Of a stretch of DNA of 64,000 nucleotides, positions 1-64,000 are shown piece after piece. Position numbers and translations under genes: made by a program. The DNA comes from Thermoclostridium sp. (lineage in GTDB: Bacteria > Bacillota > Clostridia > DSM-8532), in the NCBI GenBank assembly GCA_017995215.1, contig JAGOJH010000002.1, forward strand, positions 1 through 64,000, written 5' to 3'. The notes beneath the pieces are model-generated. The model was not told the origin of the DNA and did not search any database. It worked only from the letters and a program-made list of their open reading frames with translations. How positions within the stretch are numbered: position 1 is the first letter of the stretch; the number at the start of each line of letters is the position of its first letter.

Positions 1-1278
1 TACCTAACAAGCCTTCCAAACCGTCTGTCACTCAAAGATTATTTGGATCAAGTCCTGCTTACAGATAGCACGTCACAGTATGCACTTTTCTTTATCGACA
101 CAGACAATTTCAAGTATATCAATGATTCGTTGGGGCATTCGACAGGAGACCAGCTTCTGGTCATGATTGGAAATCGGTTAAGTGAAAACATTACTATAAA
201 TGGATCACTATTTCGTTTTGGCGGGGATGAATTCATTATTATCGTAAAGGATGCCACCGAATCTGAGTTGAAGGCCCAGGCAGAAGCATGGCTCAATGCC
301 TTTAAAAATCCATTTGAATTGAATTACAGCATTTTGCACATTTCCATCAGTATTGGCATTGCTACATACCCTGATGCCGGAGTCAGCGTGGATGACCTGA
401 TTCGAAGCGGAGACATCGCGATGTATCATGCGAAATCACGCGGGAAGGGACAATATGTGCTATTCACTCAAAGCATGGACTATAGCATACGGGAAAGGCT
501 TTCCATTGAAAACCATTTGCGAACCGCGTTGGAACAGAAGGAATTCCTGTTGTATTACCAGCCGCAAATTGATATTGTTACTGGAAACATTTGCGGGTTT
601 GAAGCTCTGCTGCGCTGGATAAACCCCGAGCTGGGCCTTGTAATGCCCAATTCTTTCATTTCTGTTGCAGAAGAAACCCAGCTGATTATACCCATAGGCA
701 AATGGGTTTTGAAGGAGGCCTGCTCATTTGCAAAGGCTCTCCAGGCCAACAGCGGCAAGAATTATACGATGTCCGTCAACATTTCCATATTACAGCTGCT
801 GCAAACAGATTTTGTGGATATGGTCATTGACACGCTGAAAGAGACTGATCTGAATCCAGAGTTGCTTGAATTGGAAATTACCGAAACAATCCTGATGGAA
901 TCCTTCGGGCTGATTGAAGCTGCCATTCAAAAGCTTAGGAGTGGAGGCGTACACTTTGCTCTGGATGATTTCGGGAAAGGCTATTCTTCCTTGACCTGTT
1001 TAAAAAATCTCCCCATCAATACTTTGAAAATTGACAAATTATTCCTGAACGAAAATGTTCCCGATATGAATGAAGAGTCCATCACGGGTTCGATTATATC
1101 AATGGGGCTTCAGCTGGGCCTTTCGGTGGTTGCTGAAGGTGTTGAGCTGGACGAGCAGCTGCAATACCTGGCCAAGCATAAGTGCAGCAAATATCAGGGC
1201 TATTTGTTCAGCAGGCCCGTAACGGCCGAAGCTGCAATGCAAATGGCAGTGCAAAGCGTGAATGCGCCGCGTGAATGA
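1..1278 (+). CDS. GGDEF-EAL cyclic-di-GMP signalling protein (5' end outside window)
   Basis: The reading frame is open from base 1 and the first residues read LTSLPNRLSL, the normal opening of a GGDEF domain, so the start codon and any sensor domain lie upstream of the window. The GGDEF domain makes cyclic-di-GMP and the EAL domain hydrolyses it. The metal site (DTDNFKYIND), the GGDEF motif (bases 220-234) and the EAL motif (bases 601-609, EALLRW) are intact. So are the later EAL phosphodiesterase motifs: VNIS, ELEITET, DDFGKGYSSL, LKID, AEGVE and QGYLF. The I-site RxxD expected just before RFGGDEF is absent (TING there), so product inhibition of the cyclase is unlikely. Both activities look possible; the net activity cannot be read. 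Confidence 0.95.
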   Translation, partial: YLTSLPNRLSLKDYLDQVLLTDSTSQYALFFIDTDNFKYINDSLGHSTGDQLLVMIGNRLSENITINGSLFRFGGDEFIIIVKDATESELKAQAEAWLNAFKNPFELNYSILHISISIGIATYPDAGVSVDDLIRSGDIAMYHAKSRGKGQYVLFTQSMDYSIRERLSIENHLRTALEQKEFLLYYQPQIDIVTGNICGFEALLRWINPELGLVMPNSFISVAEETQLIIPIGKWVLKEACSFAKALQANSGKNYTMSVNISILQLLQTDFVDMVIDTLKETDLNPELLELEITETILMESFGLIEAAIQKLRSGGVHFALDDFGKGYSSLTCLKNLPINTLKIDKLFLNENVPDMNEESITGSIISMGLQLGLSVVAEGVELDEQLQYLAKHKCSKYQGYLFSRPVTAEAAMQMAVQSVNAPRE

Positions 1279-1365
1279 AACACTTGAGTTTCCAAACACC
1301 TCTGGCAGGCTCAATGAGCGCTTACCAGAATGGTGCACCTGAAAATACAATTCTTAAGCATTCGC

Positions 1366-1998
1366 TTATTCCATTACCCAGGGCCTTAAAACATCTGCTA
1401 CAACACGATAACCCGGAACAGTAATGTGCAGACCTTCCACGGTATATTCCAGTCGGATGTTCCCCTCTTCATCTGCAAGGTGGCTGTGTACATCGATATA
1501 AGGTATGTTTTTTTCCTGTGCCAGTTTCTTTAGCTTATCATTGATACTGCGGATTTTTTCATTGGTTCGTTTTCCTACGATGACTCTTCGGATTTTTTTG
1601 TGCCTGAGGGTTGATACGGGATAAAGAGACTCCAGGTAAATCTTCGTATCGGGGCAATTAGCCTGGATAGCCGAAATGATTTGATCGATGTTATGTACGA
1701 TCTCCTGCTCGGATTTGTTATCTGCCACATCGTTGGTACCGATCATCAGAAATACTTTGGATGGCTGAAGCTGATAAACGCTTTCGGGCATGCGCAATAG
1801 AACGCCATCGGTCGTATCCCAGCTGATACCGCGGTTAACGACATATACACCGTGAAAGTATTCATTCAGGCGGAAAAAGTCGGTAATCGAGTCCCCAAGA
1901 AAAACAATTCCGCCAGGTTCAGCGCATTCATTCAGTTCAGAAAACGTTATTTCAATTTTGCTTTGATAAAATTGGACGATTTTGCTCAACAACCCCAT
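1366..1998 (-). CDS. SGNH/GDSL-family hydrolase
   Basis: A 210-residue serine esterase-like protein. Block I is FLGDSITD with the nucleophile Ser, block II the Gly of NRGISWDTTDG, block III GTNDV, and the C-terminal block reads EGLHITVPGY. In this family the last block is normally DxxH, so the acid of the triad is Glu where Asp is usual. The family includes acyl esterases and PAF-acetylhydrolase-like enzymes; the substrate is unknown. There is no signal peptide. I start at the ATG at 1998 because AGGAAGG lies 7 nt upstream; a TTG two codons earlier would sit on the Shine-Dalgarno. It lies 18 nt downstream of the amidohydrolase gene on the same strand, so they are probably co-transcribed. Confidence 0.85.
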   Translation of the reverse strand: MGLLSKIVQFYQSKIEITFSELNECAEPGGIVFLGDSITDFFRLNEYFHGVYVVNRGISWDTTDGVLLRMPESVYQLQPSKVFLMIGTNDVADNKSEQEIVHNIDQIISAIQANCPDTKIYLESLYPVSTLRHKKIRRVIVGKRTNEKIRSINDKLKKLAQEKNIPYIDVHSHLADEEGNIRLEYTVEGLHITVPGYRVVADVLRPWVME

Positions 1999-2016
1999 CT
2001 TCAAACCTTCCTCTCT

Positions 2017-3213
2017 CTAGATTCTATGGTAAACGACCTTTCCGTCAATCATCGTCAGCTCCACCTTTGTCTTATAGTCAAAGGGGTGGCCGCTGAATAC
2101 GACGATGTCTGCATCCTTGCCGGCCTCAAGGCTTCCCACCCGGTCTTCAATACCTGCTGCCCGCGCAGCATTGATGGTGATGGCACGCAGGGCATCTTTT
2201 TCAGGCATGCCTTCCCTGACAGCCACCCCCGCACAAAGCAGCAGATGCTGTTGGGGAACGCAGGGATGATCGGTCATAATGGCTACCTGCACGCCATGTT
2301 TTGCAAGAATACCCGGGGCCTCTATATTTTGATTTTTCAATTCGATCTTGGATCGGTCTGTCAGCAATGGACCCAGGATTGCACTAACCTTCTGTTCCTT
2401 TAGAATATCGGCGATCATGTACCCCTCGGTGCAATGATCGATGGTGAACCGCAGGTTAAACTCCTTTGCAATCCGGATCGCCGTCAGGATATCATCCGCC
2501 CTGTGGGCGTGGATTTTAGCGATCAGCTCCCCCTTCAGAACAGGCATCAGGGCTTCCAGCCGGATATCGTATTCGGGTTTATCATTTTCCTCGGTGTCCT
2601 TATAGTAATCCTCCCAGGCCTCCATGTATTCCTTCGCCTTAAACAGCTGCTCACGCAGGATGGCTGCAGTGGCCATTCTTGTAGAGGGGGTATGATTCTT
2701 TTCATGGTATACGGCTTTGGGATTTTCTCCAAAGGCTATCTTCATGGCACACGGATGCTTAATAACCATTTCGTCAACGCTGCGGCCAAAGGTTTTCAGC
2801 GCAGCAAACTGTCCGCAAATAACATTCCCGCTGCCCGGCCCGCTGACAACGGTTGTTACACCCCATTGCCGGGCTTCCTCGAAAGATCGATCAGCATGAT
2901 TGATCCCATCGATTGCCCTAAGATGCGGTGTGACCGGATCGGTCAGTTCATTGGCGTCATCACCCTCAAAGCCCAGTGAATCTTCCATAATGCCGATGTG
3001 CGTATGGGAATCCACAAGACCGGGCATTACGCTCTTCCCTTGTACGTCAATCACTTCGCTGTTTTCGGGGCATTCAGACATGAACCCGATTTCCTTAATC
3101 TTTCCCTGGGATATTAGAATATATCCATTTTGAATGTCGTCATCGGCTTTTTTGTTTTTGCGGTATTTTTTTTCTTCTGCCATGGTCATGATATGCGCAT
3201 TGATTATCAGCAT
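2017..3213 (-). CDS. metal-dependent amidohydrolase (imidazolonepropionase-like)
   Basis: A 398-residue cytoplasmic protein of the amidohydrolase superfamily, which hydrolyses C-N bonds with a one- or two-metal TIM barrel. It has the N-terminal small beta domain, then the HxH metal motif in GLVDSHTHIG. Further metal ligands are the His of KIHAHRADDI, the His of DHCTEGY and the Asp of IMTDHPCVPQQH. The C-terminal composite domain ends with KDADIVVFSG. The substrate is not predictable; relatives include imidazolonepropionase and cyclic imide or dipeptide hydrolases. The start is the ATG at 3213 with AGGAGG five bases upstream, 18 codons inside the longest frame. Upstream lie tandem promoter-like repeats; downstream, 18 nt away, is the SGNH hydrolase. 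Confidence 0.9.
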   Translation of the reverse strand: MLIINAHIMTMAEEKKYRKNKKADDDIQNGYILISQGKIKEIGFMSECPENSEVIDVQGKSVMPGLVDSHTHIGIMEDSLGFEGDDANELTDPVTPHLRAIDGINHADRSFEEARQWGVTTVVSGPGSGNVICGQFAALKTFGRSVDEMVIKHPCAMKIAFGENPKAVYHEKNHTPSTRMATAAILREQLFKAKEYMEAWEDYYKDTEENDKPEYDIRLEALMPVLKGELIAKIHAHRADDILTAIRIAKEFNLRFTIDHCTEGYMIADILKEQKVSAILGPLLTDRSKIELKNQNIEAPGILAKHGVQVAIMTDHPCVPQQHLLLCAGVAVREGMPEKDALRAITINAARAAGIEDRVGSLEAGKDADIVVFSGHPFDYKTKVELTMIDGKVVYHRI

Positions 3214-3293
3214 ATGCTCCTCCTGAGGCTGCGGCCTTTCCGGGAAAATTCCCCCGGCAGGTAACAATAAAAACTTTTGCGGGTATTAATCCT

Positions 3294-3322
3294 ATTATAA
3301 CAACGGAAGTGATTGCTTGCAA
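3294..3322 (-). promoter_or_regulatory. SigA-type promoter for the amidohydrolase operon
   Basis: Reading leftward there is TTGCAA (3317-3322), a 17-nt gap and TATAAT (3294-3299), about 75 nt before the amidohydrolase ATG. The -35 hexamer sits inside the palindrome GTGATTGCTTGCAATCAC (3309-3326). The same arrangement recurs 74 nt upstream (TTGCAA 3391-3396, TATAAG 3368-3373) because the region is tandemly repeated. This is sequence matching only. Confidence 0.5.
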
Positions 3323-3464
3323 TCACAACACACCGTTACAAGGTTCTTATCACGTAGTGATAAGGTTCTTATAACAACGGAAGTGATTGCTTGCAATCAC
3401 AACACACCGTTACAAGGTTCTTATCACGTAGTGATAAGGTTCTTATAACAACGGAAGTGATTGC
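3297..3464. repeat. 74-bp tandem repeat, two perfect copies plus a 20-nt partial copy
   Basis: Copies at 3297-3370 and 3371-3444 are identical base for base; a third begins at 3445 and matches for 20 nt before diverging. Each full unit holds two palindromes: GTGATTGCTTGCAATCAC and CTTATCACGTAGTGATAAG. The flanking AACGG and CCGTT can extend the first into a longer hairpin. Perfect identity suggests recent duplication. It lies between the lon 3' end and the amidohydrolase promoter and contains no open reading frame. Confidence 0.9.
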
Positions 3465-3530
3465 ATGTAAATACAAGAAAGTAAGTGTGCAAAGAGCTTG
3501 TCAGGAAAGATACAGTGACTGTTTGCATTG

Positions 3531-3562
3531 AAAAAGGAAGCAGGGAACCGTCCCCTGCTTCC
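3531..3562 (-). terminator. rho-independent terminator of lon
   Basis: On the minus strand a stem of ten base pairs (GGAAGCAGGG with its complement, 3536-3562) with a short loop is followed by TTTTT (3531-3535), about 20 nt after the lon stop codon. An A/T-rich run on the other side could let it work weakly in the opposite direction. Confidence 0.8.
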
Positions 3563-3581
3563 TTCTCATTATTTTTTTTGG

Positions 3582-6008
3582 TTAATGCTCTACTGTGGCT
3601 GCTGCCTCATCCTTGGTTTCCCGGCCCAGCAAGGCGTTCTTTTTTTCATTGCTTTGGCTGCCAGGAGAACCAGGAAAACGTACCAAAGCTTCTTTCATGA
3701 CCTGCTCCATGGATTTGACAGGTAATAATCTGATTTTTCCCCGAATATTTTCCGGGATTTCCTCAATGTCTTTCTTATTCTCCATGGGCAGCAGAATCGT
3801 ATCGATGCCTGCCCGATGGGCTGCAAGAACCTTTTCCTTCAGGCCTCCGATGGGAAGCACCCTGCCTCGCAGCGTAATTTCCCCGGTCATGGCAACATTT
3901 CGCTTTACAGGGATTTGGGTTAATGCCGATATCATGGCCGTTGCCAGGGTAATCCCCGCAGACGGGCCGTCCTTGGGGATTGCTCCCTCGGGAACGTGAA
4001 TATGCATATCATATTTTTTATGGAAATCAGCCTCAATCCCTATCATTTCCGCAATCGAACGGACATAGCTTCTGGCAATGCGGGCGGATTCCTTCATCAC
4101 ATCACCCAATTGCCCGGTCAGTTCAACCATGCCTTCTCCAGGCATCAGGTTCACCTCTATGGACAGTGTGTCGCCACCAACCGGTGTCCAGGCCAGGCCG
4201 CGGGCAATACCCACCTCATCCTGCACATTGGCCATATCATACAGATACTTTTTGCTGCCCAGGTACCGGCTCAGGTTTTGCTTTGTAACCCGAACCGCTT
4301 TTTTCTCTTCGGAAACAATAATCTTTGCTACCTTGCGGCATATGGTTGAAACTTGCCTTTCAAGGTTTCGTACACCTGCTTCGCGGGTGTAATAATTGAT
4401 GATGTCCCTGACGGCGCCCTCATCAAAGCGGATTTGGGCTTGTTTCAGCCCGTGGCTGTCTATTTGCTTCGGAATCAGGTGGCGTAAAGCGATCTGCAGC
4501 TTTTCTTCCTCAATATACCCTGAGATATCGATAATCTCCATCCTGTCCAGCAGTGGACGTGGGATGTTTTCCTTATAATTCGCAGTGGTCAGGAACAACA
4601 CATCGGAAAGATCGAAAGGGATCTCCAGATAGTGATCGCGGAATTCCCTGTTCTGCTCGCCATCAAGTACCTCCAGCATGGCAGAAGCGGGATCTCCCCG
4701 AAAGTCACTGGACATCTTATCGATTTCATCCAGCAGGATCAGCGGGTTCTTTGATCCGGCCTGTTTGATGGCGCTGATAATCCTTCCAGGCATGGCGCCA
4801 ACATAGGTGCGCCTGTGGCCGCGTATTTCAGCTTCATCCCGAACACCGCCCAATGACATTCGTACATAGTTCCGGTTCAGTGCTTTTGCGATGGAACGGG
4901 CAATAGAGGTTTTACCTACGCCAGGAGGCCCTGAAAGGCATATGATGGGACCATGAAGACCGTTTTTCAGCTTCCGGATGGCCAAATACTCCACCATGCG
5001 TTCCTTCACCTTGTCCAACCCATAGTGATCCTCATCCAGAACTTTTTCTGCATTTTGCAGATCCAGGTTTTCTTCTGATTTTATGTTCCACGGCAGATCG
5101 ATGATCCAATCCAGGAAGGTTCGTATAACCCCGCTTTCAGCGGAGGTCGAATACATCTTGGACAGCCTGTCCAGCTCTTTCAGAGCCTTTTCTTCGGCAT
5201 ACTTCGGAAGACTGGCATTGGTGATCTTCTCGTGGTATTCATCAATCTCATCGCTCTGCTGCTGGCCTTCGCCCAACTCGTTCTGAATGGCCTTCAGCTG
5301 TTCGCGCAGATAATATTCCTTCTGGCTTTTATCTATTTGCTGACGTACCTTATGGTTGATGTTTTGCTCAACTTCGAGGATTTCTATTTCCTTGACCAGG
5401 GTTTCCAACAGCTTTTCCAACCGTCTTTTGGGGGAAATTTCATTGAGGATACCTTGCTTTTGTTCCAGCTTCAGCATCATGTTGGCGGCAATAACATCTG
5501 AAAGCCTGGCGTAGTCTTCCATGGCCGTAACGGTAAAGGTAGTGTCTGAAGGAATGCGGTTAGTCAGCTTCGCATACTTCTCGAAATAACTGATCACCTG
5601 CCGGATCAATGCTTCAATTTCAGGTTTTTTTATAAGCTTTTTCGGGTTTGGGCATTCCCTGACCTTCACTTGATAATAGGGATCGCTGGCCGTATAATCC
5701 ATGATTTGGGCGCGATCCAGCCCTTCAACGAGAACACGGATGGTCTCGCCGGGAAGGCGCAGAAGCTGTTTGATTTTTGCAATGGTTCCTACAGGATATA
5801 CATCTTGCGCAGACGGCTCTTCCAGACCAGGGTCTCTCTGTGCGGCAAGAAATATCATTTGATCCTTCATCATGGCTTCTTCCAGCGCTTTGATAGACTT
5901 CGCGCGGCCTACGTCAAAATGTAGAATCATATGCGGAAATACAACAAGCCCCCGAAGCGGCAGAAGCGGTATCACCCTGTTTTTTTGACCGTCTTTTTTC
6001 TGAGTCAT
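3582..6008 (-). CDS. lon: ATP-dependent Lon protease
   Basis: An 808-residue LonA protease that unfolds and degrades damaged and regulatory proteins in the cytoplasm as a hexamer. The N-terminal substrate domain opens with [14 protein letters not shown]. The AAA+ domain has Walker [10 protein letters not shown] near residue 360 and Walker B ILLDEIDK. The C-terminal protease domain has the catalytic Ser in PKDGPSAG near residue 680 and the Lys in [12 protein letters not shown] near 722, close to the usual family positions. The length is normal, with a short hydrophilic tail of about 30 residues. I start at the ATG at 6008, preceded by AAAGGATTAGG, because the 22 extra residues of the longer frame do not resemble Lon. 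It is monocistronic, with its own promoter and terminator. Confidence 0.97.
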
Positions 6009-6282
6009 CTCTGTACCTAATCCTTTCAATTTTGTCCTGTACAGTTGCAACGAATAAACAGATCCGGCCTGCATTCAAAACGGACTGTACAATCATTATT
6101 GCAGCTGTTTATCGATGGTTTCAGAATAGCAGTGTTGCAGTTGATTCGGTTGCTACAATAACCATACCCCGTGTCAAATGATAATGTATAGTTATTATGT
6201 ACGGAAAACTGCCGGCTGTCCGACCGTTGGAAAAGACGCTCCCGGTTGTGTGGGTTTAACATTGAGAGTATGAAACAATTCT

Positions 6283-6312
6283 ATTATAACCCCTTCTCCA
6301 CACCGGTTTCAA
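6283..6312 (-). promoter_or_regulatory. candidate SigA promoter of lon
   Basis: TTGAAA (6307-6312), an 18-nt gap and TATAAT (6283-6288) read leftward toward lon. This would give a 5' leader of about 270 nt, in which ACTGTAC and GTACAGT (6084-6090 and 6039-6045) can pair close to the ribosome site. No CIRCE or CtsR-like site was seen. The stretch between 6313 and the tuf terminator at 6466 shows nothing I recognise. Confidence 0.5.
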
Positions 6313-6465
6313 TGTTTTATTCTGGACAGGCTAACATGTTATAGGGAATTTGTGTTCCATAGAAACGTCTGTAAGGCGTTGATCTGCTGCCAGACCCTGA
6401 ACCAGGAGGGACTGGCAGCATGGTCAGATTATGCCAGGGCACCTTTCCCTTATGGTCGCAATAGC

Positions 6466-6494
6466 AAAAGCCGGATGGAAACCATCCGGCTTTT
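6466..6494 (-). terminator. rho-independent terminator of the str operon (after tuf)
   Basis: A perfect 13-bp stem (AAAAGCCGGATGG with its complement) and a 3-nt loop lie 22 nt after the tuf stop codon. On the minus strand the descending arm ends in TTTT. This closes the ybxF-rpsL-rpsG-fusA-tuf transcript. Confidence 0.85.
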
Positions 6495-6516
6495 GGTTAC
6501 TTCATTGAAAGGAAAA

Positions 6517-7722
6517 TTACTTCCTAACGTCGGCAACACGGCCTGAAGCAACAGTTCTGCCGCCTTCGCGGATGGAGAAGGTTTGACCTTTTTCCATAGC
6601 GATAGGGGTAATCAGGTTGATGGTCATGGTGATATTGTCACCAGGCATAACCATTTCCACGCCGTCCGGAAGCTTGATGTTTCCGGTAACGTCGGTGGTT
6701 CTGAAGAAGAACTGCGGTCTGTAGCCATTGAAGAACGGGGTATGTCTTCCGCCTTCTTCCTTGGTCAAAACGTATACTTCAGCGGTAAAATCAGTGTGTG
6801 GGGTGATGGATCCGGGCTTTGCCAGAACCTGACCTCTTTCAATGTCTGTTCTTTGAACGCCTCTTAACAGAGCGCCGATATTGTCGCCTGCGAATGCCTG
6901 ATCCAGAAGTTTTCTGAACATTTCAACGCCGGTAACGGTAGTCTTTCTGGGGGATTCTGCAAGGCCAACGATTTCAACTTCTTCACCAACCTTCAGTGTT
7001 CCTCTCTCAACTCTGCCGGTAGCAACGGTGCCGCGGCCAGTGATGGTGAACACGTCTTCTACGGACATCAGGAAGGGCAGGTCGGTTGCACGTTCCGGAG
7101 TCGGGATATAGGCATCGACTGCTTCCATCAGCTTCAGAATGGGAGCGTATTCAGGAGCACTTTGTTCGGTGGAATTGCACTCAAGAGCAACCAAAGCGGA
7201 TCCGCGGATGATCGGAATATCGTCACCGGGGAATTCGTATTGGCTAAGCAGCTCTCTCAGTTCCATTTCAACAAGTTCGATCAATTCATCGTCATCAACC
7301 TGGTCACATTTGTTCAGGAAAACAACCATGTAGTTAACACCAACCTGATGGGACAGCAGAATGTGTTCGCGGGTTTGCGGCATCGGGCCGTCAGCAGCGG
7401 ACACAACCAGGATGGCACCATCCATCTGGGCAGCACCGGTGATCATGTTCTTAACATAGTCGGCGTGGCCAGGGCAGTCAACGTGAGCATAGTGACGGTT
7501 TTGGGTTTCATACTCAACGTGGGAAGTATTGATGGTAATTCCTCTTTCCTTTTCTTCAGGTGCAGAGTCAATCTGGTCATATGATCTAACTACTATGTTT
7601 TTGTCGCCAAAAGACAATACCTTTGTGATTGCCGCAGTCAAAGAGGTCTTACCGTGGTCAACGTGACCAATGGTTCCAATGTTCACATGGGGTTTGTTTC
7701 TTTCGAATTTTGCTTTTGCCAT
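6517..7722 (-). CDS. tuf: translation elongation factor Tu
   Basis: A 401-residue GTPase that delivers aminoacyl-tRNA to the ribosome. The G1 loop is GHVDHGKT (residues 19-26), switch II is DCPGHADY and the base-recognition motif is NKCDQVDD. Domains II and III follow, ending [12 protein letters not shown]. The segment after the P-loop ([18 protein letters not shown]) differs from the common KKGGA-type sequence but is the expected length. It is the last gene of the str operon, 219 nt after fusA, and that gap holds two promoter candidates, so tuf can be transcribed separately. AAGGAGGAG lies just upstream of the ATG. Confidence 0.99.
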
Positions 7723-7761
7723 CGAAATTCTCCTCCTTATACAGTTCGGTAACTGTTGATC

Positions 7762-7790
7762 ATTATATAATTTGTTTTAACAAAATTCAA
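7762..7790 (-). promoter_or_regulatory. proximal tuf promoter
   Basis: TTGAAT (7785-7790), 17 nt and a perfect TATAAT (7762-7767), read leftward, end about 40 nt before the tuf start codon. A short hairpin (ACAGTT, loop CGGT, AACTGT; 7741-7756) follows just before the Shine-Dalgarno. Confidence 0.65.
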
Positions 7791-7898
7791 CTATGTTTTG
7801 CTTTGACCGGTTAAAGTTTCCTTGTGTTTCCCTGCCGGCCAAAGGCCTTTGATGGTGCAAACAATTTATTTTCCGGTTCACCGGCCAGTATTAACTAT

Positions 7899-7926
7899 AC
7901 TATACCATTCCGGCTTTATATGTCAA
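7899..7926 (-). promoter_or_regulatory. distal tuf promoter
   Basis: A perfect TTGACA (7921-7926), 16 nt and TATAGT (7899-7904), read leftward, start only 15 nt after the fusA stop codon. With the proximal site this gives tuf two independent SigA-type promoters inside the operon, which would explain high EF-Tu output. Confidence 0.6.
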
Positions 7927-7941
7927 CCATCACAAGCTTTG

Positions 7942-10029
7942 TTATCCGTCAGCTCTTCTGCCTTCGGTTACCTTTTCCTGAATGCTTCTGGGAACCTCAG
8001 AGTAATGATCAAACTGCATCGAGTAGACTGCACGTCCCTGAGATTTGGAACGAAGATCTGTCGCGTAGCCAAACATTTCACTAAGGGGCACAAAAGCTGT
8101 AATCACCTGGGCACCCATGCGGGCTTCCATACCGTCAATGCGTCCGCGACGCGAATTCAAATCACCGATGACGTCGCCCATATACTCTTCAGGGGTAGTA
8201 ACCTCTACTTTCATAATGGGTTCGAGAAGGACAGGATCCGCCTTCTTCATGGCTTCCTTGAAGGCCATCGAGCCGGCAATTTTAAATGCCATTTCCGATG
8301 AGTCCACTTCATGGTAGGAACCGTCGTAAAGCGTAACCTTGATGTCAAGAACCTGATATCCGGCAATAACACCTGTATTCATGGCATCTCTGATACCTGC
8401 ATCTATCGCTGGGATGTATTCCTTCGGAACAACACCGCCGACGATAGCGTTTACAAACTCATACCCACCGGTCTCAAGAGGTTCCATCTTGATTTTACAG
8501 TGACCGTATTGACCGCGGCCACCCGATTGACGAACAAACTTCCCTTCGGCCTCGACTGCCCTGCGAATGGTTTCCTTGTAGGATACCTGCGGTTTTCCAA
8601 CATTGGCCTCAACCTTGAACTCCCGCAACATCCGATCCACGATGATTTCAAGATGCAATTCGCCCATTCCTGCAATAATCGTCTGCCCCGTCTCCTGATT
8701 GGTGGAAACACGGAAGGTAGGATCCTCTTCAGACAGCTTTTGCAGTGCAATGGACATTTTTTCCTGCCCCGCCTTGGTTTTGGGCTCGATGGCCACATTG
8801 ATAACAGGTTCGGGGAACTCCATGGATTCCAGAATGATCGGATGGTTTTCATCGCAAAGGGTGTCTCCCGTGGTGGTAAACTTCAGGCCTACGGCTGCAG
8901 CAATATCCCCCGAGTAAACCACTGTAAGTTCTTCACGGTGGTTTGCATGCATCTGCAGAATCCTGCCAATACGCTCACGTTTGCCCTTTGTTGAATTCAG
9001 TACATAAGAGCCTGAGTTCATCGACCCGGAGTAAACGCGGAAAAAGGCCAGCTTGCCGACAAATGGATCCACCATGATTTTGAATGCCAGTGCTGAAAAT
9101 GGAGCATTGTCGTCTGAAGGTCTTTCAACCTCTTCCATTTCGTCGTCGGATTCCGGGAGCAAGCCCTTTACTGGAGGAACATCCAGCGGGGACGGCATAT
9201 AGTCGATAATGCAGTCGAGCAGCTTCTGTACCCCTTTGTTTTTATAGGATGATCCGCATGTTACAGGGATCATCGCAACATTGATCGTTGCATGGCGAAT
9301 TCCCTTTTTGATCTCATCTATGGTGAGTTCTTCGCCCTCCAGGTACTTCATGGTCAGCTCTTCATCCTGCTCGGCAACCGCTTCTACCAGCTTTGCGTGA
9401 TACTCCTCCGCAAGCTCTTTCATGTCTTCAGGGATATCAGTTTCATCAATCTGCTTGCCCAGGTCATCCCTGTAGTAATATGCCTTCATTTTTACCAGAT
9501 CAATAATCCCATAAAAATGATCTTCCTTACCAATGGGTAATTGGATCGGCACCGCGTTTGCTTTCAGGCGGTCCTTCATCATTTTGATGCAGTTGAAAAA
9601 ATCTGCACCCATGATGTCCATTTTATTCACATGGGCAATTCTAGGAACTCTATATTTATCAGCTTGACGCCAGACAGTTTCAGATTGGGGTTCAACGCCG
9701 CCCTTCGCGCAAAAAAGCGTGACCGAGCCATCCAGCACCCTTAAGGAACGCTCCACTTCCACTGTAAAGTCAACGTGTCCGGGTGTGTCGATAATGTTAA
9801 CCCTGTTCCCTTTCCACTGAGCGGTTGTTGCAGCTGATGTGATTGTAATTCCTCTTTCCTGTTCCTGCTCCATCCAGTCCATCGTCGCCGCACCTTCGTG
9901 CGTTTCTCCGAGCTTATGAACACGTCCGGTATAGAACAGAATACGTTCGGTGGTGGTTGTTTTCCCTGCATCGATATGCGCCATGATACCAATATTTCTT
10001 GTATTTGCCAGACTAAATTCCCGAGGCAT
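7942..10029 (-). CDS. fusA: translation elongation factor G
   Basis: A 695-residue translocation GTPase. It opens [20 protein letters not shown] with the P-loop AHIDAGKT, then DTPGHVDF (switch II) and [11 protein letters not shown] (base recognition). Domains II to V are complete, including GELHLE and the C-terminal [16 protein letters not shown]. The length is that of canonical EF-G, not of the spare or LepA-type relatives. It lies 33 nt after rpsG, in the usual str-operon position, and 7942 is followed by the tuf promoters. Confidence 0.99.
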
Positions 10030-10062
10030 CTATGTCCTCCTTTCCAAAGTTTTTCATGCAGA

Positions 10063-10578
<516 letters not shown>

Positions 10579-10699
10579 TCACAGGTACTCGCCCCGGGAC
10601 CCCCGGGACGTCAGCGCTGGCAGTTGCTCAAATCTATATGAAACAACGTGCATTCCACGCTGCAGCATCCTGTATGAAATTAATATCGTTGGTTAAGCT

Positions 10700-11113
10700 T
10701 TACTTCTTGGGTCTCTTGGCACCGTACTTCGAACGGCTCTGCATTCTTTTTGCCACACCGGCCGTATCAAGGGTTCCACGAATGATATGGTAACGTACGC
10801 CAGGCAGGTCCTTTACACGTCCTCCACGAATCAGCACTACGCTGTGTTCCTGAAGATTGTGTCCGATACCCGGAATGTAGGCTGTCACTTCGTTCTGATT
10901 GGACAAACGCACCCTTGCAACCTTACGCAGTGCTGAGTTTGGTTTTTTAGGGGTAATCGTTTTAACAACCGTGCACACGCCACGCTTTTGTGGGCTGGAA
11001 ACATCGGTGGTCTCCTTTTTCAGTGAGTTGATGCCATGCTGAAGAGCCGGAGAATTGGACTTTCTTGTTACCTTTTCTCTTCCTTTTCTGACCAACTGAT
11101 TAAATGTCGGCAT
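10700..11113 (-). CDS. rpsL: 30S ribosomal protein S12
   Basis: A 137-residue decoding-centre protein. It begins [13 protein letters not shown], with the conserved [15 protein letters not shown] and the [17 protein letters not shown] loop. The two Lys positions whose substitution usually gives streptomycin resistance (in TPKKPNS and GRVKDLPG) are wild type. It lies 128 nt after ybxF and 166 nt before rpsG. AAGGAGG precedes the ATG. Confidence 0.99.
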
Positions 11114-11241
11114 TCCTTTTTCACCTCCTTTTCATTATTTATATTTACTTCACCCCTTCCGGGATGAGATAAAGCAGTAGTTCCATTTTCCCCTTTTTCT
11201 GCCCGGTATATCCGGAAACAGGCTTTGTATGGGGATTAACA

Positions 11242-11490
11242 CTATTCTTCCATTGTTATAGCCGCAACAGCGGTTCCGACATCAATTCCGCAGGCTTTAC
11301 CCAACAACTTCATGCTTTCCGCCCTGTGGACAGGAATGTTTTTGTTGTGGCATGCCGCCAATACGCCGGCAACCAGGCGCTCATCCGCATCCTTTGCCAC
11401 ATAAACCGCCTGAGCCCGGTTAGCTTCCACAGCTTTCATGGTTTGCTTAAGCCCTACGGTTTTCATGCGCTGCTTTAAATCCTCCAGCAC
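11242..11490 (-). CDS. ybxF: L7Ae/L30e-family ribosomal protein (YbxF-like)
   Basis: An 82-residue member of the L7Ae/L30e/S12e fold, which binds kink-turn RNA. The core KTVGLKQTMKAVEANRAQAVYVAKDAD followed by a mid-protein cysteine-containing helix and the C-terminal GTAVAAITMEE fits the Gram-positive YbxF group, encoded just before rpsL in Firmicutes. The start is a GTG at 11490 with GGAGGGGC upstream. In most Firmicutes rpoC lies directly before this gene; here it is absent and this is the first gene of the transcript. Confidence 0.9.
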   Translation of the reverse strand: MLEDLKQRMKTVGLKQTMKAVEANRAQAVYVAKDADERLVAGVLAACHNKNIPVHRAESMKLLGKACGIDVGTAVAAITMEE

Positions 11491-11663
11491 GATGATGCCC
11501 CTCCGTTTTTTCTATCGGCACAAACCCCACTGATGGGATTATCCGCCAGTATCGCGCTATCTTAATCATGCGCTTACTTCTTTTGTTTGCAGTGCCTGAA
11601 AGCAGTTAACCTGCGCAAGCAAAAACAGCATGAGAATTCCATGCTGAAATCAGACACTGAAAC

Positions 11664-11692
11664 ATTGTATACCGGAACCAGAGCTTTGTCAA
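11664..11692 (-). promoter_or_regulatory. strong SigA promoter of the str operon
   Basis: Leftward TTGACA (11687-11692, perfect), a 17-nt gap and TACAAT (11664-11669, five of six) lie about 175 nt before the ybxF start. This is the best promoter match in the first 12 kb and explains how the operon is expressed without rpoBC upstream. The leader of about 165 nt has no clear terminator-type hairpin. Confidence 0.75.
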
Positions 11693-11728
11693 GAAATTTG
11701 TGTGGTGCTGTTTCCCATATTGTGGTAT

Positions 11729-11757
11729 TTGCCATACTGGTGTATGATATATAGGAT
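11729..11757 (+). promoter_or_regulatory. candidate promoter of the CAAX protease gene
   Basis: TTGCCA (11729-11734), 17 nt and TAGGAT (11752-11757), or alternatively the overlapping TATGAT at 11743-11748. It lies about 25 nt before the Shine-Dalgarno and is divergent from the str promoter about 40 nt away. Confidence 0.45.
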
Positions 11758-11782
11758 AAAACCATTGAAGGCGGAGGTATTC

Positions 11783-12679
11783 ATGGGTAATAAAATTAAA
11801 CCTATTTATCTTCCAAAGTTTTGGCGGTCTGTACTCCATTTGTTACTCTATTTTGGGATTGAATTCGCGTTAATCATCCCCATTGTTTTTTTTGTGGGGG
11901 TAATATCCGGAATAAGTCGGATGGAAAGTGCAAATATTGAAGAAATCATGTCGTTTTTTTCCAACTCTTTAGTTAACGGGATCCTGACTATTGCAATTTC
12001 AGCAGTATTTTTGCTGATCCTCAAAAGCCGTTATTCCTTTGAGGCCAAAACTCTTTTTTCACGCAGATATCTTTCAGCTGGGGTTATTCTTGCAGCCGTT
12101 ATCACTACAGTCGGCGCTGCTATTCTAACCTCAGAGGCAGACAATTTTATGAGTAAACTGATACCAAACTGGGATCTGATGGGGGCGGGAGTTTCTGAGA
12201 TGTTTAATGCTTCGCCCTGGTGGCAGAACTTTCTGGGTGCTGTGATCATTGCTCCGCTGAATGAAGAATTTATTTTAAGAGGCTTGTGGCTTCGCGGTTA
12301 CACCAAACATTACAAGCCGTGGGCTGGCCTTGTCATTTCATCCGTCATATTCGGCGTAATGCATATGAACCTTCCTCAATTTGTTGGTGCCACCCTCAGC
12401 GGGCTTCTGTTGGGCTGGGCTTATATCAAAACAAAATCAATTGTACTGCCAATATTCATTCATGCAGTACATAACAGTATTGCTCTTTTTGGCGGGGTTG
12501 TATCCATCCCCGGTTTTTCCGTTGAATCAACCACCGGATACCAGCCTTTATGGTTTGATGCCTTGGGCTTGATTCTCGTAGTTGTCGGCATTTATCTACT
12601 CAACAGGCTTTTGAATGCGGAGCATAATAAAATTATACACCCCAGGCCAAGCGAGCTGGCCATGGAAACCCAGGAGTAA
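11783..12679 (+). CDS. CPBP-family intramembrane metalloprotease (CAAX/Abi type)
   Basis: A 298-residue integral membrane protein with about seven hydrophobic segments. It has the CPBP catalytic motifs: EEFILRGLWLRG (EExxxR) near residue 160, FGVMHMN (FxxxH) and HAVHNSIA (HxxxN). The family includes Rce1-type prenyl proteases and bacterial Abi proteins involved in bacteriocin self-immunity or anti-sigma cleavage; the target here is unknown. I start at the ATG at 11783 because GGCGGAGG lies seven bases upstream; the longer frame starts before the promoter. It is a single-gene unit with a short terminator after it. Confidence 0.9.
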   Translation: MGNKIKPIYLPKFWRSVLHLLLYFGIEFALIIPIVFFVGVISGISRMESANIEEIMSFFSNSLVNGILTIAISAVFLLILKSRYSFEAKTLFSRRYLSAGVILAAVITTVGAAILTSEADNFMSKLIPNWDLMGAGVSEMFNASPWWQNFLGAVIIAPLNEEFILRGLWLRGYTKHYKPWAGLVISSVIFGVMHMNLPQFVGATLSGLLLGWAYIKTKSIVLPIFIHAVHNSIALFGGVVSIPGFSVESTTGYQPLWFDALGLILVVVGIYLLNRLLNAEHNKIIHPRPSELAMETQE

Positions 12680-12721
12680 TACAGATGTTTGCTGCGTAAG
12701 GTCATTCAGAGAAATAAACCT

Positions 12722-12741
12722 GGAGGGATAATCCTCCTTTT
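12722..12741 (+). terminator. short terminator after the CAAX protease gene
   Basis: GGAGG, a 6-nt loop and CCTCC followed by TTTT, 43 nt after the stop codon. The five-pair stem is short, so efficiency is uncertain. Confidence 0.55.
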
Positions 12742-12785
12742 AAAACTAAAGTTCGTATGCGGATTACCGTTTTTTCCCGAAGAAG

Positions 12786-12814
12786 TTGACGAATTATACA
12801 GTTTTTGCTATCAT
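12786..12814 (+). promoter_or_regulatory. SigA promoter of the envelope-protein group
   Basis: TTGACG (12786-12791), a 17-nt gap and TATCAT (12809-12814), with TGC before the -10 as an extended element. It lies 65 nt upstream of the first lipoprotein gene and probably drives that gene and the next two. Confidence 0.7.
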
Positions 12815-12878
12815 GGCACTATAGAGTATCCCTCTTTTGTGTAAATATGTTCTTTTTATGTAAATTATGGGGTGATTT

Positions 12879-13478
12879 ATGGTGAAAAAAGTACATTTCG
12901 TTTTGATTCTTCTACTGATTGGTCTTTCTGTTTCATTCTCCTCCTGTCAGGGGAGAAACACTCAAACCTTTGCGGAAAGCTTAAAAAAGACCGAAGATGT
13001 TCTCTCCGGGAAGAAAATGCTTCATCTGAGGCAGGTGATTGAGTATTACGACTCCGAGGGTAAACCCGTGCCGCGTTATTTTGAGCTTTTCGTGGCAAAA
13101 GGGATTCAGAAATCTACCGAGCTCGACAGCGAGGGCAATGAAATGCAGATTTATCTGGATAAACAGAATGAACACATCAGTTACGATCCGGTTTCCCTGG
13201 CCAGGCAAAATTATGAAGCCAACCCCCTTATCCTGCCGGATCTGGCACTTTTCGCAAAAGATAAAGCTCTTACGATTACAAAGGAAAGCTCCTATGAATA
13301 TGCCGGGCAAAGCTGTGCCTCCTATATGATCTCAAATGGAAATCCACAGGATGATATCCGGGTGTATCTCGATGATGCAACCGGCTTTATTCTGTTTTGT
13401 GATGCTCCGCTGTTCTGCATCAAAACCGCCAGCATCGAGGTTATTCCGTACGATGCAGTTTATTTTAAGGTTCCATGA
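12879..13478 (+). CDS. uncharacterised lipoprotein
   Basis: A 199-residue protein with a signal peptide of about 24 residues ending in the lipobox FSSC, so it is probably anchored to the outer face of the membrane. The mature part has the look of an outer-membrane-lipoprotein-sorting or LolA-like beta fold (MLHLRQVIEYYDSEGKPVPRY, later ISYDPVSLARQNYE), but I do not recognise the family. Two Cys lie in the mature domain (QSCASY and LFCIK). It is followed 25 nt later by the SH3-like secreted protein and is probably in the same transcript. GGGGTGA precedes the ATG. Confidence 0.8.
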   Translation: MVKKVHFVLILLLIGLSVSFSSCQGRNTQTFAESLKKTEDVLSGKKMLHLRQVIEYYDSEGKPVPRYFELFVAKGIQKSTELDSEGNEMQIYLDKQNEHISYDPVSLARQNYEANPLILPDLALFAKDKALTITKESSYEYAGQSCASYMISNGNPQDDIRVYLDDATGFILFCDAPLFCIKTASIEVIPYDAVYFKVP

Positions 13479-13503
13479 ATCAGAAGAAAGGTGCTGACCG
13501 CAG

Positions 13504-14907
13504 ATGAAAACGAGAAAACTCTTACTCTTTGTACTCATCATTGCACTTGCCTTTACAGTTCATATTCCCTCTTCCATGGCTGAGGCTACGCCACCAATTG
13601 CGCAGGGTGTCACTAAAAAGCCCGTGTATGTATACTGGGGAAAGAGTGAAGCCTATCCCATCATCGGGCTGCTGGGCGCCAATGAAGAAATTGATATTTA
13701 TGAATATGATAAAACCTGGGTTTTAACCAAATACGAATCCTGGGTCACCTACAACGGAACTACGGTTGCCAACGGGTTTTATGGCTACTTGAAAAGAAAG
13801 GACGTCACTTGCGATCCGCCGCTTGAAGGGGACCAATCCGCCAAAGCCGATACCGGGCCGGGAAAACGAAAGAAACGCCCACCTAAAAGAAACAATCCCG
13901 GCGTTTCGGTTTCACCCGCTCCGACCACTGCCGGAACACCTGTACCCGCCAGTCCAAATCCCACGGCGACAGTTGAAGATTTGATGGAGTATGACTGGCT
14001 CATCCGCACGCCGGGGGTTTGTTCCCAAACCATTGATGTCGGGGACAACATGAAGTATAAAGCCCAGTTCAGCCTGATGGCTTTTAAATTCGGCGGATAC
14101 TCCGCCAGCTCCCTGCCCGTTTTTAATGATGGAAACCACAACGATTACTGCGGATATTGTTCGTTCAACCTTGAACAGAAAACCCAGGATGTTTTGAATG
14201 ACAATAATCTGAGTTTCCTGCAGGGCCTGGGTGGAGTTTCCATCGATGCATTCACCAATAACGGCAGGTTTTTCATCGATTCCCAAACCGACAACGGAAC
14301 AAGAGCCATTTTCACTCTCAACATGATGGCCAACTCGACTATAAACCCCCAGATCAATGATGAATATATGGGAATCAGCGTTGGTGGAGAAATGTTCAAC
14401 AGTACACAGATGCAGCCTCTTGATATGAGATTGGAGCCATCAGCCGGTGGTTATCAGCTGGTGCTGTTGAATATGAAGCCGGGCGGCGGCGACTTGAAAT
14501 TTCCTGCCATGCTTGAAAAATTCCCTCTTTCAGATATCGATAAGGCAGAGCGTGAAAGGCTGAAGAAAGAGGGGGAGGAAAGAATGAGGCAACAATCGAA
14601 GGAACTGCTTGATAAAATTCTTGAAGACTGGCGGAATAGATTAAAGACCAAATTTGATGATGAATCGAATCTGCCGAAAGAGGATGGCGAAGTTGCTACC
14701 GAGGAGGATCCCCCGGTTGTTCCTTCGGATCCGTCTGATAACGATACAGCACCTGGCAAAGAACAAACACCCGTTCCCAATGGCTCGGCCGATAGTGAAG
14801 ATGTTCCGCCGGAAGAAGGTGCAACCTCTGGCGGTTCCCACACGCTCGCTCCGCTCACAGGTGGTGGTACCAGTGAAAACGTCGATTTTTTCCCGGGAGA
14901 TAACTAA
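13504..14907 (+). CDS. secreted protein with N-terminal SH3-like domain
   Basis: A 467-residue exported protein. A signal peptide occupies residues 1-27 (cleavage near SSMAEA). Residues about 35-105 resemble a bacterial SH3-like wall-binding domain (KPVYVYWGKSEAYPIIGLL, then GFYGYLKRKDV). A basic, Pro/Thr-rich linker follows (about 115-155), then a central domain of about 200 residues that I do not recognise (DWLIRTPGVCSQTIDVGD onward), a Lys/Glu-rich predicted helix (about 340-385), and an acidic Ser/Pro/Gly-rich tail. There is no LPXTG motif and no C-terminal membrane anchor. It probably sits in the cell wall. It is 23 nt upstream of another lipoprotein gene. Confidence 0.75.
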   Translation: MKTRKLLLFVLIIALAFTVHIPSSMAEATPPIAQGVTKKPVYVYWGKSEAYPIIGLLGANEEIDIYEYDKTWVLTKYESWVTYNGTTVANGFYGYLKRKDVTCDPPLEGDQSAKADTGPGKRKKRPPKRNNPGVSVSPAPTTAGTPVPASPNPTATVEDLMEYDWLIRTPGVCSQTIDVGDNMKYKAQFSLMAFKFGGYSASSLPVFNDGNHNDYCGYCSFNLEQKTQDVLNDNNLSFLQGLGGVSIDAFTNNGRFFIDSQTDNGTRAIFTLNMMANSTINPQINDEYMGISVGGEMFNSTQMQPLDMRLEPSAGGYQLVLLNMKPGGGDLKFPAMLEKFPLSDIDKAERERLKKEGEERMRQQSKELLDKILEDWRNRLKTKFDDESNLPKEDGEVATEEDPPVVPSDPSDNDTAPGKEQTPVPNGSADSEDVPPEEGATSGGSHTLAPLTGGGTSENVDFFPGDN

Positions 14908-14930
14908 GCTATCTGGAAAGGAGTCTGTAT

Positions 14931-15809
14931 ATGAAACAATTAATAAAAATTATTCCATTCATTCTGGTATTTATGCTCCTGTCCGGTTGTGGCAGCTCTA
15001 TCAAAAACAGGGAAGAGAAACTCCCCGGCCTAGAAGAAAAGAGCCCGGAGAAAACAATCACTCAGGAGGAGCAAATCTTTTCAGACCAGTTTCAAACCGT
15101 TTCCGAGCTGCCCGTCAGCGAGGAATTTGTGGATCTGCTCTACCTGAATTCTCTGACAGAGGCTGAACCACTTGTGCTTCCAACCCCTGAGCCCATAGAT
15201 GAAACCGCTATCCTGGAATCCATTTTTGGTGCTAACAAGAGTTGGCCCGCTGAGTACCTTGCTCCGGATATGCCTGCGTATACAAAGGGTGAAATCGTAA
15301 ACTGGATTGCGACCGACGGTGAGCAGTCCATCGACATCGTCATCAATGGAACAAACGAGCAGGAGCTGGAGGAGTACCTGCTGGAGCTTGAGAAAAACGG
15401 TTTCTCCAAAGATTATGACACCTACAGCAAGGGGCTGTTTACAGTGGAGGCCAGTTTCAATTTCGGAGGTAAGCTATGGATAAGTTCCTATCAGCAAACC
15501 CTGAAGAAATGGCCGCAGGATATTCTCGGATTTGTGCCTCCACTGGAGAAGGGGTTACTGATCAACATGGATCTTACCGGAGAAGAAGCCGATATTGTCT
15601 TTGGATACCTTAGCTATATTGATTTGACAAGGGAAGAACTTGATCAGTGGATAAGCACCCTTACCAATAGCGGTTTTGAAAATGATAACGATCAAATCGT
15701 CAAGTACAATGTACAGTATAAGGGAAAAGAATATAAAGAATTCAGTATCTCTATTGAGAGCATGGACGAAAAAGAATGGTCTTTGTATTATTATTTTGAA
15801 AACAATTAG
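14931..15809 (+). CDS. uncharacterised lipoprotein
   Basis: A 292-residue protein with signal peptide and lipobox LSGC (Cys at about residue 21), followed by an acidic, disordered stretch to about residue 90. The rest appears to contain two similar alpha/beta halves, each with a helix of the type ELEEYLLELEKNGFS or ELDQWISTLTNSGFE followed by a beta strand, which suggests an internal duplication. It has no recognised family or active-site motif. AAAGGAG stands before the ATG. It is the third gene of the same-direction envelope group. Confidence 0.75.
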   Translation: MKQLIKIIPFILVFMLLSGCGSSIKNREEKLPGLEEKSPEKTITQEEQIFSDQFQTVSELPVSEEFVDLLYLNSLTEAEPLVLPTPEPIDETAILESIFGANKSWPAEYLAPDMPAYTKGEIVNWIATDGEQSIDIVINGTNEQELEEYLLELEKNGFSKDYDTYSKGLFTVEASFNFGGKLWISSYQQTLKKWPQDILGFVPPLEKGLLINMDLTGEEADIVFGYLSYIDLTREELDQWISTLTNSGFENDNDQIVKYNVQYKGKEYKEFSISIESMDEKEWSLYYYFENN

Positions 15810-16080
15810 ATTGCGGATACGCTCATAATCCGTTCATCAATTTTACGAACTTTATTGATATACATTTAACGCTATTGGCGATAGAGTTCATGAATCACCA
15901 GAAGCTTCTGATAGCCGTATTTAGCCTAAAACGAAAACGGGCGGTGGCGGAAACCAAGCAAAGTGATTTCTGCTGTCTGTATCGTTGACACTATTAACCA
16001 TCGATGACATAATAATCTTACATGATAAATTTCCTAATCCTGCTAAAACAATATTGAATTTGAAAGGGAGGTATTTTTCA

Positions 16081-17697
16081 ATGAAAACCAGAATCCTTTC
16101 CATCCTGCTTTGTTTGCTATTGATAGAGACACTTTTTTTACCCATATCTGCTTTTGCCAGCAGTGATCCAAACAATGGAGACTGGAGCAGCAAGTCCGTG
16201 ACCCTGTCGAAAACCGCTGAAGCAGAGCTCATGGTTCGTGTGGGTGATATCGACGCATGCAACGACGAAAGCGTGGTTGAAGAAGGAGGCTACAATCCAT
16301 TCAGTGCAGCGGATCAATTTGCTCATGATTACCCCTGGGAGGAAGACCCTTCCGACCCAAAGGGAACCGATCGAATTTATATCGGCAGCAAGGAGACCGG
16401 AAATTCGTCTGACGGTTATACGGATAGCTATTATTCATGGATTAACGATGGTGAGCCTTATGCCTGCGCAAAGGGCGCGATGAGCATTACAATGGATTAT
16501 GATGCTTCTGGTATTACCGTGAAAAACGCACTGCTGCAAATTTGCGTAGATGACTTTCAGGCATTAAGCTGGCAAAGCCACTTTAATGTTACCCTGAATG
16601 GCAAGGACGCTCCCTTTATCGCAGAGCTGCTGAACCAAGTGGACCAGACCGGTCCTACCAGTTATATCACATCGGCAATCATTCCCTCTGGTTTTTATAA
16701 GGAAATCGCTTCCGGAAAGCTTGTGATCACCATTGATGAGACCACCGGTGTAGGCGACGGGTTCGCAGTGGATTTTGTCAAGCTGCTGATCAATTATAAA
16801 GAAAGCGTCTTCACAGGTCATTTCATCGGCACTGTTGGAGGCAGCTCAAAGGCGACGGTTCGCCTTTTAGGTACCAGTACCACCATCACCACCGACGAAG
16901 GAGGAAATTTCTCCTTTGATGCCGTTCCGGGTTTGAACGCGGTTCGTGCCTCAGCAGAAGGTTATGTCGAGGACTATGATTATGGCATCGTGTTGTCCTC
17001 CGATACGGAATGGAGTGCCATACTCGGGCTTTCCGAAGGGCAGGGAACCCCGGATATCGATTTCAGCAAATTTGCCGCAACCGATGCCTGGACTGAGGCT
17101 TCCTCCTGGGCGACGGCAGAGCTTCAGAAAGCATCTGATTTGGGCCTGATACCGGCTGTATTGATGGGCGCCGATATGACCAAGCCCATTACCCGTGCGG
17201 AGTTTGCGGCCATAAGTGTGAAGGTTTATGAAAACCTGGCGAATACAAAGGCTCAGCCGGTTGCCACCAATCCTTTTACCGACTGCAGTGATGCTGAAGT
17301 TTTAAAAGCCTATAACCTGGGCGTTACCAATGGAACCAGTGCCACCACCTTTACTCCGAATCAGATTTTAAACCGGGAACAGGCGGCAACCATGCTCACC
17401 CGGGTTTATAAAAAAGTTTCCATGGATGGCTGGACCCTGGCAACCGACAGCCAGTTCACCCTCAGCTATGAAAAACCACCTGTCTTTGCAGATGATGAAT
17501 TGATTTCAGGCTGGGCAAAGGACAGTGTGTATTTTATGAATGCCAATAAAATTATCAATGGCGTCGGTGGGAATAAGTTTGCCCCGAAGAACACCACTTC
17601 AGCCGAAGAAGCCACTGGTTATGCTAACGCTACCCGTGAGCAGGCACTTCTGATCGCTGCAAGAATGGTGGATAATTTGAAGGACGATGTGGATTAA
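16081..17697 (+). CDS. S-layer homology (SLH) domain protein
   Basis: A 538-residue exported protein. The signal peptide ends at about residue 28 (ISAFASS). Residues about 40-240 are an unrecognised beta-rich domain. About 245-320 look like a carboxypeptidase-regulatory/Ig-like fold (GTVGGSSKATVRLLGTS, TTDEGGNFSFDAVPGL). The C-terminal 200 residues carry SLH repeats (PITRAEFAAISVKVYENL, NPFTDCSDAEVLKAYNLG, LNREQAATMLTRVYKK, FADDELISGWAKDSVYFM). SLH repeats bind pyruvylated secondary wall polymer, so this is a surface protein. I start at the ATG at 16081 with AAGGGAGG upstream. A strong terminator follows. Confidence 0.9.
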   Translation: MKTRILSILLCLLLIETLFLPISAFASSDPNNGDWSSKSVTLSKTAEAELMVRVGDIDACNDESVVEEGGYNPFSAADQFAHDYPWEEDPSDPKGTDRIYIGSKETGNSSDGYTDSYYSWINDGEPYACAKGAMSITMDYDASGITVKNALLQICVDDFQALSWQSHFNVTLNGKDAPFIAELLNQVDQTGPTSYITSAIIPSGFYKEIASGKLVITIDETTGVGDGFAVDFVKLLINYKESVFTGHFIGTVGGSSKATVRLLGTSTTITTDEGGNFSFDAVPGLNAVRASAEGYVEDYDYGIVLSSDTEWSAILGLSEGQGTPDIDFSKFAATDAWTEASSWATAELQKASDLGLIPAVLMGADMTKPITRAEFAAISVKVYENLANTKAQPVATNPFTDCSDAEVLKAYNLGVTNGTSATTFTPNQILNREQAATMLTRVYKKVSMDGWTLATDSQFTLSYEKPPVFADDELISGWAKDSVYFMNANKIINGVGGNKFAPKNTTSAEEATGYANATREQALLIAARMVDNLKDDVD

Positions 17698-17777
17698 TCT
17701 GTATAAACCTGACTGATTTTTAACGAACGCATTCAGCGGCATACTGTTTTTAACAAAACAGATATTTTTACAGTCAA

Positions 17778-17806
17778 ATGCGGAAGGAGAAATTCTCCTT
17801 CCGCAT
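17778..17806 (+). terminator. rho-independent terminator of the SLH protein gene
   Basis: A perfect 12-bp stem (ATGCGGAAGGAG with its complement), 5-nt loop, followed by CATTCATTTT, 80 nt after the stop codon. The remainder of the gap to 18037 shows no gene; a small CGCGG/CCGCG hairpin near 18000-18025 could end the convergent lipoprotein transcript. Confidence 0.8.
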
Positions 17807-18037
17807 CATTCATTTTCAGCCCATCCTCAAGGAATTCTTCTTAACCCTTAGCGGCGGTTCCAGTACTGGGAAAACCATTGTTCCTTTATGGACTAAATCA
17901 ACTGGAGCCTTTGGAATTCAGGGTTTGCAATGTTGAACTATCCACTCCGAACAAGAAAGCCCTACATACAATGTGTCCTGCCGACAAAATCCATGCGGAT
18001 TATCGCGGTGTTTGCCGCGGTAAAAATTTTGTTGTAG

Positions 18038-18901
18038 CTATTGCAGGAGATTTCCCTGAAAGCTGAGATATTGTCCGTCCGGCGAGTTAAAACCAATCCC
18101 AACGTTGTTTCCCGCCACCGTAACCTCAAATGGTACGTCAAGAAACATGTCGTTCTCCTCCACTTGCGTTTCCAATGCCATAAATCCTACATCAGTCATG
18201 ATGAAACGGAAGGTTCCTTTTCCGCGATAATCCACCTTGACCAGCGGTGCCAGGTCAATCTCATTGTCGGCAGACTGTTTTTCGGCAGCAGCCGGTTCAA
18301 GAGTAAATTCCGCCTTTGATACAAGTCCAAGCATCCCGGTGGCAGGCAAGCTGCCTCCGGCATCCTTTACCCCGATGGACTGCAACATCGCCTGACCTTT
18401 GAAAACACCATTGGTGCTTTCAGCCTGCATTTCAAAAATCATGGTGCAATTGGTGCCATCCTGTGCGATAACATTTTCCACTTTATCGTTGATCTCTATC
18501 TTTGCCCCGTCGGTCTTTGCCCTGTCGGTGGCCAACATTTTTTGTTCCTCGATTGTGATATGGCAGTTTGCCTGTACACCGGCGGATCCCTTCCGCTTTA
18601 CAGTAGCCGTGGTATCACCTTTTGTAACAGCTGTTACTATACCATCGCTGGAAATGGTGGCAACTCTTTCGTCCTCAACTGCCCATATAACATCTGTAAC
18701 AGCTTGTTCTGATGCGTTTAGGCATACAAGAGAAGCGGTTTCTCCGACTGAAAGCAGTAGCTTCTCTGGCTGGATACGAATAGTCTCTTCCTGTGTGGAG
18801 GCAGAGGTATAGTCGGATGGCTGAGACATTGCCGTACCATTGTCTTTTCTGCAGCCTGTGAGCAGCAAAAGTAGTAAGAGCAATATGGCTAATTTTTTAA
18901 T
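18038..18901 (-). CDS. lipoprotein with bacterial Ig-like (Big2) domain, probable AUU start
   Basis: A 287-residue lipoprotein: a Lys-rich start, a run of Leu and the lipobox LTGC. Residues about 35-115 form a Big2-type Ig-like domain (LLLSVGETASLVCLNASE, VATISSDGIVTAV); the C-terminal domain of about 150 residues is unrecognised. No ATG, GTG or TTG makes a sensible start. The frame reads ATT AAA AAA TTA GCC before the hydrophobic core, AGGAG lies 8 nt before the ATT, and an ATG five bases upstream is in another frame that stops at once. I therefore place the start at the ATT (18901). The TTG at 18883 would remove the basic n-region. It is convergent with the SLH gene. Confidence 0.7.
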   Translation of the reverse strand: MKKLAILLLLLLLLTGCRKDNGTAMSQPSDYTSASTQEETIRIQPEKLLLSVGETASLVCLNASEQAVTDVIWAVEDERVATISSDGIVTAVTKGDTTATVKRKGSAGVQANCHITIEEQKMLATDRAKTDGAKIEINDKVENVIAQDGTNCTMIFEMQAESTNGVFKGQAMLQSIGVKDAGGSLPATGMLGLVSKAEFTLEPAAAEKQSADNEIDLAPLVKVDYRGKGTFRFIMTDVGFMALETQVEENDMFLDVPFEVTVAGNNVGIGFNSPDGQYLSFQGNLLQ

Positions 18902-19216
18902 ATCATCAACTCCTGTATAATTTAATAATTGTCAGGCTTTCACTCAAACGCTTTATACTCATCGTCTGTGAGCAGTGATATTCACCATTGCTTTTCCTGC
19001 TCGGTGTTCATTCTCTACGGGTGAATGGGATCATCTGCTTTAGACGGCAAGATTGATCTAAATCATCGCACGATAATACCCTTTCCCGTCTTTATATAAT
19101 CCATTTTACATCAGGTATTTTTATACTACAATACCCAATTTCTGTCGGGCCAGGTTTTCAGATTTCGGATATATTCACCGATTGCTGAAAACCTCTTTTC
19201 GTATTTTAACCAATGG

Positions 19217-19242
19217 TATAATATTAATATTACTAATAGTAA
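19217..19242 (+). promoter_or_regulatory. extended -10 promoter and palindromic operator of the XRE/ABC unit
   Basis: TATAAT (19217-19222) preceded by TGG forms an extended -10 with no good -35. Directly downstream, near the expected transcription start, is the perfect inverted repeat TTACTAATAGTAA (19230-19242). An operator here for the adjacent XRE protein is a reasonable inference. The rest of the 400-nt gap from 18902 shows nothing clear. Confidence 0.5.
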
Positions 19243-19307
19243 AGATAGTATCTGTTTTTCTTGATAATATCCGATAAAATAGAACGTAGAGAAAGAGTGT
19301 GGGAAAC

Positions 19308-20387
19308 ATGATATTAAATGAAACCATTAAAGCTTACCGTAAAGAGATGAGAATGACCCAGGAACAGCTGGCTGAAGCCATGGGTGTAACCATAGGGGCT
19401 GTTTCCAAGTGGGAATCGGGGCTGTCAAACCCGGACATTATGCTGCTACCTAAGCTTGCAAAGCTCTTCGGAATTTCTCTGGATGTACTGTTCTCGTTTC
19501 AGCTCATGGATCATTCAGCTGATGATCTTGCTGAGGAGATCAAAACTTTACGTTATGAAAAACAATATGATAAGGGAGCAGAAGTTGCTCTCAACGCAAT
19601 TCGCAGATATCCTAATCACTTCGACGTTATCTTCCAAAGTGCGGCACTTTTTATGATGCAGGGGGTTGAGAGGAGAAATAAGGAATCGCTGGAAAAGGCC
19701 ATGGAGCTCTACCGACGCAGCTGCCCTCTGGTCGGGCAGAGTCATGATGAACAGATCAGTGAGCTGTCCATTCAGGTAAGCATTGGTGAGATTTTAACTT
19801 ATCTTGGTAGAACAGAAGAAGCCTATGAGCATTTAAAAAAGTACAATTATTGTGGTATTAACAACAGCATCATCGGTATTCTATTGTCACAGGGAAAGAA
19901 TCCACAGGAAGCATTTCCCTATCTCTCGGATTGTCTGCTGGAGCATATCGCACAGTTCATGCGCTGTTGTGTGGGATTTGCAAATACATATCTTGAAATG
20001 AAGGATTCCAAGACTTCATGTGAGGTCTTAAATATGATGTATGACTTTTCCATGCATCTTAAAAAAGGCGATCAGGTTTCCTATATTGATAAACTTCAGG
20101 TGATTCTTCTTGCGGGCTTGTCTCAGATTTACGCCGGTGGTCAGCAATTTTTAGAGGCAGAAGAATGTTTGACGAAGGCATATGAGCTGGCAAAAAAGTT
20201 TGATGCGTCACCGGATTATAATGCTCAGAACATTAAGTTTTATAAAGGGGAAAAGCAAATTTTTGGTGATGATACAGGAGAAACCGCGATGGAAAGTATA
20301 GAAAGAATTATATCGCTGGAGGAAAGCAATACTGAATTTCTAAAAAAAACATTGAGTAACATAGCAAATAAACTTAACAAAAATTGA
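19308..20387 (+). CDS. XRE-family regulator with TPR-like C-terminal domain
   Basis: A 359-residue cytoplasmic protein. Residues 1-65 are a Cro/C1-type helix-turn-helix (MRMTQEQLAEAMGVTIGAVSKWE, split as TQEQLAEAM and GAVSKWESG). The remaining 290 residues are helical repeats resembling TPRs (LRYEKQYDKGAEVALNAIRRYP; ECLTKAYELAKKFDA). This layout is common in regulators that sit beside ABC transporters in Firmicutes and may sense a peptide or small molecule. I choose the ATG at 19308; a GTG three codons earlier is possible. It ends 25 nt before the ABC transporter gene, its likely target and operon partner. Confidence 0.85.
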   Translation: MILNETIKAYRKEMRMTQEQLAEAMGVTIGAVSKWESGLSNPDIMLLPKLAKLFGISLDVLFSFQLMDHSADDLAEEIKTLRYEKQYDKGAEVALNAIRRYPNHFDVIFQSAALFMMQGVERRNKESLEKAMELYRRSCPLVGQSHDEQISELSIQVSIGEILTYLGRTEEAYEHLKKYNYCGINNSIIGILLSQGKNPQEAFPYLSDCLLEHIAQFMRCCVGFANTYLEMKDSKTSCEVLNMMYDFSMHLKKGDQVSYIDKLQVILLAGLSQIYAGGQQFLEAEECLTKAYELAKKFDASPDYNAQNIKFYKGEKQIFGDDTGETAMESIERIISLEESNTEFLKKTLSNIANKLNKN

Positions 20388-20412
20388 CAGATGCCAATAA
20401 AGGGGAAGCGCC

Positions 20413-22170
20413 ATGTGTAAAAAAAGAAAGAAAGAGGATACAGCAGCACAAAATCAAGCTGCCTTGCAGTTAAGTCATAAACTTAAAGCGCAGTTTATGC
20501 ACAATAATCATATCAATTTTGCTGGAGCCCTGCTTGCGACGTTATTGTCTGCGGCAGTAAACCTAATCATATCCTGGTTATTGCAGCAGATTATTGATGC
20601 GGCAACTGGAACTAATCAGGTATTTAATCTGTTTCAGCTTCTTATCATTAGTATTAGTCTTGCCCTTGTACTGATAGCGGTTTTAGTTTTGGACCAGAAA
20701 ACCAGTCCCCGTTTTGTAGAGAAGGCAATGGTCCAGTATAAAAACATGGTATTTTCAGAGATATCTAAAAAGAGTATCAGCTCCTTTGCAATAGAAAATA
20801 CCTCGGCGTACTTATCAGCATTATCGAATGATTCTACGAGCATTGAAAAAAACTATCTCGCAAAAGTACTACCGCTGATTCAGCAGATTGTTATGTTTAC
20901 CAGTGCCTTTTTAATGATGCTCTATTACAGCCCCCTACTGACACTGGCAGCAGTTATATTGTCCCTATGCCCTGTGATCGGCTCTATACTTTCAGGAAAC
21001 AGACTGGCGGACGTGGAAAAAACAGTATCCGAGAAGAATGAAGGTTTTCTTGGATCGGTGAAAGATATGCTGACTGGATTCTCTGTGGTAAAAAGCTTTA
21101 AAGTTGAGAAAGAAATGATGAAACTCTTTCGCGCAAGCAATGAAGAGGCAGAACATTCCAAAAGGAAAAGAAGACAGATTGAGATTTTTATCCAGATGAT
21201 TGGAGGGGTTACAGGAATTGTTGCACAGTTCGGTGTGTTTTTATTTGGTGCCTATCTTGCCATACAAAGCCAGGAAATTACAGCAGGTGTGGTCATTATC
21301 TTTGTACAGCTGATGAATTTTGTAGTCAGCCCCATTGGAGAAGTTCCACAGATTCTGGCGAACCGTAAAGCCGCTCTGGCTCTGGTAGATAAATTGGCCC
21401 TCTCATTATCGGAACATGTGGAACAAAAGGGTATCCCTGTAGGACGGACCCTGAATAAAGCTATCGAGCTGGAACATGTAAGCTTTGGGTATGAACAGGA
21501 GCAGACTGTTCTAAATGATATTTCCATTCAATTTGAAGCTGGGAAAAGTTATGCTTTGGTTGGTGGTTCCGGTAGTGGAAAGTCCACGCTGTTAAATCTT
21601 CTTATGGGAAGTTATTATACCTATCAGGGTGAGATTCGATTTGATGGACAGGAATTAAAACAGATCAATCTCGATTCCTTATATGATTTGATGTCTATGA
21701 TCCAGCAGAATGTGTTTGTGTTTGACAGCAGTATCCAGAATAATATTACGATGTTTAAGGAGTTTAGCCAGGACCAAATTGAACATGCCATAAACCAGGC
21801 AGGTTTATCAGCTCTGGTTGAACAAAAAGGGATGGACTATGCCTGTGGAGAAAATGGGAATGGTTTGTCCGGAGGGGAACGGCAGCGAATATCCATTGCC
21901 AGATGTCTATTAAAAGGAAGTTCTGTTATACTTGTAGATGAAGCAACAGCTGCACTGGATACAAAAACAGCGTTGGCTATCACCAACTCCATATTGGAAA
22001 TCGGAAATTTAACAAAAATTATTGTAACCCATCGATTGGAAGAAGCAATTTTAAGAAAATATGATAAGATTTTTGTTTTACAGAATGGAAATCTGACAGA
22101 ACAGGGTACTTTTGAAGAATTGATAAAGGAAAGAGGATATTTCTATTCCCTGTATATGGTATCTCAATAA
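20413..22170 (+). CDS. ABC exporter, fused permease and ATPase
   Basis: A 585-residue type IV ABC exporter: about six membrane helices in residues 30-310, then one nucleotide-binding domain. Walker A is GGSGSGKST, the signature LSGGERQRISIARC and Walker B VILVDEATAALD, with the H-loop His in VTHRLEEA. All catalytic residues are present, so it may act as a homodimer. Substrate unknown; drugs, lipids or peptides are all exported by this family. GGGGAAG lies before the ATG. It belongs with the XRE gene upstream. Confidence 0.9.
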   Translation: MCKKRKKEDTAAQNQAALQLSHKLKAQFMHNNHINFAGALLATLLSAAVNLIISWLLQQIIDAATGTNQVFNLFQLLIISISLALVLIAVLVLDQKTSPRFVEKAMVQYKNMVFSEISKKSISSFAIENTSAYLSALSNDSTSIEKNYLAKVLPLIQQIVMFTSAFLMMLYYSPLLTLAAVILSLCPVIGSILSGNRLADVEKTVSEKNEGFLGSVKDMLTGFSVVKSFKVEKEMMKLFRASNEEAEHSKRKRRQIEIFIQMIGGVTGIVAQFGVFLFGAYLAIQSQEITAGVVIIFVQLMNFVVSPIGEVPQILANRKAALALVDKLALSLSEHVEQKGIPVGRTLNKAIELEHVSFGYEQEQTVLNDISIQFEAGKSYALVGGSGSGKSTLLNLLMGSYYTYQGEIRFDGQELKQINLDSLYDLMSMIQQNVFVFDSSIQNNITMFKEFSQDQIEHAINQAGLSALVEQKGMDYACGENGNGLSGGERQRISIARCLLKGSSVILVDEATAALDTKTALAITNSILEIGNLTKIIVTHRLEEAILRKYDKIFVLQNGNLTEQGTFEELIKERGYFYSLYMVSQ

Positions 22171-22301
22171 GGCAGTGCCTGGCGAGTGGCCGGTTTAGAT
22201 GTTTGGTGTTCGTGAGCGGTCGATTCAGGTGTTTTTGGATTTGGTGGGTTTGTGTGGTCAGGCTGGATGTTGAAAAAATTTTAAATGTAAGGGCACGTAT
22301 T

Positions 22302-23333
22302 ATGGATAATAGGAAAGTTAAAGCTATTACATGCGCTGTTTTGGCGGCCGTATTTTATGCGATAAATATGCCCATATCCAAGCTGCTGCTGACAAGGATT
22401 GAGCCAACGTTTATGGCATCATTCCTTTACTTCGGCGCAGGGATCGGTATTGGAACAATATATCTTCTGGGCAAGAGCATGCGCAAGACTACAGAAGAAA
22501 AACTCTCACGAAAAGATCTACCGTTTACGATCGGGATGATAGCACTCGATATAGCCGCACCAGTATTCCTCATGATGGGTCTTACAAGCGCGACTTCGGC
22601 AAATGCATCTTTGCTGAATAACTTTGAGATAGTGGCCACCTCGATTATTGCTTTGTTTGTGTTCAAGGAAGTGATTTCTCCGCGTTTGTGGGTGGCGATT
22701 TTGCTGATCACACTCTCGAGTATGCTATTGTCATTTGAGGACGTGTCAAGCCTTCAATTTTCATATGGTTCAATATTTATTCTTGCCGCTGCAGTATGTT
22801 GGGGTTTGGAGAATAACTGCACAAGGAATATCTCATCGAAAAGCACTTTTCAGATTGTAATGATCAAAGGGATATTCTCAGGGGTTGGATCATTCATAGT
22901 TGCGTTGATTCAGGGGGAACATTTCCCACAGCTTCTTTATGTAGCTTATGCCATGCTATTGGGATTCATCGCATATGGGTTGAGTATCTTTCTATATGTC
23001 AGAGCGCAAAAAGAACTTGGAGCGGCAAAAACAAGTGCATATTATGCAATAGCACCGTTTGTCGGGACATTGCTATCTTTTGTTATTTTGAGGGAATCGA
23101 TCAATGAATACTATCTCCTTGCTCTGTTTATTATGCTGGCAGGCTCTGCGCTGGTAGTTGCTGACACGATAATTATGAGTCACTCCCATTTACATACTCA
23201 CGCCTTTGTACACGCGCATGACGGAAGTACGCACAGCCATGTTATTGAACATTCACATACACATAAACACTACTTAATGAACAATAAACATTATCATCAG
23301 CATAAACGTGATGAAAAGAACGTCCAGGAATAA
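22302..23333 (+). CDS. DMT/EamA-family transporter with histidine-rich tail
   Basis: A 343-residue membrane protein with about ten helices and two EamA halves (the first opening with KVKAITCAVLAAVFYAINMP). Family members export or import small metabolites. The last 50 residues contain more than a dozen His in HSH/HTH/HKH patterns (HSHLHTHAFVHAHDG), a likely cytoplasmic metal-binding tail. That suggests metal regulation or a metal-linked substrate, but this is inference. I start at the ATG at 22302, since the 33 extra residues upstream come from a G/T-rich spacer. The ribosome site is weak. It may be read from the ABC gene 131 nt upstream. Confidence 0.85.
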   Translation: MDNRKVKAITCAVLAAVFYAINMPISKLLLTRIEPTFMASFLYFGAGIGIGTIYLLGKSMRKTTEEKLSRKDLPFTIGMIALDIAAPVFLMMGLTSATSANASLLNNFEIVATSIIALFVFKEVISPRLWVAILLITLSSMLLSFEDVSSLQFSYGSIFILAAAVCWGLENNCTRNISSKSTFQIVMIKGIFSGVGSFIVALIQGEHFPQLLYVAYAMLLGFIAYGLSIFLYVRAQKELGAAKTSAYYAIAPFVGTLLSFVILRESINEYYLLALFIMLAGSALVVADTIIMSHSHLHTHAFVHAHDGSTHSHVIEHSHTHKHYLMNNKHYHQHKRDEKNVQE

Positions 23334-23385
23334 TTTCTGTTATTGACGGCAGATCGTGGGAGGTTCTCGGTAGCGCTTCTATTCC

Positions 23386-23414
23386 TTGCCTATTGATTGT
23401 ATCACTGATATAAT
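23386..23414 (+). promoter_or_regulatory. promoter of the TTG-started amidohydrolase
   Basis: TTGCCT (23386-23391), 17 nt and a perfect TATAAT (23409-23414), 45 nt before the coding start. Confidence 0.6.
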
Positions 23415-23459
23415 ATCCAAAAGCTTGATTATTATAGAATAATAGAGAGGGGCAACGGT

Positions 23460-24251
23460 TTGATTATTGACTTTCATACCCATTGTTTTCCTGATGAAAT
23501 CGCGGCGAATGCGGTTCCCGCTTTAGCAAAAAAATCAGGTATTCAGCCTATGTCCAGTGGAACGGTGGATGGCCTGAAAAGTTCCATGCAAACAAATGGT
23601 ATTACACATTCGGTGGTGCTTAGCATCGCCACCAAGCCGACCCAAACCGAAAAAATCAATAACTGGGCGGCTGGCACACAGAGAGATAACCTGTTCTGCT
23701 TTGGGAGTATTCATCCGCTTTATGAGAACTGGAAAGCTGAGCTGAAACGAGTCCGGGGGCTGGGATTGAAGGGCATCAAATTTCACCCTGAATATCAGGA
23801 CTTTTATGTGGATGATGAAGCAATGTTTCCCATCTATGATTATGCCTTTGAGCAGGGCCTTGTGGTTTTATTCCACGCCGGTGGGGATTTGGGGTACATA
23901 CCGCCTTTTCACTGTACTCCCGAACGGCTTGAGCTTCTGGTTAGCCGTTTTAAAGGTGGAAAAATCATTGCCGCACATATGGGAGGCTTCAGCTATTGGG
24001 ATGAGGTTGAAAAACATCTTACAGGCAAGGATATCTATTTGGACACCTCCTTTGCGGTAGGCGTCATGGAAGATGAACAGGCAAAACGAATGATTCGCAG
24101 CCACGGATATCAAAGGATACTCTTTGGCAGCGATTCACCCTGGAAGGATCAGGGTTGGTCTGTACAAAGCCTTCGTGGGCTTCAGCTGAGCCAGGAAGCA
24201 GAGGACGCAATATTTTTCAAAAACGCAGCAGGGCTTTTGGGTATTATATAA
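23460..24251 (+). CDS. amidohydrolase-2 family metal-dependent hydrolase
   Basis: A 263-residue TIM-barrel protein of the amidohydrolase-related (COG2159) group. The metal motif HxH is in IIDFHTHCFPDE at the N-terminus. Further ligands are the His of KGIKFHPEYQDF, the His of LFHAGGD, the His of IIAAHMGG and the Asp of ILFGSDSPWKD. Relatives decarboxylate aromatic or amino-sugar acids or hydrolyse lactones; the substrate is unknown. The start is TTG at 23460 with GAGAGGGGC upstream; no ATG precedes the conserved first strand. It has its own promoter, and the next gene is convergent. Confidence 0.88.
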   Translation: MIIDFHTHCFPDEIAANAVPALAKKSGIQPMSSGTVDGLKSSMQTNGITHSVVLSIATKPTQTEKINNWAAGTQRDNLFCFGSIHPLYENWKAELKRVRGLGLKGIKFHPEYQDFYVDDEAMFPIYDYAFEQGLVVLFHAGGDLGYIPPFHCTPERLELLVSRFKGGKIIAAHMGGFSYWDEVEKHLTGKDIYLDTSFAVGVMEDEQAKRMIRSHGYQRILFGSDSPWKDQGWSVQSLRGLQLSQEAEDAIFFKNAAGLLGII

Positions 24252-24402
24252 AAGCAACCTTCCGGATGAAGTATTCCGATACGGTTTGACCCGGGTTGAG
24301 ATGCAGACGAAAATCCGGACTTGGAGCATGGCAGGAGGTATTCCTGTATTCGTGTTTCTCTATCGGGTTTGGCTGAATGCGCATGGAAAAGCTCCGTACG
24401 GA

Positions 24403-25305
24403 CTATTCCGTGGTTTGAAGCCTGAACTGAATCAGAAAGCCTTCACCAAGATGAACTGTATCATCCAGGCTAAAATTATCAACATATTCCGCAATTATAC
24501 TGTCTTCGTTAACAATGAATCCTTCATCATTGATGAACTCATCAAACTTCTGCCAGCAGGTTTCCTCGTCCTGAGCAAATACAAAACCGGTATTGCTTTC
24601 AGGATCAAACTGCTTGAGAGAACTCAGGGGGATTGAACTATTCTCTTCATCATCCGGGAGCACCTCAGTTTCCTTTAATGATAACTCCAATGCAGCCTTT
24701 CCTGCATCTGTTATCATAAAATCCATATCCTTCCACGGTAATCGTTTCATATTGTTCCCGGCCAATAGTTCTTCATATCGTTCTTTATCTTTAACGGTAA
24801 TATATCCGTTATTGTACAGCACAATGATATTCTTCTTAACAGCCTGGAGTTTCACGTCCAAGCCGTTTTCCTCCTCCATCCATTCCTTGATCTGATGCGC
24901 TTTCAGCGGACATGTCCTTTCTTCGATTTCTTCAGGGCTTTCGTCCCAGGTGCCATTCTCTTCATCGCTTTCGTCATTTTCCTCGCAGCCTGAAAAGGAA
25001 AGCAGGATGAACCGAAGGTTGATACTATCATCTGTATAGCCCGTCAAATCGACGCCTGCAGTTTCTTCCTCCGGTGGAATTTTTAGAGCATCTGCTCCTT
25101 CATCTGTGAGAATGTATTTTGCGTCCCTGAATTCGCTATCATTTTCATAGCTGATATAACCGCCGGCATACAGACCAAAATACAGGTACCTCTCTATTTC
25201 ATCGATACTCAAATTACATTGTTCACCGAGGTATGCATGAATACCTTCCAAAGTATCATATCCATTGTTGATAGCATCAAGTATATTCCATTGATTCTGT
25301 TTCAA
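24403..25305 (-). CDS. uncharacterised protein with two winged-helix-like domains
   Basis: A 300-residue acidic cytoplasmic protein. Residues about 1-75 (NILDAINNGYDTLEGIHAYL ... AKYILTDEGADALKI) and about 130-205 (HQIKEWMEEENGLDVKLQAV ... MITDAGKAALEL) look like two related winged-helix modules, each with a helix, a GYI strand-turn and a final TDxGxxAL helix. The C-terminal 70 residues are acidic. No enzyme motif is seen. The TTG at 25305 is preferred as start because GGGAGGTG precedes it at good spacing. It follows the WGR-propeller gene by 56 nt on the same strand, so the two probably form an operon. Confidence 0.7.
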   Translation of the reverse strand: MKQNQWNILDAINNGYDTLEGIHAYLGEQCNLSIDEIERYLYFGLYAGGYISYENDSEFRDAKYILTDEGADALKIPPEEETAGVDLTGYTDDSINLRFILLSFSGCEENDESDEENGTWDESPEEIEERTCPLKAHQIKEWMEEENGLDVKLQAVKKNIIVLYNNGYITVKDKERYEELLAGNNMKRLPWKDMDFMITDAGKAALELSLKETEVLPDDEENSSIPLSSLKQFDPESNTGFVFAQDEETCWQKFDEFINDEGFIVNEDSIIAEYVDNFSLDDTVHLGEGFLIQFRLQTTE

Positions 25306-25361
25306 GAGATTAACACCTCCCAGTCGTAAGCATAGGAATAACAACCGGTATAATTTCTGCC

Positions 25362-26906
25362 CTAAATGTTGCTAAGCCCATATTCCCTGATATTGAATTT
25401 TTTTATCTCTTCCCTGAAATCATATTCCTTCATCCTGTCGGAAGAGGCTTGCAAGACCTCGCTGGGCAGATCACCGCGGATATGGACTTCCACACCTTCG
25501 CCAATGTTAAAGTAAAATGCATCATCGGCATAAAAGAGCTTAGCATAATACTGTCCGAACTGAACATTCGTCTCAATCACCGAACCATCCCTGTAATCTC
25601 TTAATGATTCGTAATTTTTGAAGAAAATGCCGTCACAGGTTGAGATGAAATCGTACTCATAGGTATCGGTCCATAAGAATTTCTTTAAATTGAAATCAAA
25701 CAGCGCAGCTTTTCTTTCACCTTTTTCATATTTTTTCGTTCCCCACGAAATCATGAGCTTATCGGAAGCAAGGATATAGTCATCCATAATTTCCTGCAGT
25801 ATGAAAGGATTTGCCCTTTCAGGCCATGGTATCGATGTGTTCTGTCCGGTTTTTAAATCATATTGATTGATCGTATATTGGGTTTGTATTTTCTTATCTT
25901 CGTTCCAATATTTATATTCCAGTATGTAATATACATAATTCTCTTTCTGGTATATTGAGCAAACCCCTCCATCCATGAGCTTTACACAATCTCCATCCAG
26001 ATGATTCATATCCATACGGAATATCGCTTCATCATTATATACACTCAAATCCAGCTTTTTCTCCAATTGTGCACCACATATGAAAAGCTGATCATCTGCT
26101 AAAAACCCGGACTTCAAGCTTGCATACTTTTCTTGGAAGCAGATTTCTTTCACTTTCTCGCCTGTTTCAAGGTCAATAAAAACCAGATACTGTTTCCTGA
26201 CCATATTCTCTTTTCTGACATTAATAATCGGAACAAGGTTCCCCCTGGTGTTTGATGGAATCACACGGTATTCTGTATTTATCCGCTCTGTAAAAGCCCA
26301 TAAAATTCTGCCGTCCTGCGGATCCACGCAGAAGACAAAATCAGCGCCGGGCTTAATGGCCGTAACAAACAGCGCTTTATTGTTAAATGAAAATATTTTT
26401 TTATTACAATCGGTACCCATCAAAAATTTCTCGGTATTGATTTTCCAGATGATCCTGTTTGACGTTGTATGATATCCTGTAATTGTATTATTGCCCCAAA
26501 AAATAACGATGTCTCCAATCGACAATATATCCTGAACTGCTTGATCAAGCTTAACAAACGACTTTTGTATGTAATTGATTCTTTTGGCTTCCGATCTGAC
26601 TTTTTCCTTGCTTTCGGGTTTTGATTTGGGTTTGTTTTTTGTCTCTTTTTCCTCTTTTACCGGCTCTGTTGTTTCATCTTTCTTTTTCTCACTGCAATCA
26701 GATTTCTGAATATAGCCTTTTTTAACCTTTTCTTTCGTCAGTTTATCAGCCTCAAGCGCTGCCTCTTGCTCACTTCCGAACACTTTCTCCTGGCATTGCC
26801 CGGCGCTGCCGATTTTACCATATCTCACCTTGAAGCTGTTTCCCAAAACCTCGATTTCCCAAAACTTTGATGATTTTTCATCGATAAATTCATAATACTC
26901 TTTCAT
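25362..26906 (-). CDS. WGR-domain protein with C-terminal beta-propeller-like region
   Basis: A 514-residue cytoplasmic protein. Residues 1-67 are a WGR domain (FWEIEVLGNSFKVRYGKIGS, with Lys in place of the usual Arg), a fold found in PARPs and in bacterial MolR-like proteins and thought to bind nucleic acid. A Lys/Glu/Pro-rich linker follows (about 68-110). From about 115 to 500 the sequence has repeated PQQ/WD-like blades (GDIVIFWGNNTITGYHTTSN; CVDPQDGRILWAF; VFIDLETGEKVKEI). No catalytic domain is seen. AAGAGG precedes the ATG. It is the first gene of a two-gene unit with the winged-helix protein. Confidence 0.8.
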   Translation of the reverse strand: MKEYYEFIDEKSSKFWEIEVLGNSFKVRYGKIGSAGQCQEKVFGSEQEAALEADKLTKEKVKKGYIQKSDCSEKKKDETTEPVKEEKETKNKPKSKPESKEKVRSEAKRINYIQKSFVKLDQAVQDILSIGDIVIFWGNNTITGYHTTSNRIIWKINTEKFLMGTDCNKKIFSFNNKALFVTAIKPGADFVFCVDPQDGRILWAFTERINTEYRVIPSNTRGNLVPIINVRKENMVRKQYLVFIDLETGEKVKEICFQEKYASLKSGFLADDQLFICGAQLEKKLDLSVYNDEAIFRMDMNHLDGDCVKLMDGGVCSIYQKENYVYYILEYKYWNEDKKIQTQYTINQYDLKTGQNTSIPWPERANPFILQEIMDDYILASDKLMISWGTKKYEKGERKAALFDFNLKKFLWTDTYEYDFISTCDGIFFKNYESLRDYRDGSVIETNVQFGQYYAKLFYADDAFYFNIGEGVEVHIRGDLPSEVLQASSDRMKEYDFREEIKKFNIREYGLSNI

Positions 26907-27336
26907 AATAATACCTCTTTACATCAATGATAGAGTTGTTTTATTATCGTTTTTTCTGTAAACAGCAAGACTTCCCCGCCAGATTCCGGCATAATCAGTC
27001 ATCCTGTTGGATACCAGTTTTGTGAAAATAGCAGTGAAATTAATTTTAATATTATACCAGTAACAGGCAAAAAGCAACAAAAGTTTGTCCTGGTATCAAC
27101 CCTTATGGATGAGGGGAAATTGTAAAACAGTGACAGAAACAATCTGATGCGTTCTATAACGGTTGGTGTCTCCACCATTAGCACCATAGCATACTTCCAT
27201 CGTCAGGATTATGTTTATGATCCCGGTTATGAGCAAGATTTTCTACTTTTAAAAAGACAATCCCATTAATTTATTGTATAATTTAATTATATCGATTCGT
27301 GTCGAGTTTAATCAAAACAATTAAGCAGAGTGGCGT
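26907..27336. other. intergenic region between the WGR unit and the secreted-peptide/ABC unit
   Basis: Leftward, TATAAT (27051-27056) preceded by TGG gives an extended -10 for the WGR gene, about 145 nt from its start. Rightward, a 40-codon frame with no ribosome site (27147-27269) reads like the end of a coding sequence (VGVSTISTIAYFHRQDYV) and may be debris. A rightward promoter for the next unit is listed separately. Confidence 0.4.
27254..27282 (+). promoter_or_regulatory. promoter of the secreted-peptide/ABC unit
   Basis: AAGACA (27254-27259), 17 nt and a perfect TATAAT (27277-27282), 55 nt upstream of the small ORF. Confidence 0.55.
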
Positions 27337-27462
27337 ATGAAAAAGTTTCTTTCAATCATTTTAATGGTGATCCTTCTGATGAGCCTGTGTATGTTTACCC
27401 CCGTACAGGCAGAGGAAAATCAACCGAAAGCACTTCCCGAGGTCGGGCAGGTCACCTGCTAA
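27337..27462 (+). CDS. small ORF with signal peptide (41 aa)
   Basis: It encodes 41 residues: Met-Lys-Lys-Phe followed by a hydrophobic core of about 16 residues (SIILMVILLMSL) and a signal-peptidase-like site (PVQA-EE). That leaves a predicted mature peptide of about 16 residues ending in Cys. It stands 55 nt after a good promoter, and its stop codon lies inside a hairpin. Either it is a genuine exported peptide made just upstream of its exporter, or it is the N-terminal stub of a larger exported protein lost by deletion. The ending LPEVGQV resembles the start of exported M16-type zinc proteases as I recall them. The ribosome site is weak (AAGCAGAGTGGCGT). Confidence 0.45.
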   Translation: MKKFLSIILMVILLMSLCMFTPVQAEENQPKALPEVGQVTC

Positions 27463-27474
27463 ATCATTAGCAGG
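27455..27474 (+). promoter_or_regulatory. hairpin between the small ORF and the ABC genes
   Basis: CCTGCTAA, loop ATCA, TTAGCAGG: a perfect 8-bp stem that includes the stop codon of the small ORF, followed by CTTTCC. With no real T-run it is not a convincing terminator, but translation of the small ORF would melt it, so attenuation or mRNA processing is possible. Confidence 0.45.
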
Positions 27475-27517
27475 CTTTCCAAACCTCACGAGACGCTTTT
27501 AGAGATAGGTTGTTAAA

Positions 27518-29281
27518 ATGAGCCAACATCAGCATATCAAAAATGTAACAAGGTCCAACCGTATTCTGTCCTATTTCAAACTGGAGTTATGGGCTCTATC
27601 ATTGATAACTGTTTCAGGCATACTTTATAACGTCGGCATGCTTGCCGGTCCCTATTTTGAAGGGCTGCTGGCGCAGCGATTGCTGGACATTCTTAAGGGA
27701 AATAAAGATTTCTATTCCATGGTTGGTCTTGCTGTTACTTACCTTGCTGTCATCCTCATCGTACAGCTTCTGCGCAGCATAAAGCGGTTTTATGTGAGGC
27801 GCTTTGCCAATAATACCAGCCGAAATATGCGCCATATACTGTATAACAGCCTGGTTAACCTGAGTAAGGATGAATTGGAAAAGGAGAGTCTTGGCAAAGT
27901 GATGACTAAAGCCATATCTGATGTAGATGCCTGTGTGGAGGGAATGAGGAAGTTTACCACAGAGGTTTTCGATACCGGTGTAGTGCTTGTTGCTTATCTT
28001 TCTTTGCTTTTCTTTTATGACTGGCGACTCACGTTAATTGCATGTATCTTCACACCCGTTGCATATTTCATTGCCGGGCGGCTTAAGTCCCGAATCACAT
28101 ATTACAATGTGGAATACAAAAAAAGTGCAGATAAACTGAATAATACAACCATGGACAGAATCTCAAATGCCATCACCTACCGTATTTATGGCAGCGAGCA
28201 AAGCCGTGACACAGCTTACGAATCCCACCTGAAGGACTACGAAGAGCGTGCTGTTTCAGCAAATATATGGGAAAACACCCTGCAGCCGCTATATAATATT
28301 ATATCTATGAGCGGTGCTGTCCTGATCATTTACTTCGGAGCAAAGAACACCCTGGGGACAGGATGGACCAGTTGGGATATCGCTGCCTTTACCACCTTTC
28401 TTTCCGCCTTTACAAAGATGGCGCTGAAATCCTCAAAGGCGGCAAAGCTGTTTAATTCAGTGCAAAAAGCACAAGTATCATGGGTAAGGATTAAACCGTT
28501 GATGAAGGAATATGTGGAGCCGAATACACATACCTCCATTGATTTTTCAGAGCCTGTAAAGCTTGTTGTATCCAATTTATCACTTCGCTGGCCGGGAAGT
28601 TCCTGGATACTAAAAGATATTTCTTTTTCTGCCTGTCCGGGACAGATCATCGGTATGACGGGGCCCATTGCCTGCGGCAAATCCACACTGGGCAAGGCAT
28701 TCATTGGTGAGCTTCCGTATGACGGGAGTGTACAGGTGTGGGGACGGGAATTATCCGTTCTAAGTGACTACGAACGCAGCAGACTGGTTTGCTATATGGG
28801 ACACGAGCCGGAACTGATAAGCGACAGTATTGGGGAAAATATCCGACTGGGAGAACAAAGGGACATTACACCTTATCTTCAAGCAGTATGCCTTGACGAA
28901 GAAATAGCACAAATGCCTCAAGGTGCTGCCACTTTCACAGGCAGCAGCGGCATAAGACTTTCAGGCGGTCAGCAGGCACGGACTGCCCTGGCCCGTACTA
29001 TTTATAACGCACAGCATATTTTAATCTTAGATGATCCCTTTTCAGCAGTTGATAGAATAACAGAGAAAGAAATCTTCAAAAACCTGCGAATGCTTACGAA
29101 AGATAAGATTGTGATTCTCATTTCTCACCGTCTGTACCTATTTCCATCATTTGATAAAGTGCTGTTTCTAGACAACGGTACAGGTGTATTTTCTACGCAT
29201 GAGGAATTAATGCAGGTAAATGGCGCTTATGCAAAGCTGTATAACGCACAGGTGGAAGGAGTTGAGCAAAATGAAGAATGA
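27518..29281 (+). CDS. heterodimeric ABC exporter, subunit with degenerate catalytic site
   Basis: A 587-residue half-exporter: six membrane helices in about residues 25-315, then an ATPase domain. Walker A is GPIACGKST and the signature LSGGQQARTALART is canonical. Walker B reads ILILDDPFSAVD, with Asp where the catalytic Glu belongs. This is the arrangement seen in asymmetric exporters such as TM287/288 or BmrCD, where one composite ATP site is inactive. It overlaps the next gene by 11 nt, so the two are translationally coupled and form the dimer. The substrate is unknown. Confidence 0.9.
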   Translation: MSQHQHIKNVTRSNRILSYFKLELWALSLITVSGILYNVGMLAGPYFEGLLAQRLLDILKGNKDFYSMVGLAVTYLAVILIVQLLRSIKRFYVRRFANNTSRNMRHILYNSLVNLSKDELEKESLGKVMTKAISDVDACVEGMRKFTTEVFDTGVVLVAYLSLLFFYDWRLTLIACIFTPVAYFIAGRLKSRITYYNVEYKKSADKLNNTTMDRISNAITYRIYGSEQSRDTAYESHLKDYEERAVSANIWENTLQPLYNIISMSGAVLIIYFGAKNTLGTGWTSWDIAAFTTFLSAFTKMALKSSKAAKLFNSVQKAQVSWVRIKPLMKEYVEPNTHTSIDFSEPVKLVVSNLSLRWPGSSWILKDISFSACPGQIIGMTGPIACGKSTLGKAFIGELPYDGSVQVWGRELSVLSDYERSRLVCYMGHEPELISDSIGENIRLGEQRDITPYLQAVCLDEEIAQMPQGAATFTGSSGIRLSGGQQARTALARTIYNAQHILILDDPFSAVDRITEKEIFKNLRMLTKDKIVILISHRLYLFPSFDKVLFLDNGTGVFSTHEELMQVNGAYAKLYNAQVEGVEQNEE

Positions 29282-30923
29282 GAACAGCCTGAAATCAGTT
29301 GTGTACAAAACAATTTCATCATCCAAAGCGATCACTCTTTTGACTGTGTTTATTATAGCAGGCGCGATTGCAACGGCGCTTTTCCCTCCGCTGATTTTAG
29401 AACGTATAGTCAATCTCCTTACTTCGAGCAAGCAGGTTCCGCTTAATCTCGCTCTGACTTACTTTGGGCTGCTTGCCATTTCAGGACTATTTGAGTCGGG
29501 ACAGAATATTATGATTACGAAGCTTGGACAAAAGGTCGCCCATGGTTTGCGAAGTGAAATGTGTGCAAAGCTTCAGCATCTTCCCGCTGCCTATTTCACA
29601 GGAAATGAACCCGGTAAAATCGCTTCAAAGTTTGTGAACGACGTGGGTGCGGTAGATTCGATGTTCACCAACGGTATCATAAGTATGTTCACCGACATTT
29701 TTAAGGTACTCAGTATTCTGGCAGTAATCTTTTATAAAAGCAAAGGTCTTGGTTTAATGATGATATTGATAACACCGCCCTTATTTGCCTTGACACGCCT
29801 GTTCCAAAAGCGGATATTGAAGGCACAGCTTGCCAATCGCATCGCCATTGGCAAGGTAAACAACCATGTACCGGAGACTATTGGCAATATTCGCATGATT
29901 CACACCTTTTTCCGCCAAAAATACATGGAACAGAAATATGATGATTACATCGAGGAAAGTTATAATGCTACAGACAAGTCCAATCTGTACGATTCCATTT
30001 ATTCTCCAATTGTCATTTTTATCAGTTCATGTATCATCGCAGTATTAATGATATTCGCTGCCTTAGACGGGCAAGTACAGCAGTTCTTCGGCATGACTGT
30101 CGGCACAGCTGTAGCTGTTATTGCTTATGTGAGCAAGGTATTTGAACCGCTGGAGAGTATCGGTATGGAGATTCAGAACATCCAATCAGCTGTTGCAGGT
30201 GTAAAAAGAATTAATGAATTTTTGCAGGAGCCGGAGCGAAAACAAACGGATTCTTCCATCACTGAGATGGAACTTACCCCAGGTGATGGGCCCTATATTC
30301 GCTTTGACCATATGAGCTTTGGTTATGATAACGAAAATACATTATTCAGCGACCTGTGCTTAACGGTAGAAAGGGGCGAAGCAGTCACCTTCACAGGCAG
30401 AACGGGTGCAGGCAAAAGCACCATCTTTCGTTTGCTTCTTGGCCTGTATAGTCCCGATGAAGGAAGAGTGCTTGTTAATGATGTAGATGCCGACAAAATC
30501 CCTGATGCACAAAAAAGAAAATTGTTCGGTTATGTGGAACAGTCCTTCCATCTGGTATCTGGTACGGTTGCAGATCAGATTTCTCTGCTCGACCCTGAAA
30601 CCAGCTTCACGCAGGTAGAGGATGCCGCAAAGTTGGTTGGATTGCACGAGAGTATTTTGACTCTTTCAAAAGGATATGACACACCGGCTGAAAATGCTGC
30701 CTTTTCACAAGGTCAATTGCAGTTGCTCTCTATTGCCCGAGCGGTGGCCGCTTCTCCAAAAATTCTATTGCTGGATGAAATCACAGCGAATCTTGACAGC
30801 CATACCGAGCGTCGTGTTCTGGACGCGCTAAAGCGTGCATCCCAAGGCAGAACCGTAATTTCAATTTCCCACCGCTTACATGAGATTACTCAAAATCATC
30901 GAATTATACAAATTGGAAATTAA
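29271..30923 (+). CDS. heterodimeric ABC exporter, catalytic subunit
   Basis: A 550-residue half-exporter. Six membrane helices lie in about residues 15-300. The ATPase domain has Walker A GRTGAGKST, a non-canonical signature FSQGQLQLLSIARA (SQGQ instead of SGGQ) and Walker B ILLLDEITANLD with the catalytic Glu; the H-loop is ISISHRLHE. It complements the partner subunit, which has a good signature but no catalytic Glu, so the pair has one working and one degenerate ATP site. I start at the ATG at 29271 within the end of the previous gene; the longer frame begins inside that gene. Confidence 0.9.
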   Translation: MKNENSLKSVVYKTISSSKAITLLTVFIIAGAIATALFPPLILERIVNLLTSSKQVPLNLALTYFGLLAISGLFESGQNIMITKLGQKVAHGLRSEMCAKLQHLPAAYFTGNEPGKIASKFVNDVGAVDSMFTNGIISMFTDIFKVLSILAVIFYKSKGLGLMMILITPPLFALTRLFQKRILKAQLANRIAIGKVNNHVPETIGNIRMIHTFFRQKYMEQKYDDYIEESYNATDKSNLYDSIYSPIVIFISSCIIAVLMIFAALDGQVQQFFGMTVGTAVAVIAYVSKVFEPLESIGMEIQNIQSAVAGVKRINEFLQEPERKQTDSSITEMELTPGDGPYIRFDHMSFGYDNENTLFSDLCLTVERGEAVTFTGRTGAGKSTIFRLLLGLYSPDEGRVLVNDVDADKIPDAQKRKLFGYVEQSFHLVSGTVADQISLLDPETSFTQVEDAAKLVGLHESILTLSKGYDTPAENAAFSQGQLQLLSIARAVAASPKILLLDEITANLDSHTERRVLDALKRASQGRTVISISHRLHEITQNHRIIQIGN

Positions 30924-31040
30924 AACATAGAGCCAGATGTGATTTTTTTATTAGAATGAGGATTTAAGAAAGTGGGCAAGTATGAACATACAATATAAGG
31001 TTTTCACGAAATTATATGGTTTACTTGATGTTCTCTATTT

Positions 31041-31616
31041 TTATTTTTTAAGCAAAATCTCGCAGGCGTTGTCCATGCTTTGAAGCAAATGCTCCTTATC
31101 AATTTGATTCAGATTGATATGGAATAAAAGCTGACCATGGATCATCCCGACTAAAACTTCGCTGATGATCTCCGCTTTCGCGACATCATTGGTACATTCA
31201 TAAACCATTTTTGAAAGAATCCCGCCTATGGTTGGCTGTTTTAGCTTAGCAACAATATCTTCCGGCGGAACACCCGGATTATTTGTAAAGGCGAGCCTGA
31301 ATGCGTTGGGATTCTCCAGAAAATAAAGGATATAAATCCTTCCGGATTCCTTTATTTTATTTATTCCTGTATGATTTTTACTCTGAATAACAACCTGTAG
31401 CTTTTCAGCAAGTTCATCCAGTATGTCAACGATTACGTACCATAACAGGTGCTCCAGGTCCCGGAAATAATTATACAGGGTCGCATAGGAATACCCTGCC
31501 AAATCGGCAATTTTTCGAACGCTGATGTCTTTCATATCTTCCTGCTTCATCAATGCTTTTGCTGCATCAATGAAATACTTCATCATACGTTGCTTTTGTA
31601 ATTCCTTCTTATCCAT
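31041..31616 (-). CDS. TetR-family transcriptional regulator
   Basis: A 191-residue repressor. The N-terminal helix-turn-helix (residues about 10-55) reads ISVRKIADLAGYSYATLYNYF, in the pattern of TetR proteins; the C-terminal ligand domain is divergent. It starts at the ATG at 31616 with GGGGATT upstream, 10 nt after the flavodoxin stop codon, so it is the second gene of that operon. A 7+7 inverted repeat at 32111-32133 over the operon promoter is the probable operator, giving autorepression. The effector is unknown. Confidence 0.9.
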   Translation of the reverse strand: MDKKELQKQRMMKYFIDAAKALMKQEDMKDISVRKIADLAGYSYATLYNYFRDLEHLLWYVIVDILDELAEKLQVVIQSKNHTGINKIKESGRIYILYFLENPNAFRLAFTNNPGVPPEDIVAKLKQPTIGGILSKMVYECTNDVAKAEIISEVLVGMIHGQLLFHINLNQIDKEHLLQSMDNACEILLKK

Positions 31617-31626
31617 GGAAATCCCC

Positions 31627-32097
31627 TTATTCAGTAAATTCATTTGCAAATGCTTCGATTGCTTTCATATCCAGGCAATCCTTACTTTCATTAATTTTAG
31701 CGATTTTTTTGACTACTAATTTAAATAAAAAATTCAATTTACTGAAATCATATATGTAGCCAAAGTAACCGAGGGTTCTTGCTTTTTGAACAAGTTTTTC
31801 CGGGAAAGAGGCGTTTAACTGCTGATCAAACTGGTCTTTATTGCCACAGCAAAGGAACAAGCCCATTCTCTTCGTCAGTAATGCTTCCAGGTTTCCATTA
31901 GCGAAATCCATTACTTCCTTTTGAATCTTCCCTGCGTAAATGGATCCACCCAGTAACACACAATCGAACTCATGAACATTCGCCTTTTCTCCTTTTGAGA
32001 GATTAACTGCCGTACTGTTTTTTATCAAACCCTTCAGTTTGAGTGCAGCCTTCTCTGTACAGCCATATTTGCTTCCATACGCAATTAATACCTTCAT
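31627..32097 (-). CDS. flavodoxin-domain protein (HemG-like)
   Basis: A 156-residue protein with an N-terminal flavodoxin fold: KVLIAYGSKYGCTEKAA is the FMN-phosphate loop and VLLGGSIYAGKIQKEV the second FMN-binding segment. It resembles menaquinone-dependent protoporphyrinogen oxidase HemG and related small flavodoxins; with no haem genes nearby, a general redox role is equally likely. The C-terminal helix is hydrophobic and basic (KLNFLFKLVVKKIAK). GGGGGG lies 7 nt before the ATG at 32097. It is the first gene of the operon with TetR. Confidence 0.85.
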   Translation of the reverse strand: MKVLIAYGSKYGCTEKAALKLKGLIKNSTAVNLSKGEKANVHEFDCVLLGGSIYAGKIQKEVMDFANGNLEALLTKRMGLFLCCGNKDQFDQQLNASFPEKLVQKARTLGYFGYIYDFSKLNFLFKLVVKKIAKINESKDCLDMKAIEAFANEFTE

Positions 32098-32110
32098 TTT
32101 GAAACCCCCC

Positions 32111-32133
32111 ATTAACATTCGCGTAGTGTTAAT
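32111..32133. promoter_or_regulatory. probable TetR operator
   Basis: ATTAACA, 9 nt, TGTTAAT: a perfect 7-bp inverted repeat with a CGCG-containing centre, lying between the promoter -10 and the ribosome site of the flavodoxin-TetR operon. Binding there would block transcription. Confidence 0.65.
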
Positions 32134-32144
32134 CTATTTACATA

Positions 32145-32173
32145 AAAATAGATTCCTAAACTTGATTTATCAA
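32145..32173 (-). promoter_or_regulatory. promoter of the flavodoxin-TetR operon
   Basis: Leftward TTGATA (32168-32173), 17 nt and TATTTT (32145-32150). The predicted start of transcription falls at the edge of the TetR operator. Confidence 0.55.
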
Positions 32174-32211
32174 GGGTTTCATGTTTTTTTGTCACAAAAA
32201 AACAATGACCC
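32174..32211. terminator. hairpin with T/A runs at the left side of the transposase unit
   Basis: GGGT-TT-CAT-GTTTTTTTG, loop TCA, then CAAAAAAAC-A-ATG-ACCC. The stem with flanking seven-T and seven-A runs could terminate in either direction, insulating the transposase from the flavodoxin promoter, or be the folded left end of the insertion element. Confidence 0.5.
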
Positions 32212-32273
32212 CCTCTTTTCTGGTATAATTGAGTCTACCACAACACCAAAATACCGAAAGGAAGTGTCATTGT

Positions 32274-33704
32274 TTGAACTCAATTATATCATTTTTAGTT
32301 ACATATAATCAATTTTTGTTAGCACAAATCCAAAAATTACTTGTGTTTATCGCGAAACATATACCTCTTAAGCCTGCAAAGGAAACTCAGAGCCCAGCAT
32401 ATCAAAAGTTCTCAGTGGACAAACTCCCTATCGTTAAAAAACCTGAAACACTCAATTTCATCCTTTTACTTGATGACTATAAGACTAAACACGGTAAGGA
32501 ACTTAAGCCTGTGATTTCTCGCAGCGGTAATGCGGTTCCCCCTGACACCATTTGCCATCGCTGTAGTGCACCCCACAATTACCTGTATGATAATACCGGT
32601 GGACGTGGTCAGTTTTTATGCAAAGTTTGTGGACTTAGGTTCAGTAAAGATAAAACAGACTTCAAAATCGGTGCCTTGGTATGTCCATACTGTGGGAATA
32701 TCCTTGTCAAGAAGAAGGACCGTAAGCATTTCAACATTCACAAATGCGTAAACAAAAAGTGTTTTTTTTACTTGGATTCCCTCAACAAACTATCTTCAGA
32801 GCAAAGGGTTGAATACGAGAAGGACAAGCACAAGTTCAAACTTCACTACATCTACCGCGAATTCACCATCGATTTCTTTAAGATGGATTTATCGACAATG
32901 CCTAAAGGCTCTGTCAATCTGACTTTTCGTAATTTTTCTCCTCATATCATGGGACTTTGCCTAACATACAATGTTAACCTTGGTCTATCTACCCGCGCTA
33001 CTGCAAGAGCCTTGTGGGAAATTCATCAGGTTAAAATCTCCCATGTTATGGTCAGCAACTATGCAAAAACCGCAGCTGCATTGGTTCAGCCCTTTGTCGA
33101 TAATTATGATTACATGCCCACCAATTATCTTGCTGCTGATGAAACTTACACAAAGGTCAAAGGCGTTCGGCATTACGTTTGGTTTATCATGGATGCCATT
33201 AAAAAATCTATCCTTGGGTATCAGATATCCAATACAAGAGATGTTGGCCCCTGTATCTTCGCCATGCGCATGGCCTTTTCCAAATTTAAAGAGTTTCCGG
33301 GAAAACTCCTCAAGTTCGCTGCTGATGGGTATTCTGCTTACAAGCTTGCCCAACAGCAATTTATGCTGCAAGGTATGGATTTCAACCTCATCCAGGTGAT
33401 TGGCCTTACCAATGATGATCCAGTATCTACTGAATATCGATGGCTTAAACAGATCATTGAGCGTCTCAACAGGACATTTAAATTCTCCTATCAGGTGACT
33501 AATGGATATGGTAGTGGGGAAGGTTCAAACACTCACGTTGCCCTCTTTGTGGCATACTACAATTTTCTCCGCCCACACTCCTATTCCTACTGGAAGCCTC
33601 TAAACTCAATTCCTGAACTCGAATCTATTCCTAATATGCCTGCCAAATGGCAGAAGCTCATTGGGCTATCTCAACAATTCATTCTCTCAAAGCAGAGTGC
33701 CTAG
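32274..33704 (+). CDS. DDE transposase, IS240/IS6-like
   Basis: A 476-residue transposase. The N-terminal half has two zinc-ribbon-like CxxC pairs (ICHRCSAPHNY with CKVCGLRF; VCPYCGNI with a later Cys pair) and a helix-turn-helix-like region (GLSTRATARALWEIHQVKIS). The catalytic domain follows: first Asp in LAADETYTKVKG, second Asp in KFAADGYSAYK, Glu in QIIERLNRTFK, matching the DDE_Tnp_IS240 type. It is longer than typical IS6 transposases because of the zinc-ribbon extension. An extended -10 (TGGTATAAT, 32221-32229) lies upstream. The TTG at 32274 is preferred, with AAAGGAAG at 9 nt spacing. It looks intact. Confidence 0.85.
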   Translation: MNSIISFLVTYNQFLLAQIQKLLVFIAKHIPLKPAKETQSPAYQKFSVDKLPIVKKPETLNFILLLDDYKTKHGKELKPVISRSGNAVPPDTICHRCSAPHNYLYDNTGGRGQFLCKVCGLRFSKDKTDFKIGALVCPYCGNILVKKKDRKHFNIHKCVNKKCFFYLDSLNKLSSEQRVEYEKDKHKFKLHYIYREFTIDFFKMDLSTMPKGSVNLTFRNFSPHIMGLCLTYNVNLGLSTRATARALWEIHQVKISHVMVSNYAKTAAALVQPFVDNYDYMPTNYLAADETYTKVKGVRHYVWFIMDAIKKSILGYQISNTRDVGPCIFAMRMAFSKFKEFPGKLLKFAADGYSAYKLAQQQFMLQGMDFNLIQVIGLTNDDPVSTEYRWLKQIIERLNRTFKFSYQVTNGYGSGEGSNTHVALFVAYYNFLRPHSYSYWKPLNSIPELESIPNMPAKWQKLIGLSQQFILSKQSA

Positions 33705-33724
33705 TAGCGTTTATGCCGCGAAAG

Positions 33725-33855
33725 CCTCTTGACAATGAGTGCCGGCATGTTAGGCTACCTGCCGGGCATCACCCCTCCAGAGCCCTGCTCCTGGTCCAGC
33801 ATGGTGATGGCCTTGATGCCTGCAAACATGCCGGCGGAGGCTCATTGTCAAGAGG
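33725..33855. repeat. 131-nt imperfect foldback (large inverted repeat)
   Basis: The outer arms CCTCTTGACAATGAG (33725-33739) and its exact complement (33841-33855) are perfect over 15 bp. A second perfect block, GCCGGCATGTT (33741-33751) with its complement (33825-33835), lies inside, and further partial pairing continues toward the centre (GGCATCACC against GGTGATGGCC). It starts 20 nt after the transposase stop codon. Confidence 0.85.
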
Positions 33856-34136
33856 ACCGTGGAATAAATGCGGACCACACGCGCTTAATCGGTATATTTT
33901 TCACTTTTCAAGGTTCAAATTAATGTTTTTACGCTCTTGTCGCGGTTTTCATAAGTTACTTTACACTATCTCTCTTGATACACTGGTTTAAGGAGCGCAT
34001 TTCGCTTCTTATACATTTATTACCCAAATCTATCAAACAGTGACCAAAACCGGGAGAAAAATTTTCAGTCGCTTCAGGTTTTTCAAAGAAATAGGAATAT
34101 CCTTAATCAATACTCTCAAAACGGTATAATTCCGCG

Positions 34137-34290
34137 TTAAACCAGATGCTTATTCAGCAGGAAGTCTTCCTGGTATGCTGTTTTTCCTGTTTCTGCAATG
34201 GTCTGTGCCACCTTTTGCAGGTCCGGATCCCTGAACCAGGGGGGCTTTCCTGCCGATGACAAGATATCCGCAGATGCTGCATTCCCACAT
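34137..34290 (-). pseudogene. possible frameshifted rubredoxin-like fragment
   Basis: A good ribosome site (AGAGGAGG) precedes an ATG at 34290 reading MWECSICGYLVIG, the first CxxCGY knuckle of a rubredoxin or rubrerythrin C-terminal domain. The second Cys pair is missing. After about 17 codons the frame becomes unlike protein, while the neighbouring frame continues sensibly (WFRDPDLQKVAQTIAETG) to a stop at 34137, which suggests one frameshift. It may instead be chance. Nothing else codes between 33856 and 34136. Confidence 0.35.
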
Positions 34291-34405
34291 GGTTTCCTCC
34301 TCTTTTTCAAGACCGTCAAAAGGGAGCAAAGGAATAAATTTCATCAACACCAGTATAAATTGCCAATCAAAATAGAAAACTATTGATATAACGAGGCCTG
34401 AATTT

Positions 34406-34502
34406 CCCACCTCTTAACGTATTTTCAGCTAAGGGCTGAAAAACGTGTGGTAGTGGGTACCGATTGCCTTAATCAGGCGGTGTGTATATCTACCGCCTTG
34501 AT
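34406..34502 (+). other. two strong hairpins upstream of the germination operon
   Basis: Hairpin 1 (34406-34457): outer CCCAC/GTGGG and inner ACGT-TTTTCAGC, loop TAAGG, GCTGAAAA-ACGT. Hairpin 2 (34472-34502): ATCAGGCGGT with ACCGCCTTGAT across a 10-nt loop. Neither has a T-run, so they are not typical terminators. They lie 80-180 nt before the first germination gene and could be part of its leader. Confidence 0.5.
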
Positions 34503-34582
34503 ATAGCTGTGTGTTGCAACTGCTTGCGCAATTGCTTCTGTTGCTGTAATGTGTCAAATCTATTTTGAAAGGTTTTCTTGAA

Positions 34583-36160
34583 ATGAGAGTCCTTAAAAAA
34601 AAAAGGAGACAGGAAGAAAAAAGCATAGATTCGCCAGTTAAGGCCAAATTATTGGGTAAAAAACTGGATGAAAATGTTGCGATCATAAAAAACGAATTAG
34701 GCAATTCCAGCGACCTTTCAATCAATATTTCTGTTTTGGATGCTAATGGGCTGCATTACGCTGTTTTATATATAGATAATCTTATTGACAACAGCAGTAT
34801 TAACAGCTTATCTATTGAACTGTCAGAAATGTTTAAAGCTAAGGATGCCTCTAAAGCACCAAAAGACAGTTTTTCCATTCTCTCGAACTTTTTATCCGGT
34901 TTCAGGGAAACAGAAGAAGGTTACGAATTTGATGCTTTAATTCAAGATATATTGTCAGGAAACACCATTTTTTTATTAGACGGATACGATAAATTTCTAT
35001 CAATCGATACATTTATGCCTAAAGGCAGAGATATAGCAGAACCTACAACACAAAATGTAATAAGAGGCCCGAGAGAGGCCTTTACTGAAAAAATAAGTGT
35101 AAATATTTCTCTGGTCAGGAAGAGAATTAAAAATAAAGCATTAAGGGTTGAGAATTTATCTGCGGGAACCATGACGAATACACAAATTATGCTGATGTAT
35201 ATTGATAAGGTCGCCAAAAAAGAAATCGTTGATGAAATTAAACGACGGCTTGACAGGATCAAGATTGACGGGATATTAGACAGTGGCCATATTGAGGAAT
35301 TGATTAAAGACGACAGGTATTCCATATTCCCGGAGTTTTTAAGCTCCGAAAAACCTGATTCGGTGGCTGCCGCACTTTTGGAAGGCAGAGTTGCCATTTT
35401 TACCGACGGAACTGCATACGTTCTGACTGCTCCCGCCATGTTTATTGAATTTCTTCAGGCAAGCGAGGATTATTACCACCAGTATATGGTCTCCTCAGTT
35501 ATCCGCATAATCCGTTATTTGGCTTTATTACTTACCCTATTCGTACCGGCAGGCTACGTATCATTAGTTAAATTTCATCAGGAAATGATTCCTGCACCGC
35601 TATTAATAAGCATAGCGGCACAACGTGAAGGCGTACCCTTCCCAGCCTTATTTGAAGCCATCCTCATGGAAGTTATATTTGAGATTTTAAGAGAGGCAGG
35701 AATAAGATTGCCACGGGTTATCGGCCCGGCTATTTCCATCGTCGGCGCCCTTGTATTAGGCCAGGCTACGGTAGAGGCTGGGATAGTATCCGCTGTTATG
35801 GTTATCATAGTATCCATTACTGCCATTTCAAGCTTTGCAATTCCCAATTACTCTATGGCTAATGCGATAAGAATTATCAGATTCGCTTTTATGTTTTTGG
35901 CAGGGATATTTGGGCTTTTTGGCGTCTTCATGGGATTAATCGCATTAATCCTCCATTTATGCAAGTTAAAAACAATTGGCATTCCATACATGGCACCTAT
36001 CGCTCCCAAGACAAAATATGCGATGAAGGATTCCATACTCAGATATCCAATATGGATAAGCAAATCCAGGCCTCCAGGAGTCAGCGCAGCTCAATCGCCA
36101 AGAGTAGACGAGGATAACCCCGTAACCCCAAAGCAAAAAGAATCCCAGGAGTTCAGGTGA
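34583..36160 (+). CDS. spore germination receptor subunit A (GerA family)
   Basis: A 525-residue member of the GerAA/GerKA family, part of the inner-spore-membrane receptor that senses germinants. There is a soluble N-terminal domain of about 280 residues (with the family motif TLLDGYDKF-like IFLLDGYDKFLSID and ENLSAGTMTNTQI), then about five membrane helices from residue 300, including the conserved PAPLLISIAAQREGVPFPA. The C-terminal tail of 40 residues is polar. It starts at the ATG at 34583 with GAAAGG upstream. It is first in the operon A-C-D-B-B and is probably expressed late in the forespore, though I could not identify a clear SigG promoter. Confidence 0.95.
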   Translation: MRVLKKKRRQEEKSIDSPVKAKLLGKKLDENVAIIKNELGNSSDLSINISVLDANGLHYAVLYIDNLIDNSSINSLSIELSEMFKAKDASKAPKDSFSILSNFLSGFRETEEGYEFDALIQDILSGNTIFLLDGYDKFLSIDTFMPKGRDIAEPTTQNVIRGPREAFTEKISVNISLVRKRIKNKALRVENLSAGTMTNTQIMLMYIDKVAKKEIVDEIKRRLDRIKIDGILDSGHIEELIKDDRYSIFPEFLSSEKPDSVAAALLEGRVAIFTDGTAYVLTAPAMFIEFLQASEDYYHQYMVSSVIRIIRYLALLLTLFVPAGYVSLVKFHQEMIPAPLLISIAAQREGVPFPALFEAILMEVIFEILREAGIRLPRVIGPAISIVGALVLGQATVEAGIVSAVMVIIVSITAISSFAIPNYSMANAIRIIRFAFMFLAGIFGLFGVFMGLIALILHLCKLKTIGIPYMAPIAPKTKYAMKDSILRYPIWISKSRPPGVSAAQSPRVDEDNPVTPKQKESQEFR

Positions 36161-36164
36161 TATC

Positions 36165-37352
36165 ATGAAATCGAAAAGAATTTTTTGCACTCTTATAATA
36201 TTGGTGTTTTTAAATGGCTGTATGGGCGGGCGAGAACTAAATGAACTCGCAATAGCTATTTCCATGGGGATTGATAAAGCCGAAGATGGTTATTTATTAA
36301 CCTTTCAGATTTTGAATCCTAAAGCAATCGCCTCAAGAAGGGCGCAAAACGAAGCCCCGATTATATTATATACTGAGACCGGAAAAGATTTATTTGAGAT
36401 TAAAAGACGCATTACGGAACAATCTCCACGAAAAATATACAATTCGCATCTAAGAACTGTCGTTTTCGGTGAGGATATGGCAAAAGAAGGTATTCAACAA
36501 ACACTTGATTTTTTTGTCCGTGGTCACGAATACCGTACTGGCTTCTTTTTTCTTGTAGCAAAAGGAACAACTGCAAATCATATTTTAAAGGAACTGACAC
36601 CTTTGGAAGTAGTACCAGGAATTGAAATCTATAACTCTCTTAAAACCTCTGAGGAGTCATGGGCTCCAACAAAGACGGTTAAGCTTTACAAACTGGTCAA
36701 CGACCTTATCTCTGACGGAAAAGACCCTGTTTTGACAGGCATAAAGCTTTTTGATCCTAAAAACCCTATACATTCTATTGAAATACTAAAACAAAGTGAT
36801 CCCACTAAACTAATGGTATCCAATTTAGCGGTATTTCGAGATGACAAGCTGGCAGGCTGGCTGAATGAAGATGAAAGCAAAGGATATAACTACATCATGG
36901 GGAATGTTAAAAATACCGTCGGGGAAGTAAAATACGATGATCAAGGCCAGGTGACTTTCGAGGCTATCAAAACAAAAGTAAAAAGAAAAGCAACCCTGTT
37001 AAATAATAAGCCTGCCATAAACGTTGAAATCATGGTAAAGGCCAATGTCGTGGCTCAAACAGGAGAGTTGGACCTGACAAGTGAAGAAATCATTGAAAAA
37101 ATAAGTCGTAAGGCAGAGGGAGATATAGAAGATGTTTGTAACGCTGCGCTTGAAATCACAAGAAAGGATTTTAAAACTGATGTTTTTGGTTTTGGAGAGG
37201 AAATACACAAAAAATATCCAAAGCTATGGAAACAAGTCAAAAACAATTGGAATGATGAATTCGCCAGGCTTCCGATAAACGTTAAAGCTCATGTTCAAAT
37301 AAACGGTTTGGGAGAAAGTACTAAATCTGTCTTTTCAAAAGGAAATGAATGA
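36165..37352 (+). CDS. spore germination receptor subunit C (Ger(x)C lipoprotein)
   Basis: A 395-residue lipoprotein with lipobox LNGC and the family opening GGRELNELAIAISMGIDK. The mature part matches Ger(x)C: three alpha/beta domains, with the conserved region EQSPRKIYNSHLRTVVFGE and a helical C-terminus (FGEEIHKKYPKLWKQVKNNW). It sits on the outer face of the inner spore membrane in complex with subunits A and B. The gene begins 4 nt after subunit A ends and overlaps the next small gene by 8 nt. Confidence 0.95.
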   Translation: MKSKRIFCTLIILVFLNGCMGGRELNELAIAISMGIDKAEDGYLLTFQILNPKAIASRRAQNEAPIILYTETGKDLFEIKRRITEQSPRKIYNSHLRTVVFGEDMAKEGIQQTLDFFVRGHEYRTGFFFLVAKGTTANHILKELTPLEVVPGIEIYNSLKTSEESWAPTKTVKLYKLVNDLISDGKDPVLTGIKLFDPKNPIHSIEILKQSDPTKLMVSNLAVFRDDKLAGWLNEDESKGYNYIMGNVKNTVGEVKYDDQGQVTFEAIKTKVKRKATLLNNKPAINVEIMVKANVVAQTGELDLTSEEIIEKISRKAEGDIEDVCNAALEITRKDFKTDVFGFGEEIHKKYPKLWKQVKNNWNDEFARLPINVKAHVQINGLGESTKSVFSKGNE

Positions 37353-37593
37353 CGTGGCAATTGTATATATTTTGCTTGTATTAACCTTTACAACTACATT
37401 ATGTTTCATAGAAATACCTAAAATACTTCAAGGAAAATCAAAAAAAGAGCTTTGGAGCTTTTTAGCTATGCTCTTATTGGGTACTGTTCTATGCATACTA
37501 AGAAGCCTTGATGTCCCCCTGCCCAATCCATCAGACTGGGTGGCATGGGTATACTCACCTGTTTCAAATTGGTTGAAGGGGTTTTTGGAATAG
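37345..37593 (+). CDS. small membrane protein, GerD-like fourth receptor subunit
   Basis: Up to 82 residues with two hydrophobic segments (about 6-22 and 38-52) separated by a short basic loop (EIPKILQGKSKKELW), ending WVYSPVSNWLKGFLE. Small two-helix D subunits of this kind are encoded within germination receptor operons and tune receptor activity; I assign it by size, topology and position, not by clear sequence identity. The ATG at 37345 overlaps the C-subunit gene, but the Shine-Dalgarno AAAGGA fits a GTG at 37354 better, which would give 79 residues. Confidence 0.75.
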   Translation: MNDVAIVYILLVLTFTTTLCFIEIPKILQGKSKKELWSFLAMLLLGTVLCILRSLDVPLPNPSDWVAWVYSPVSNWLKGFLE

Positions 37594-37611
37594 GATTGAG
37601 AGGGTAAAAAA

Positions 37612-38721
37612 ATGAGTAATGTCATTATTTCAAAGCGTCAGTTCATAACTTCAATGTCAGGTTTTATGTTTGGCAGTGCTCCTTTGCTGATTGCATCCAG
37701 TGTCGCCTCTTTGGCAGGGCCGGATTCGTGGTTGTCGGTTATTATTGCGCTGTTGGCAGGCTTAGTGGTGGTTTGGATCAATAGCTCTCTGGGAGGCTTA
37801 TATCCTGATAAAACATTGGCGGAAGTTATCATACTGCTGCTTGGGAAATGGTTTGGAGGATTGGTAGTTGTAAGCTTTATCTTTATAGTCTTTCTTACTG
37901 GTACCCAGATCACATGGTATGTGGGAGATTTTTTTACAACGGTGTTTGAACCCGAATATCCTCCTATTTCGATTAATCTTTTATTCATCGCTGTAATGGC
38001 AATCGCTCTCTTATATGGTCTGGAAGCAATGTTAAGGGCCAATGAAATATTTTTTATAATTGCCTTTCCATTTCTGATTTTTTCGATGGCCATGCTGCTG
38101 CCGAGTATTAATGTAGACAATATGATGCCGATACTTGAAAAGGGGTTCGCCCCTGCGTTGAAAGGTTCAATCCCATTGTTGAGCTTTACCATTTTACCTA
38201 TTATAGTTTTAAACATGGTATTCCCGGTAAATACAGGAAATGTTAATGAAGCTAAAAAAGCTATGCTCAAAGGCTATTTGTTAGGAATGGTAACTTCTGC
38301 TGTTACTGTACTGGCGACTGTTTTAACCTTGGGAAGTACTGTGACTGCGAATTTACGTTTCCCCCTTTATATGGCTGCCAGAGAAATCAGCATAGGGGTA
38401 ATCTTCTCAAGAATTGAAGCTTTAACAGTTTTTATCTGGATAGTTACAAATTTTGTGGCTGTATTTTTTTATGCATATGCTTTATTAGTTGCTTTATCCC
38501 AGTCATTAGGGCTTAAAAGCTATAAAACATTGGTTATGCCGACAGCATTAATCGTTTCTGCCTATTCCGATAACATTTATAAAAATGTTCCATATGAAAT
38601 CCGGTGGGATACGCTGGTCTGGACTCCGCTCATTTTTACTTTCGGGTTTATACTTCCTGCCGTACTATTGATTATTTCAAAATTTAAGAAAGCTGGTCAG
38701 AAAAAGCGAATGAAAGGCTAA
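37612..38721 (+). CDS. spore germination receptor subunit B, copy 1
   Basis: A 369-residue integral membrane protein of the GerAB/amino-acid permease family, with about ten helices and the family opening ISKRQFITSMSGFMFGSAPL. This subunit carries the germinant-binding pocket in known receptors. The loop HNVPYEIRWDTLVW-like stretch (NVPYEIRWDTLVWTPLIFT) near the C-terminus is conserved. GAGAGGG lies before the ATG. It is followed 4 nt later by a close paralogue, so the receptor locus encodes two B subunits. Confidence 0.93.
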   Translation: MSNVIISKRQFITSMSGFMFGSAPLLIASSVASLAGPDSWLSVIIALLAGLVVVWINSSLGGLYPDKTLAEVIILLLGKWFGGLVVVSFIFIVFLTGTQITWYVGDFFTTVFEPEYPPISINLLFIAVMAIALLYGLEAMLRANEIFFIIAFPFLIFSMAMLLPSINVDNMMPILEKGFAPALKGSIPLLSFTILPIIVLNMVFPVNTGNVNEAKKAMLKGYLLGMVTSAVTVLATVLTLGSTVTANLRFPLYMAAREISIGVIFSRIEALTVFIWIVTNFVAVFFYAYALLVALSQSLGLKSYKTLVMPTALIVSAYSDNIYKNVPYEIRWDTLVWTPLIFTFGFILPAVLLIISKFKKAGQKKRMKG

Positions 38722-38725
38722 AAGG

Positions 38726-39829
38726 ATGAGTGAAGTCATCATATCCAAGCGTCAGTCAATGACGATTACTTTAGGTTTTACAGTTGGTACTGCCCCACTT
38801 TTCATTCCAACCAGTGTCGCAGCTTTAGCAGGATCGGATGGCTGGCTGTCTGGGATTATTGCAGCTTTATTTGGGCTGCTGGTTCTTTGGATGGATACTC
38901 GTTTGGCAGGCTTATATCCTGAAAAAACACTGATTGAAACTATCGTGCTGCTGCTTGGAAAATGGGTTGGAGGGTTCGTAGCTGTTTGCTTCACCTTTAC
39001 AGCCCTTCATACAGGTACTCAGGTCATATGGTATGTGGGAGATTTTTTTACAACAGTACTGATGCCCGATTTTCCCCCTTCTTCTGTTAATGCTTTATTC
39101 ATCGCTATTATAGCAGTTGCTCTGTTGTATGGCCTGGAAGCATTTTCAAGAGCCGATGAGATATTTTATCTTATTGTTTTTCCACTTTTCATTTTAGCCA
39201 TGCTCATGCTTTTTCCCAATATAAAGGGAGAAAATCTGTTACCGGTACTTGAAAATGGAATAGCTCCTGTCTTAAAGGGTACAATTCCATTGTTGAATTC
39301 TATCATTTTACCAATTATTTTTCTAAACATGTTTTTCCCGAAGAATACAGGAAACGATAAAGAAGTAATAAAATATAGACTTAAAGGCTATTTGCTGGGA
39401 ACAATGTCCGCTTTTCTTGCTGTATTGGTGTGTACTCTTACTTTTGGGAGTACTGTAACTGCGGATTTGCGCTTTCCACTTTTTGTGAGTACAAGAGAAA
39501 TCAGTTTAGGAGTAGTTTTTACAAGACTTGAGGCTCTGTTTGTAATTATTTGGATGATCACAAATTTTGTATCTACATTTTTTTATTTTTATGCCGGCAT
39601 CGTTGGTTTATCTCAGCTATTAGGGCTTAAAAGCTATAAAGCATTAGTTCTCCCATTATTGTTAATTGTTTATGCTTATTCTGATACTATCTATAAAAAT
39701 GTTCCGTATCAAGTCGAGTGGGATACACTGGTTTGGACTCCTGTCATTTTCACTTATGGGCTGATACTGCCTGTCTTACTGTTGATTGTTTCGAAATTGA
39801 AGAAGGCTGGTCAGCAAAAAAATAAATGA
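38726..39829 (+). CDS. spore germination receptor subunit B, copy 2
   Basis: A 367-residue paralogue of the preceding protein, similar along its whole length (ISKRQSMTITLGFTVGTAPL at the start, NVPYQVEWDTLVWTPVIFT near the end), clearly a tandem duplication that has diverged. Differences concentrate in membrane helices, as expected if the two bind different germinants. The start follows the previous stop by 4 nt with AAAGG overlapping. It is the last gene of the receptor operon; no strong terminator was seen after it. Confidence 0.93.
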   Translation: MSEVIISKRQSMTITLGFTVGTAPLFIPTSVAALAGSDGWLSGIIAALFGLLVLWMDTRLAGLYPEKTLIETIVLLLGKWVGGFVAVCFTFTALHTGTQVIWYVGDFFTTVLMPDFPPSSVNALFIAIIAVALLYGLEAFSRADEIFYLIVFPLFILAMLMLFPNIKGENLLPVLENGIAPVLKGTIPLLNSIILPIIFLNMFFPKNTGNDKEVIKYRLKGYLLGTMSAFLAVLVCTLTFGSTVTADLRFPLFVSTREISLGVVFTRLEALFVIIWMITNFVSTFFYFYAGIVGLSQLLGLKSYKALVLPLLLIVYAYSDTIYKNVPYQVEWDTLVWTPVIFTYGLILPVLLLIVSKLKKAGQQKNK

Positions 39830-40083
39830 TGTGTTATAAGTTTATTTCACCTTCACTATCAGATTATTGGCAACCAGGTGTATGTGTATGATATACAGGA
39901 TTGCCGTCAGGATGATAACAAGAGCGTCTTAAACAAATAATTGTGAATCAAATCGAGATGCGTTATCCTTTTGTGGGATAGTGTCTCACTTATGATAATA
40001 TCAAGAGGAAGTTCACCGGAGATTGCCCCGGGCGGAAGGCGAGGGCATCAGAAGCCTCATCCGTTACAATTTTTTCTGCCTAC

Positions 40084-40111
40084 TTGAATTTTGGTATGAA
40101 AGGATTATAAT
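40084..40111 (+). promoter_or_regulatory. SigA promoter of the AAA+/VWA cassette
   Basis: TTGAAT (40084-40089), 16 nt and a perfect TATAAT (40106-40111), about 120 nt before the ATPase start codon. The gap from 39830 to here has no gene I can support. Confidence 0.65.
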
Positions 40112-40145
40112 GTTAGTATCTGGTTTGTTAAATATTTATCAATGT

Positions 40146-40217
40146 GTTCTATTCAATAGAACCTGTTTGAGAACGTTCAATCAATGGCGTGCCATCCGGC
40201 GAAGAGAATCATCGCCG
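40146..40217 (+). promoter_or_regulatory. palindromes in the leader of the AAA+/VWA cassette
   Basis: GTTCTATTCAATAGAAC (40146-40162) is a perfect 8+1+8 palindrome 35 nt after the -10. GAACGTTC (40171-40178) follows. CGGCGA/TCGCCG (40197-40217) forms a 6-bp hairpin next to the ribosome site AGGGGG. They may be a repressor operator or leader hairpins. Confidence 0.5.
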
Positions 40218-40234
40218 TAAGGGGGATAAAAATC

Positions 40235-41311
40235 ATGAGAATCCGTGAGGCAAAACAGTGTATCAAGGAAATCTATCTTCACACCGACAGCGTATCGGCA
40301 CTGATCAGTGAGCGGGGCGTCGGAAAAACCTCTGCCTACAGGCAATGTGCCGAGGAACTCGGCATCGGCTATATGGGCCTTTACGCTGCAGCCCTGGAAG
40401 GCCCGGACTTCATGGGGCTTCCCGACAAGGACCGGGAAAAAGGCATCACGCGTTATCTCGCTCCTCAGTTTCTGCCCACCATTCAAGCTGTCAGTGAAGG
40501 GCTTTACCCTGATAAAGGGTTGCTCGTTTTGGAAGAAATTAACCGAGTGCCCAGTGACACCACCTCTGTGCTCTACCCCCTGCTGCTGGACAGGACAATT
40601 AACGGGCATCGTCTTGCACCAGGCTGGAAAATTGGTGTAACCATGAACCCGGATACAATGAATTATTCGGTCAGCGCTTTGGATGACGCCATGCTCGACA
40701 GGTTTGTCGCCATTGAAATCCATGCCAATCTGGAAGATTATCTGGAGTATTCCCTCGCGAGCAACCCGAATGATGATGTTTTAGCCTTCCTGCAGGCTTT
40801 TCCGGACATGCTGCTGGTTGTTAAAAAGTCTGCCGATTCCACCGCCCTTTCAAAAGCACCTACACCCAGAGGCTGGTCGAAGGTTCAGGAGCTTTTAAAC
40901 AACTGTAACCTGGACAGCAGGCTGATGATGGAGCTGGTGTCCGGTATTCTTGGCCCCCAGTCTGCCGCCTCCTTTTACGGATACCTGAAGACAAGGGACT
41001 TCCGTATCCCTCCCGTGAAGCTGCTGTTAACCTCCTTTGGTGAAGTCCGGCCGATCATCGTTGAACTTGTTGATAAAAACAGGCTGGACTTGATGAACCT
41101 CCTCATCCGGAAGATGATCAACGAGTTTGAAATGAACGCTGTTCACCTGAAGAATATGAATGATTTCATCAACTGCCTGCCACAGGAATTGAAAGTGCTG
41201 TTTTTCAAGCTGCTGGCAACAAAGCGGTCGAATGATTTTGAACAGGCCTCTGAAGCCCTTGAAGCCTTCCCCGAAGTGATTGATAAAGTCATAGACCTGA
41301 CGAGGATGTGA
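40235..41311 (+). CDS. MoxR-like AAA+ ATPase
   Basis: A 358-residue cytoplasmic ATPase. Walker A is SERGVGKTSA at about residues 29-38, Walker B LLVLEEINRVP (Glu-Glu in place of Asp-Glu), and sensor 1 lies in GVTMNPDTMNY, followed by ALDDAMLDRFVAIEI. The type resembles the MoxR/DUF-linked ATPases that act as chaperones loading cofactors onto or remodelling a partner VWA protein. The C-terminal 130 residues are helical and unfamiliar. It starts at the ATG at 40235 with AGGGGG upstream. Its stop lies 4 nt before the start of the VWA-metallopeptidase-like gene, its expected partner. Confidence 0.9.
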   Translation: MRIREAKQCIKEIYLHTDSVSALISERGVGKTSAYRQCAEELGIGYMGLYAAALEGPDFMGLPDKDREKGITRYLAPQFLPTIQAVSEGLYPDKGLLVLEEINRVPSDTTSVLYPLLLDRTINGHRLAPGWKIGVTMNPDTMNYSVSALDDAMLDRFVAIEIHANLEDYLEYSLASNPNDDVLAFLQAFPDMLLVVKKSADSTALSKAPTPRGWSKVQELLNNCNLDSRLMMELVSGILGPQSAASFYGYLKTRDFRIPPVKLLLTSFGEVRPIIVELVDKNRLDLMNLLIRKMINEFEMNAVHLKNMNDFINCLPQELKVLFFKLLATKRSNDFEQASEALEAFPEVIDKVIDLTRM

Positions 41312-41315
41312 TGGC

Positions 41316-42452
41316 ATGCAAATACAGGATGTTATTTTACAATTGCTTTTGAAGCAGCCGTTTTACGGATATGTTGCCTCCCTTGTCACCCCCTGTGAGA
41401 GCAGCAGCATACCTGACATCCTCCTGGATGCCGCATCTTCACCCAAGCTTTTATATAACCGCGAATGGTTTGAAGGCCTTAGCGGGCAGCAGGCTATGGG
41501 CGCCGTGATGCATGAGCTGCTTCATCTTGTTTTGATGCATCCCTTCAGGCGCGGAAACCGCGAAAAGCTTTTATGGGCTGTGGCCTGTGACATGGCGGTA
41601 AACGAGTATATCTCCCCCTCCATGCTGCCTGGAAATGCCGTTACTACAGGCAAAATTGCCAGGGAGTACAGGGAGAAAATTCCTCCCCTTGAAAGCGCCG
41701 AAGCTTATTATGAAATCCTGTTGGAAAATAACGGTAATGTCAGCTTTATCGACAGAAAAAGCGAAGTACAGCTTGTGCTGAAAAGCGGATTGGAGCTGAA
41801 GGCCAAGCCCTGCAGCGAGGATGACAGCGCCGAGGTGAACAGGAATGCGTTGAAAAGCATGATTTCAGAGGTTTTACAACAGGCGGAGGCCGAAGGTGAA
41901 GTTCCTGACGGCCTGCAAAAGCATATCGTGGAGGTTTATTCATCGGCTCAAATGAATTGGAGGATTATCCTGAAACGTTTTCTGACGGGAAGGGGCAAGG
42001 TGGCCATTCACAAAACCTATAAAAAAGAGTCCAAACGGTATGACAACCTGCCCGGCAGCAAAAGAACCGTCGGAACCAACGCGCTTTTGGCAGTTGACGC
42101 CAGCGGCTCCATCTCCGACAAGCAGGTTCAGCAGTTCCATTCCGAGCTGTATGCTATTTCAAGGATTACAGGAGCATCTCTTTATGTCACCCAGTTTGAC
42201 ACCGAATGTACCGCAGCTTCTCCGATACAACAGTATGTGCGTGGCAGGGAAAGAACAAAAAGCGGTGGAACGGATTTTCGCCCGGTTTTTAAGTTGGCCG
42301 ATCAAATGCGTATACCGCTTTTGATCATCTTTACCGACGGGGACGGGACAGCGCCCGAAGCCGCAAATCAAAAGGTTCTTTGGGTTTTAACAAAGGGTGC
42401 AAAAAAGCCAGCGTCCTTTGGCCACTGTATAACCTTTGAAAGCAGGGAATAA
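41316..42452 (+). CDS. HExxH metallopeptidase-like / VWA-like domain protein
   Basis: A 378-residue cytoplasmic protein. The N-terminal domain (about 1-130) has a zinc-type motif MHELLHLVLMHP (HExxH) and CDMAVNEY, as in the DUF2201-type putative metallopeptidase domain. The C-terminal domain (about 240-378) is VWA-like with a MIDAS: AVDASGSIS, the Thr of SGGTDFRP and IIFTDGDG. Proteins of this layout are found beside MoxR-like ATPases; their biochemical role is not established. It is the middle gene of a tightly packed trio (4 nt and 3 nt gaps). Confidence 0.9.
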   Translation: MQIQDVILQLLLKQPFYGYVASLVTPCESSSIPDILLDAASSPKLLYNREWFEGLSGQQAMGAVMHELLHLVLMHPFRRGNREKLLWAVACDMAVNEYISPSMLPGNAVTTGKIAREYREKIPPLESAEAYYEILLENNGNVSFIDRKSEVQLVLKSGLELKAKPCSEDDSAEVNRNALKSMISEVLQQAEAEGEVPDGLQKHIVEVYSSAQMNWRIILKRFLTGRGKVAIHKTYKKESKRYDNLPGSKRTVGTNALLAVDASGSISDKQVQQFHSELYAISRITGASLYVTQFDTECTAASPIQQYVRGRERTKSGGTDFRPVFKLADQMRIPLLIIFTDGDGTAPEAANQKVLWVLTKGAKKPASFGHCITFESRE

Positions 42453-42455
42453 AAG

Positions 42456-42809
42456 ATGACAGTCAAATTCTTTATCGCAGGGGGAACACTTAAAATACAC
42501 AAAACAGCCTATGCCCAGGAAATGCTCATTCAAAAGAGTGTGCTGCGTTCGCTTCTATGCTGGCGATCTGCAGGGGATTTGTCCAACCAGCATCCCCTGA
42601 TTGATGAAGCGGATAACGATGGAATGATCACCATCCACTTCAATAATACGGAAGCAGTGCATCTGGGAGAAGATCCCGGCGAATTGCTGGGCGCACTGAA
42701 AAAGAAATATCGTAAAAAAGTAAAGGGCAGGATTACTTGCAGGGGCTATATGAGCTCCTTTACCATTTCTCTGGATTCAGATGACGGTGAGATTCAGTAT
42801 ATCATGTAA
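42456..42809 (+). CDS. small uncharacterised protein of the AAA+/VWA cassette
   Basis: A 117-residue cytoplasmic protein starting 3 nt after the VWA gene stops. It has an N-terminal part rich in aliphatic residues (KFFIAGGTLKIHKTAYAQEM), an acidic middle, and a basic helix (LLGALKKKYRKKVKG) followed by beta strands. I do not recognise a family. Tight coupling suggests a subunit or substrate of the ATPase/VWA pair. Confidence 0.75.
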   Translation: MTVKFFIAGGTLKIHKTAYAQEMLIQKSVLRSLLCWRSAGDLSNQHPLIDEADNDGMITIHFNNTEAVHLGEDPGELLGALKKKYRKKVKGRITCRGYMSSFTISLDSDDGEIQYIM

Positions 42810-42940
42810 TTATATAATGCCTGTCTTCTCCTGAAATGAATCAAGTCGGGCTTCACAGAAGGTATTTTGCATAATGATCGTCGGCTGCATAGGCTGCACA
42901 AAGTGCTTGATGAGCTTCCATCAGGGCCCCCCTTGTGCGC

Positions 42941-45289
42941 TCAATCGCTGATTATGCTATTGGACTGAAGCAAGTCTCTATAGTCCTTCAAATAATCAAT
43001 CTGTAAATCGTATGGGCTATAAGTGTTCTGTTTCATCAGATAAACAACATAGATATCATCCTCATAGAAAACCTTGAAGTTGCGGGGGTACATCTGTTCG
43101 AATGCTTTTGCCCAGTAATATGCCTGTGACTGAATCACCGCGCGCTGATAATCGTAATCCAGGATATTTCTCATAAAGGTAAAATCTTTCGCCGCATATT
43201 CCGGTGCCACCCTAACCTTTCCATAATTGTAATCCTTCAGTACTTCTTTTTCAATGAAGAAGAAAACATAATCCGTGGTAAAGTAAAATTTCTCCTGTTT
43301 TCCATTGACCATATTCACAAACTCGGAAAGCTCCGTATGCCTTCCATGATCAATAACATCATAGTATTCGTCGGTGGGTGATACGATAGTGTAAGAGTAA
43401 ATCGGATACGTTTCTTTGACATTTCGCAGCACATACACCGGTTCATTATAATAAGCCTGGTATACCCCAAAAAAGTCATGATACCAACCCATATTGATGA
43501 TTAAAATGATCACAAGGGCACAGTTTGCCAAAGACAAGAGCCTTGTTATGGTCTGCCAGGATCGGCTTTTCCAGTAGGCCATCATGCAGAAGATAAAATC
43601 AACCGGGAGCACATATATCAAACCTTCAAGGGGCTGCGCAAAGGCTGATATCCTGCCAACTTGAATCAACTCCGGAATGCCCAATGGCCCAGATGCGCCA
43701 AAGGTAAACAGAATCATCATTGTGAGAGTCATCGCAAGGTAATCGTGCCCATTGTTCTGAGTTTTCTTCATCAAAAGCATGATGAGAGCACATAATAAAC
43801 CGATACCCAAACAGACAAACAACCATCGGGTTGGTTCTCTGCCGTGCATTGCGCTAACGCCGAAATCAAATATGGAATCGTAATAATATTTTATAATCGC
43901 CTTTACTGACATCCTGGAGTGATTCGTTTCATCCTTCACAGTTGTATCCGGTTCGACTCCTGAAATCGGTTCCTCGCTTTCTATGGATTCCTCATTTTCT
44001 ACAGATTCTTCGCCCACCGTTGCAGACAACTTGTCCTGGTAGTCCTCTCCCGATCCATGCCACTCTTCGCCGGACATCACCGTCGTTGCCCAGTCAATGG
44101 ATCCCTGAAACGGAATACCCTTCGCCAGTGATAATCCAATCGGTGTTATCGCTATCAGGGCTCCCATCAACCCGCTGAACATCAAAGGAATAAAATACTG
44201 TTTCCTGAATATCCTGGGGATATATGCCAATCCTATCGCAATCACCAGAAAAGCTGCGGCTATAGCCGTATAATAATGATAGTTAATGACTAAAGAAACA
44301 CTGAGCATCAGAAGAAGCATCTCCGAGCTGATATATCTACGGTTGACATAAGCATTCAACCATAATAAACCGCGTTTTTTTGATTCCCCTTTGATCTCGA
44401 ACCTTTGAGGGTTGGTATGCAGATACCGAAGCATGAAGTATGCCAGGCCAACAACTGCAAACATACCGGCTTCCTGGGGAAGAGAAGCCGCATAACGGCC
44501 CTGATTCAGCATTAGGCTTGTGATCAGGATTACAGCTATTGGTGTATATTTTCCCGTGAAGATCTCCTTTGCCAGGAAATATACGCCCAGAATCAATATA
44601 ATAAACTGGTATGACCCGGCATACAGAAGAATTTCACGCAGGTTATAACCGAATATAACGCGAATGAAATAAATCATGGCATGCATGCCAAAGGGATAGA
44701 TTCCATCAGGAAATAAGGTGCCCTGCTCCAGTTCATAAATCCAGGATTGGTGCACTGGTATATCGGAGGCCTGATAAGAATGATAATGCATCACATTGTG
44801 TGTAAAAAACCAACCATTATAGATGATAATGCCGGCAAGCAGTATCATCTCCAACCAATGTTGCTTGAAGTGCTCCCAAATCGTCCAGCTTGATATGGAT
44901 CTGTACATTTTTTTCAGCCAGTCTGTCAGAGACTGCCAAATATATCGGAATAGCATTTCTTCCTTATAAGCGCTCCAAAGACTCCCCACAAAGCTTTTAA
45001 TGCGGGATAAACCTTTCTTATCAGAGTAATTCCAGATAATTAAAAGATACACGACCAGGTTGGAGCCAATAACCGTCCAACGGTTACAGATATTCAGGAT
45101 GCCCAGCAGCAGTACCAGATTGATCTGAAGAGCGGCCTGCGTGATGACGCAGAACCAAAAGCGGTAGCCCCAGGTCCTACCCTTCAGATGCTTGTTCCAC
45201 ACGAAAAGAGGGATTAAGAAGTCCCGTATGATGAAGGCTATAAACACCTGAACCAATGAAATCACATAAGCACCAGTATCAACAATCAC
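42941..45289 (-). CDS. large polytopic membrane protein of the polysaccharide operon
   Basis: A 782-residue protein with roughly 14-16 membrane helices. It resembles GT-C glycosyltransferases or polymerase-type envelope proteins in size and in the early loop HSYQASDIPVHQSWIYELEQ followed by a YPFGMH segment, but no catalytic motif can be proven. A Glu-rich insert (about 415-455, EESVENEESIESEEP) lies between membrane segments. The C-terminal 180 residues are soluble and probably outside. The start is a GTG at 45289 with AGGAG at 9 nt. It is the last gene of the operon and may glycosylate, polymerise or modify the polymer. Confidence 0.7.
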   Translation of the reverse strand: MIVDTGAYVISLVQVFIAFIIRDFLIPLFVWNKHLKGRTWGYRFWFCVITQAALQINLVLLLGILNICNRWTVIGSNLVVYLLIIWNYSDKKGLSRIKSFVGSLWSAYKEEMLFRYIWQSLTDWLKKMYRSISSWTIWEHFKQHWLEMILLAGIIIYNGWFFTHNVMHYHSYQASDIPVHQSWIYELEQGTLFPDGIYPFGMHAMIYFIRVIFGYNLREILLYAGSYQFIILILGVYFLAKEIFTGKYTPIAVILITSLMLNQGRYAASLPQEAGMFAVVGLAYFMLRYLHTNPQRFEIKGESKKRGLLWLNAYVNRRYISSEMLLLMLSVSLVINYHYYTAIAAAFLVIAIGLAYIPRIFRKQYFIPLMFSGLMGALIAITPIGLSLAKGIPFQGSIDWATTVMSGEEWHGSGEDYQDKLSATVGEESVENEESIESEEPISGVEPDTTVKDETNHSRMSVKAIIKYYYDSIFDFGVSAMHGREPTRWLFVCLGIGLLCALIMLLMKKTQNNGHDYLAMTLTMMILFTFGASGPLGIPELIQVGRISAFAQPLEGLIYVLPVDFIFCMMAYWKSRSWQTITRLLSLANCALVIILIINMGWYHDFFGVYQAYYNEPVYVLRNVKETYPIYSYTIVSPTDEYYDVIDHGRHTELSEFVNMVNGKQEKFYFTTDYVFFFIEKEVLKDYNYGKVRVAPEYAAKDFTFMRNILDYDYQRAVIQSQAYYWAKAFEQMYPRNFKVFYEDDIYVVYLMKQNTYSPYDLQIDYLKDYRDLLQSNSIISD

Positions 45290-45306
45290 TTATCTTCTCT
45301 CCTTAA

Positions 45307-46752
45307 TTATTGACGTAAAGTTTGAATCATGTCTTTTAAACTCAAATATTCTTTACGGATCAATATCAAATATAAACTGCACCCGGCAAGATAAACAGCA
45401 CCGCCGGCACAAACCTGAATTAAAAGCAGCAGCGGCGGGTTTATCGGCAGGCCGGAAAGCGCATAGGTTACTGCAAACTCTGCTGAACCACATAACAAAA
45501 ATGGGAGAAGCACCTTCACCAGCTGGCCGAAGCTGTAAATCGATCGGATGCGGTACATTTGATAGGCACACACTGCCAGTTCAACGATAAGTGTTCCAAT
45601 CACAGCCCCGGAGGCCCCATAAACCGGGATAAGGATCAGGTTCAAAACGAATTTGGCTGCAGCTCCCAGGGTTACCGATTGGATGAATACCTTCTCCTTT
45701 TTAAAAGGGATCAGATATTGTGTCTGCACAACACTGTTAATGCTCATCGGAATCATTACGATGGCAAGCTCCATGGTTAAGAGTATTGTCGGCGAGAACC
45801 CCGGTCCCAAAAACCATGGCATAAATACTGTTGAAACACCGGCAATGCCAAAGCAAAGAGCACAGCTGACAAAGCTGTTGAATCGAAGAGAATTCCGCAT
45901 TTTTTGCAGGCCTTCCTCTGCTTGTTCCCGGGCAACGAGACCGGATATTCTAGGAAGCATGACCGCATCCAGGGCAGAAAGAATTCCCTTGGGCAGGTTA
46001 ATCATGTATTCAGCATAGGTATAAAATGCAACAATTGCAGTACTGCCGGCCATTACACCGAGCATTATCCTGTCCATCCAATGGTACATGCTCAACGCCA
46101 GCAAGGGGATAAACAGCTTAATATTCGGCAGGATATGGCCTGCGATATCCTCTCTTCGGAGGGTGACTCTTTTTACCTGATGCAGTAAAAAAGGAATCAG
46201 CTGCAGCTGCTCGAACAAAAAGCAGGCTGACATGATCCCGGTGTAGATCCACAAATCCGATTCCGAGTGCACAAAGATAAATACACCTGCGATGATCAGA
46301 AGCCTTGCGATGACACTGCGTATCGTAACAATTTTAAATTTTTCCATCCCGTAGAAAAACCAACTGACATCAAATAAAGCAGACCCTACATACAGCAGCT
46401 GTAACCAATAGATCATCCTGTTCTCGCGGAACACTGTGAGGATCAGCAAAGCAAATATCAGAATGGATAAAACGGAGGTGATCAGCTGCAGGATGAAAAT
46501 ACCCCAAAACACCCTGCTGCGCTTTTCAAGGTCATCCCTGCAGGAAGCGATGCTCCAATTCCCATAGTTATCAAGACCCAGCTTTGCAAGCATGATAAAA
46601 TAACAGGCCACAGTGCTGGAGAAAGCATACAGCCCCACCTGCTCGGCACCCAATACGCGGGCAACGTAAGGGGTTACAATCAGGGGCAGTATTAAAACGG
46701 ACAAACGGTAGATCACACTATAAGTATAATTTCTCTTCTCTTCTGCATTCAT
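45307..46752 (-). CDS. Wzx-like polysaccharide flippase
   Basis: A 481-residue MOP-superfamily membrane protein with about 14 helices. The start YSVIYRLSVLILPLIVTPYVARVLG is typical of RfbX/Wzx lipid-linked oligosaccharide flippases (LPLIVTPYVARVLGAEQVG). Its presence next to PelG, a flippase-like member of the same superfamily, is unusual. It lies 17 nt upstream of the large membrane protein and 37 nt after the LRR-glycosyltransferase, all in one direction. Confidence 0.88.
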   Translation of the reverse strand: MNAEEKRNYTYSVIYRLSVLILPLIVTPYVARVLGAEQVGLYAFSSTVACYFIMLAKLGLDNYGNWSIASCRDDLEKRSRVFWGIFILQLITSVLSILIFALLILTVFRENRMIYWLQLLYVGSALFDVSWFFYGMEKFKIVTIRSVIARLLIIAGVFIFVHSESDLWIYTGIMSACFLFEQLQLIPFLLHQVKRVTLRREDIAGHILPNIKLFIPLLALSMYHWMDRIMLGVMAGSTAIVAFYTYAEYMINLPKGILSALDAVMLPRISGLVAREQAEEGLQKMRNSLRFNSFVSCALCFGIAGVSTVFMPWFLGPGFSPTILLTMELAIVMIPMSINSVVQTQYLIPFKKEKVFIQSVTLGAAAKFVLNLILIPVYGASGAVIGTLIVELAVCAYQMYRIRSIYSFGQLVKVLLPFLLCGSAEFAVTYALSGLPINPPLLLLIQVCAGGAVYLAGCSLYLILIRKEYLSLKDMIQTLRQ

Positions 46753-46789
46753 TTTATTCTTTCTGCTCTCTATAATATGGTTCAGTTAT

Positions 46790-48712
46790 TTATTTCCCGT
46801 CAATTTTGATCCGGGTATGCTTTTCAAATGCAGTCGGTGATATCACGATATCCCCGGCGAATATGACGACATCGGTCAGCATGGGACATTTCCTGAAGGC
46901 CTGATGATTGATGGATAGAACCTTTTTCGGTATTTTTATAAACTTAAGTTTGGAGCACCCATAGAACGTACGAATATTGATTCGCTCCAACGGGTTCGGC
47001 AGTTGGAAGTAAGACAGTGCCTCGCAGTACAGAAAGGCACCTTTGCCTATACTCTCCAGAGAATCTATCTGAAGAAGCGCAAGGGTTTCAAGCTTATAAC
47101 AACCGGAAAATACATACTCTCCCAAGCGCTTCAGGCTGGTCAATACGACTTTATGAAGGTTGCTGCAGCCTGCAAAAGCACCTTCATCAATAAGCTCCAG
47201 GATGCTGTCGGCTCCAAACTCTGCTGCAGAAAGGCTGCTGCAGCCTGCAAAGGCATAACGCGGAATTATACGTATGGCTACCGGAAAAGTGCTGCTGTTC
47301 TGCATATTCTCGTTTCCAAGGTTTCTAAACAACAATTGTCTTAACGAAACGCAGCCCGCAAAGGAGTATTTTCCTATTTGCACCAGTGAGGATGGCAGGT
47401 GAATCTCTTCCAAAGCCCTGCAGCCTGAAAAGGCATACTCACCAATTTTTGTCATCCGGCTTCCCTTTTCAAGAATAACCTGGCGCAAATTGCAACAACG
47501 CTGAAAAGCATGTGCTTGAATCTCCACTACAGTATTCGGAATCCGGATGGAAATCAATTGCTCGCAGCCATAAAACAAACCTCTCTGAACCACTGTGACA
47601 CCAGCCGGGATCACAATGTTTCTCTGCTCGCTGTTCATCGATAATTCCAATGCACTTAGCTGCTGGTAATGTCGGGCTGATAAAAAGGTTACGGTCTTTT
47701 CCCGCACTTTTTCCACAGGGTATACCCTTTCCGGTTTTATAGGCTTTAGAGGTTGGCCTTTGGACATCCGTTGTAAAACATCGCGAAGTCGTAAGCAGTC
47801 TCTGATGATGGAAAGCTCCCTCCGAAGCCATCGAAGGGTAATCCTCATCATAAGCCCCAGTTTCTTCAGCTGCGAAAGAATTGTCCGAACAGGCGCTGTT
47901 ACAAAGTACATCACAATGTAAATCATATAATCCAGCCACATAAAATTGATTTTGGCCAAATGTATCATTCCTGTATAAAACTCCTGTTTCAGCTTCCTAT
48001 CCAAGAGCAGTAAATCCAGATATTTCATGCGAAGCCTTTTACAATCCTGAAGCAAGGTCCATTCATAATCCATATGATCTGAGGTTATTATCGTTTCGCA
48101 CAAATAGTCTTCTGAAACATGGACCCTGTAGTTCCTGCTTAATCGAAGGATCATATCCAAATCGCAATAATTTACGAATTGTCTGTCAAAACCACCCGAT
48201 AGCTGAACGGCTTCAGTGGAATAAATCACCTGGGCTGACATTTTTATCGGAGGATATACAACCCATCTTGCCGGATCCCGGTCAAGGGTCTCAATCAGAG
48301 GGGTTATGGAAACACTGGCTTTTCTCTCATCCCTCAGAAGACCATTCGCACAGGATGCCGCTGCCTCCGGGTTTCCCTTCAACTGATGGATCTGATATGA
48401 AGCCATGTCCGGATCCCACTGATCATTCGCACTTAAAAACGCGATGTATTTTCCCGTCAGGTTTTCAAGCATATGGTTGCGAATTTCAGCCATGGATAAC
48501 GACTGATCCAACTTTAAGTATTGAACCTGGGGATATGAGGACAGATCCTCCTGAAGTCCAAGACTGTATGCGCTATTTTGCTCGTTCGCGTCCACCACGG
48601 TAACCTGAATCGGCGAGTATAACTGCTGAAGAACACTATTTAGTGTATTCAGGAACCTTAGGGAGGTATTCTTTTTTACAACGATGACGACATTCAGCAA
48701 TGCATTTGTCAT
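46790..48712 (-). CDS. family 2 glycosyltransferase fused to BspA-type leucine-rich repeats
   Basis: A 640-residue protein. Residues 1-230 form a GT-A glycosyltransferase fold (NVVIVVKKNTSLRFLNTL, VTVVDANEQ, then YIAFLSANDQWDPD where the usual LDxDD metal motif has only the last Asp). A helical, partly hydrophobic segment follows (about 245-330, IYIVMYFVTAPVRTIL). Residues about 365-635 hold nine or ten BspA-like repeats (IRIPNTVVEIQAHAFQRC, IGEYAFSGCRALEEIHLP, IGKYSFAGCVSL). BspA repeats normally bind extracellular proteins. No signal peptide is present. Its ATG overlaps the stop of the DUF4832-type gene by 4 nt. Confidence 0.85.
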   Translation of the reverse strand: MTNALLNVVIVVKKNTSLRFLNTLNSVLQQLYSPIQVTVVDANEQNSAYSLGLQEDLSSYPQVQYLKLDQSLSMAEIRNHMLENLTGKYIAFLSANDQWDPDMASYQIHQLKGNPEAAASCANGLLRDERKASVSITPLIETLDRDPARWVVYPPIKMSAQVIYSTEAVQLSGGFDRQFVNYCDLDMILRLSRNYRVHVSEDYLCETIITSDHMDYEWTLLQDCKRLRMKYLDLLLLDRKLKQEFYTGMIHLAKINFMWLDYMIYIVMYFVTAPVRTILSQLKKLGLMMRITLRWLRRELSIIRDCLRLRDVLQRMSKGQPLKPIKPERVYPVEKVREKTVTFLSARHYQQLSALELSMNSEQRNIVIPAGVTVVQRGLFYGCEQLISIRIPNTVVEIQAHAFQRCCNLRQVILEKGSRMTKIGEYAFSGCRALEEIHLPSSLVQIGKYSFAGCVSLRQLLFRNLGNENMQNSSTFPVAIRIIPRYAFAGCSSLSAAEFGADSILELIDEGAFAGCSNLHKVVLTSLKRLGEYVFSGCYKLETLALLQIDSLESIGKGAFLYCEALSYFQLPNPLERINIRTFYGCSKLKFIKIPKKVLSINHQAFRKCPMLTDVVIFAGDIVISPTAFEKHTRIKIDGK

Positions 48713-50136
48713 AGTCCACCCTTTAAACCCTTGCGGGGAAACAGGATTACTTTTCTAACCCCATGATTTCTATTTATTTGCACATGACCCAGGCTATAGT
48801 ATCCCTGATGGTCTGTTGCCGAAAAGGTGTTTGCAATCCCGATCGCCTGTTGTGATCGGGGGTCAAAAATTCCAAAGCACAAAAGATATGGGGTTGTATT
48901 CCATTCTTCCGTGGGCAGTTCGGCTTCAAGCTCAACCGGCACGTCCGGCATCCAGAAGCGTGTATCTGTATTCACACCGTATTCGTATAGCTGCGAATAC
49001 TTTGTATCCCGGACAGCTATTTTCACATCAAATCGATGATAACACGGAGAAAAACCCTTATTGCATAACCGGATACCGATCTTGATATGGTTTTCCCTTG
49101 TAGTGTGGGCAGAAAGCTTCACCTCCTGGATGGTAAAGCGATAACCCAAATGTGCTGTGATGTATTCAAACGCGGTTTTGTTCTGCCACAGGGGATCCGC
49201 AGAACCGGATTTGGTGGCTTTCCATTTGTCCAGCACCTGCTGATCATATTGGTCGTGCAGGTAGGATATTCTCATCTTCCTGAAGCTCTCTATGGCCGGG
49301 GCTGCATCATTATACACGTTATCATTAAAAACTTCACCACCATTTGAAACATATCGGCACAGTTCGTTCTGAAACTCCAGTTCATCCTGGCGCACCCATT
49401 TATCTCCGTACTTTTGTGAGTCGCAGGCATAGATGACACCATAGGTTCCAAAATCAGTTTCGGAGGCCAGCAGCCCATCATTGAACAGGGAGAACCGGGC
49501 TTTTTGACGCTCCAGGTAAGCGGTTTCGGAATTGAGTGGCCGGTCGGTTCTAAAGACCATTCTCCAATAGCTGGGGCACCGGAGTGCAATTTGCGTGTCC
49601 CCCCCACTGCAGTCATACAGCTGTTTTGCCAAACGTGTGATATACCTGTCGCTGAGATAGCGGGAATTGTGCATTTCTCCCCAGCTGCCAATAAAAAGAC
49701 CCTGAAGAATGTAAATGCTCCGGGTATATTCTTTCAGAGCTGCCGACAGCTGCTCCATATGCTGTAAGATATCACCGATATCTTTCGGCTCACTGAAGAT
49801 ACCCTTGCCCTCCCAATCGTAAACAAAGCGTAAAATCAGGTGCCTGCCTTTAGAGGTAAAATACTGCAGGATCTTCCTGATGTTCTGCAATGCTTCTGCC
49901 GACAGGGGCTTATCATTAAAATGCAACAGATTAATCTCTACAAGACAAAGCCGATGTCCTGGGTCGATCGCAATCTCATCAAGTGCGGTTCCCTGATCCT
50001 GGCAGGTGCTTTCCGCATAAAAACGGAAGATGGAATACCATCCGCAATAAGGGTTGTTCAAAGCCTCTGCTTTTTCTGTTCTCGGCAGGGGAATCCATTT
50101 CACTTTATTCGCTTTCCCAATTTGCGGCATAATCAT
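48709..50136 (-). CDS. DUF4874/DUF4832-type glycosidase-like protein
   Basis: A 475-residue protein. The N-terminal 300 residues look like a TIM-barrel sugar-acting domain (NPYCGWYSIFRFYAE; HLILRFVYDWEG; ILQGLFIGSWGEMHNSRY), as in DUF4874. The C-terminal 140 residues form a beta-sandwich as in DUF4832 (ENHIKIGIRLCNKGFSPCYH). The conserved GSWGE with its Glu is the likely active-site strand. No signal peptide is visible, odd for a glycosidase acting on an exported polymer. AAAGGTCA precedes the ATG. Confidence 0.75.
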   Translation of the reverse strand: MIMPQIGKANKVKWIPLPRTEKAEALNNPYCGWYSIFRFYAESTCQDQGTALDEIAIDPGHRLCLVEINLLHFNDKPLSAEALQNIRKILQYFTSKGRHLILRFVYDWEGKGIFSEPKDIGDILQHMEQLSAALKEYTRSIYILQGLFIGSWGEMHNSRYLSDRYITRLAKQLYDCSGGDTQIALRCPSYWRMVFRTDRPLNSETAYLERQKARFSLFNDGLLASETDFGTYGVIYACDSQKYGDKWVRQDELEFQNELCRYVSNGGEVFNDNVYNDAAPAIESFRKMRISYLHDQYDQQVLDKWKATKSGSADPLWQNKTAFEYITAHLGYRFTIQEVKLSAHTTRENHIKIGIRLCNKGFSPCYHRFDVKIAVRDTKYSQLYEYGVNTDTRFWMPDVPVELEAELPTEEWNTTPYLLCFGIFDPRSQQAIGIANTFSATDHQGYYSLGHVQINRNHGVRKVILFPRKGLKGGL

Positions 50137-50144
50137 TGACCTTT

Positions 50145-50900
50145 CTATGAAATATTGCCCTTCTGCAACCCTCTTTTCACCCTGATAACCACATTCATGA
50201 TGCTCAGCGGCATGATCAGCATATACGCAAGCTGCTTCAAAAGCCCCGTATGCATGCTGACTCCAGCTGTTCTTTCATACATTATGGCCGGGGTCTCACG
50301 AATCCGAAACCCCAATAGCAGCATTTGAATGATCATATTGGCATCGGGATAAGTATAATCAAAATTTCCAAACCTGGAATAATACAGAAAGGCTTTACGG
50401 TTTAAAGCCTGCAGGCCTGAGGTCGGATCGGTGATGACCCGGCCGGTGAAGCTCTGAATCAACCACGAAAACCAGGAAAGTGAGCACTTTTTCAGCGCAG
50501 ATATCCGATAAGCCTCGCTTCCCTTTAAGAATCTGGACCCAATGACGATATCAGGCATGTTGCCATCAGAATCGGGGGTTCTGAGGCATTCATACAAGCT
50601 GGCTATGTTGCTGACGCTGTGCTGCCCGTCGGCATCCAGCTGAATAACATACTCATAAAGATGTCTCGAAGCGTATTTGTAACCAACCTGCAAGGCAGAA
50701 CCATAACCCAGGTTGAAAATATGCGTGATCAGCAATACATCATAAGACCGTGCAATCTGTTTGGTACGATCACCGGAAGCATCATTGATGACCAGAATAT
50801 CTGCAAAGCTTCTGATCTCAGGTTTGCACAGTTTATCAAACAAGCTCTCGATATTTTTTTCTTCATTATAGGCAGGAATAATAATCAATACCTTGTTCAT
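50145..50900 (-). CDS. family 2 glycosyltransferase (DPM/polyprenyl-phosphate type)
   Basis: A 251-residue GT-A enzyme: IIIPAYNEEKNI, then INDASGDRT, GYGSALQVGYKYA and the metal motif QLDADGQH. This resembles dolichol/polyprenyl-phosphate sugar transferases that load a sugar onto a lipid carrier. The C-terminus has one hydrophobic stretch (LAYMLIMPLSIMNVVI) that may associate with the membrane. I start at the ATG at 50900 with GGGAG upstream; the longer frame overlaps the previous gene. It could supply donor sugar to the large GT-C-like membrane protein. Confidence 0.9.
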   Translation of the reverse strand: MNKVLIIIPAYNEEKNIESLFDKLCKPEIRSFADILVINDASGDRTKQIARSYDVLLITHIFNLGYGSALQVGYKYASRHLYEYVIQLDADGQHSVSNIASLYECLRTPDSDGNMPDIVIGSRFLKGSEAYRISALKKCSLSWFSWLIQSFTGRVITDPTSGLQALNRKAFLYYSRFGNFDYTYPDANMIIQMLLLGFRIRETPAIMYERTAGVSMHTGLLKQLAYMLIMPLSIMNVVIRVKRGLQKGNIS

Positions 50901-50919
50901 GCTTCTCCCGTCCCCTCTT

Positions 50920-52131
50920 TCAGTCGGCCATCGCCAGTAAATCTTCGAGATCCTCCGGATGATCAATCTTTTTTGTCCGGGCTCGCTGTGCGTAATTTTT
51001 CCGTAATTCCGGATGGTCTATCAAGTGCTCCAATTCACGAACCAAATTGTCGACATTTAACGCAAGCAGGACCCCATCATAACCGGGCTCAATCTGTTCG
51101 GTATTCCCTGTACAATCTGATGCAGCAATCGCTTTCCCTAACACCTGGGCTTCTTCAATGGCAATGCTCTTTCCTTCAAAGCGTGATGCCTGCACATAAA
51201 TATCGGCTTGCTGCATATAGGGATAAGGGTTGTCCTTTTTCCCCATCAGAATAAATGAATCCTCTACTCCATGCTTCCTGATTAACGCTTCCAGATTGGC
51301 TCGTTCCATCCCCTCCCCTATGATATACCACCGTATGCGATAACCATCACGAATCATTCTTGCTAAAGCTTTGATGGCAATATCGTAACCTTTCTGATAA
51401 TGCAAGCGGCCAACGGTCACGAGGCGTATTCCGTCAAAAGCATCCGTGAACCCTTTACCCTCTACAGCCTTCTTTAAAATTTCCTCCCTGTCCAGCAGAT
51501 TCCGAAACAATCTTACCTTATCCCTGTATTGCGGGTAAATGCTGGAAAACTTATCTCCCACCGCATTGGAGACTGCATAGATCCTGTCCATCTGCTCGTA
51601 GCAACCCTGATCCATAAAAGGTGTGTACCCGGCCATCTGATAATCGATATGGATGAAAGCTGCCTTGTGGCGGGCGGTTACTTTTTCTGCCAGAAAATAT
51701 GCAGCCGCTCCTTCAATATAGGACACTGCCAAATCGTAGTTTCCTTTCATGGGTTGTCTTCCAACCGCAAGAAGCCTCCAGAGAAGCTTATCGAGTTGCA
51801 GCTTACGGCCTGTCTTCCTTTGCTGACGGATATTTTCTATCATATGTGGGAGCAGACGAATGCCTGTAAATTGATAAAAAAACGAAGCCGCCACAGTGCC
51901 TGCCTTTCGAAGATATCCGGAAAACGAGAATAGGGAGCTTTTGCTGAAATTCTTGTTCAGCACATGAACGCTCTCTGGTACTCGTTCAAACAGCTCGCCA
52001 CAGGGGAGAATGACATAAAGAAAAAGTTCATATTTCGCCATTGAATCCAACCTTTTCAGCAGGTTAATCAAGGCTGTCTCCGCTCCGGCCTGGCCCATGG
52101 TGTTGATGATAAACAGCAATTTCTTCTTCAT
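50920..52131 (-). CDS. family 4 (GT-B) glycosyltransferase
   Basis: A 403-residue retaining glycosyltransferase. The N-terminal Rossmann half opens KKKLLFIINTMGQAGAETALI; the C-terminal half has VTVGRLHYQKGYDIAIKAL and the EGKSIAIEE motif (E-x7-E) that binds the nucleotide sugar. Cytoplasmic, probably adding a sugar to the repeat unit. The start is the ATG at 52131 with AGAAGG six bases upstream, which lies inside the preceding DUF2304 gene: the two frames overlap by 68 nt, far longer than elsewhere in the operon. Confidence 0.9.
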   Translation of the reverse strand: MKKKLLFIINTMGQAGAETALINLLKRLDSMAKYELFLYVILPCGELFERVPESVHVLNKNFSKSSLFSFSGYLRKAGTVAASFFYQFTGIRLLPHMIENIRQQRKTGRKLQLDKLLWRLLAVGRQPMKGNYDLAVSYIEGAAAYFLAEKVTARHKAAFIHIDYQMAGYTPFMDQGCYEQMDRIYAVSNAVGDKFSSIYPQYRDKVRLFRNLLDREEILKKAVEGKGFTDAFDGIRLVTVGRLHYQKGYDIAIKALARMIRDGYRIRWYIIGEGMERANLEALIRKHGVEDSFILMGKKDNPYPYMQQADIYVQASRFEGKSIAIEEAQVLGKAIAASDCTGNTEQIEPGYDGVLLALNVDNLVRELEHLIDHPELRKNYAQRARTKKIDHPEDLEDLLAMAD

Positions 52132-52561
52132 TCTCAACCTTCTCCATATTCTTCTGTTCTCCCAGGAAAGTCAGACTTTGCACGAGAGACTTCTCCGCCA
52201 TGACGATTTTCTTCAGTTGAACATTCTCATCATTTAGCAGGGAAACCTGCATGGCAAGCTCCTGTACTCTGGCAGCCAGCTCCGCGTTTGTCCTGTAGCA
52301 GTTAAAAATACCATAGAATACAAGCATGATGGAGATCGCAAATATGATCGATGGCGGATACTCGACCGAAAACAAGTCTGAAAGCAGGAATACCAGCCGG
52401 GGAATCAGCCCAAACAGGATGATGATCATTCCCCCTATTATCCAGAACAAGCTTTGCTTTTCCGTCATTTTGCGTACGATATTGGCCTTTCTGGCTATGT
52501 AGATAAGCGTAATGCCTGCCAGGCAAACTAAAATTCTAAGTCCTATCGACATGCAATTCAT
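52064..52561 (-). CDS. DUF2304-like membrane protein
   Basis: A 165-residue protein with three membrane helices (about 5-20, 38-60, 70-87), then a coiled-coil segment (NAELAARVQELAMQVSLLND). The pattern fits DUF2304, small proteins found next to GT2 polyprenyl-phosphate sugar transferases in envelope polysaccharide clusters. The C-terminal 35 residues, encoded in the overlap with the downstream glycosyltransferase, are acidic then His/Gly-rich and look non-conserved. Confidence 0.8.
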   Translation of the reverse strand: MNCMSIGLRILVCLAGITLIYIARKANIVRKMTEKQSLFWIIGGMIIILFGLIPRLVFLLSDLFSVEYPPSIIFAISIMLVFYGIFNCYRTNAELAARVQELAMQVSLLNDENVQLKKIVMAEKSLVQSLTFLGEQKNMEKVENEEEIAVYHQHHGPGRSGDSLD

Positions 52562-52574
52562 CCCTTCCTTCCGC

Positions 52575-54083
52575 TTACTTGATTGTTGTTGCCTGGGTTG
52601 CAGCAGAAGCAGTTTCAGTTAGGAGCTCCGCCCCTAAAGCCCCGGTATATACATTGTAAACATCTGCCTTTGGCATCTGTTCATTTACCTGTTTAATTAA
52701 CGTACCCCTGCAAAAAATAAGGTTATCAATGTTCCTTTCAATCCACCGCAGCCTGAAAAACGAGAAGGTAAAAGCCAGAAAGGCTGCAGCTGTAAACCCT
52801 GTCCCATACCATATGGCACTGAACTGAGATGCCAGCACAGAGCCTGCAAGTGATACACCAGCAAAAATTATACCATTAATCATGGCACCCGTACGGTCAT
52901 CGAAGTAGTAAAGAAATAACAGCTCGGAATACATTAAAAACGATATAAAAAAGCCAACTGCCAGCTGCGGATAAATCTCCATGGTTAATCCTGAGAATCC
53001 CATCGTCGGCAAAATACCAATCGCAATAAAATAAGCAACCACCGATACAAGAAACTGAAGATGTACGAGAGAGAGCAGCTGGGAGGAAAGCCCCTGGAAC
53101 ATCCTCTGTTTTGTTTTCTCAATGGTTTCCAATTTACCGCCAATCACGGCCTCCATATAGCCCCGGTATCTTTCATGGAAATGCATCTCCACTCGGGAGA
53201 TAAAAAACACACTGGCCGAAATATTTGTAAACATGGCAAGGGAAGAAGCCATATCATAGGGTTGGTTGCAGACAAAGGTGCTGCGAACCACCAGGTGCCA
53301 GGGCTGTGCCCAGAACACAAAATTGTGAACAAAAAGCCCGAAGGCATAGAGGAAGTTTGAGGCAATCAGCTTCCAGTATATCCTGTAATAATGAAGCACC
53401 TCTCTGTATTTGCAACTGTTTGCAGGGAAATACCGCAGCACATTGGAAAGCTCCAGCGAAGCTATCAGTAAAAAACCCAGGGATAAGGCCAATAACATGC
53501 TGTAGGTAATGGTAAACCTGAAAATATAGTGAAAAAGCAGTGATAATCCAAGAGTCAGCAACATGGAGCAGATAAAATAGACAGAAATCCTTTTGTATTG
53601 CTTCAGGATGGAATTATACACCATCGTGGCAAAGGTCAGGGTACACCCCAGGTACCCCATAAAGGCGGTAAATATATAATAAACTTCTATTTCTCCCACC
53701 ACCACTGCGTAAATGCAAAAAGGAACTGCCAAAAGAGTGGAAAGGGTCAGATTTGTAATCGTTCCTACATAAATGCAAGGCCGGATGTCCTCGTATCGCC
53801 GCTCGTAAATCCTGTCAGTCTGGTACTTCGATAAAACCGAATTGAAGGGAGCTGCAGTTAGCAGAGAAAAAATAAAGATATACAAAATGCTACAGGAAAA
53901 GGTTTCTCTCTCTATATAGCCAACCGTATCAAACTGCAGCAGCTTGAACATTGCCAGTAAGCATCCGATAACTGCCAGCATTGGTGCGATGGTATAGGTA
54001 AAGCTGAACCCAACACCATAGAGGGACGAGGTTATGGTTCGCCTGCCGAATATTTTATTCAGTTGTACGCCAATGCCCGCCAT
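52575..54083 (-). CDS. pelG: PelG-like exopolysaccharide export protein
   Basis: A 502-residue membrane protein with about 12 helices, opening MAGIGVQLNKIFGRRTITSS as in PelG. In Pel systems PelG is a MOP-superfamily protein that forms the inner-membrane complex with PelD, PelE and PelF and moves the polymer across the membrane. The conserved loop EMHFHERYRGYMEAVIGG is present. It lies 22 nt after pelF. The Gram-positive version needs no outer-membrane export genes, and none occur here. Confidence 0.92.
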   Translation of the reverse strand: MAGIGVQLNKIFGRRTITSSLYGVGFSFTYTIAPMLAVIGCLLAMFKLLQFDTVGYIERETFSCSILYIFIFSLLTAAPFNSVLSKYQTDRIYERRYEDIRPCIYVGTITNLTLSTLLAVPFCIYAVVVGEIEVYYIFTAFMGYLGCTLTFATMVYNSILKQYKRISVYFICSMLLTLGLSLLFHYIFRFTITYSMLLALSLGFLLIASLELSNVLRYFPANSCKYREVLHYYRIYWKLIASNFLYAFGLFVHNFVFWAQPWHLVVRSTFVCNQPYDMASSLAMFTNISASVFFISRVEMHFHERYRGYMEAVIGGKLETIEKTKQRMFQGLSSQLLSLVHLQFLVSVVAYFIAIGILPTMGFSGLTMEIYPQLAVGFFISFLMYSELLFLYYFDDRTGAMINGIIFAGVSLAGSVLASQFSAIWYGTGFTAAAFLAFTFSFFRLRWIERNIDNLIFCRGTLIKQVNEQMPKADVYNVYTGALGAELLTETASAATQATTIK

Positions 54084-54105
54084 TTCATGCCCGCCTTTCT
54101 GTTCG

Positions 54106-55578
54106 CTATAAACAAGCCTTCATCTTTGGAACAAAGGTTTGCTCCGAATAATCCACATGACTCATTTCTGCCAGAGTTTTGTAGATTTTCCGGTAGGTTT
54201 CCTCCATGTATACGCTTTTATATCGGGCCATGAGCCGCCGATATCCGTTTTCACCCATCTGCACGGCCATCTCGGGATGATTCGCCAGCTTCAGGATCGC
54301 ATTTGATATTTCCGAGATATTCATCACCGGTACTATAATCCCTGCTTCTCCGAAGAAATCACCTTCGCCATGGATTAAACCATGACAATTACCCACATTG
54401 GTGGCGATGCAGGGCTTTTTCGCAGCAAAGCCCTCCAGGATTGTCAGGGGCTGACCTTCACTGATGCTGGTCAGTATGGTCATATCCATCCTGCCAATAT
54501 GGTCTGCAGTACGAATTTTTCCGGTAAATACTATGTTTTCTGCTTTTAACGCGCTGACCAGCTCATGACATTCCTGCGCATACTCGGGATTTTCGTCCTC
54601 AGGTCCCATAATCCACAGCTTTAGCCGGGGCTGCTTCTTATGGGCATAGTAAAATGCGTTTATCATGGTTTTTACATCCTTAATCGGTGTGACGCGCAAG
54701 ATTGCACCGACATGAATGTGAGGATCCCCCGGGTCCTTCCCTGGTATATCTGCATATTGCTCCACGTTGATCCCATTGGGGGTAACAATGGCCTTCGAAA
54801 GGGGACATCCCAATTCTATCTGGAGGGACTGTGCTGTCTGAAACAGCGATGTGACTAAATCTGCAAAGTAATATGCCCCTCTGGACATCTTGCGGAACTG
54901 TTCAATCCATATGATTTTGTAAATGCTTTGAACCCATTTCGCCTTAATGATTTCCTCTTCACGTTCCCGGGTGTAAATACCATGTTCACTGATCAACAGC
55001 CTGGCCTCCGGATAAAGGGACAACGCCTTGCTGCCGATAATGCCTGCGTATCCGGTTGATACGCAATGATATACATCTGCCTTCGGTGGAATGCACTTCA
55101 ATGCAAAGAATAATGGCAGATAGATAGAGCGCAGGGTCCACAAAAAATCCGAAAAAGTAATATTCACGTACTTCTTCTTGTAGCAATCCTTTGTAATGGA
55201 TAAAAATTCAGGGCTCATCAGGATATTGTTCACAGAAATATTTTCTCGTCCGAACAAATGAAAAACCGTCACCCAGTCCACTTCTTCACCAATGACCAGG
55301 CTTCTCAGTGCTTCCACTTCGCGTTTTTTCAAATGAATCCGGTTTCGGGGGCCCTTGTTGTTACCAACCCAGTCCACATCCTGTAAATAGACCTCATGCA
55401 CCTGTGTCAGATTGTCTGCCAGCTCATATGTAAACTTACCGCTGGTGCTGCGATCGGATATCACTGTAACCAGAAGGAATTCAATATTGGGGAACAGCCG
55501 GATCATGTTGTGGATCCAACTGGATACACCACCGACAACATAAGGATAACAGCCTTCTGCAATAAAGCATACCTTCAT
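54106..55578 (-). CDS. pelF: PelF-like glycosyltransferase
   Basis: A 490-residue GT4 enzyme, opening MKVCFIAEGCYPYVVGGVSS as in PelF, the cytoplasmic polymerase that uses UDP-N-acetylhexosamine to make the Pel backbone. The donor half has GAILRVTPIKDVKTMI, IMGPEDENPEYAQEC and EGQPLTILE (E-x7-E). Its start overlaps the stop of the DUF2194 gene by 4 nt, so they are coupled. PelF is the only obvious synthase in the pel part of the operon. Confidence 0.94.
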   Translation of the reverse strand: MKVCFIAEGCYPYVVGGVSSWIHNMIRLFPNIEFLLVTVISDRSTSGKFTYELADNLTQVHEVYLQDVDWVGNNKGPRNRIHLKKREVEALRSLVIGEEVDWVTVFHLFGRENISVNNILMSPEFLSITKDCYKKKYVNITFSDFLWTLRSIYLPLFFALKCIPPKADVYHCVSTGYAGIIGSKALSLYPEARLLISEHGIYTREREEEIIKAKWVQSIYKIIWIEQFRKMSRGAYYFADLVTSLFQTAQSLQIELGCPLSKAIVTPNGINVEQYADIPGKDPGDPHIHVGAILRVTPIKDVKTMINAFYYAHKKQPRLKLWIMGPEDENPEYAQECHELVSALKAENIVFTGKIRTADHIGRMDMTILTSISEGQPLTILEGFAAKKPCIATNVGNCHGLIHGEGDFFGEAGIIVPVMNISEISNAILKLANHPEMAVQMGENGYRRLMARYKSVYMEETYRKIYKTLAEMSHVDYSEQTFVPKMKACL

Positions 55579-57479
55579 GGCTCTTCCTCCTCTGGCAAAC
55601 TAAATTCAGGGTTACTCGGCAGTATGGTGTTATTCTTCGGTTTGTGCAGCAGGTTATCCTCTTTCAGCCCAATTTTGACGTTGGAATCAATAGCCTTTAT
55701 CAAATAAGTGTTCGCTGAAATTCTTGAAGCTTCTCCATGGGTCACGAAATCAATGCTTTTGTCATAACAGTTCAGGATGAAATAAGCCTCTTCATCAAAA
55801 TTTCCAATACGAATATCAATTCCCGTCGGATGGTATTCATAGGTAAAATCCAGAGCAAGAAAACGTCTGACACGCTTTTCAAGCTCAGCCATGGAAACCA
55901 TGTCAAACCCGGAATACTCCGTGTAATAGGTTTTCCCCCTGGACCAGCTCAAACTCAGGTTATGCCATTCCTCCGTGCTATCCTGTGGAAAGATTACCTG
56001 TTGTACGTCCACCTTCATATTGCTCATTCCCAATGAGTTTTGAACAGCGAGCATCCGCAGATCATCCAGGGTTTCATGCTGAAACCCATCCAGATTGAAT
56101 TTCACAGACAACACCTCCTCCGTTAAAAAGCCAAGGATTTGATCCCCCTCTTCATAATCCGACATGACCAGGCTAATCCGGTCTAATAGCCTATTATCCA
56201 ATTTCCCCCTGATTTCGTTATTGCTGAAATCACCCGTATATAATGCCGTAAATGGATAATTGGGAAGGTGTTCTCCAAAAAAAAGTGCGTTTTGATCGAT
56301 AATCTCATTCAAATCCACAGCAGACACCTGGTTCAGCGAAAGGCCGACTTCACCGGGCAGTTTATGGATTTCCCTCAGATAAAAGTCAAGATAATCCTGA
56401 CGGGGTCCGATCTCATCCCTGTAATCCAGCTGTGAAGCAGCAAAAAAATTAAAGGAAGTGCCATAATTTCTCAAAACCTGAACCATGTTCGGCCACAATA
56501 TATCTCTGGCCAGGGCTTCCGAATTTCTGCTGTATATCTGTGTTATTGCGGCTTCGTTTTCGTTTGATAAGTACGGATAGCCGGTAATCGAAATGGTTTG
56601 TGCATTGACAATCGGGTACAGATAGCACTCCGATTCCTGCACCATAAAACCCGTCAGTACGCCGAGCATAGGCATTCCCTGAAAAATATCACTGTTCACT
56701 GCAAATATGAAGGAACGATTGGTTTTGGTTCTCCATAAAAGGGGTGGTAAATCCTTATTCTCTATCCCAAGCGCGGTTTGGTTATCAAAAAGCCCAACCG
56801 CATACACCTCGTAACCCGCTGATAATTTGTAATAGGGTATGTGAACGGAGGTATCATCTTTGCTTCCGTAAAAGTCGCCTTCCCGGTATATTCTACCCTC
56901 TCCTGTCATAAAACCGGGGAATATTCTGAAGCCATCTGCAGAAGCCTTCGGCTCAATCAGCTCTGCTATACCAAAAAAATCAGCCAGTGCTTTACTGGAG
57001 TTGAGTTCCTGATAATCCGGCAGCTTCGTAAATAACATCGTTTTTTCGCCCTCTGATAGAGTCAACAGAGTATCGCTGTCCTTTGCCGTAAGTTGAATAT
57101 TTCCGAAAAGAACAATGCGGCAGTCTGTAATATCTTTTTCGTCAGGTATTTCAGTATAGATTCTGAATAAATACTTATGGTAAACGCACCATTCCATCAA
57201 CAGTCTTGTCGCTGCTTCTTCCCTATCGGAGGCTATTATCGCCACAGCCGTTTTATTTTGAAAAATTCCGTCCTCGTCACCTACTCTCACCGTATCTTCA
57301 AAAGCCATGTTCAGGCAGTCTGCTGTGAGGGTGTCTTTTTGCCGTATATGAATTTTTTCCGTGTTCATATCTTTGATCATAGCCTTGTCCGTATTCGAAA
57401 AGATCCCTACGAACATGAACATTACAAATACAGTTATAAACAACATGATAATTGTCGAATAGATTTGTCTGGATAACAT
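55575..57479 (-). CDS. DUF2194-like PelA-deacetylase counterpart
   Basis: A 634-residue protein with one N-terminal membrane helix (about 8-28) and a large outside domain, at the position of the deacetylase gene in Gram-positive pel operons. It fits DUF2194, a polysaccharide-deacetylase-related family. I cannot find the His-x(3-4)-His metal pair of active CE4 deacetylases: the segment that should carry it reads LPGEVGLSLNQVSAVDLNEI, with no His. It may therefore be a non-catalytic homologue or use other ligands. The C-terminus is acidic. Confidence 0.75.
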   Translation of the reverse strand: MLSRQIYSTIIMLFITVFVMFMFVGIFSNTDKAMIKDMNTEKIHIRQKDTLTADCLNMAFEDTVRVGDEDGIFQNKTAVAIIASDREEAATRLLMEWCVYHKYLFRIYTEIPDEKDITDCRIVLFGNIQLTAKDSDTLLTLSEGEKTMLFTKLPDYQELNSSKALADFFGIAELIEPKASADGFRIFPGFMTGEGRIYREGDFYGSKDDTSVHIPYYKLSAGYEVYAVGLFDNQTALGIENKDLPPLLWRTKTNRSFIFAVNSDIFQGMPMLGVLTGFMVQESECYLYPIVNAQTISITGYPYLSNENEAAITQIYSRNSEALARDILWPNMVQVLRNYGTSFNFFAASQLDYRDEIGPRQDYLDFYLREIHKLPGEVGLSLNQVSAVDLNEIIDQNALFFGEHLPNYPFTALYTGDFSNNEIRGKLDNRLLDRISLVMSDYEEGDQILGFLTEEVLSVKFNLDGFQHETLDDLRMLAVQNSLGMSNMKVDVQQVIFPQDSTEEWHNLSLSWSRGKTYYTEYSGFDMVSMAELEKRVRRFLALDFTYEYHPTGIDIRIGNFDEEAYFILNCYDKSIDFVTHGEASRISANTYLIKAIDSNVKIGLKEDNLLHKPKNNTILPSNPEFSLPEEEEP

Positions 57480-57509
57480 ATTATACTCTCATCCTCAATA
57501 AAATTCACT

Positions 57510-58427
57510 TTATCTCTGCTCAATGTACATTTGCATTAGTTCTGCCACCTCATTATCAGCGGTGATCTGTGAGCTCACCAGCTCATTCAGGCATTTATAA
57601 AATGCACTGTAATGATGCTGTTCAAAAAACAAATGCAATTTAGCCTTGTAAGTATCGAGCATATCCGGGCGATACTGACCGGCCCTTGAGCTCCATTTTT
57701 CTGCCATACTGAAATTTCTGATGGAAATAAACATATCGGTCATCCGCAGGTAATGTGTTGCAGTCATATACCACAAATTGTAGGTAAAAAGGTTTTCAGC
57801 CACATCATCCAGGGTGAATATATAAGCTTCCTGCTCGACACCGGATAGGATTTTCAGGCTGAGAAATTCATAGATATAGTCAAAGGTCAACAGATTCATT
57901 TCTACATCTTCAGGGATTTTCTGCATTTTTTCAATCATGTCTTGAGCCGCAGAACGCAGTTCGGATAAAACATCCATGACCATTGTGGCAACATAATGAG
58001 AGGTCTCGGTATCCTGGCTGTTCATGGCAGCAGCAATGCTGGAGATCTTATTCTTTACGTTGCTGAGCATCGTATTTAATAAGAGTCTTCTGAGGCTTGC
58101 TGTATCGGATATTGCTATTGCATCATGGATGGGCACGTAATTCATTTCCGCACTGATATCAGGGGGTAAAATTAATTTTTCTCTCTCCTGGCTGAAGCTA
58201 ACATCACTCATATCCACATTCTGATTACGGATGAAATAGTTGATCATGAAGCTTAGCAGCAGATATACAGCGCCAATTAAGGGTACGATAAAGATAAACC
58301 ATGACAGCAATACTGCAGTGCTGCGTTGTTCCGCTTTTTGAAAGAAGGATGCAGCAAATATCAGTATGGCCAAAAGGCTATTCACTGTTAATATAATAAT
58401 AACCGGATAAAGGCCTGCCGTATTCAT
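57510..58427 (-). CDS. pelE: PelE-like membrane protein
   Basis: A 305-residue protein with two membrane helices (about 8-27 and 37-60), followed by a soluble helical region with TPR-like character near the C-terminus (WSSRAGQYRPDMLDTYKAKL). In Pel systems PelE is the inner-membrane TPR protein that bridges PelD, PelF and PelG. I assign it mainly from topology and its place between the pelD-like and deacetylase-like genes. Confidence 0.75.
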   Translation of the reverse strand: MNTAGLYPVIIILTVNSLLAILIFAASFFQKAEQRSTAVLLSWFIFIVPLIGAVYLLLSFMINYFIRNQNVDMSDVSFSQEREKLILPPDISAEMNYVPIHDAIAISDTASLRRLLLNTMLSNVKNKISSIAAAMNSQDTETSHYVATMVMDVLSELRSAAQDMIEKMQKIPEDVEMNLLTFDYIYEFLSLKILSGVEQEAYIFTLDDVAENLFTYNLWYMTATHYLRMTDMFISIRNFSMAEKWSSRAGQYRPDMLDTYKAKLHLFFEQHHYSAFYKCLNELVSSQITADNEVAELMQMYIEQR

Positions 58428-58478
58428 CGTTACTCCTTAAAGCTGGTTTCAATCATTTGAACTAAGCTTGTTTTGTTT

Positions 58479-60644
58479 TCAAAGTAATTGGGTCGTAATA
58501 TTCTCTCTCTCCAGACGCTCCTTTACATGGATGGACTCGTTTTTATTGGTGTTGGTTAATAAAATTGCCAGATTGCCGTCAGGCCTTTCACCAATATAAT
58601 CGGTTTCCCGGAGTAATGGGTGTATCTTGTCGTTAACTTCCTTTAGCGACAGGTTTCCTCTTTCAATAAATAAAATACAGGACTCTGCATAGCCATTTTC
58701 TTCTGCACGTTTATAGATACTCATCATCTCTTCAAAAGCTGTATCCTGCAAAATCGAAGTGTCGGGAATGTACCGGCGGTAGGCCAAAGCATCCAGGTAG
58801 TTGGCATCCCGGACAAAAACAGAATACACCAATGCCCCCACAACGGTGAGCAGATTTGCATAATACAAAGTCATTTTTTCATACGGAAGGTTCCAGAGAA
58901 AAATGACGATTCTCATGTTACCCTCGTCGCTGAAAAGAGAACTGGCCATCATGGGCAGAGAGCTATCCAGCGTGCGGTTTGTGTATACCTGTCCTGACCT
59001 TAATATCTCAAAAATCACCCCATATTCATCTATAAGAAGGGTTTTACCCAAAGACGCAGCCTTACTGTCTGACGAGGATACCAAACGACAGTACTTTTTA
59101 TTGGATATCAGGTAAATAGAGACCCCCTCTGTCTCCATGATCTCTTTAATTGTATCGAGAGCAGCAAACAAAATTTCTCCCTTTTCTGACTTTTGCAGCT
59201 TTGAGGTTATGCCATAAATGCGGCCGATACTTTCTCTGCTGCTGATGAGCTTATCTGAGTAATAATCCTTTATTTTAGCGTTGCTGGAGTTTATCACTGA
59301 AATATCTTTCAGCTGATCTTTCAGAAAATTAACTTCTTCATCCATTTCATCCTTCGTTTCCTTGAATTTGTCCTTTAAATGGCCAACGGATAATCCAACA
59401 AGAAAGATTTGCACAATCTGAAGGTATGTATCGGCCTCTATCAGGAAGGAAACATTTGTTGAATGAAGCACCTGGCTTAAGGTTAAGCCAATGGCGCTGA
59501 GCAGGGAAGTAAATATTGCCATCTGTCTGCCATACATGAGGGCAAAGAGCAATACATATAACAAATAAAAATGAATGCTGGCAAAAAACCGGCTTTCAAT
59601 GGTGCCATGACTGAACAGAAAAACCAGTATAAACATTACAATACCTTCCACAAAAGGCAGAGCTTTATGCAGCAGGCGGATAAACGAAGACTTATCTCCG
59701 TTTGTTTCTATGGATTCGCCATCTTGCAGAAAACGCTTTTTGTGGTGATTAATGTAAGTGATTATTGAGGGGATCATTTCCTCCCATTTACAATTCAAGC
59801 TCAGCGGAAATTCGCTGCGAAATCTCTCATTGGACAATATGAATCTTTGTTTTAATCCCACGGTTTGATCGACAACCTCAACATCCTGTATACAATGGGT
59901 TTTAATCACCTGTGCGACCTTATCTTCTGTGACCTCTTCCATGGAAGAAATATGATACAAATGATGTTTTCTCTCCGGTGCCTGTATCAATAAAAAAAGT
60001 GCTTCCACCGCATCTTTTACACACAGGCCGGAAAATACCCTTTTGGCATTGATGCGTAAGCGTACGTTCACGATCGCTTCAACACACATTCTGGAGAAAA
60101 TGTCGCAGCATCCGCTCCTGTCTTTCGGAATTCCATACATTTGGGATAACCTTACAACCGTAACCTCCATCTGTGCGGATTGTCCATAGTGAAGCGCAAG
60201 ATCTTCGCCCTGAGCAATAGCCATACCCTTATAGCTGTTGGGAGAAACGGGCATATTTTCTTTAATATCAACAATATATTCATCTTCGAAAACTATCTCT
60301 GAAGAAATATAAACAAAATGCCGGACACCTTGAAGTGAGACAGCGATGAGGATATTGCTGAGATCTGCTGTATAGCTTAAAGCAGTGTCATTGTTTTCAC
60401 TGTTCCAATGGTAACAGGAATCATACGCACCGGAAAAAAGAACTACATCCGGTCGACAGCTCGCAACGATTTCCTTGATGCTGTCACTTTGATAGTCAAA
60501 AACATATTGTTCAAACACGTGAAGCGGCTTCAGAAGCTTCTTGTTGCTTATCAGTGTATAAATATGCCACTTTTCAGTGTGAAGCTTTTCAATTAAATGA
60601 TTTGTTAAAGGATTATAATCTCCTATGATTAAAATATTTGGCAT
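58479..60644 (-). CDS. pelD: PelD-like cyclic-di-GMP receptor with degenerate SDR domain
   Basis: A 721-residue protein. Residues 1-300 form an SDR/epimerase-like fold that has lost its motifs: the Gly-rich loop reads IIGDYNPLTNHL, and the YxxxK site reads PNSYKGMAIA with no Lys. Four membrane helices follow (about 325-425), a coiled coil (about 430-470), a GAF domain (about 485-615), and a degenerate GGDEF domain whose motif is PDGNL (688-692). The inhibitory-site RETD (679-682) is intact at the right spacing, so it should bind cyclic-di-GMP without making it, as PelD does. It is the first gene of the polysaccharide operon, with an attenuator-like terminator in its leader. Confidence 0.88.
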   Translation of the reverse strand: MPNILIIGDYNPLTNHLIEKLHTEKWHIYTLISNKKLLKPLHVFEQYVFDYQSDSIKEIVASCRPDVVLFSGAYDSCYHWNSENNDTALSYTADLSNILIAVSLQGVRHFVYISSEIVFEDEYIVDIKENMPVSPNSYKGMAIAQGEDLALHYGQSAQMEVTVVRLSQMYGIPKDRSGCCDIFSRMCVEAIVNVRLRINAKRVFSGLCVKDAVEALFLLIQAPERKHHLYHISSMEEVTEDKVAQVIKTHCIQDVEVVDQTVGLKQRFILSNERFRSEFPLSLNCKWEEMIPSIITYINHHKKRFLQDGESIETNGDKSSFIRLLHKALPFVEGIVMFILVFLFSHGTIESRFFASIHFYLLYVLLFALMYGRQMAIFTSLLSAIGLTLSQVLHSTNVSFLIEADTYLQIVQIFLVGLSVGHLKDKFKETKDEMDEEVNFLKDQLKDISVINSSNAKIKDYYSDKLISSRESIGRIYGITSKLQKSEKGEILFAALDTIKEIMETEGVSIYLISNKKYCRLVSSSDSKAASLGKTLLIDEYGVIFEILRSGQVYTNRTLDSSLPMMASSLFSDEGNMRIVIFLWNLPYEKMTLYYANLLTVVGALVYSVFVRDANYLDALAYRRYIPDTSILQDTAFEEMMSIYKRAEENGYAESCILFIERGNLSLKEVNDKIHPLLRETDYIGERPDGNLAILLTNTNKNESIHVKERLERENITTQLL

Positions 60645-60710
60645 AAAGATTTATTTTCCCCTTGGTAACATTTCTCTGCTGCGCTTTTTTCCCTGCAACC
60701 CAGGCGCAAC

Positions 60711-60757
60711 AGAAAAAAGTGCTCCGAAACCTGAAAAATTAATGCATTTCGGCACTT
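60711..60757 (-). terminator. intrinsic terminator in the pel leader
   Basis: Leftward: AAGTGC-CGAAA (60757-60747), an 18-nt loop, TTTCG-GA-GCACTT (60729-60717), then TTTTTTCT. The stem has 11 pairs with a 2-nt bulge and a proper T-run. It lies 67 nt upstream of the pelD start and downstream of the only promoter candidate, so full-length transcription would require read-through. Confidence 0.7.
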
Positions 60758-60843
60758 CAGCACATTCACATCCCCTGGAAATGGGAAAACGAAATTAGCC
60801 GAAAGAATATATTGACCTTATTTCAAGAATCCCCCACAATAAT

Positions 60844-60872
60844 AGTTTAGCATAAAAAAATTCCATTGAAAA
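60844..60872 (-). promoter_or_regulatory. candidate promoter of the pel operon
   Basis: Leftward TTTTCA (60867-60872), 17 nt and TAAACT (60844-60849) with TGC directly before it as an extended -10. It is about 200 nt before pelD. The match is modest. The rest of the gap to 61181 has only the DivIVA-like gene promoter. Confidence 0.4.
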
Positions 60873-61041
60873 GAGGGGGTTTTTGTCAAACTTTCTGGTT
60901 CTGAGCATAGTCAAATTAGCATTATTGCCTTATTACCAATGATTTTCATTGATGATGGTCATATAGTAATTTCTCATCCTCACCTGAGCTGAATCAGGAA
61001 TAAACCGGGAACCAAACCTTTGTGCGGCATGCGATAGCGCG

Positions 61042-61070
61042 TTGACATCCAAAATAGTATAAGATATGAT
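61042..61070 (+). promoter_or_regulatory. SigA promoter of the DivIVA-like gene
   Basis: A perfect TTGACA (61042-61047), 17 nt and TATGAT (61065-61070), about 110 nt before the start codon. Confidence 0.7.
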
Positions 61071-61181
61071 AAAGGAAATGTTGTTCATTTTGATTGGTTA
61101 AATTCATCCTCCAGCAGTCGATTTAAATGGGTTCTCATCTGCATCGGGTTTGATTTAATGCTATACAGAGGAAGTTTATAA

Positions 61182-61508
61182 ATGAAACGAAGTTTATTGG
61201 GCTATAAGGTTTCAGAAGTGAATGCGGTCCTGGATGCTCTCCGGGAAGAGAACGAAGCATTAAATGCTGCTATAATCACGCTCAAAACTCAAGTTAAAAA
61301 TAATGCGATCGAAAAAAGTGCGAAGAGCATTTTATTGGAAGAAGAACTTGAGCAATGTAAAAAGAAGTTAATCGTTCTGAATCAAAAAATTGATTTGCTT
61401 GAACTGCAAAATGAAGAATACCTCATAAAGATTGAAGCTTTGACCAATGAAAACAAAAGCTTAATGAAGCAGTTAGCCGACCCTCATTTATCTAAATTTG
61501 ATGACTGA
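61182..61508 (+). CDS. small DivIVA-like coiled-coil protein
   Basis: A 108-residue protein. The N-terminus SLLGYKVSEVNAVLDALREE resembles the DivIVA/GpsB membrane-binding motif (GYxxxEVxxFLD), and the rest is an almost unbroken coiled coil to residue 95. DivIVA-like proteins bind curved membrane at division sites or poles and recruit partners. This one is short and could locate the neighbouring envelope machinery; that is inference. AGAGGAAG precedes the ATG. It stands alone, divergent from the pel operon. Confidence 0.8.
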   Translation: MKRSLLGYKVSEVNAVLDALREENEALNAAIITLKTQVKNNAIEKSAKSILLEEELEQCKKKLIVLNQKIDLLELQNEEYLIKIEALTNENKSLMKQLADPHLSKFDD

Positions 61509-61715
61509 GAATGTTTTCCGACACTGGATAGTGATTCGTCAATTTTTGAATCAATCAAGAGCTTTATCGTAAGCGAGGTAAGGTAATAAAGCTTCAGGGA
61601 CAGTCCGGCAGACAGCCCCCATAGCAATAGCTTCCAGTGTAGGCTCCCTCTGAAATTCAGGTATTTTCCATGAAGAATCTCCTTTTCATCTCGCTACAAT
61701 GATGATACCCGCTAG

Positions 61716-62936
61716 TTACTTTTCTATCTCAAACAGCTTCATCGCTTTTACGTTTCTGCTTCTTTTCTTTGCCTTTAAAAAAATAGCTCTTGCAGATACC
61801 TTCCTGATTTTGCGGTTATTGTTGAGAAAAATCATCAGAGTCAACAGCCATAGGACAGGCCAGAGGAAAAAGCATCTTCCTGCTTTCGGATAATTAAGAT
61901 GCATTTGGTGATGAAATTCTCTGACATAACCCAGGATTGAGGTGTCTGTGACTAATACCATTCTATCCTTGGCTGACCTCCCGAACTCTTCTGCCTCTAT
62001 TATTTCTTTAATAAAATCCTCAGTCACTTCCGATGATAGGGAATCAGGCTGATAAAAATCGATTTTTGTTTTATCAAGGCCCAGATAGGTGGCACAGACT
62101 GCCGAAACTCTGTCAGAAAACCCGGTCAGTCCACACTCCTTCACCAGCTTACTATAGATTTGACGCTCTTCTTCGTCCATCTCCCGATTCCATAATACGA
62201 CCCAGTCGCAAAGGAGCTTTAATCCAAAGCCTGCCCTGAGAAAATGCTGAAGCATATGGACCAGCAGGTAGAACGCATGAAACGCTTCTCCCGGAATCGG
62301 AAGCGTGCTGCCTATAATTTCTTTATATTGCTTACTCCTTTGATAATCGATGACAAGCGTTTCCAAATAGTCATTAACCTGTTGATTGTCAAAGGGCTCT
62401 GCCAGCATGGTGTGTACTTCAATTACAACGCCCTCCCTGGAAGCGAATTCAACATGATGGTTGGAGTGCTGCTTATCCTTCATCTTATAAGCATTAGCCT
62501 TTAATATCTCAAATGCTTTATCCTTATCTTTCATGTTTCCAAGCAGTATGTCCACATCTCCTGATTTACGAAGCTCGGGAACCGGATACAAGGATGCCGT
62601 TCCCACTCCCTTCAGTAAAATAACCGGAATGCCCTCTTTCTCCAGCAAATGAACAATATCATTCGAGATATAGAGCAAACGATAGTTTTGCAGCACTATA
62701 CTGCGGCTTACTTTTTTCACCTTATCAAACAGATCAGTGGGAAGACCTTCCGTTTCTGAAAGCACATCATATAATAAAGACAGTACTCCATGCTTCTCGG
62801 CCAGGTTTATCATCAAGCTCCATTGTTTTTCCGTTAACCCGTTATCATCTAAGGGTTCTCCCTTCGGTGAGCCGGTAAGGGCCTGCTTTAAGAATGACAA
62901 CAAATACAATTCCTCTATCAGCAAACCGCTTTTCAT
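61716..62936 (-). CDS. NTP_transf_5-like nucleotidyltransferase
   Basis: A 406-residue protein of the uncharacterised nucleotidyltransferase group. The N-terminal half has the motif VILLKGVGTASLYPVPELR followed by SGDVDILL, the GS/GxxxR-DxD metal site of the polymerase-beta-like fold. The C-terminal half is helical and ends with one hydrophobic stretch (FFLWPVLWLLTLMIFLN) and a basic tail, so it is probably membrane-associated. The family is often encoded with PqqD-like proteins and S24/S26 peptidases, as here, sometimes near polysaccharide or peptide-modification genes. It overlaps the pqqD-like gene by 4 nt. The substrate is unknown. Confidence 0.85.
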   Translation of the reverse strand: MKSGLLIEELYLLSFLKQALTGSPKGEPLDDNGLTEKQWSLMINLAEKHGVLSLLYDVLSETEGLPTDLFDKVKKVSRSIVLQNYRLLYISNDIVHLLEKEGIPVILLKGVGTASLYPVPELRKSGDVDILLGNMKDKDKAFEILKANAYKMKDKQHSNHHVEFASREGVVIEVHTMLAEPFDNQQVNDYLETLVIDYQRSKQYKEIIGSTLPIPGEAFHAFYLLVHMLQHFLRAGFGLKLLCDWVVLWNREMDEEERQIYSKLVKECGLTGFSDRVSAVCATYLGLDKTKIDFYQPDSLSSEVTEDFIKEIIEAEEFGRSAKDRMVLVTDTSILGYVREFHHQMHLNYPKAGRCFFLWPVLWLLTLMIFLNNNRKIRKVSARAIFLKAKKRSRNVKAMKLFEIEK

Positions 62937-63223
62937 TTCAATATTCCTTTCTCTTTCAGGTATGCTTCCATTCCATTCTCTATTAACTGATCAAGGAATT
63001 CGTTCACATCCGCCAATGCTTCTTCCGGACCAATGCCATACTTTCTTTGAAGGAGTACCGATAGCTCCTTTACACTTGATCCCTTTTCAATCCTTTCCCA
63101 TAGAATAGCTCCGCATTCATTGGTTGCAACGGGTCTGATATATTCCTTCCGCTGATCGGCTTTAATAATCCAATACATGCCTGCAGCATGTCTGATGAGA
63201 TAGTTCAGTTTATTTGCCATCAT
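62933..63223 (-). CDS. PqqD-family protein
   Basis: A 96-residue small winged-helix-like protein. The pattern (DQRKEYIRPVATNECGAILW, then VKELSVLLQRKYGI, DVNEFLDQLIENG) matches PqqD, a peptide chaperone that presents a precursor to a modifying enzyme. No radical-SAM partner is in the window. Overlapping stop/start (ATGA) with both neighbours shows a three-gene operon: S26 peptidase, PqqD, nucleotidyltransferase. Confidence 0.88.
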   Translation of the reverse strand: MMANKLNYLIRHAAGMYWIIKADQRKEYIRPVATNECGAILWERIEKGSSVKELSVLLQRKYGIGPEEALADVNEFLDQLIENGMEAYLKEKGILK

Positions 63224-63687
63224 TTCTCTCCATCCATGTCATTCTTCCCGATATGAAACAGGCGCAGAAGTCTTCCCCCCAGCTTACAAATTCGAAAGCG
63301 CAAGGTTGGGGGTATAAGCCAGGCTATGCGATACAGGCGATAGAACGGATTTTTTACGGATATTTTCCTGCCCTTGCGAATAAAGGCCACCAGAAGCCCC
63401 TTAATCTGTTCTTTTCTGATGGGGCCTTCAATGGCCTCCTGGTTGTCTCCAACAAGAAAGACTCCTTCCGGCTTTACCTTCCAAATTCGATGCAGAACAA
63501 GAATACCTTCATCTCTCCGAAATAAGACCACATCTCCACGCTTTAAGGTCTCCGGCTCCACCCTTTTGATGATCACCGAATCGCGTTCCGGAATTAGCAT
63601 CGGGTACATGCTGTACCCTTTCGGCTGAATCTGAATGACCTCTCCCTGTTCCAGCAATTTTAATATGTCAGTTTTTCTCTCATACAT
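63220..63687 (-). CDS. S24/S26-family signal-peptidase-like protein
   Basis: A 155-residue protein with the serine nucleophile in PKGYSMYPML and the second box LKRGDVVLFRRDEG ... LVLHRI. A His in LHRI stands where Lys acts in the usual bacterial enzyme, as in archaeal/ER-type (SipW-like) signal peptidases. GDNQEAIEGP is box E. There is no N-terminal membrane anchor; a weak hydrophobic part lies near the C-terminus (FYRLYRIAWLIPPTL). I start at the ATG at 63687 with AGGAA upstream rather than 8 codons earlier, where no ribosome site exists. Confidence 0.85.
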   Translation of the reverse strand: MYERKTDILKLLEQGEVIQIQPKGYSMYPMLIPERDSVIIKRVEPETLKRGDVVLFRRDEGILVLHRIWKVKPEGVFLVGDNQEAIEGPIRKEQIKGLLVAFIRKGRKISVKNPFYRLYRIAWLIPPTLRFRICKLGGRLLRLFHIGKNDMDGEK

Positions 63688-63817
63688 AAATTTTCCTGTT
63701 CTGTCAGACATCTATTGAATGATTAAAGCGACAAATACAGCTTTTCTTTAACTCGTTTATGGCACACAAGTTCCCAGAGCGAAGAATTGTGTCCTTCTTC
63801 GACACTATTTTTAACTT

Positions 63818-63850
63818 ATCGTAGCATTTTTCTTGTGTAAATGCTATAAT
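63818..63850. promoter_or_regulatory. divergent extended -10 promoters with shared inverted repeat
   Basis: TAGCATTT (63822-63829), 9 nt, AAATGCTA (63839-63846) is a perfect 8-bp inverted repeat. Its right arm runs into ATGCTATAAT (63841-63850), an extended -10 pointing right to the partial PqqD gene. Its left arm, read on the other strand, is ATGCTACGAT (63827-63818), pointing left to the S26/PqqD/NTase operon. One bound protein could control both directions. Confidence 0.55.
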
Positions 63851-63917
63851 AATCAAAAACAATTCATACATCCATGCTATAACGGCACCAAACAATTCAT
63901 GGATTAGGAAGATAATC

Positions 63918-64000
63918 ATGAAAACAGCAGAGGGCTTTTCCTTATATCAGATACAGGATTCCTATTATTTACTGCCATACGGTCAAAACATTACCCTTTT
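63918..64000 (+). CDS. second PqqD-like protein (3' end outside window)
   Basis: Only 27 codons are visible: an ATG with TTAGGAAGA upstream, then MKTAEGFSLYQIQDSYYLLP and YGQNITLF. The opening, a GF.L..I.. strand followed by a Y.L-P-G strand turn, resembles the first two strands of PqqD-like proteins. It diverges from the operon to its left, which already encodes one PqqD. Confidence 0.6.
   Translation, partial: MKTAEGFSLYQIQDSYYLLPYGQNITL

Follow-up and report, generated by a model that had tools for sequence, protein, structure and literature searches.

The locus described here raises the question of whether a Gram-positive Pel operon that runs on into a set of further glycosylation genes encodes one polysaccharide or two. 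It lies in the window, a 64,000-nt stretch of contig JAGOJH010000002.1 from Thermoclostridium sp., where twelve co-directional genes occupy the minus strand from 60644 to 42941. A preliminary description had read them as pelD-pelE-DUF2194-pelF-pelG followed, in the same direction, by DUF2304 and further genes up to a large membrane protein, and had suggested a second polysaccharide module with a decorated or two-polymer product. Order and direction are confirmed, with no gap above 51 nt, and the genes are as follows.

58479..60644, minus strand: pelD, with an N-terminal degenerate SDR/epimerase-like domain (PF04321/PF01370 matches), membrane helices, a GAF-like region and a degenerate GGDEF domain
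57510..58427, minus strand: pelE, assigned by position and by homology to the pelE of relatives; two transmembrane helices
55575..57479, minus strand: pelA-DA (DUF2194; PF09960, 54.7 bits), predicted pseudo-deacetylase
54106..55578, minus strand: pelF, GT4 polymer synthase with EX7E motif (NF038011, 346 bits; PF11997, DUF3492)
52575..54083, minus strand: pelG, exporter and first flippase-like protein (PF16933, 429 bits)
52064..52561, minus strand: DUF2304 small membrane protein (PF10066, 60.5 bits), putative GacJ/WpsB-like helper of GT2
50920..52131, minus strand: GT4 glycosyltransferase (PF00534, 97.8 bits), possible elongator of a lipid-linked side chain
50145..50903, minus strand: GT2, polyprenyl-phosphate-sugar synthase by profile (71.3 bits)
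48709..50136, minus strand: DUF4874-DUF4832 glycoside-hydrolase-like protein without signal peptide (PF16173 and PF16116, 152 and 168 bits)
46790..48712, minus strand: GT2 domain fused to BspA-type LRR_5 (PF00535; PF13306, LRR_5 197 bits)
45307..46752, minus strand: Wzx-like flippase, the second flippase (PF01943, 102 bits)
42941..45289, minus strand: GTC, GT-C-type glycosyltransferase of 782 amino acids (AF2 model and Foldseek; no Pfam or NCBIfam match)

GTC is the label used here for the last gene of the operon; its product had rightly been noticed as a large membrane protein and is better named a GT-C-type glycosyltransferase. The identification of pelD also stands, with the correction that the protein additionally carries the N-terminal SDR/epimerase-like domain. 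In this domain (residues 1-300 of the protein encoded at 58479-60644), the glycine-rich nucleotide motif is altered and the YxxxK pair is missing from its expected place, which resembles what has been reported for other clostridial PelD proteins. The GT2-LRR protein (46790-48712) has no predicted export signal and is restricted to the window's branch of the subtype defined below. NCBIfam gave no name to DUF2194, DUF2304, DUF4832 or GTC.

One operon and its relatives

From 5' to 3', the intergenic gaps measure 51, 30, -4, 22, 13, -68, 16, 8, -4, 37 and 17 nt. The largest separates pelD from pelE, while the proposed junction between the two halves, pelG/DUF2304, spans 13 nt. The 68-nt overlap of DUF2304 with GT4 corresponds to a C-terminal extension; a frameshift at this place was considered and ruled out, since the near-identical contig L016 has the same reading. 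The halves are not divided by any recognisable internal terminator or promoter: no terminator-like site was found in the pelG/DUF2304 gap, and promoter-like matches in the region are at chance (42, against 43.0 +/- 5.8 in shuffled sequence). Upstream of pelD, neither a c-di-GMP riboswitch nor any other RNA was found at the Rfam gathering score.

The operon is flanked by a divergent small DivIVA-like gene upstream and by a convergent gene downstream. The DivIVA-like gene (61182-61508, plus strand) encodes 108 amino acids; in relatives from Herbinix and Anaerocolumna (L017, L019), the gene in this position encodes 355, so the copy in the window may be shortened. Just upstream, genes at 61716-62936 and 63220-63711 on the minus strand encode NTP_transf_5 (PF14907) and S24 signal-peptidase-like proteins, whose homologues lie inside or beside the pel locus in many relatives of the subtype and are sometimes fused to a flippase or a GT2. 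The same contig holds an IS6-family transposase-like gene at 32229-33704, with a match below the curated cut-off.

The possibility that the contig had been binned into the wrong genome was rejected, because its EF-G is 96% identical to that of a same-genus genome and its tetranucleotide composition fits. That same-genus genome (G002) has a different, cotH-type pel cluster, and in the other one (G001) no pel cluster was found. The closest versions of the operon come from Herbinix, Anaerocolumna and related Lachnospiraceae records (PelG 69-75%). An empty insertion site was sought in the same-genus genomes and none could be located, as the flanking DUF2201 gene was found in no relative. The operon was likely gained horizontally.

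Whether the two halves belong together was addressed by a PelG alignment scan of 84,980 species genomes, which gave 442 relatives; the best 80 of these were taken with flanks of up to 10 kb, and 49 of the 80 had enough context on both sides. Among these 49 full-context relatives, GTC and GT4 are present in all, DUF4832 in 48, GT2 in 47 and DUF2304 in 45, and none has one half only. The genes cotH, VTC and DUF4956 are absent from the window and from all 49. The order seen in the window, with GT2-LRR, Wzx and GTC downstream of pelG, occurs only in its own branch (Herbinix, Anaerocolumna and a few more); elsewhere GTC lies between pelE and DUF2194 (27/49), upstream of pelD (1/49) or after DUF4832. 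Junctions are tight, as the pelE-GTC gap is at most 100 nt in 28 of 28 pairs and the pelG-DUF2304 gap has a median of 3 nt (at most 100 nt in 39/42). In parallel, the protein distances of the added genes co-vary with those of PelG (Mantel r 0.60-0.78, p 0.001). In a PelF tree built by a quick method, in which some outgroup branches are long, all 76 rows of the subtype and of truncated loci group in a single clade (SH-aLRT 99) that is separate from the cotH-type sequences. The tail of the operon is variable, with GT2-LRR and Wzx in the window and, elsewhere, a Stealth phosphotransferase, another flippase or nucleotidyltransferase fusions; a second flippase was recognised in at least 29 of the 49 relatives and none in the other 20.

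By gene content and phylogeny, the locus is one Pel operon subtype, forming a PelF clade separate from the cotH/VTC/DUF4956 clusters. The single extended operon of the preliminary description is supported, with small gaps at all junctions. Its picture of a second module is wrong in detail, because genes of the supposed second half are interleaved with pel genes in relatives, the gaps are small, the distances co-vary and PelF forms one clade.

The added glycosylation genes and their putative acceptor

The genes added to the Pel core resemble a known type of machinery. The AF2 model of GTC (17 homologues, pLDDT 77) retrieved only GT-C proteins among its first 16 Foldseek matches (DPY19, AglB, PglB, ALG12, AftA, ALG9, Pmt4, ArnT, AftB), with a TM-score against any single structure of only about 0.3-0.5. 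Residues D176, H180, W183, G196, Y198, P199 and H203 are invariant in the 17 homologues and at least 95% conserved in 63; in the predicted topology, D176, H180 and W183 fall in the first large loop, which fits the acidic loop motif that GT-C enzymes would be expected to carry. By profile, GT2 matches the polyprenyl-phosphate-sugar synthases (DPMS, PDB 5mlz, E 1.2e-21; ArnC; GtrB), and the aspartates of its DxD motif, D90 and D92, are invariant. DUF2304 was recognised by PF10066 in 11 of 11 homologues. This domain has been described as typical of GacJ-like proteins (PMC8327497), and GacJ and WpsB stimulate GacI and WpsA, the enzymes that make C55-P-GlcNAc (PMC10821137). Four components make up the Gac system: GacI, GacJ, the Wzx-type flippase GacK and the GT-C enzyme GacL (PMC8035078). 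In lactococci, cytoplasmic glycosyltransferases first extend this same lipid product, which is then flipped and transferred by a GT-C enzyme (PMC10821137). The window has a polyprenyl-phosphate-sugar synthase profile (activity predicted), a DUF2304 partner (complex predicted), a Wzx-type flippase and a GT-C fold with D176. Taken together, GTC, GT2, DUF2304 and Wzx are, as judged from profiles and models, the components expected of a transmembrane glycosylation system of the GacIJKL/Wps kind, and the natural reading of the extra GT4 by analogy with lactococci is that it lengthens the lipid-linked sugar. The GacIJKL and lactococcal WpsA-WpsB-WpsG-WpsJ systems share these four kinds of component with the window (PMC8035078, PMC10821137) but decorate a rhamnan cell-wall polysaccharide, whereas the set in the window sits in a synthase-dependent Pel operon.

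The acceptor of GTC could be another surface polymer. GT2, DUF2304, Wzx and the GT-C enzyme might glycosylate a cell-wall polymer, an S-layer or another glycoprotein and be merely co-regulated with Pel, as comparable systems do with teichoic acids and with polysaccharides of the cell wall (PMC8035078). A separate survey, covering 391 genomes from the same class, bears on this point. PelG exceeded the cut-off in 15 genomes and GTC was found in 6, with the two close together in 3 (G000, G226, G209). Four of the 6 GTC genomes have GTC among pel genes; one of them, G314, carries it within a pelD-pelE-GTC-DUF2194-pelF stretch in which pelF is cut short, and no PelG was found in that genome. In the other 12 PelG genomes GTC was not found, and 9 of these 12 have cotH beside pelG. 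The remaining two GTC genomes (G079, G330) have no PelG and carry, near GTC, a GT2, DUF2304, a PelF-like DUF3492 glycosyltransferase and a MurJ-like flippase. From this distribution, GTC, GT2 and DUF2304 are a unit usually, but not only, attached to Pel. The preliminary description had named independent occurrence of the halves in relatives as evidence that would count against it. No full-context relative of the clade shows this, but a smaller unit of the GT-C, GT2 and DUF2304 genes is found without PelG in 2 of 391 genomes. These two genomes favour a different acceptor; against it, even their loci retain a PelF-like glycosyltransferase, GTC lies among pel genes in most GTC genomes, and it belongs to the pel locus of every full-context PelG relative. 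A non-Pel acceptor therefore seems unlikely, though it is the alternative that fares best.

Some incomplete or Pel-free loci are of note in themselves. At L122:5722-15227, a pel locus is broken off in pelF and followed by reading frames of 441 and 1558 amino acids, in a genome with no PelG. The clusters at L123:1803-11891 and L124:5584-15695 combine a PelF-like DUF3492 glycosyltransferase, a MurJ-like flippase, a GT-C protein, a GT2 and DUF2304 in a Pel-free setting, and are possibly an undescribed cell-wall or exopolysaccharide system.

A second alternative is that the genes after pelG make a separate, Wzx-dependent polysaccharide, so that the operon would serve two polymers. The Wzx-like flippase, GT2, GT4 and GT2-LRR are what such a pathway would draw on, and some relatives add Stealth phosphotransferases and further glycosyltransferases. 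Neither an initiating phosphoglycosyltransferase nor a Wzy-type polymerase was found among the 12 operon genes, however, which makes a second polymer less likely than decoration; GTC resembles GT-C transferases and not polymerases or ligases, and both its frequent place between pelE and DUF2194 and the lack of any half-operon in the clade speak against a self-standing pathway. The two-polymer product of the preliminary description thus finds no support, and we rate it as improbable. Decoration of a Pel-type chain fits the GacIJKL/Wps-like part list better, and to that extent the decorated product proposed earlier is upheld as a prediction from sequence and models.

The DUF4832 gene is a Pel-cluster gene and a known Pel accessory. 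In Streptococcus intermedius, Pel aggregates are broken up by the DUF4832 protein SIR_1591, a glycoside hydrolase anchored in the membrane (PMC12345266). In the window protein, D107, E154, D220 and E268 are invariant and are likely the catalytic acids. Unlike the known Pel hydrolase with its N-terminal membrane helix, this putative Pel hydrolase has no export signal: in 53 of 54 loci the DUF4832 copy beside GT2 lacks a hydrophobic segment at its N-terminus, against 28 of 37 other copies that do have one. Two paralogue types can thus be told apart, one cytoplasmic-looking and fixed beside GT2 (48709-50136 in the window) and one secreted-looking and placed elsewhere in many relatives (loci L031:15098-16564, minus strand, and L053:16940-18466); the window genome has one DUF4832 gene only.

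Loss of the deacetylase site in PelA-DA

The core genes tell apart what the subtype has kept of Pel and what it has lost. PelF and PelG are adjacent and belong to the expected families (DUF3492 GT4; PF16933), with the PelF EX7E motif retained in 74 of 74 sequences. The PelD RxxD site (R679-D682) and R710 are each at least 95% conserved among 64 homologues, and c-di-GMP binding by PelD may be inferred by analogy with R363, D366 and R395 of B. cereus (PMC7112168). The deacetylase domain behaves differently. In B. cereus, PelA-DA requires an Asp pair (MT1), an HxxxH motif (MT2) and a His (MT5), and mutants in MT1 and MT2 make no detectable Pel (PMC13254593). In the subtype (n = 69), the first MT1 Asp, the MT2 His pair and the MT5 His are each present in 0 of 69 proteins, so that the complete residue set of Gram-positive Pel is lacking, whereas 9 of 11 other-type DUF2194 proteins keep the MT2 His pair. 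The DUF2194 proteins of cotH-type and other clusters mostly carry IDDFP, HGYNH and SHFxHPDD. They match PDB 9zau, which we take to be the solved B. cereus PelA-DA, with E 5e-118. The loss was agreed by two methods, MAFFT and hhalign, the latter aligning separate subtype and active-type profiles with a probability of 99.9 and E 8.7e-31. The AF2 model of the window protein (pLDDT 85.8) has the human N-deacetylase NDST1 as its best solved fold match. The preliminary description had passed over this motif loss.

On these alignments the deacetylase of the subtype appears dead, and, since the rest of DUF2194 is conserved, the protein probably serves at the PelG exit as a subunit for binding or guidance. 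Catalysis of a new kind, such as acyl or glycosyl transfer through S381 and D491, is the weakest of the alternatives and quite improbable: the serine at the first MT2 His position (62/69) and the aspartate at the MT5 His position (60/69) are themselves conserved, which argues against simple decay, but the protein matched no known family that has such a pair, and the other invariant positions are for the most part structural (G, P, W, Y). Loss of the site is not unique to the subtype, as the cotH-type DUF2194 proteins at L012:3788-5662 and L127:8243-10063 lack all or part of the motifs, respectively, which makes repeated loss of Pel deacetylation possible.

A proposed route and what it would mean

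Compared with the pelDEADAFG operon of B. cereus ATCC 10987 (PMC7112168, PMC13254593), the subtype shares the five core genes and their order, the PelD RxxD site, the PelF EX7E motif and the PelG family, but its PelA-DA is devoid of catalytic residues and GT-C, GT2, DUF2304, GT4 and DUF4832 are built in. With the cotH-PPP(VTC)-DUF4956-DUF4832 clusters of streptococci and clostridia (PMC7112168, PMC12345266), it shares the epimerase-like N-terminus of PelD, accessory genes contiguous after pelG and a DUF4832 gene. These clusters have no GT-C, GT2 or DUF2304, their PelA-DA mostly keeps HxxxH and their DUF4832 has an N-terminal membrane helix, whereas the subtype has neither of the latter two traits and no cotH, VTC or DUF4956. 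In the portions considered here, the 2020 survey describes the cotH group and places Roseburia pel genes in a larger capsule/teichoic-like cluster of unclear function, possibly non-functional or unrelated to Pel (PMC7112168, S7 Fig). Two Roseburia MAG loci (L040, L041) read pelD-pelE-GTC-DUF2194-pelF-pelG-DUF2304-GT4-GT2-DUF4832, and the Roseburia locus of that survey is probably of the same subtype; those portions mention neither the loss of the deacetylase site nor a glycosylation logic. A search of open-access journal articles returned no account of the subtype.

Starting from what is directly seen (which genes are present, how they are conserved and interleaved, which folds are predicted and which catalytic motifs have been lost), the reading we favour, with somewhat better than even confidence, is that of one operon of a distinct Gram-positive Pel-type subtype, in which the chain is decorated by a built-in lipid-linked route and PelA-DA is a pseudo-deacetylase. 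Along this route, c-di-GMP bound at the PelD RxxD site would activate PelF, and PelD, PelE, PelF and PelG would make and export the backbone, to be received at the PelG exit by the inactive PelA-DA. GT2 and its DUF2304 partner would load a sugar onto undecaprenyl phosphate (C55-P), the presumed lipid donor, and GT4, together with GT2-LRR in the window's branch, may extend it. The Wzx-like protein would then flip the lipid-linked sugar or oligosaccharide, and GTC would transfer it to the emerging chain, its putative acceptor, outside the membrane. The expected product, with its chemistry read from the genes, would be a non-deacetylated, branched Pel-type polymer. We suggest only tentatively, and with some doubt, that gut and anaerobic Clostridia of one large clade produce Pel with a dead PelA, GT-C branching replacing deacetylation as the export-coupled modification.

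A clade that has lost the PelA-DA site and kept PelD, PelF and PelG offers a direct test of whether export strictly depends on deacetylation or accepts another modification in its place. The subtype also predicts that common gut bacteria have a lipid-linked decoration route inside a synthase-dependent exopolysaccharide operon; records of Anaerobutyricum, Roseburia, Dorea, Acetatifactor and Coprococcus are among the relatives. Cultured relatives with the subtype include Anaerobutyricum hallii DSM 3353 (L067), Schaedlerella arabinosiphila (L061) and Herbinix hemicellulosilytica (L021). The charge of Pel comes from deacetylation. If the tentative suggestion above is true, the same backbone machine would give a neutral, branched polymer and not the cationic, adhesive Pel.

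Follow-up and report, generated by a model that had tools for sequence, protein, structure and literature searches.

Why should a cyclic-di-GMP (c-di-GMP) receptor carry a domain that resembles an enzyme yet is missing the residues for catalysis? The question is raised by PelD, the regulator in a Gram-positive gene set for the biofilm sugar Pel. In a Thermoclostridium sp. its gene (58479-60644, minus strand) lies in a 64,000-nucleotide stretch of contig JAGOJH010000002.1, referred to here as the window. An earlier note on this DNA had taken the protein to be purely a receptor, extended at its N-terminus by a vestigial SDR-like domain that might sense a nucleotide-sugar or NAD state. Here we document the domain make-up of this PelD, the residues it has lost and kept, and its conservation and mode of selection, and we infer for it c-di-GMP binding, complex formation and a role for the SDR-like domain.

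pelD is a single open frame encoding 721 amino acids from an ATG start, which is preceded by a putative ribosome site (judged by eye from the sequence). That the frame encodes PelD, as the earlier note proposed, is borne out by its surroundings, because a run of pel genes lies downstream: Pfam and NCBIfam profile matches place pelD first in a co-directional pelD-E-A-F-G operon on the minus strand. The second gene (57510-58427) has no informative Pfam match and is called pelE-like from its operon position and from homologues that sit next to PelD in most loci. It is followed by a pelA-like deacetylase gene (55575-57479; DUF2194, its role assigned after PMC7112168), by the glycosyltransferase gene pelF (54106-55578; NF038011, 346 bits against a cut-off of 100) and by the exporter gene pelG (52575-54083; PF16933, 2.2e-128). 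After pelG come genes with DUF2304, GT4, GT2 and DUF4832 matches (Pfam/NCBIfam), and pelF followed by homologues of the GT4, GT2 and DUF4832 genes recurs in 54-55 of 62 loci. A search of positions 48000-64000 for riboswitches or other Rfam elements near the operon returned none at E values up to 1.

Several neighbouring genes deserve mention in their own right. The best NCBIfam match of the GT2 gene in the pel run (50145-50966, minus strand) is a polyprenyl-phospho-GalNAc synthase, at 82 bits and far below the cut-off. A single protein encoded at 46790-48712 (minus strand) joins a glycosyltransferase family 2 domain to BspA-type leucine-rich repeats and adjoins a flippase-like gene (45307-46752). 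The 782-residue protein encoded at 42941-45289 (minus strand) lacks a Pfam match and is homologous to a 903-residue protein of another locus (L075:6835-9546). Of 64 related loci, 63 have a homologue of the latter, and in 31 its gene separates pelD from pelA.

The C-terminal half of PelD has the features of a receptor. A helical transmembrane part (residues 318-440; 59325-59693, minus strand, as for all features of pelD) gives a weak DUF4118 match (E 2.4e-4, below the cut-off) and forms helices in the structural model. It is followed by a GAF-like domain (residues 491-625; 58770-59174), recognized from its fold alone through matches to PelD and GAF domains, and by a truncated GGDEF-like domain (residues 634-721; 58482-58745) that is weakly recognized by sequence (Pfam E 0.07, below the cut-off) and otherwise by model and Foldseek. 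When residues 440-721 were modelled separately (pLDDT 80.5), P. aeruginosa PelD supplied the top two Foldseek matches, the first at E 3.8e-8 and the second, its complex with c-di-GMP, at 9.4e-8. Superposition over both domains gave a low TM-score (~0.39) and a high rmsd (~16), which may reflect a differing angle between the two domains. Comparing the PelD C-terminus with the PDB by sequence produced no credible match; an exotoxin chain that appeared at E 0.066 was taken as chance.

As the earlier note had read the motifs of the GGDEF-like domain, the position of the lost GG(D/E)EF is occupied by PDGNL (residues 688-692; 58569-58583), and RETD (residues 679-682; 58599-58610), the c-di-GMP I-site motif, sits five residues ahead of it, which is the canonical I-site spacing. 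A third c-di-GMP residue, R710 (58515-58517), corresponds by position to R395 of B. cereus and R402 of P. aeruginosa PelD. We aligned 88 PelD C-termini, of which 86 have letters at the I-site columns and two are gapped there. All 86 readable homologues have both R679 and D682, so that chance occurrence of the I-site can be ruled out, and the R710 column holds Arg in 82 and Lys in four. GG(D/E)EF occurs in none of the 88 rows. The genome has 21 GGDEF and eight EAL matches, from which it is very likely that c-di-GMP is made in the cell; one open frame with both GGDEF and EAL domains enters from the start of the window (4-1218, plus strand), distant from the pel operon. With GG(D/E)EF gone, the three predicted c-di-GMP residues kept and these enzymes encoded in the genome, the alignments support the earlier view of the window PelD as a c-di-GMP receptor rather than a diguanylate cyclase.

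We now turn to the N-terminal domain (residues 1-300; 59745-60644), which adopts a non-catalytic extended-SDR (NDP-sugar epimerase) fold according to Pfam, Foldseek and structure alignment. Its matches to RmlD_sub_bind (3.4e-14) and Epimerase (6.2e-14) both pass the Pfam cut-offs. An AlphaFold2 model built from 50 sequences has block pLDDT values of 78-96 over these residues; its best Foldseek match is the UDP-glucose 4-epimerase 4zrm (2.1e-17), and VIA-align superposes it on NDP-sugar epimerases and dehydratases over ~290 residues with Z about 30 and rmsd 2.4-4.0. Both the GxxGxxG loop and the Tyr-x3-Lys pair of catalytic UDP-sugar 4-epimerases are absent, with the fold itself still present. 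Aligned to the GGYGFIG of five intact PelD-fused SDRs described below, the former loop reads GDYNPLT (residues 8-14; 60603-60623): glycines 2 and 3 are lost and glycine 1 is kept. Alignment to intact relatives and to solved SDRs puts K139 (60228-60230) in place of the catalytic Tyr and I143 (60216-60218) in place of the catalytic Lys; Y138 adjoins the Tyr position but is shifted by one residue. Where the five intact domains have an acidic Asp behind strand 2, the window protein has I32. The observation of the earlier note that the loop and the Lys are lost holds, but its list was incomplete in that the Tyr is also gone.

Could the domain nonetheless be active, with unusual residues doing the work? 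The active site retains its Ser side, S114 and S115, but nothing is left of the Tyr, the Lys, two of the loop glycines or the acidic residue that follows strand 2, and we give catalysis a close to negligible chance. The same losses bear on the idea that the domain senses NAD: because two loop glycines, the post-strand-2 acidic residue, the Tyr and the Lys have gone, NAD binding in the usual way appears unlikely.

Is the degenerate domain peculiar to this genome? A PelF-based scan found at least 80 loci, mostly of Lachnospiraceae, which constitute a sample of the nearest relatives; 20 further loci were added, and 83 SDR-bearing PelD rows were compared. Tyr-x3-Lys is absent from 78 of these 83 SDR-like domains. 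In the 64 rows of the clade set, the Tyr position is Lys (32) or Arg (27), the Lys position is Leu (30), Ile (18) or Val (11; 59 of 64 together), the third loop glycine is Met, Ile or Thr in 47, and 57 have Thr in place of the acidic residue that follows strand 2. A tree places the window PelD as sister to a Herbinix PelD (99/91), with an end branch that is long (0.72 versus 0.09 for the sister) in a tree with many long branches. Judged by these comparisons, the window PelD is ordinary for Lachnospiraceae and its degenerate SDR not peculiar to this genome. Viral contigs, when searched, held no PelD relative.

The remaining five of the 83 domains (L078, L080, L085, L086 and L089) have Tyr-x3-Lys together with an intact loop (GGYGFIGS); four of the genomes they come from belong to the window's class (G131, G046, G391 and G079) and one to its phylum (G503). 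On our reading the pseudo-SDR derives from an SDR of the NDP-sugar 4-epimerase type, of which active-looking fused versions persist in relatives. Among the 78 is L093, in which the glycine loop is kept and the active site lost. This locus (1936-5130) may represent an intermediate, and immediately upstream of its PelD there is a separate gene for an intact SDR.

We also considered whether genomes with an intact SDR on PelD use it in place of a GalE that they lack. A GalE search over 21 genomes (the 21st, G348, has a PelD without SDR) found a match over the cut-off in three of five intact-SDR genomes versus 13 of 15 degenerate-SDR genomes, which does not support this explanation. G046 and G079, home to L080 and L086, have no GalE over the cut-off, and in both the PelD-fused SDR is the best GalE-like match of the genome. 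The G079 PelD is split into two frames (L086:2432-4655), one with the SDR-GAF part and one with the remainder, owing to either a frame break or an assembly error. The window genome itself encodes a canonical GalE elsewhere (479 bits, cut-off 262), so that the epimerase step needs no PelD.

If the domain no longer catalyses, it might simply be a functionless remnant in decay. Loss of catalytic and cofactor residues is what one would expect under this scenario, and one Streptococcus thermophilus strain that lacks the domain still makes a pel-dependent biofilm (PMC7112168). Yet Nei-Gojobori dN/dS for the SDR part, finite for 17 of 19 pairs, ranges from 0.046 to 0.171 in 16 of these 17 usable pairs, one of which includes an HD-GYP part, and these are rough values in that many dS are near saturation, both window pairs among them; the receptor part behaves similarly. 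The exception, at 0.348, is the nearly identical pair L116-L117. Moreover, seven residues are invariant across 50 sequences (G72, D75, N97, S114, E147, D211 and Y230), and of the 25 SDR columns with 90% conservation or more among 49 relatives, the window sequence keeps 24. On the dN/dS values and these 24 columns we rejected a vestigial SDR, to which we assign a very small probability. The word vestigial in the earlier note is accordingly not supported: purifying selection is comparable to that on the receptor half, and clade-specific conserved residues are kept. The sequences favour reuse of a cleft or surface rather than decay.

One possibility is that the remodelled cleft has a nucleotide ligand, either a sugar nucleotide from the pool of Pel precursors (UDP-GalNAc or UDP-GlcNAc) or a different one, and that PelD would thereby integrate c-di-GMP with precursor supply. 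We compared conservation in columns that we presume to line the GalE cleft, using a list chosen after the alignment had been seen, which tempers all comparisons built on it: in pseudo-SDRs these columns score 0.606 versus 0.456 for the rest, a difference like that in 26 true GalEs (0.803 versus 0.669). Residues specific to the clade at strand ends (T32, G33, R/K35, the invariant G72 and D75, W80, K/R139 and R165) point the same way. Against this, structural constraints often suffice to conserve strand ends, the clade-specific residues are weakly enriched in the cleft (7 of 34, P 0.04), and the glycine loop is lost. Within the cleft of pseudo-SDRs this loop shows the lowest conservation (z 0.30, versus 0.79 in GalE), while strands 4 and 5 end in residues conserved to the same degree as in the enzymes. 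Overall, we regard ligand sensing as a tentative and rather unlikely reading. Were it true, a pseudo-enzyme within PelD would detect what its ancestor used as substrate or released as product.

Alternatively, the pseudo-SDR may bind no small ligand and be a surface for protein interaction, its partner being, for example, the free GalE of the cell, or else PelE and PelF. According to work cited in PMC13254593, PelD, PelE, PelF and PelG of P. aeruginosa interact with one another; a canonical GalE is available in trans, and in L093 a free intact SDR adjoins a PelD whose own SDR has lost its active site. However, free SDR genes occur near pelD in just two of 89 loci, and docking leaves the conservation of the cleft unexplained. 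We consider docking a serious candidate whose chances fall a little short of even. What can be said of the pseudo-SDR is that it has lost its catalytic residues and normal NAD loop and has kept the fold and a remodelled, conserved cleft.

A more unusual arrangement than that of the window PelD came to light among its relatives. Three PelDs, L079:9603-12461 (minus strand), L083:2260-5049 (plus strand) and L084:3955-6735 (minus strand), carry an HD-GYP-like domain N-terminal to the pseudo-SDR in one open frame. HDxGK and HHE are kept in all three (HD_5 5e-23 to 5e-28), so that each joins a receptor for c-di-GMP to a putative phosphodiesterase for the same molecule. The fusion is found in three of six genomes of one genus and, in a search of 16 genomes of its family and order, in the same three and none beyond that genus; among the literature matches listed, no title concerned such a fusion. 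One might then imagine that in Lachnospiraceae the dead PelD epimerase is a nucleotide-sugar sensor, that Pel is gated by c-di-GMP and precursor together, and that this one side genus adds an HD-GYP phosphodiesterase domain of its own, a combined scenario that strikes us as improbable.

In our judgement the window protein is most probably a PelD of the type already published, combining a degenerate SDR with a c-di-GMP-binding GGDEF remnant. In the mechanism we envisage, c-di-GMP made by other enzymes of the cell would bind at R679, D682 and R710, and PelD so loaded would switch on PelF within a membrane PelDEFG complex; activation through c-di-GMP at the I-site has been published for two PelDs. 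On the cytosolic side, the pseudo-SDR would most likely have a regulatory or docking role and not a catalytic one. G72, D75, K139 and R165, along with the natural contrasts L080 and L093, provide concrete handles on what a degenerate SDR does for PelD.

How does this compare with known systems? Whitfield et al. 2020 (PMC7112168) describe, in streptococci, clostridia and actinobacteria, extended PelDs that have an N-terminal epimerase domain whose residues are altered, consider this degenerate domain likely inactive, and propose a non-epimerase function. A second source (PMC12345266) distinguishes four PelD groups and calls the role of the degenerate SDR unknown. The titles, abstract openings and passages that our searches covered held nothing on the PelD SDR domain beyond these two papers. 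The architecture is thus already in print (PMC7112168) and not a discovery; our small additions are the evidence for selection, the remodelled cleft, the intact SDRs in the window's class and phylum, and the HD-GYP PelDs, along with two corrections, namely that the catalytic Tyr is also lost and that the domain is under purifying selection rather than in decay. The window PelD shares with the extended PelDs its domain order, altered cofactor and catalytic residues and pel operon, but the streptococcal proteins are without the GGDEF part, whereas the window keeps that part and its I-site, and the window's downstream genes differ from the published CotH set. In Brevibacillus PelD the N-terminal SDR is apparently functional, with the cofactor and catalytic residues kept that the window has lost (PMC7112168); for intact residues the passages of that paper name Brevibacillus alone, and L078, L080, L085, L086 and L089 are intact too. 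Extended SDR epimerases (4zrm, 3m2p and E. coli GalE) have the fold in common with the window protein, which lacks the catalytic Tyr/Lys and retains little of the NAD loop. For the receptor half, the closest parallels are two PelDs without an SDR. That of Bacillus cereus ATCC 10987 resembles the window protein in its degenerate GGDEF, its RxxD and its third Arg, binds c-di-GMP with a KD of 103 nM, and loses binding and biofilm upon loss of R363, D366 or R395, the positional counterparts of R679, D682 and R710 (PMC7112168). That of P. aeruginosa (4dn0, 4etz; 455 amino acids, going by the construct name) pairs a GAF with a GGDEF-like domain, the latter longer than in the window; loss of R367, D370 or R402, which by position are again these three residues of the window PelD, abolishes both c-di-GMP binding and pellicle formation (PMC2170427).
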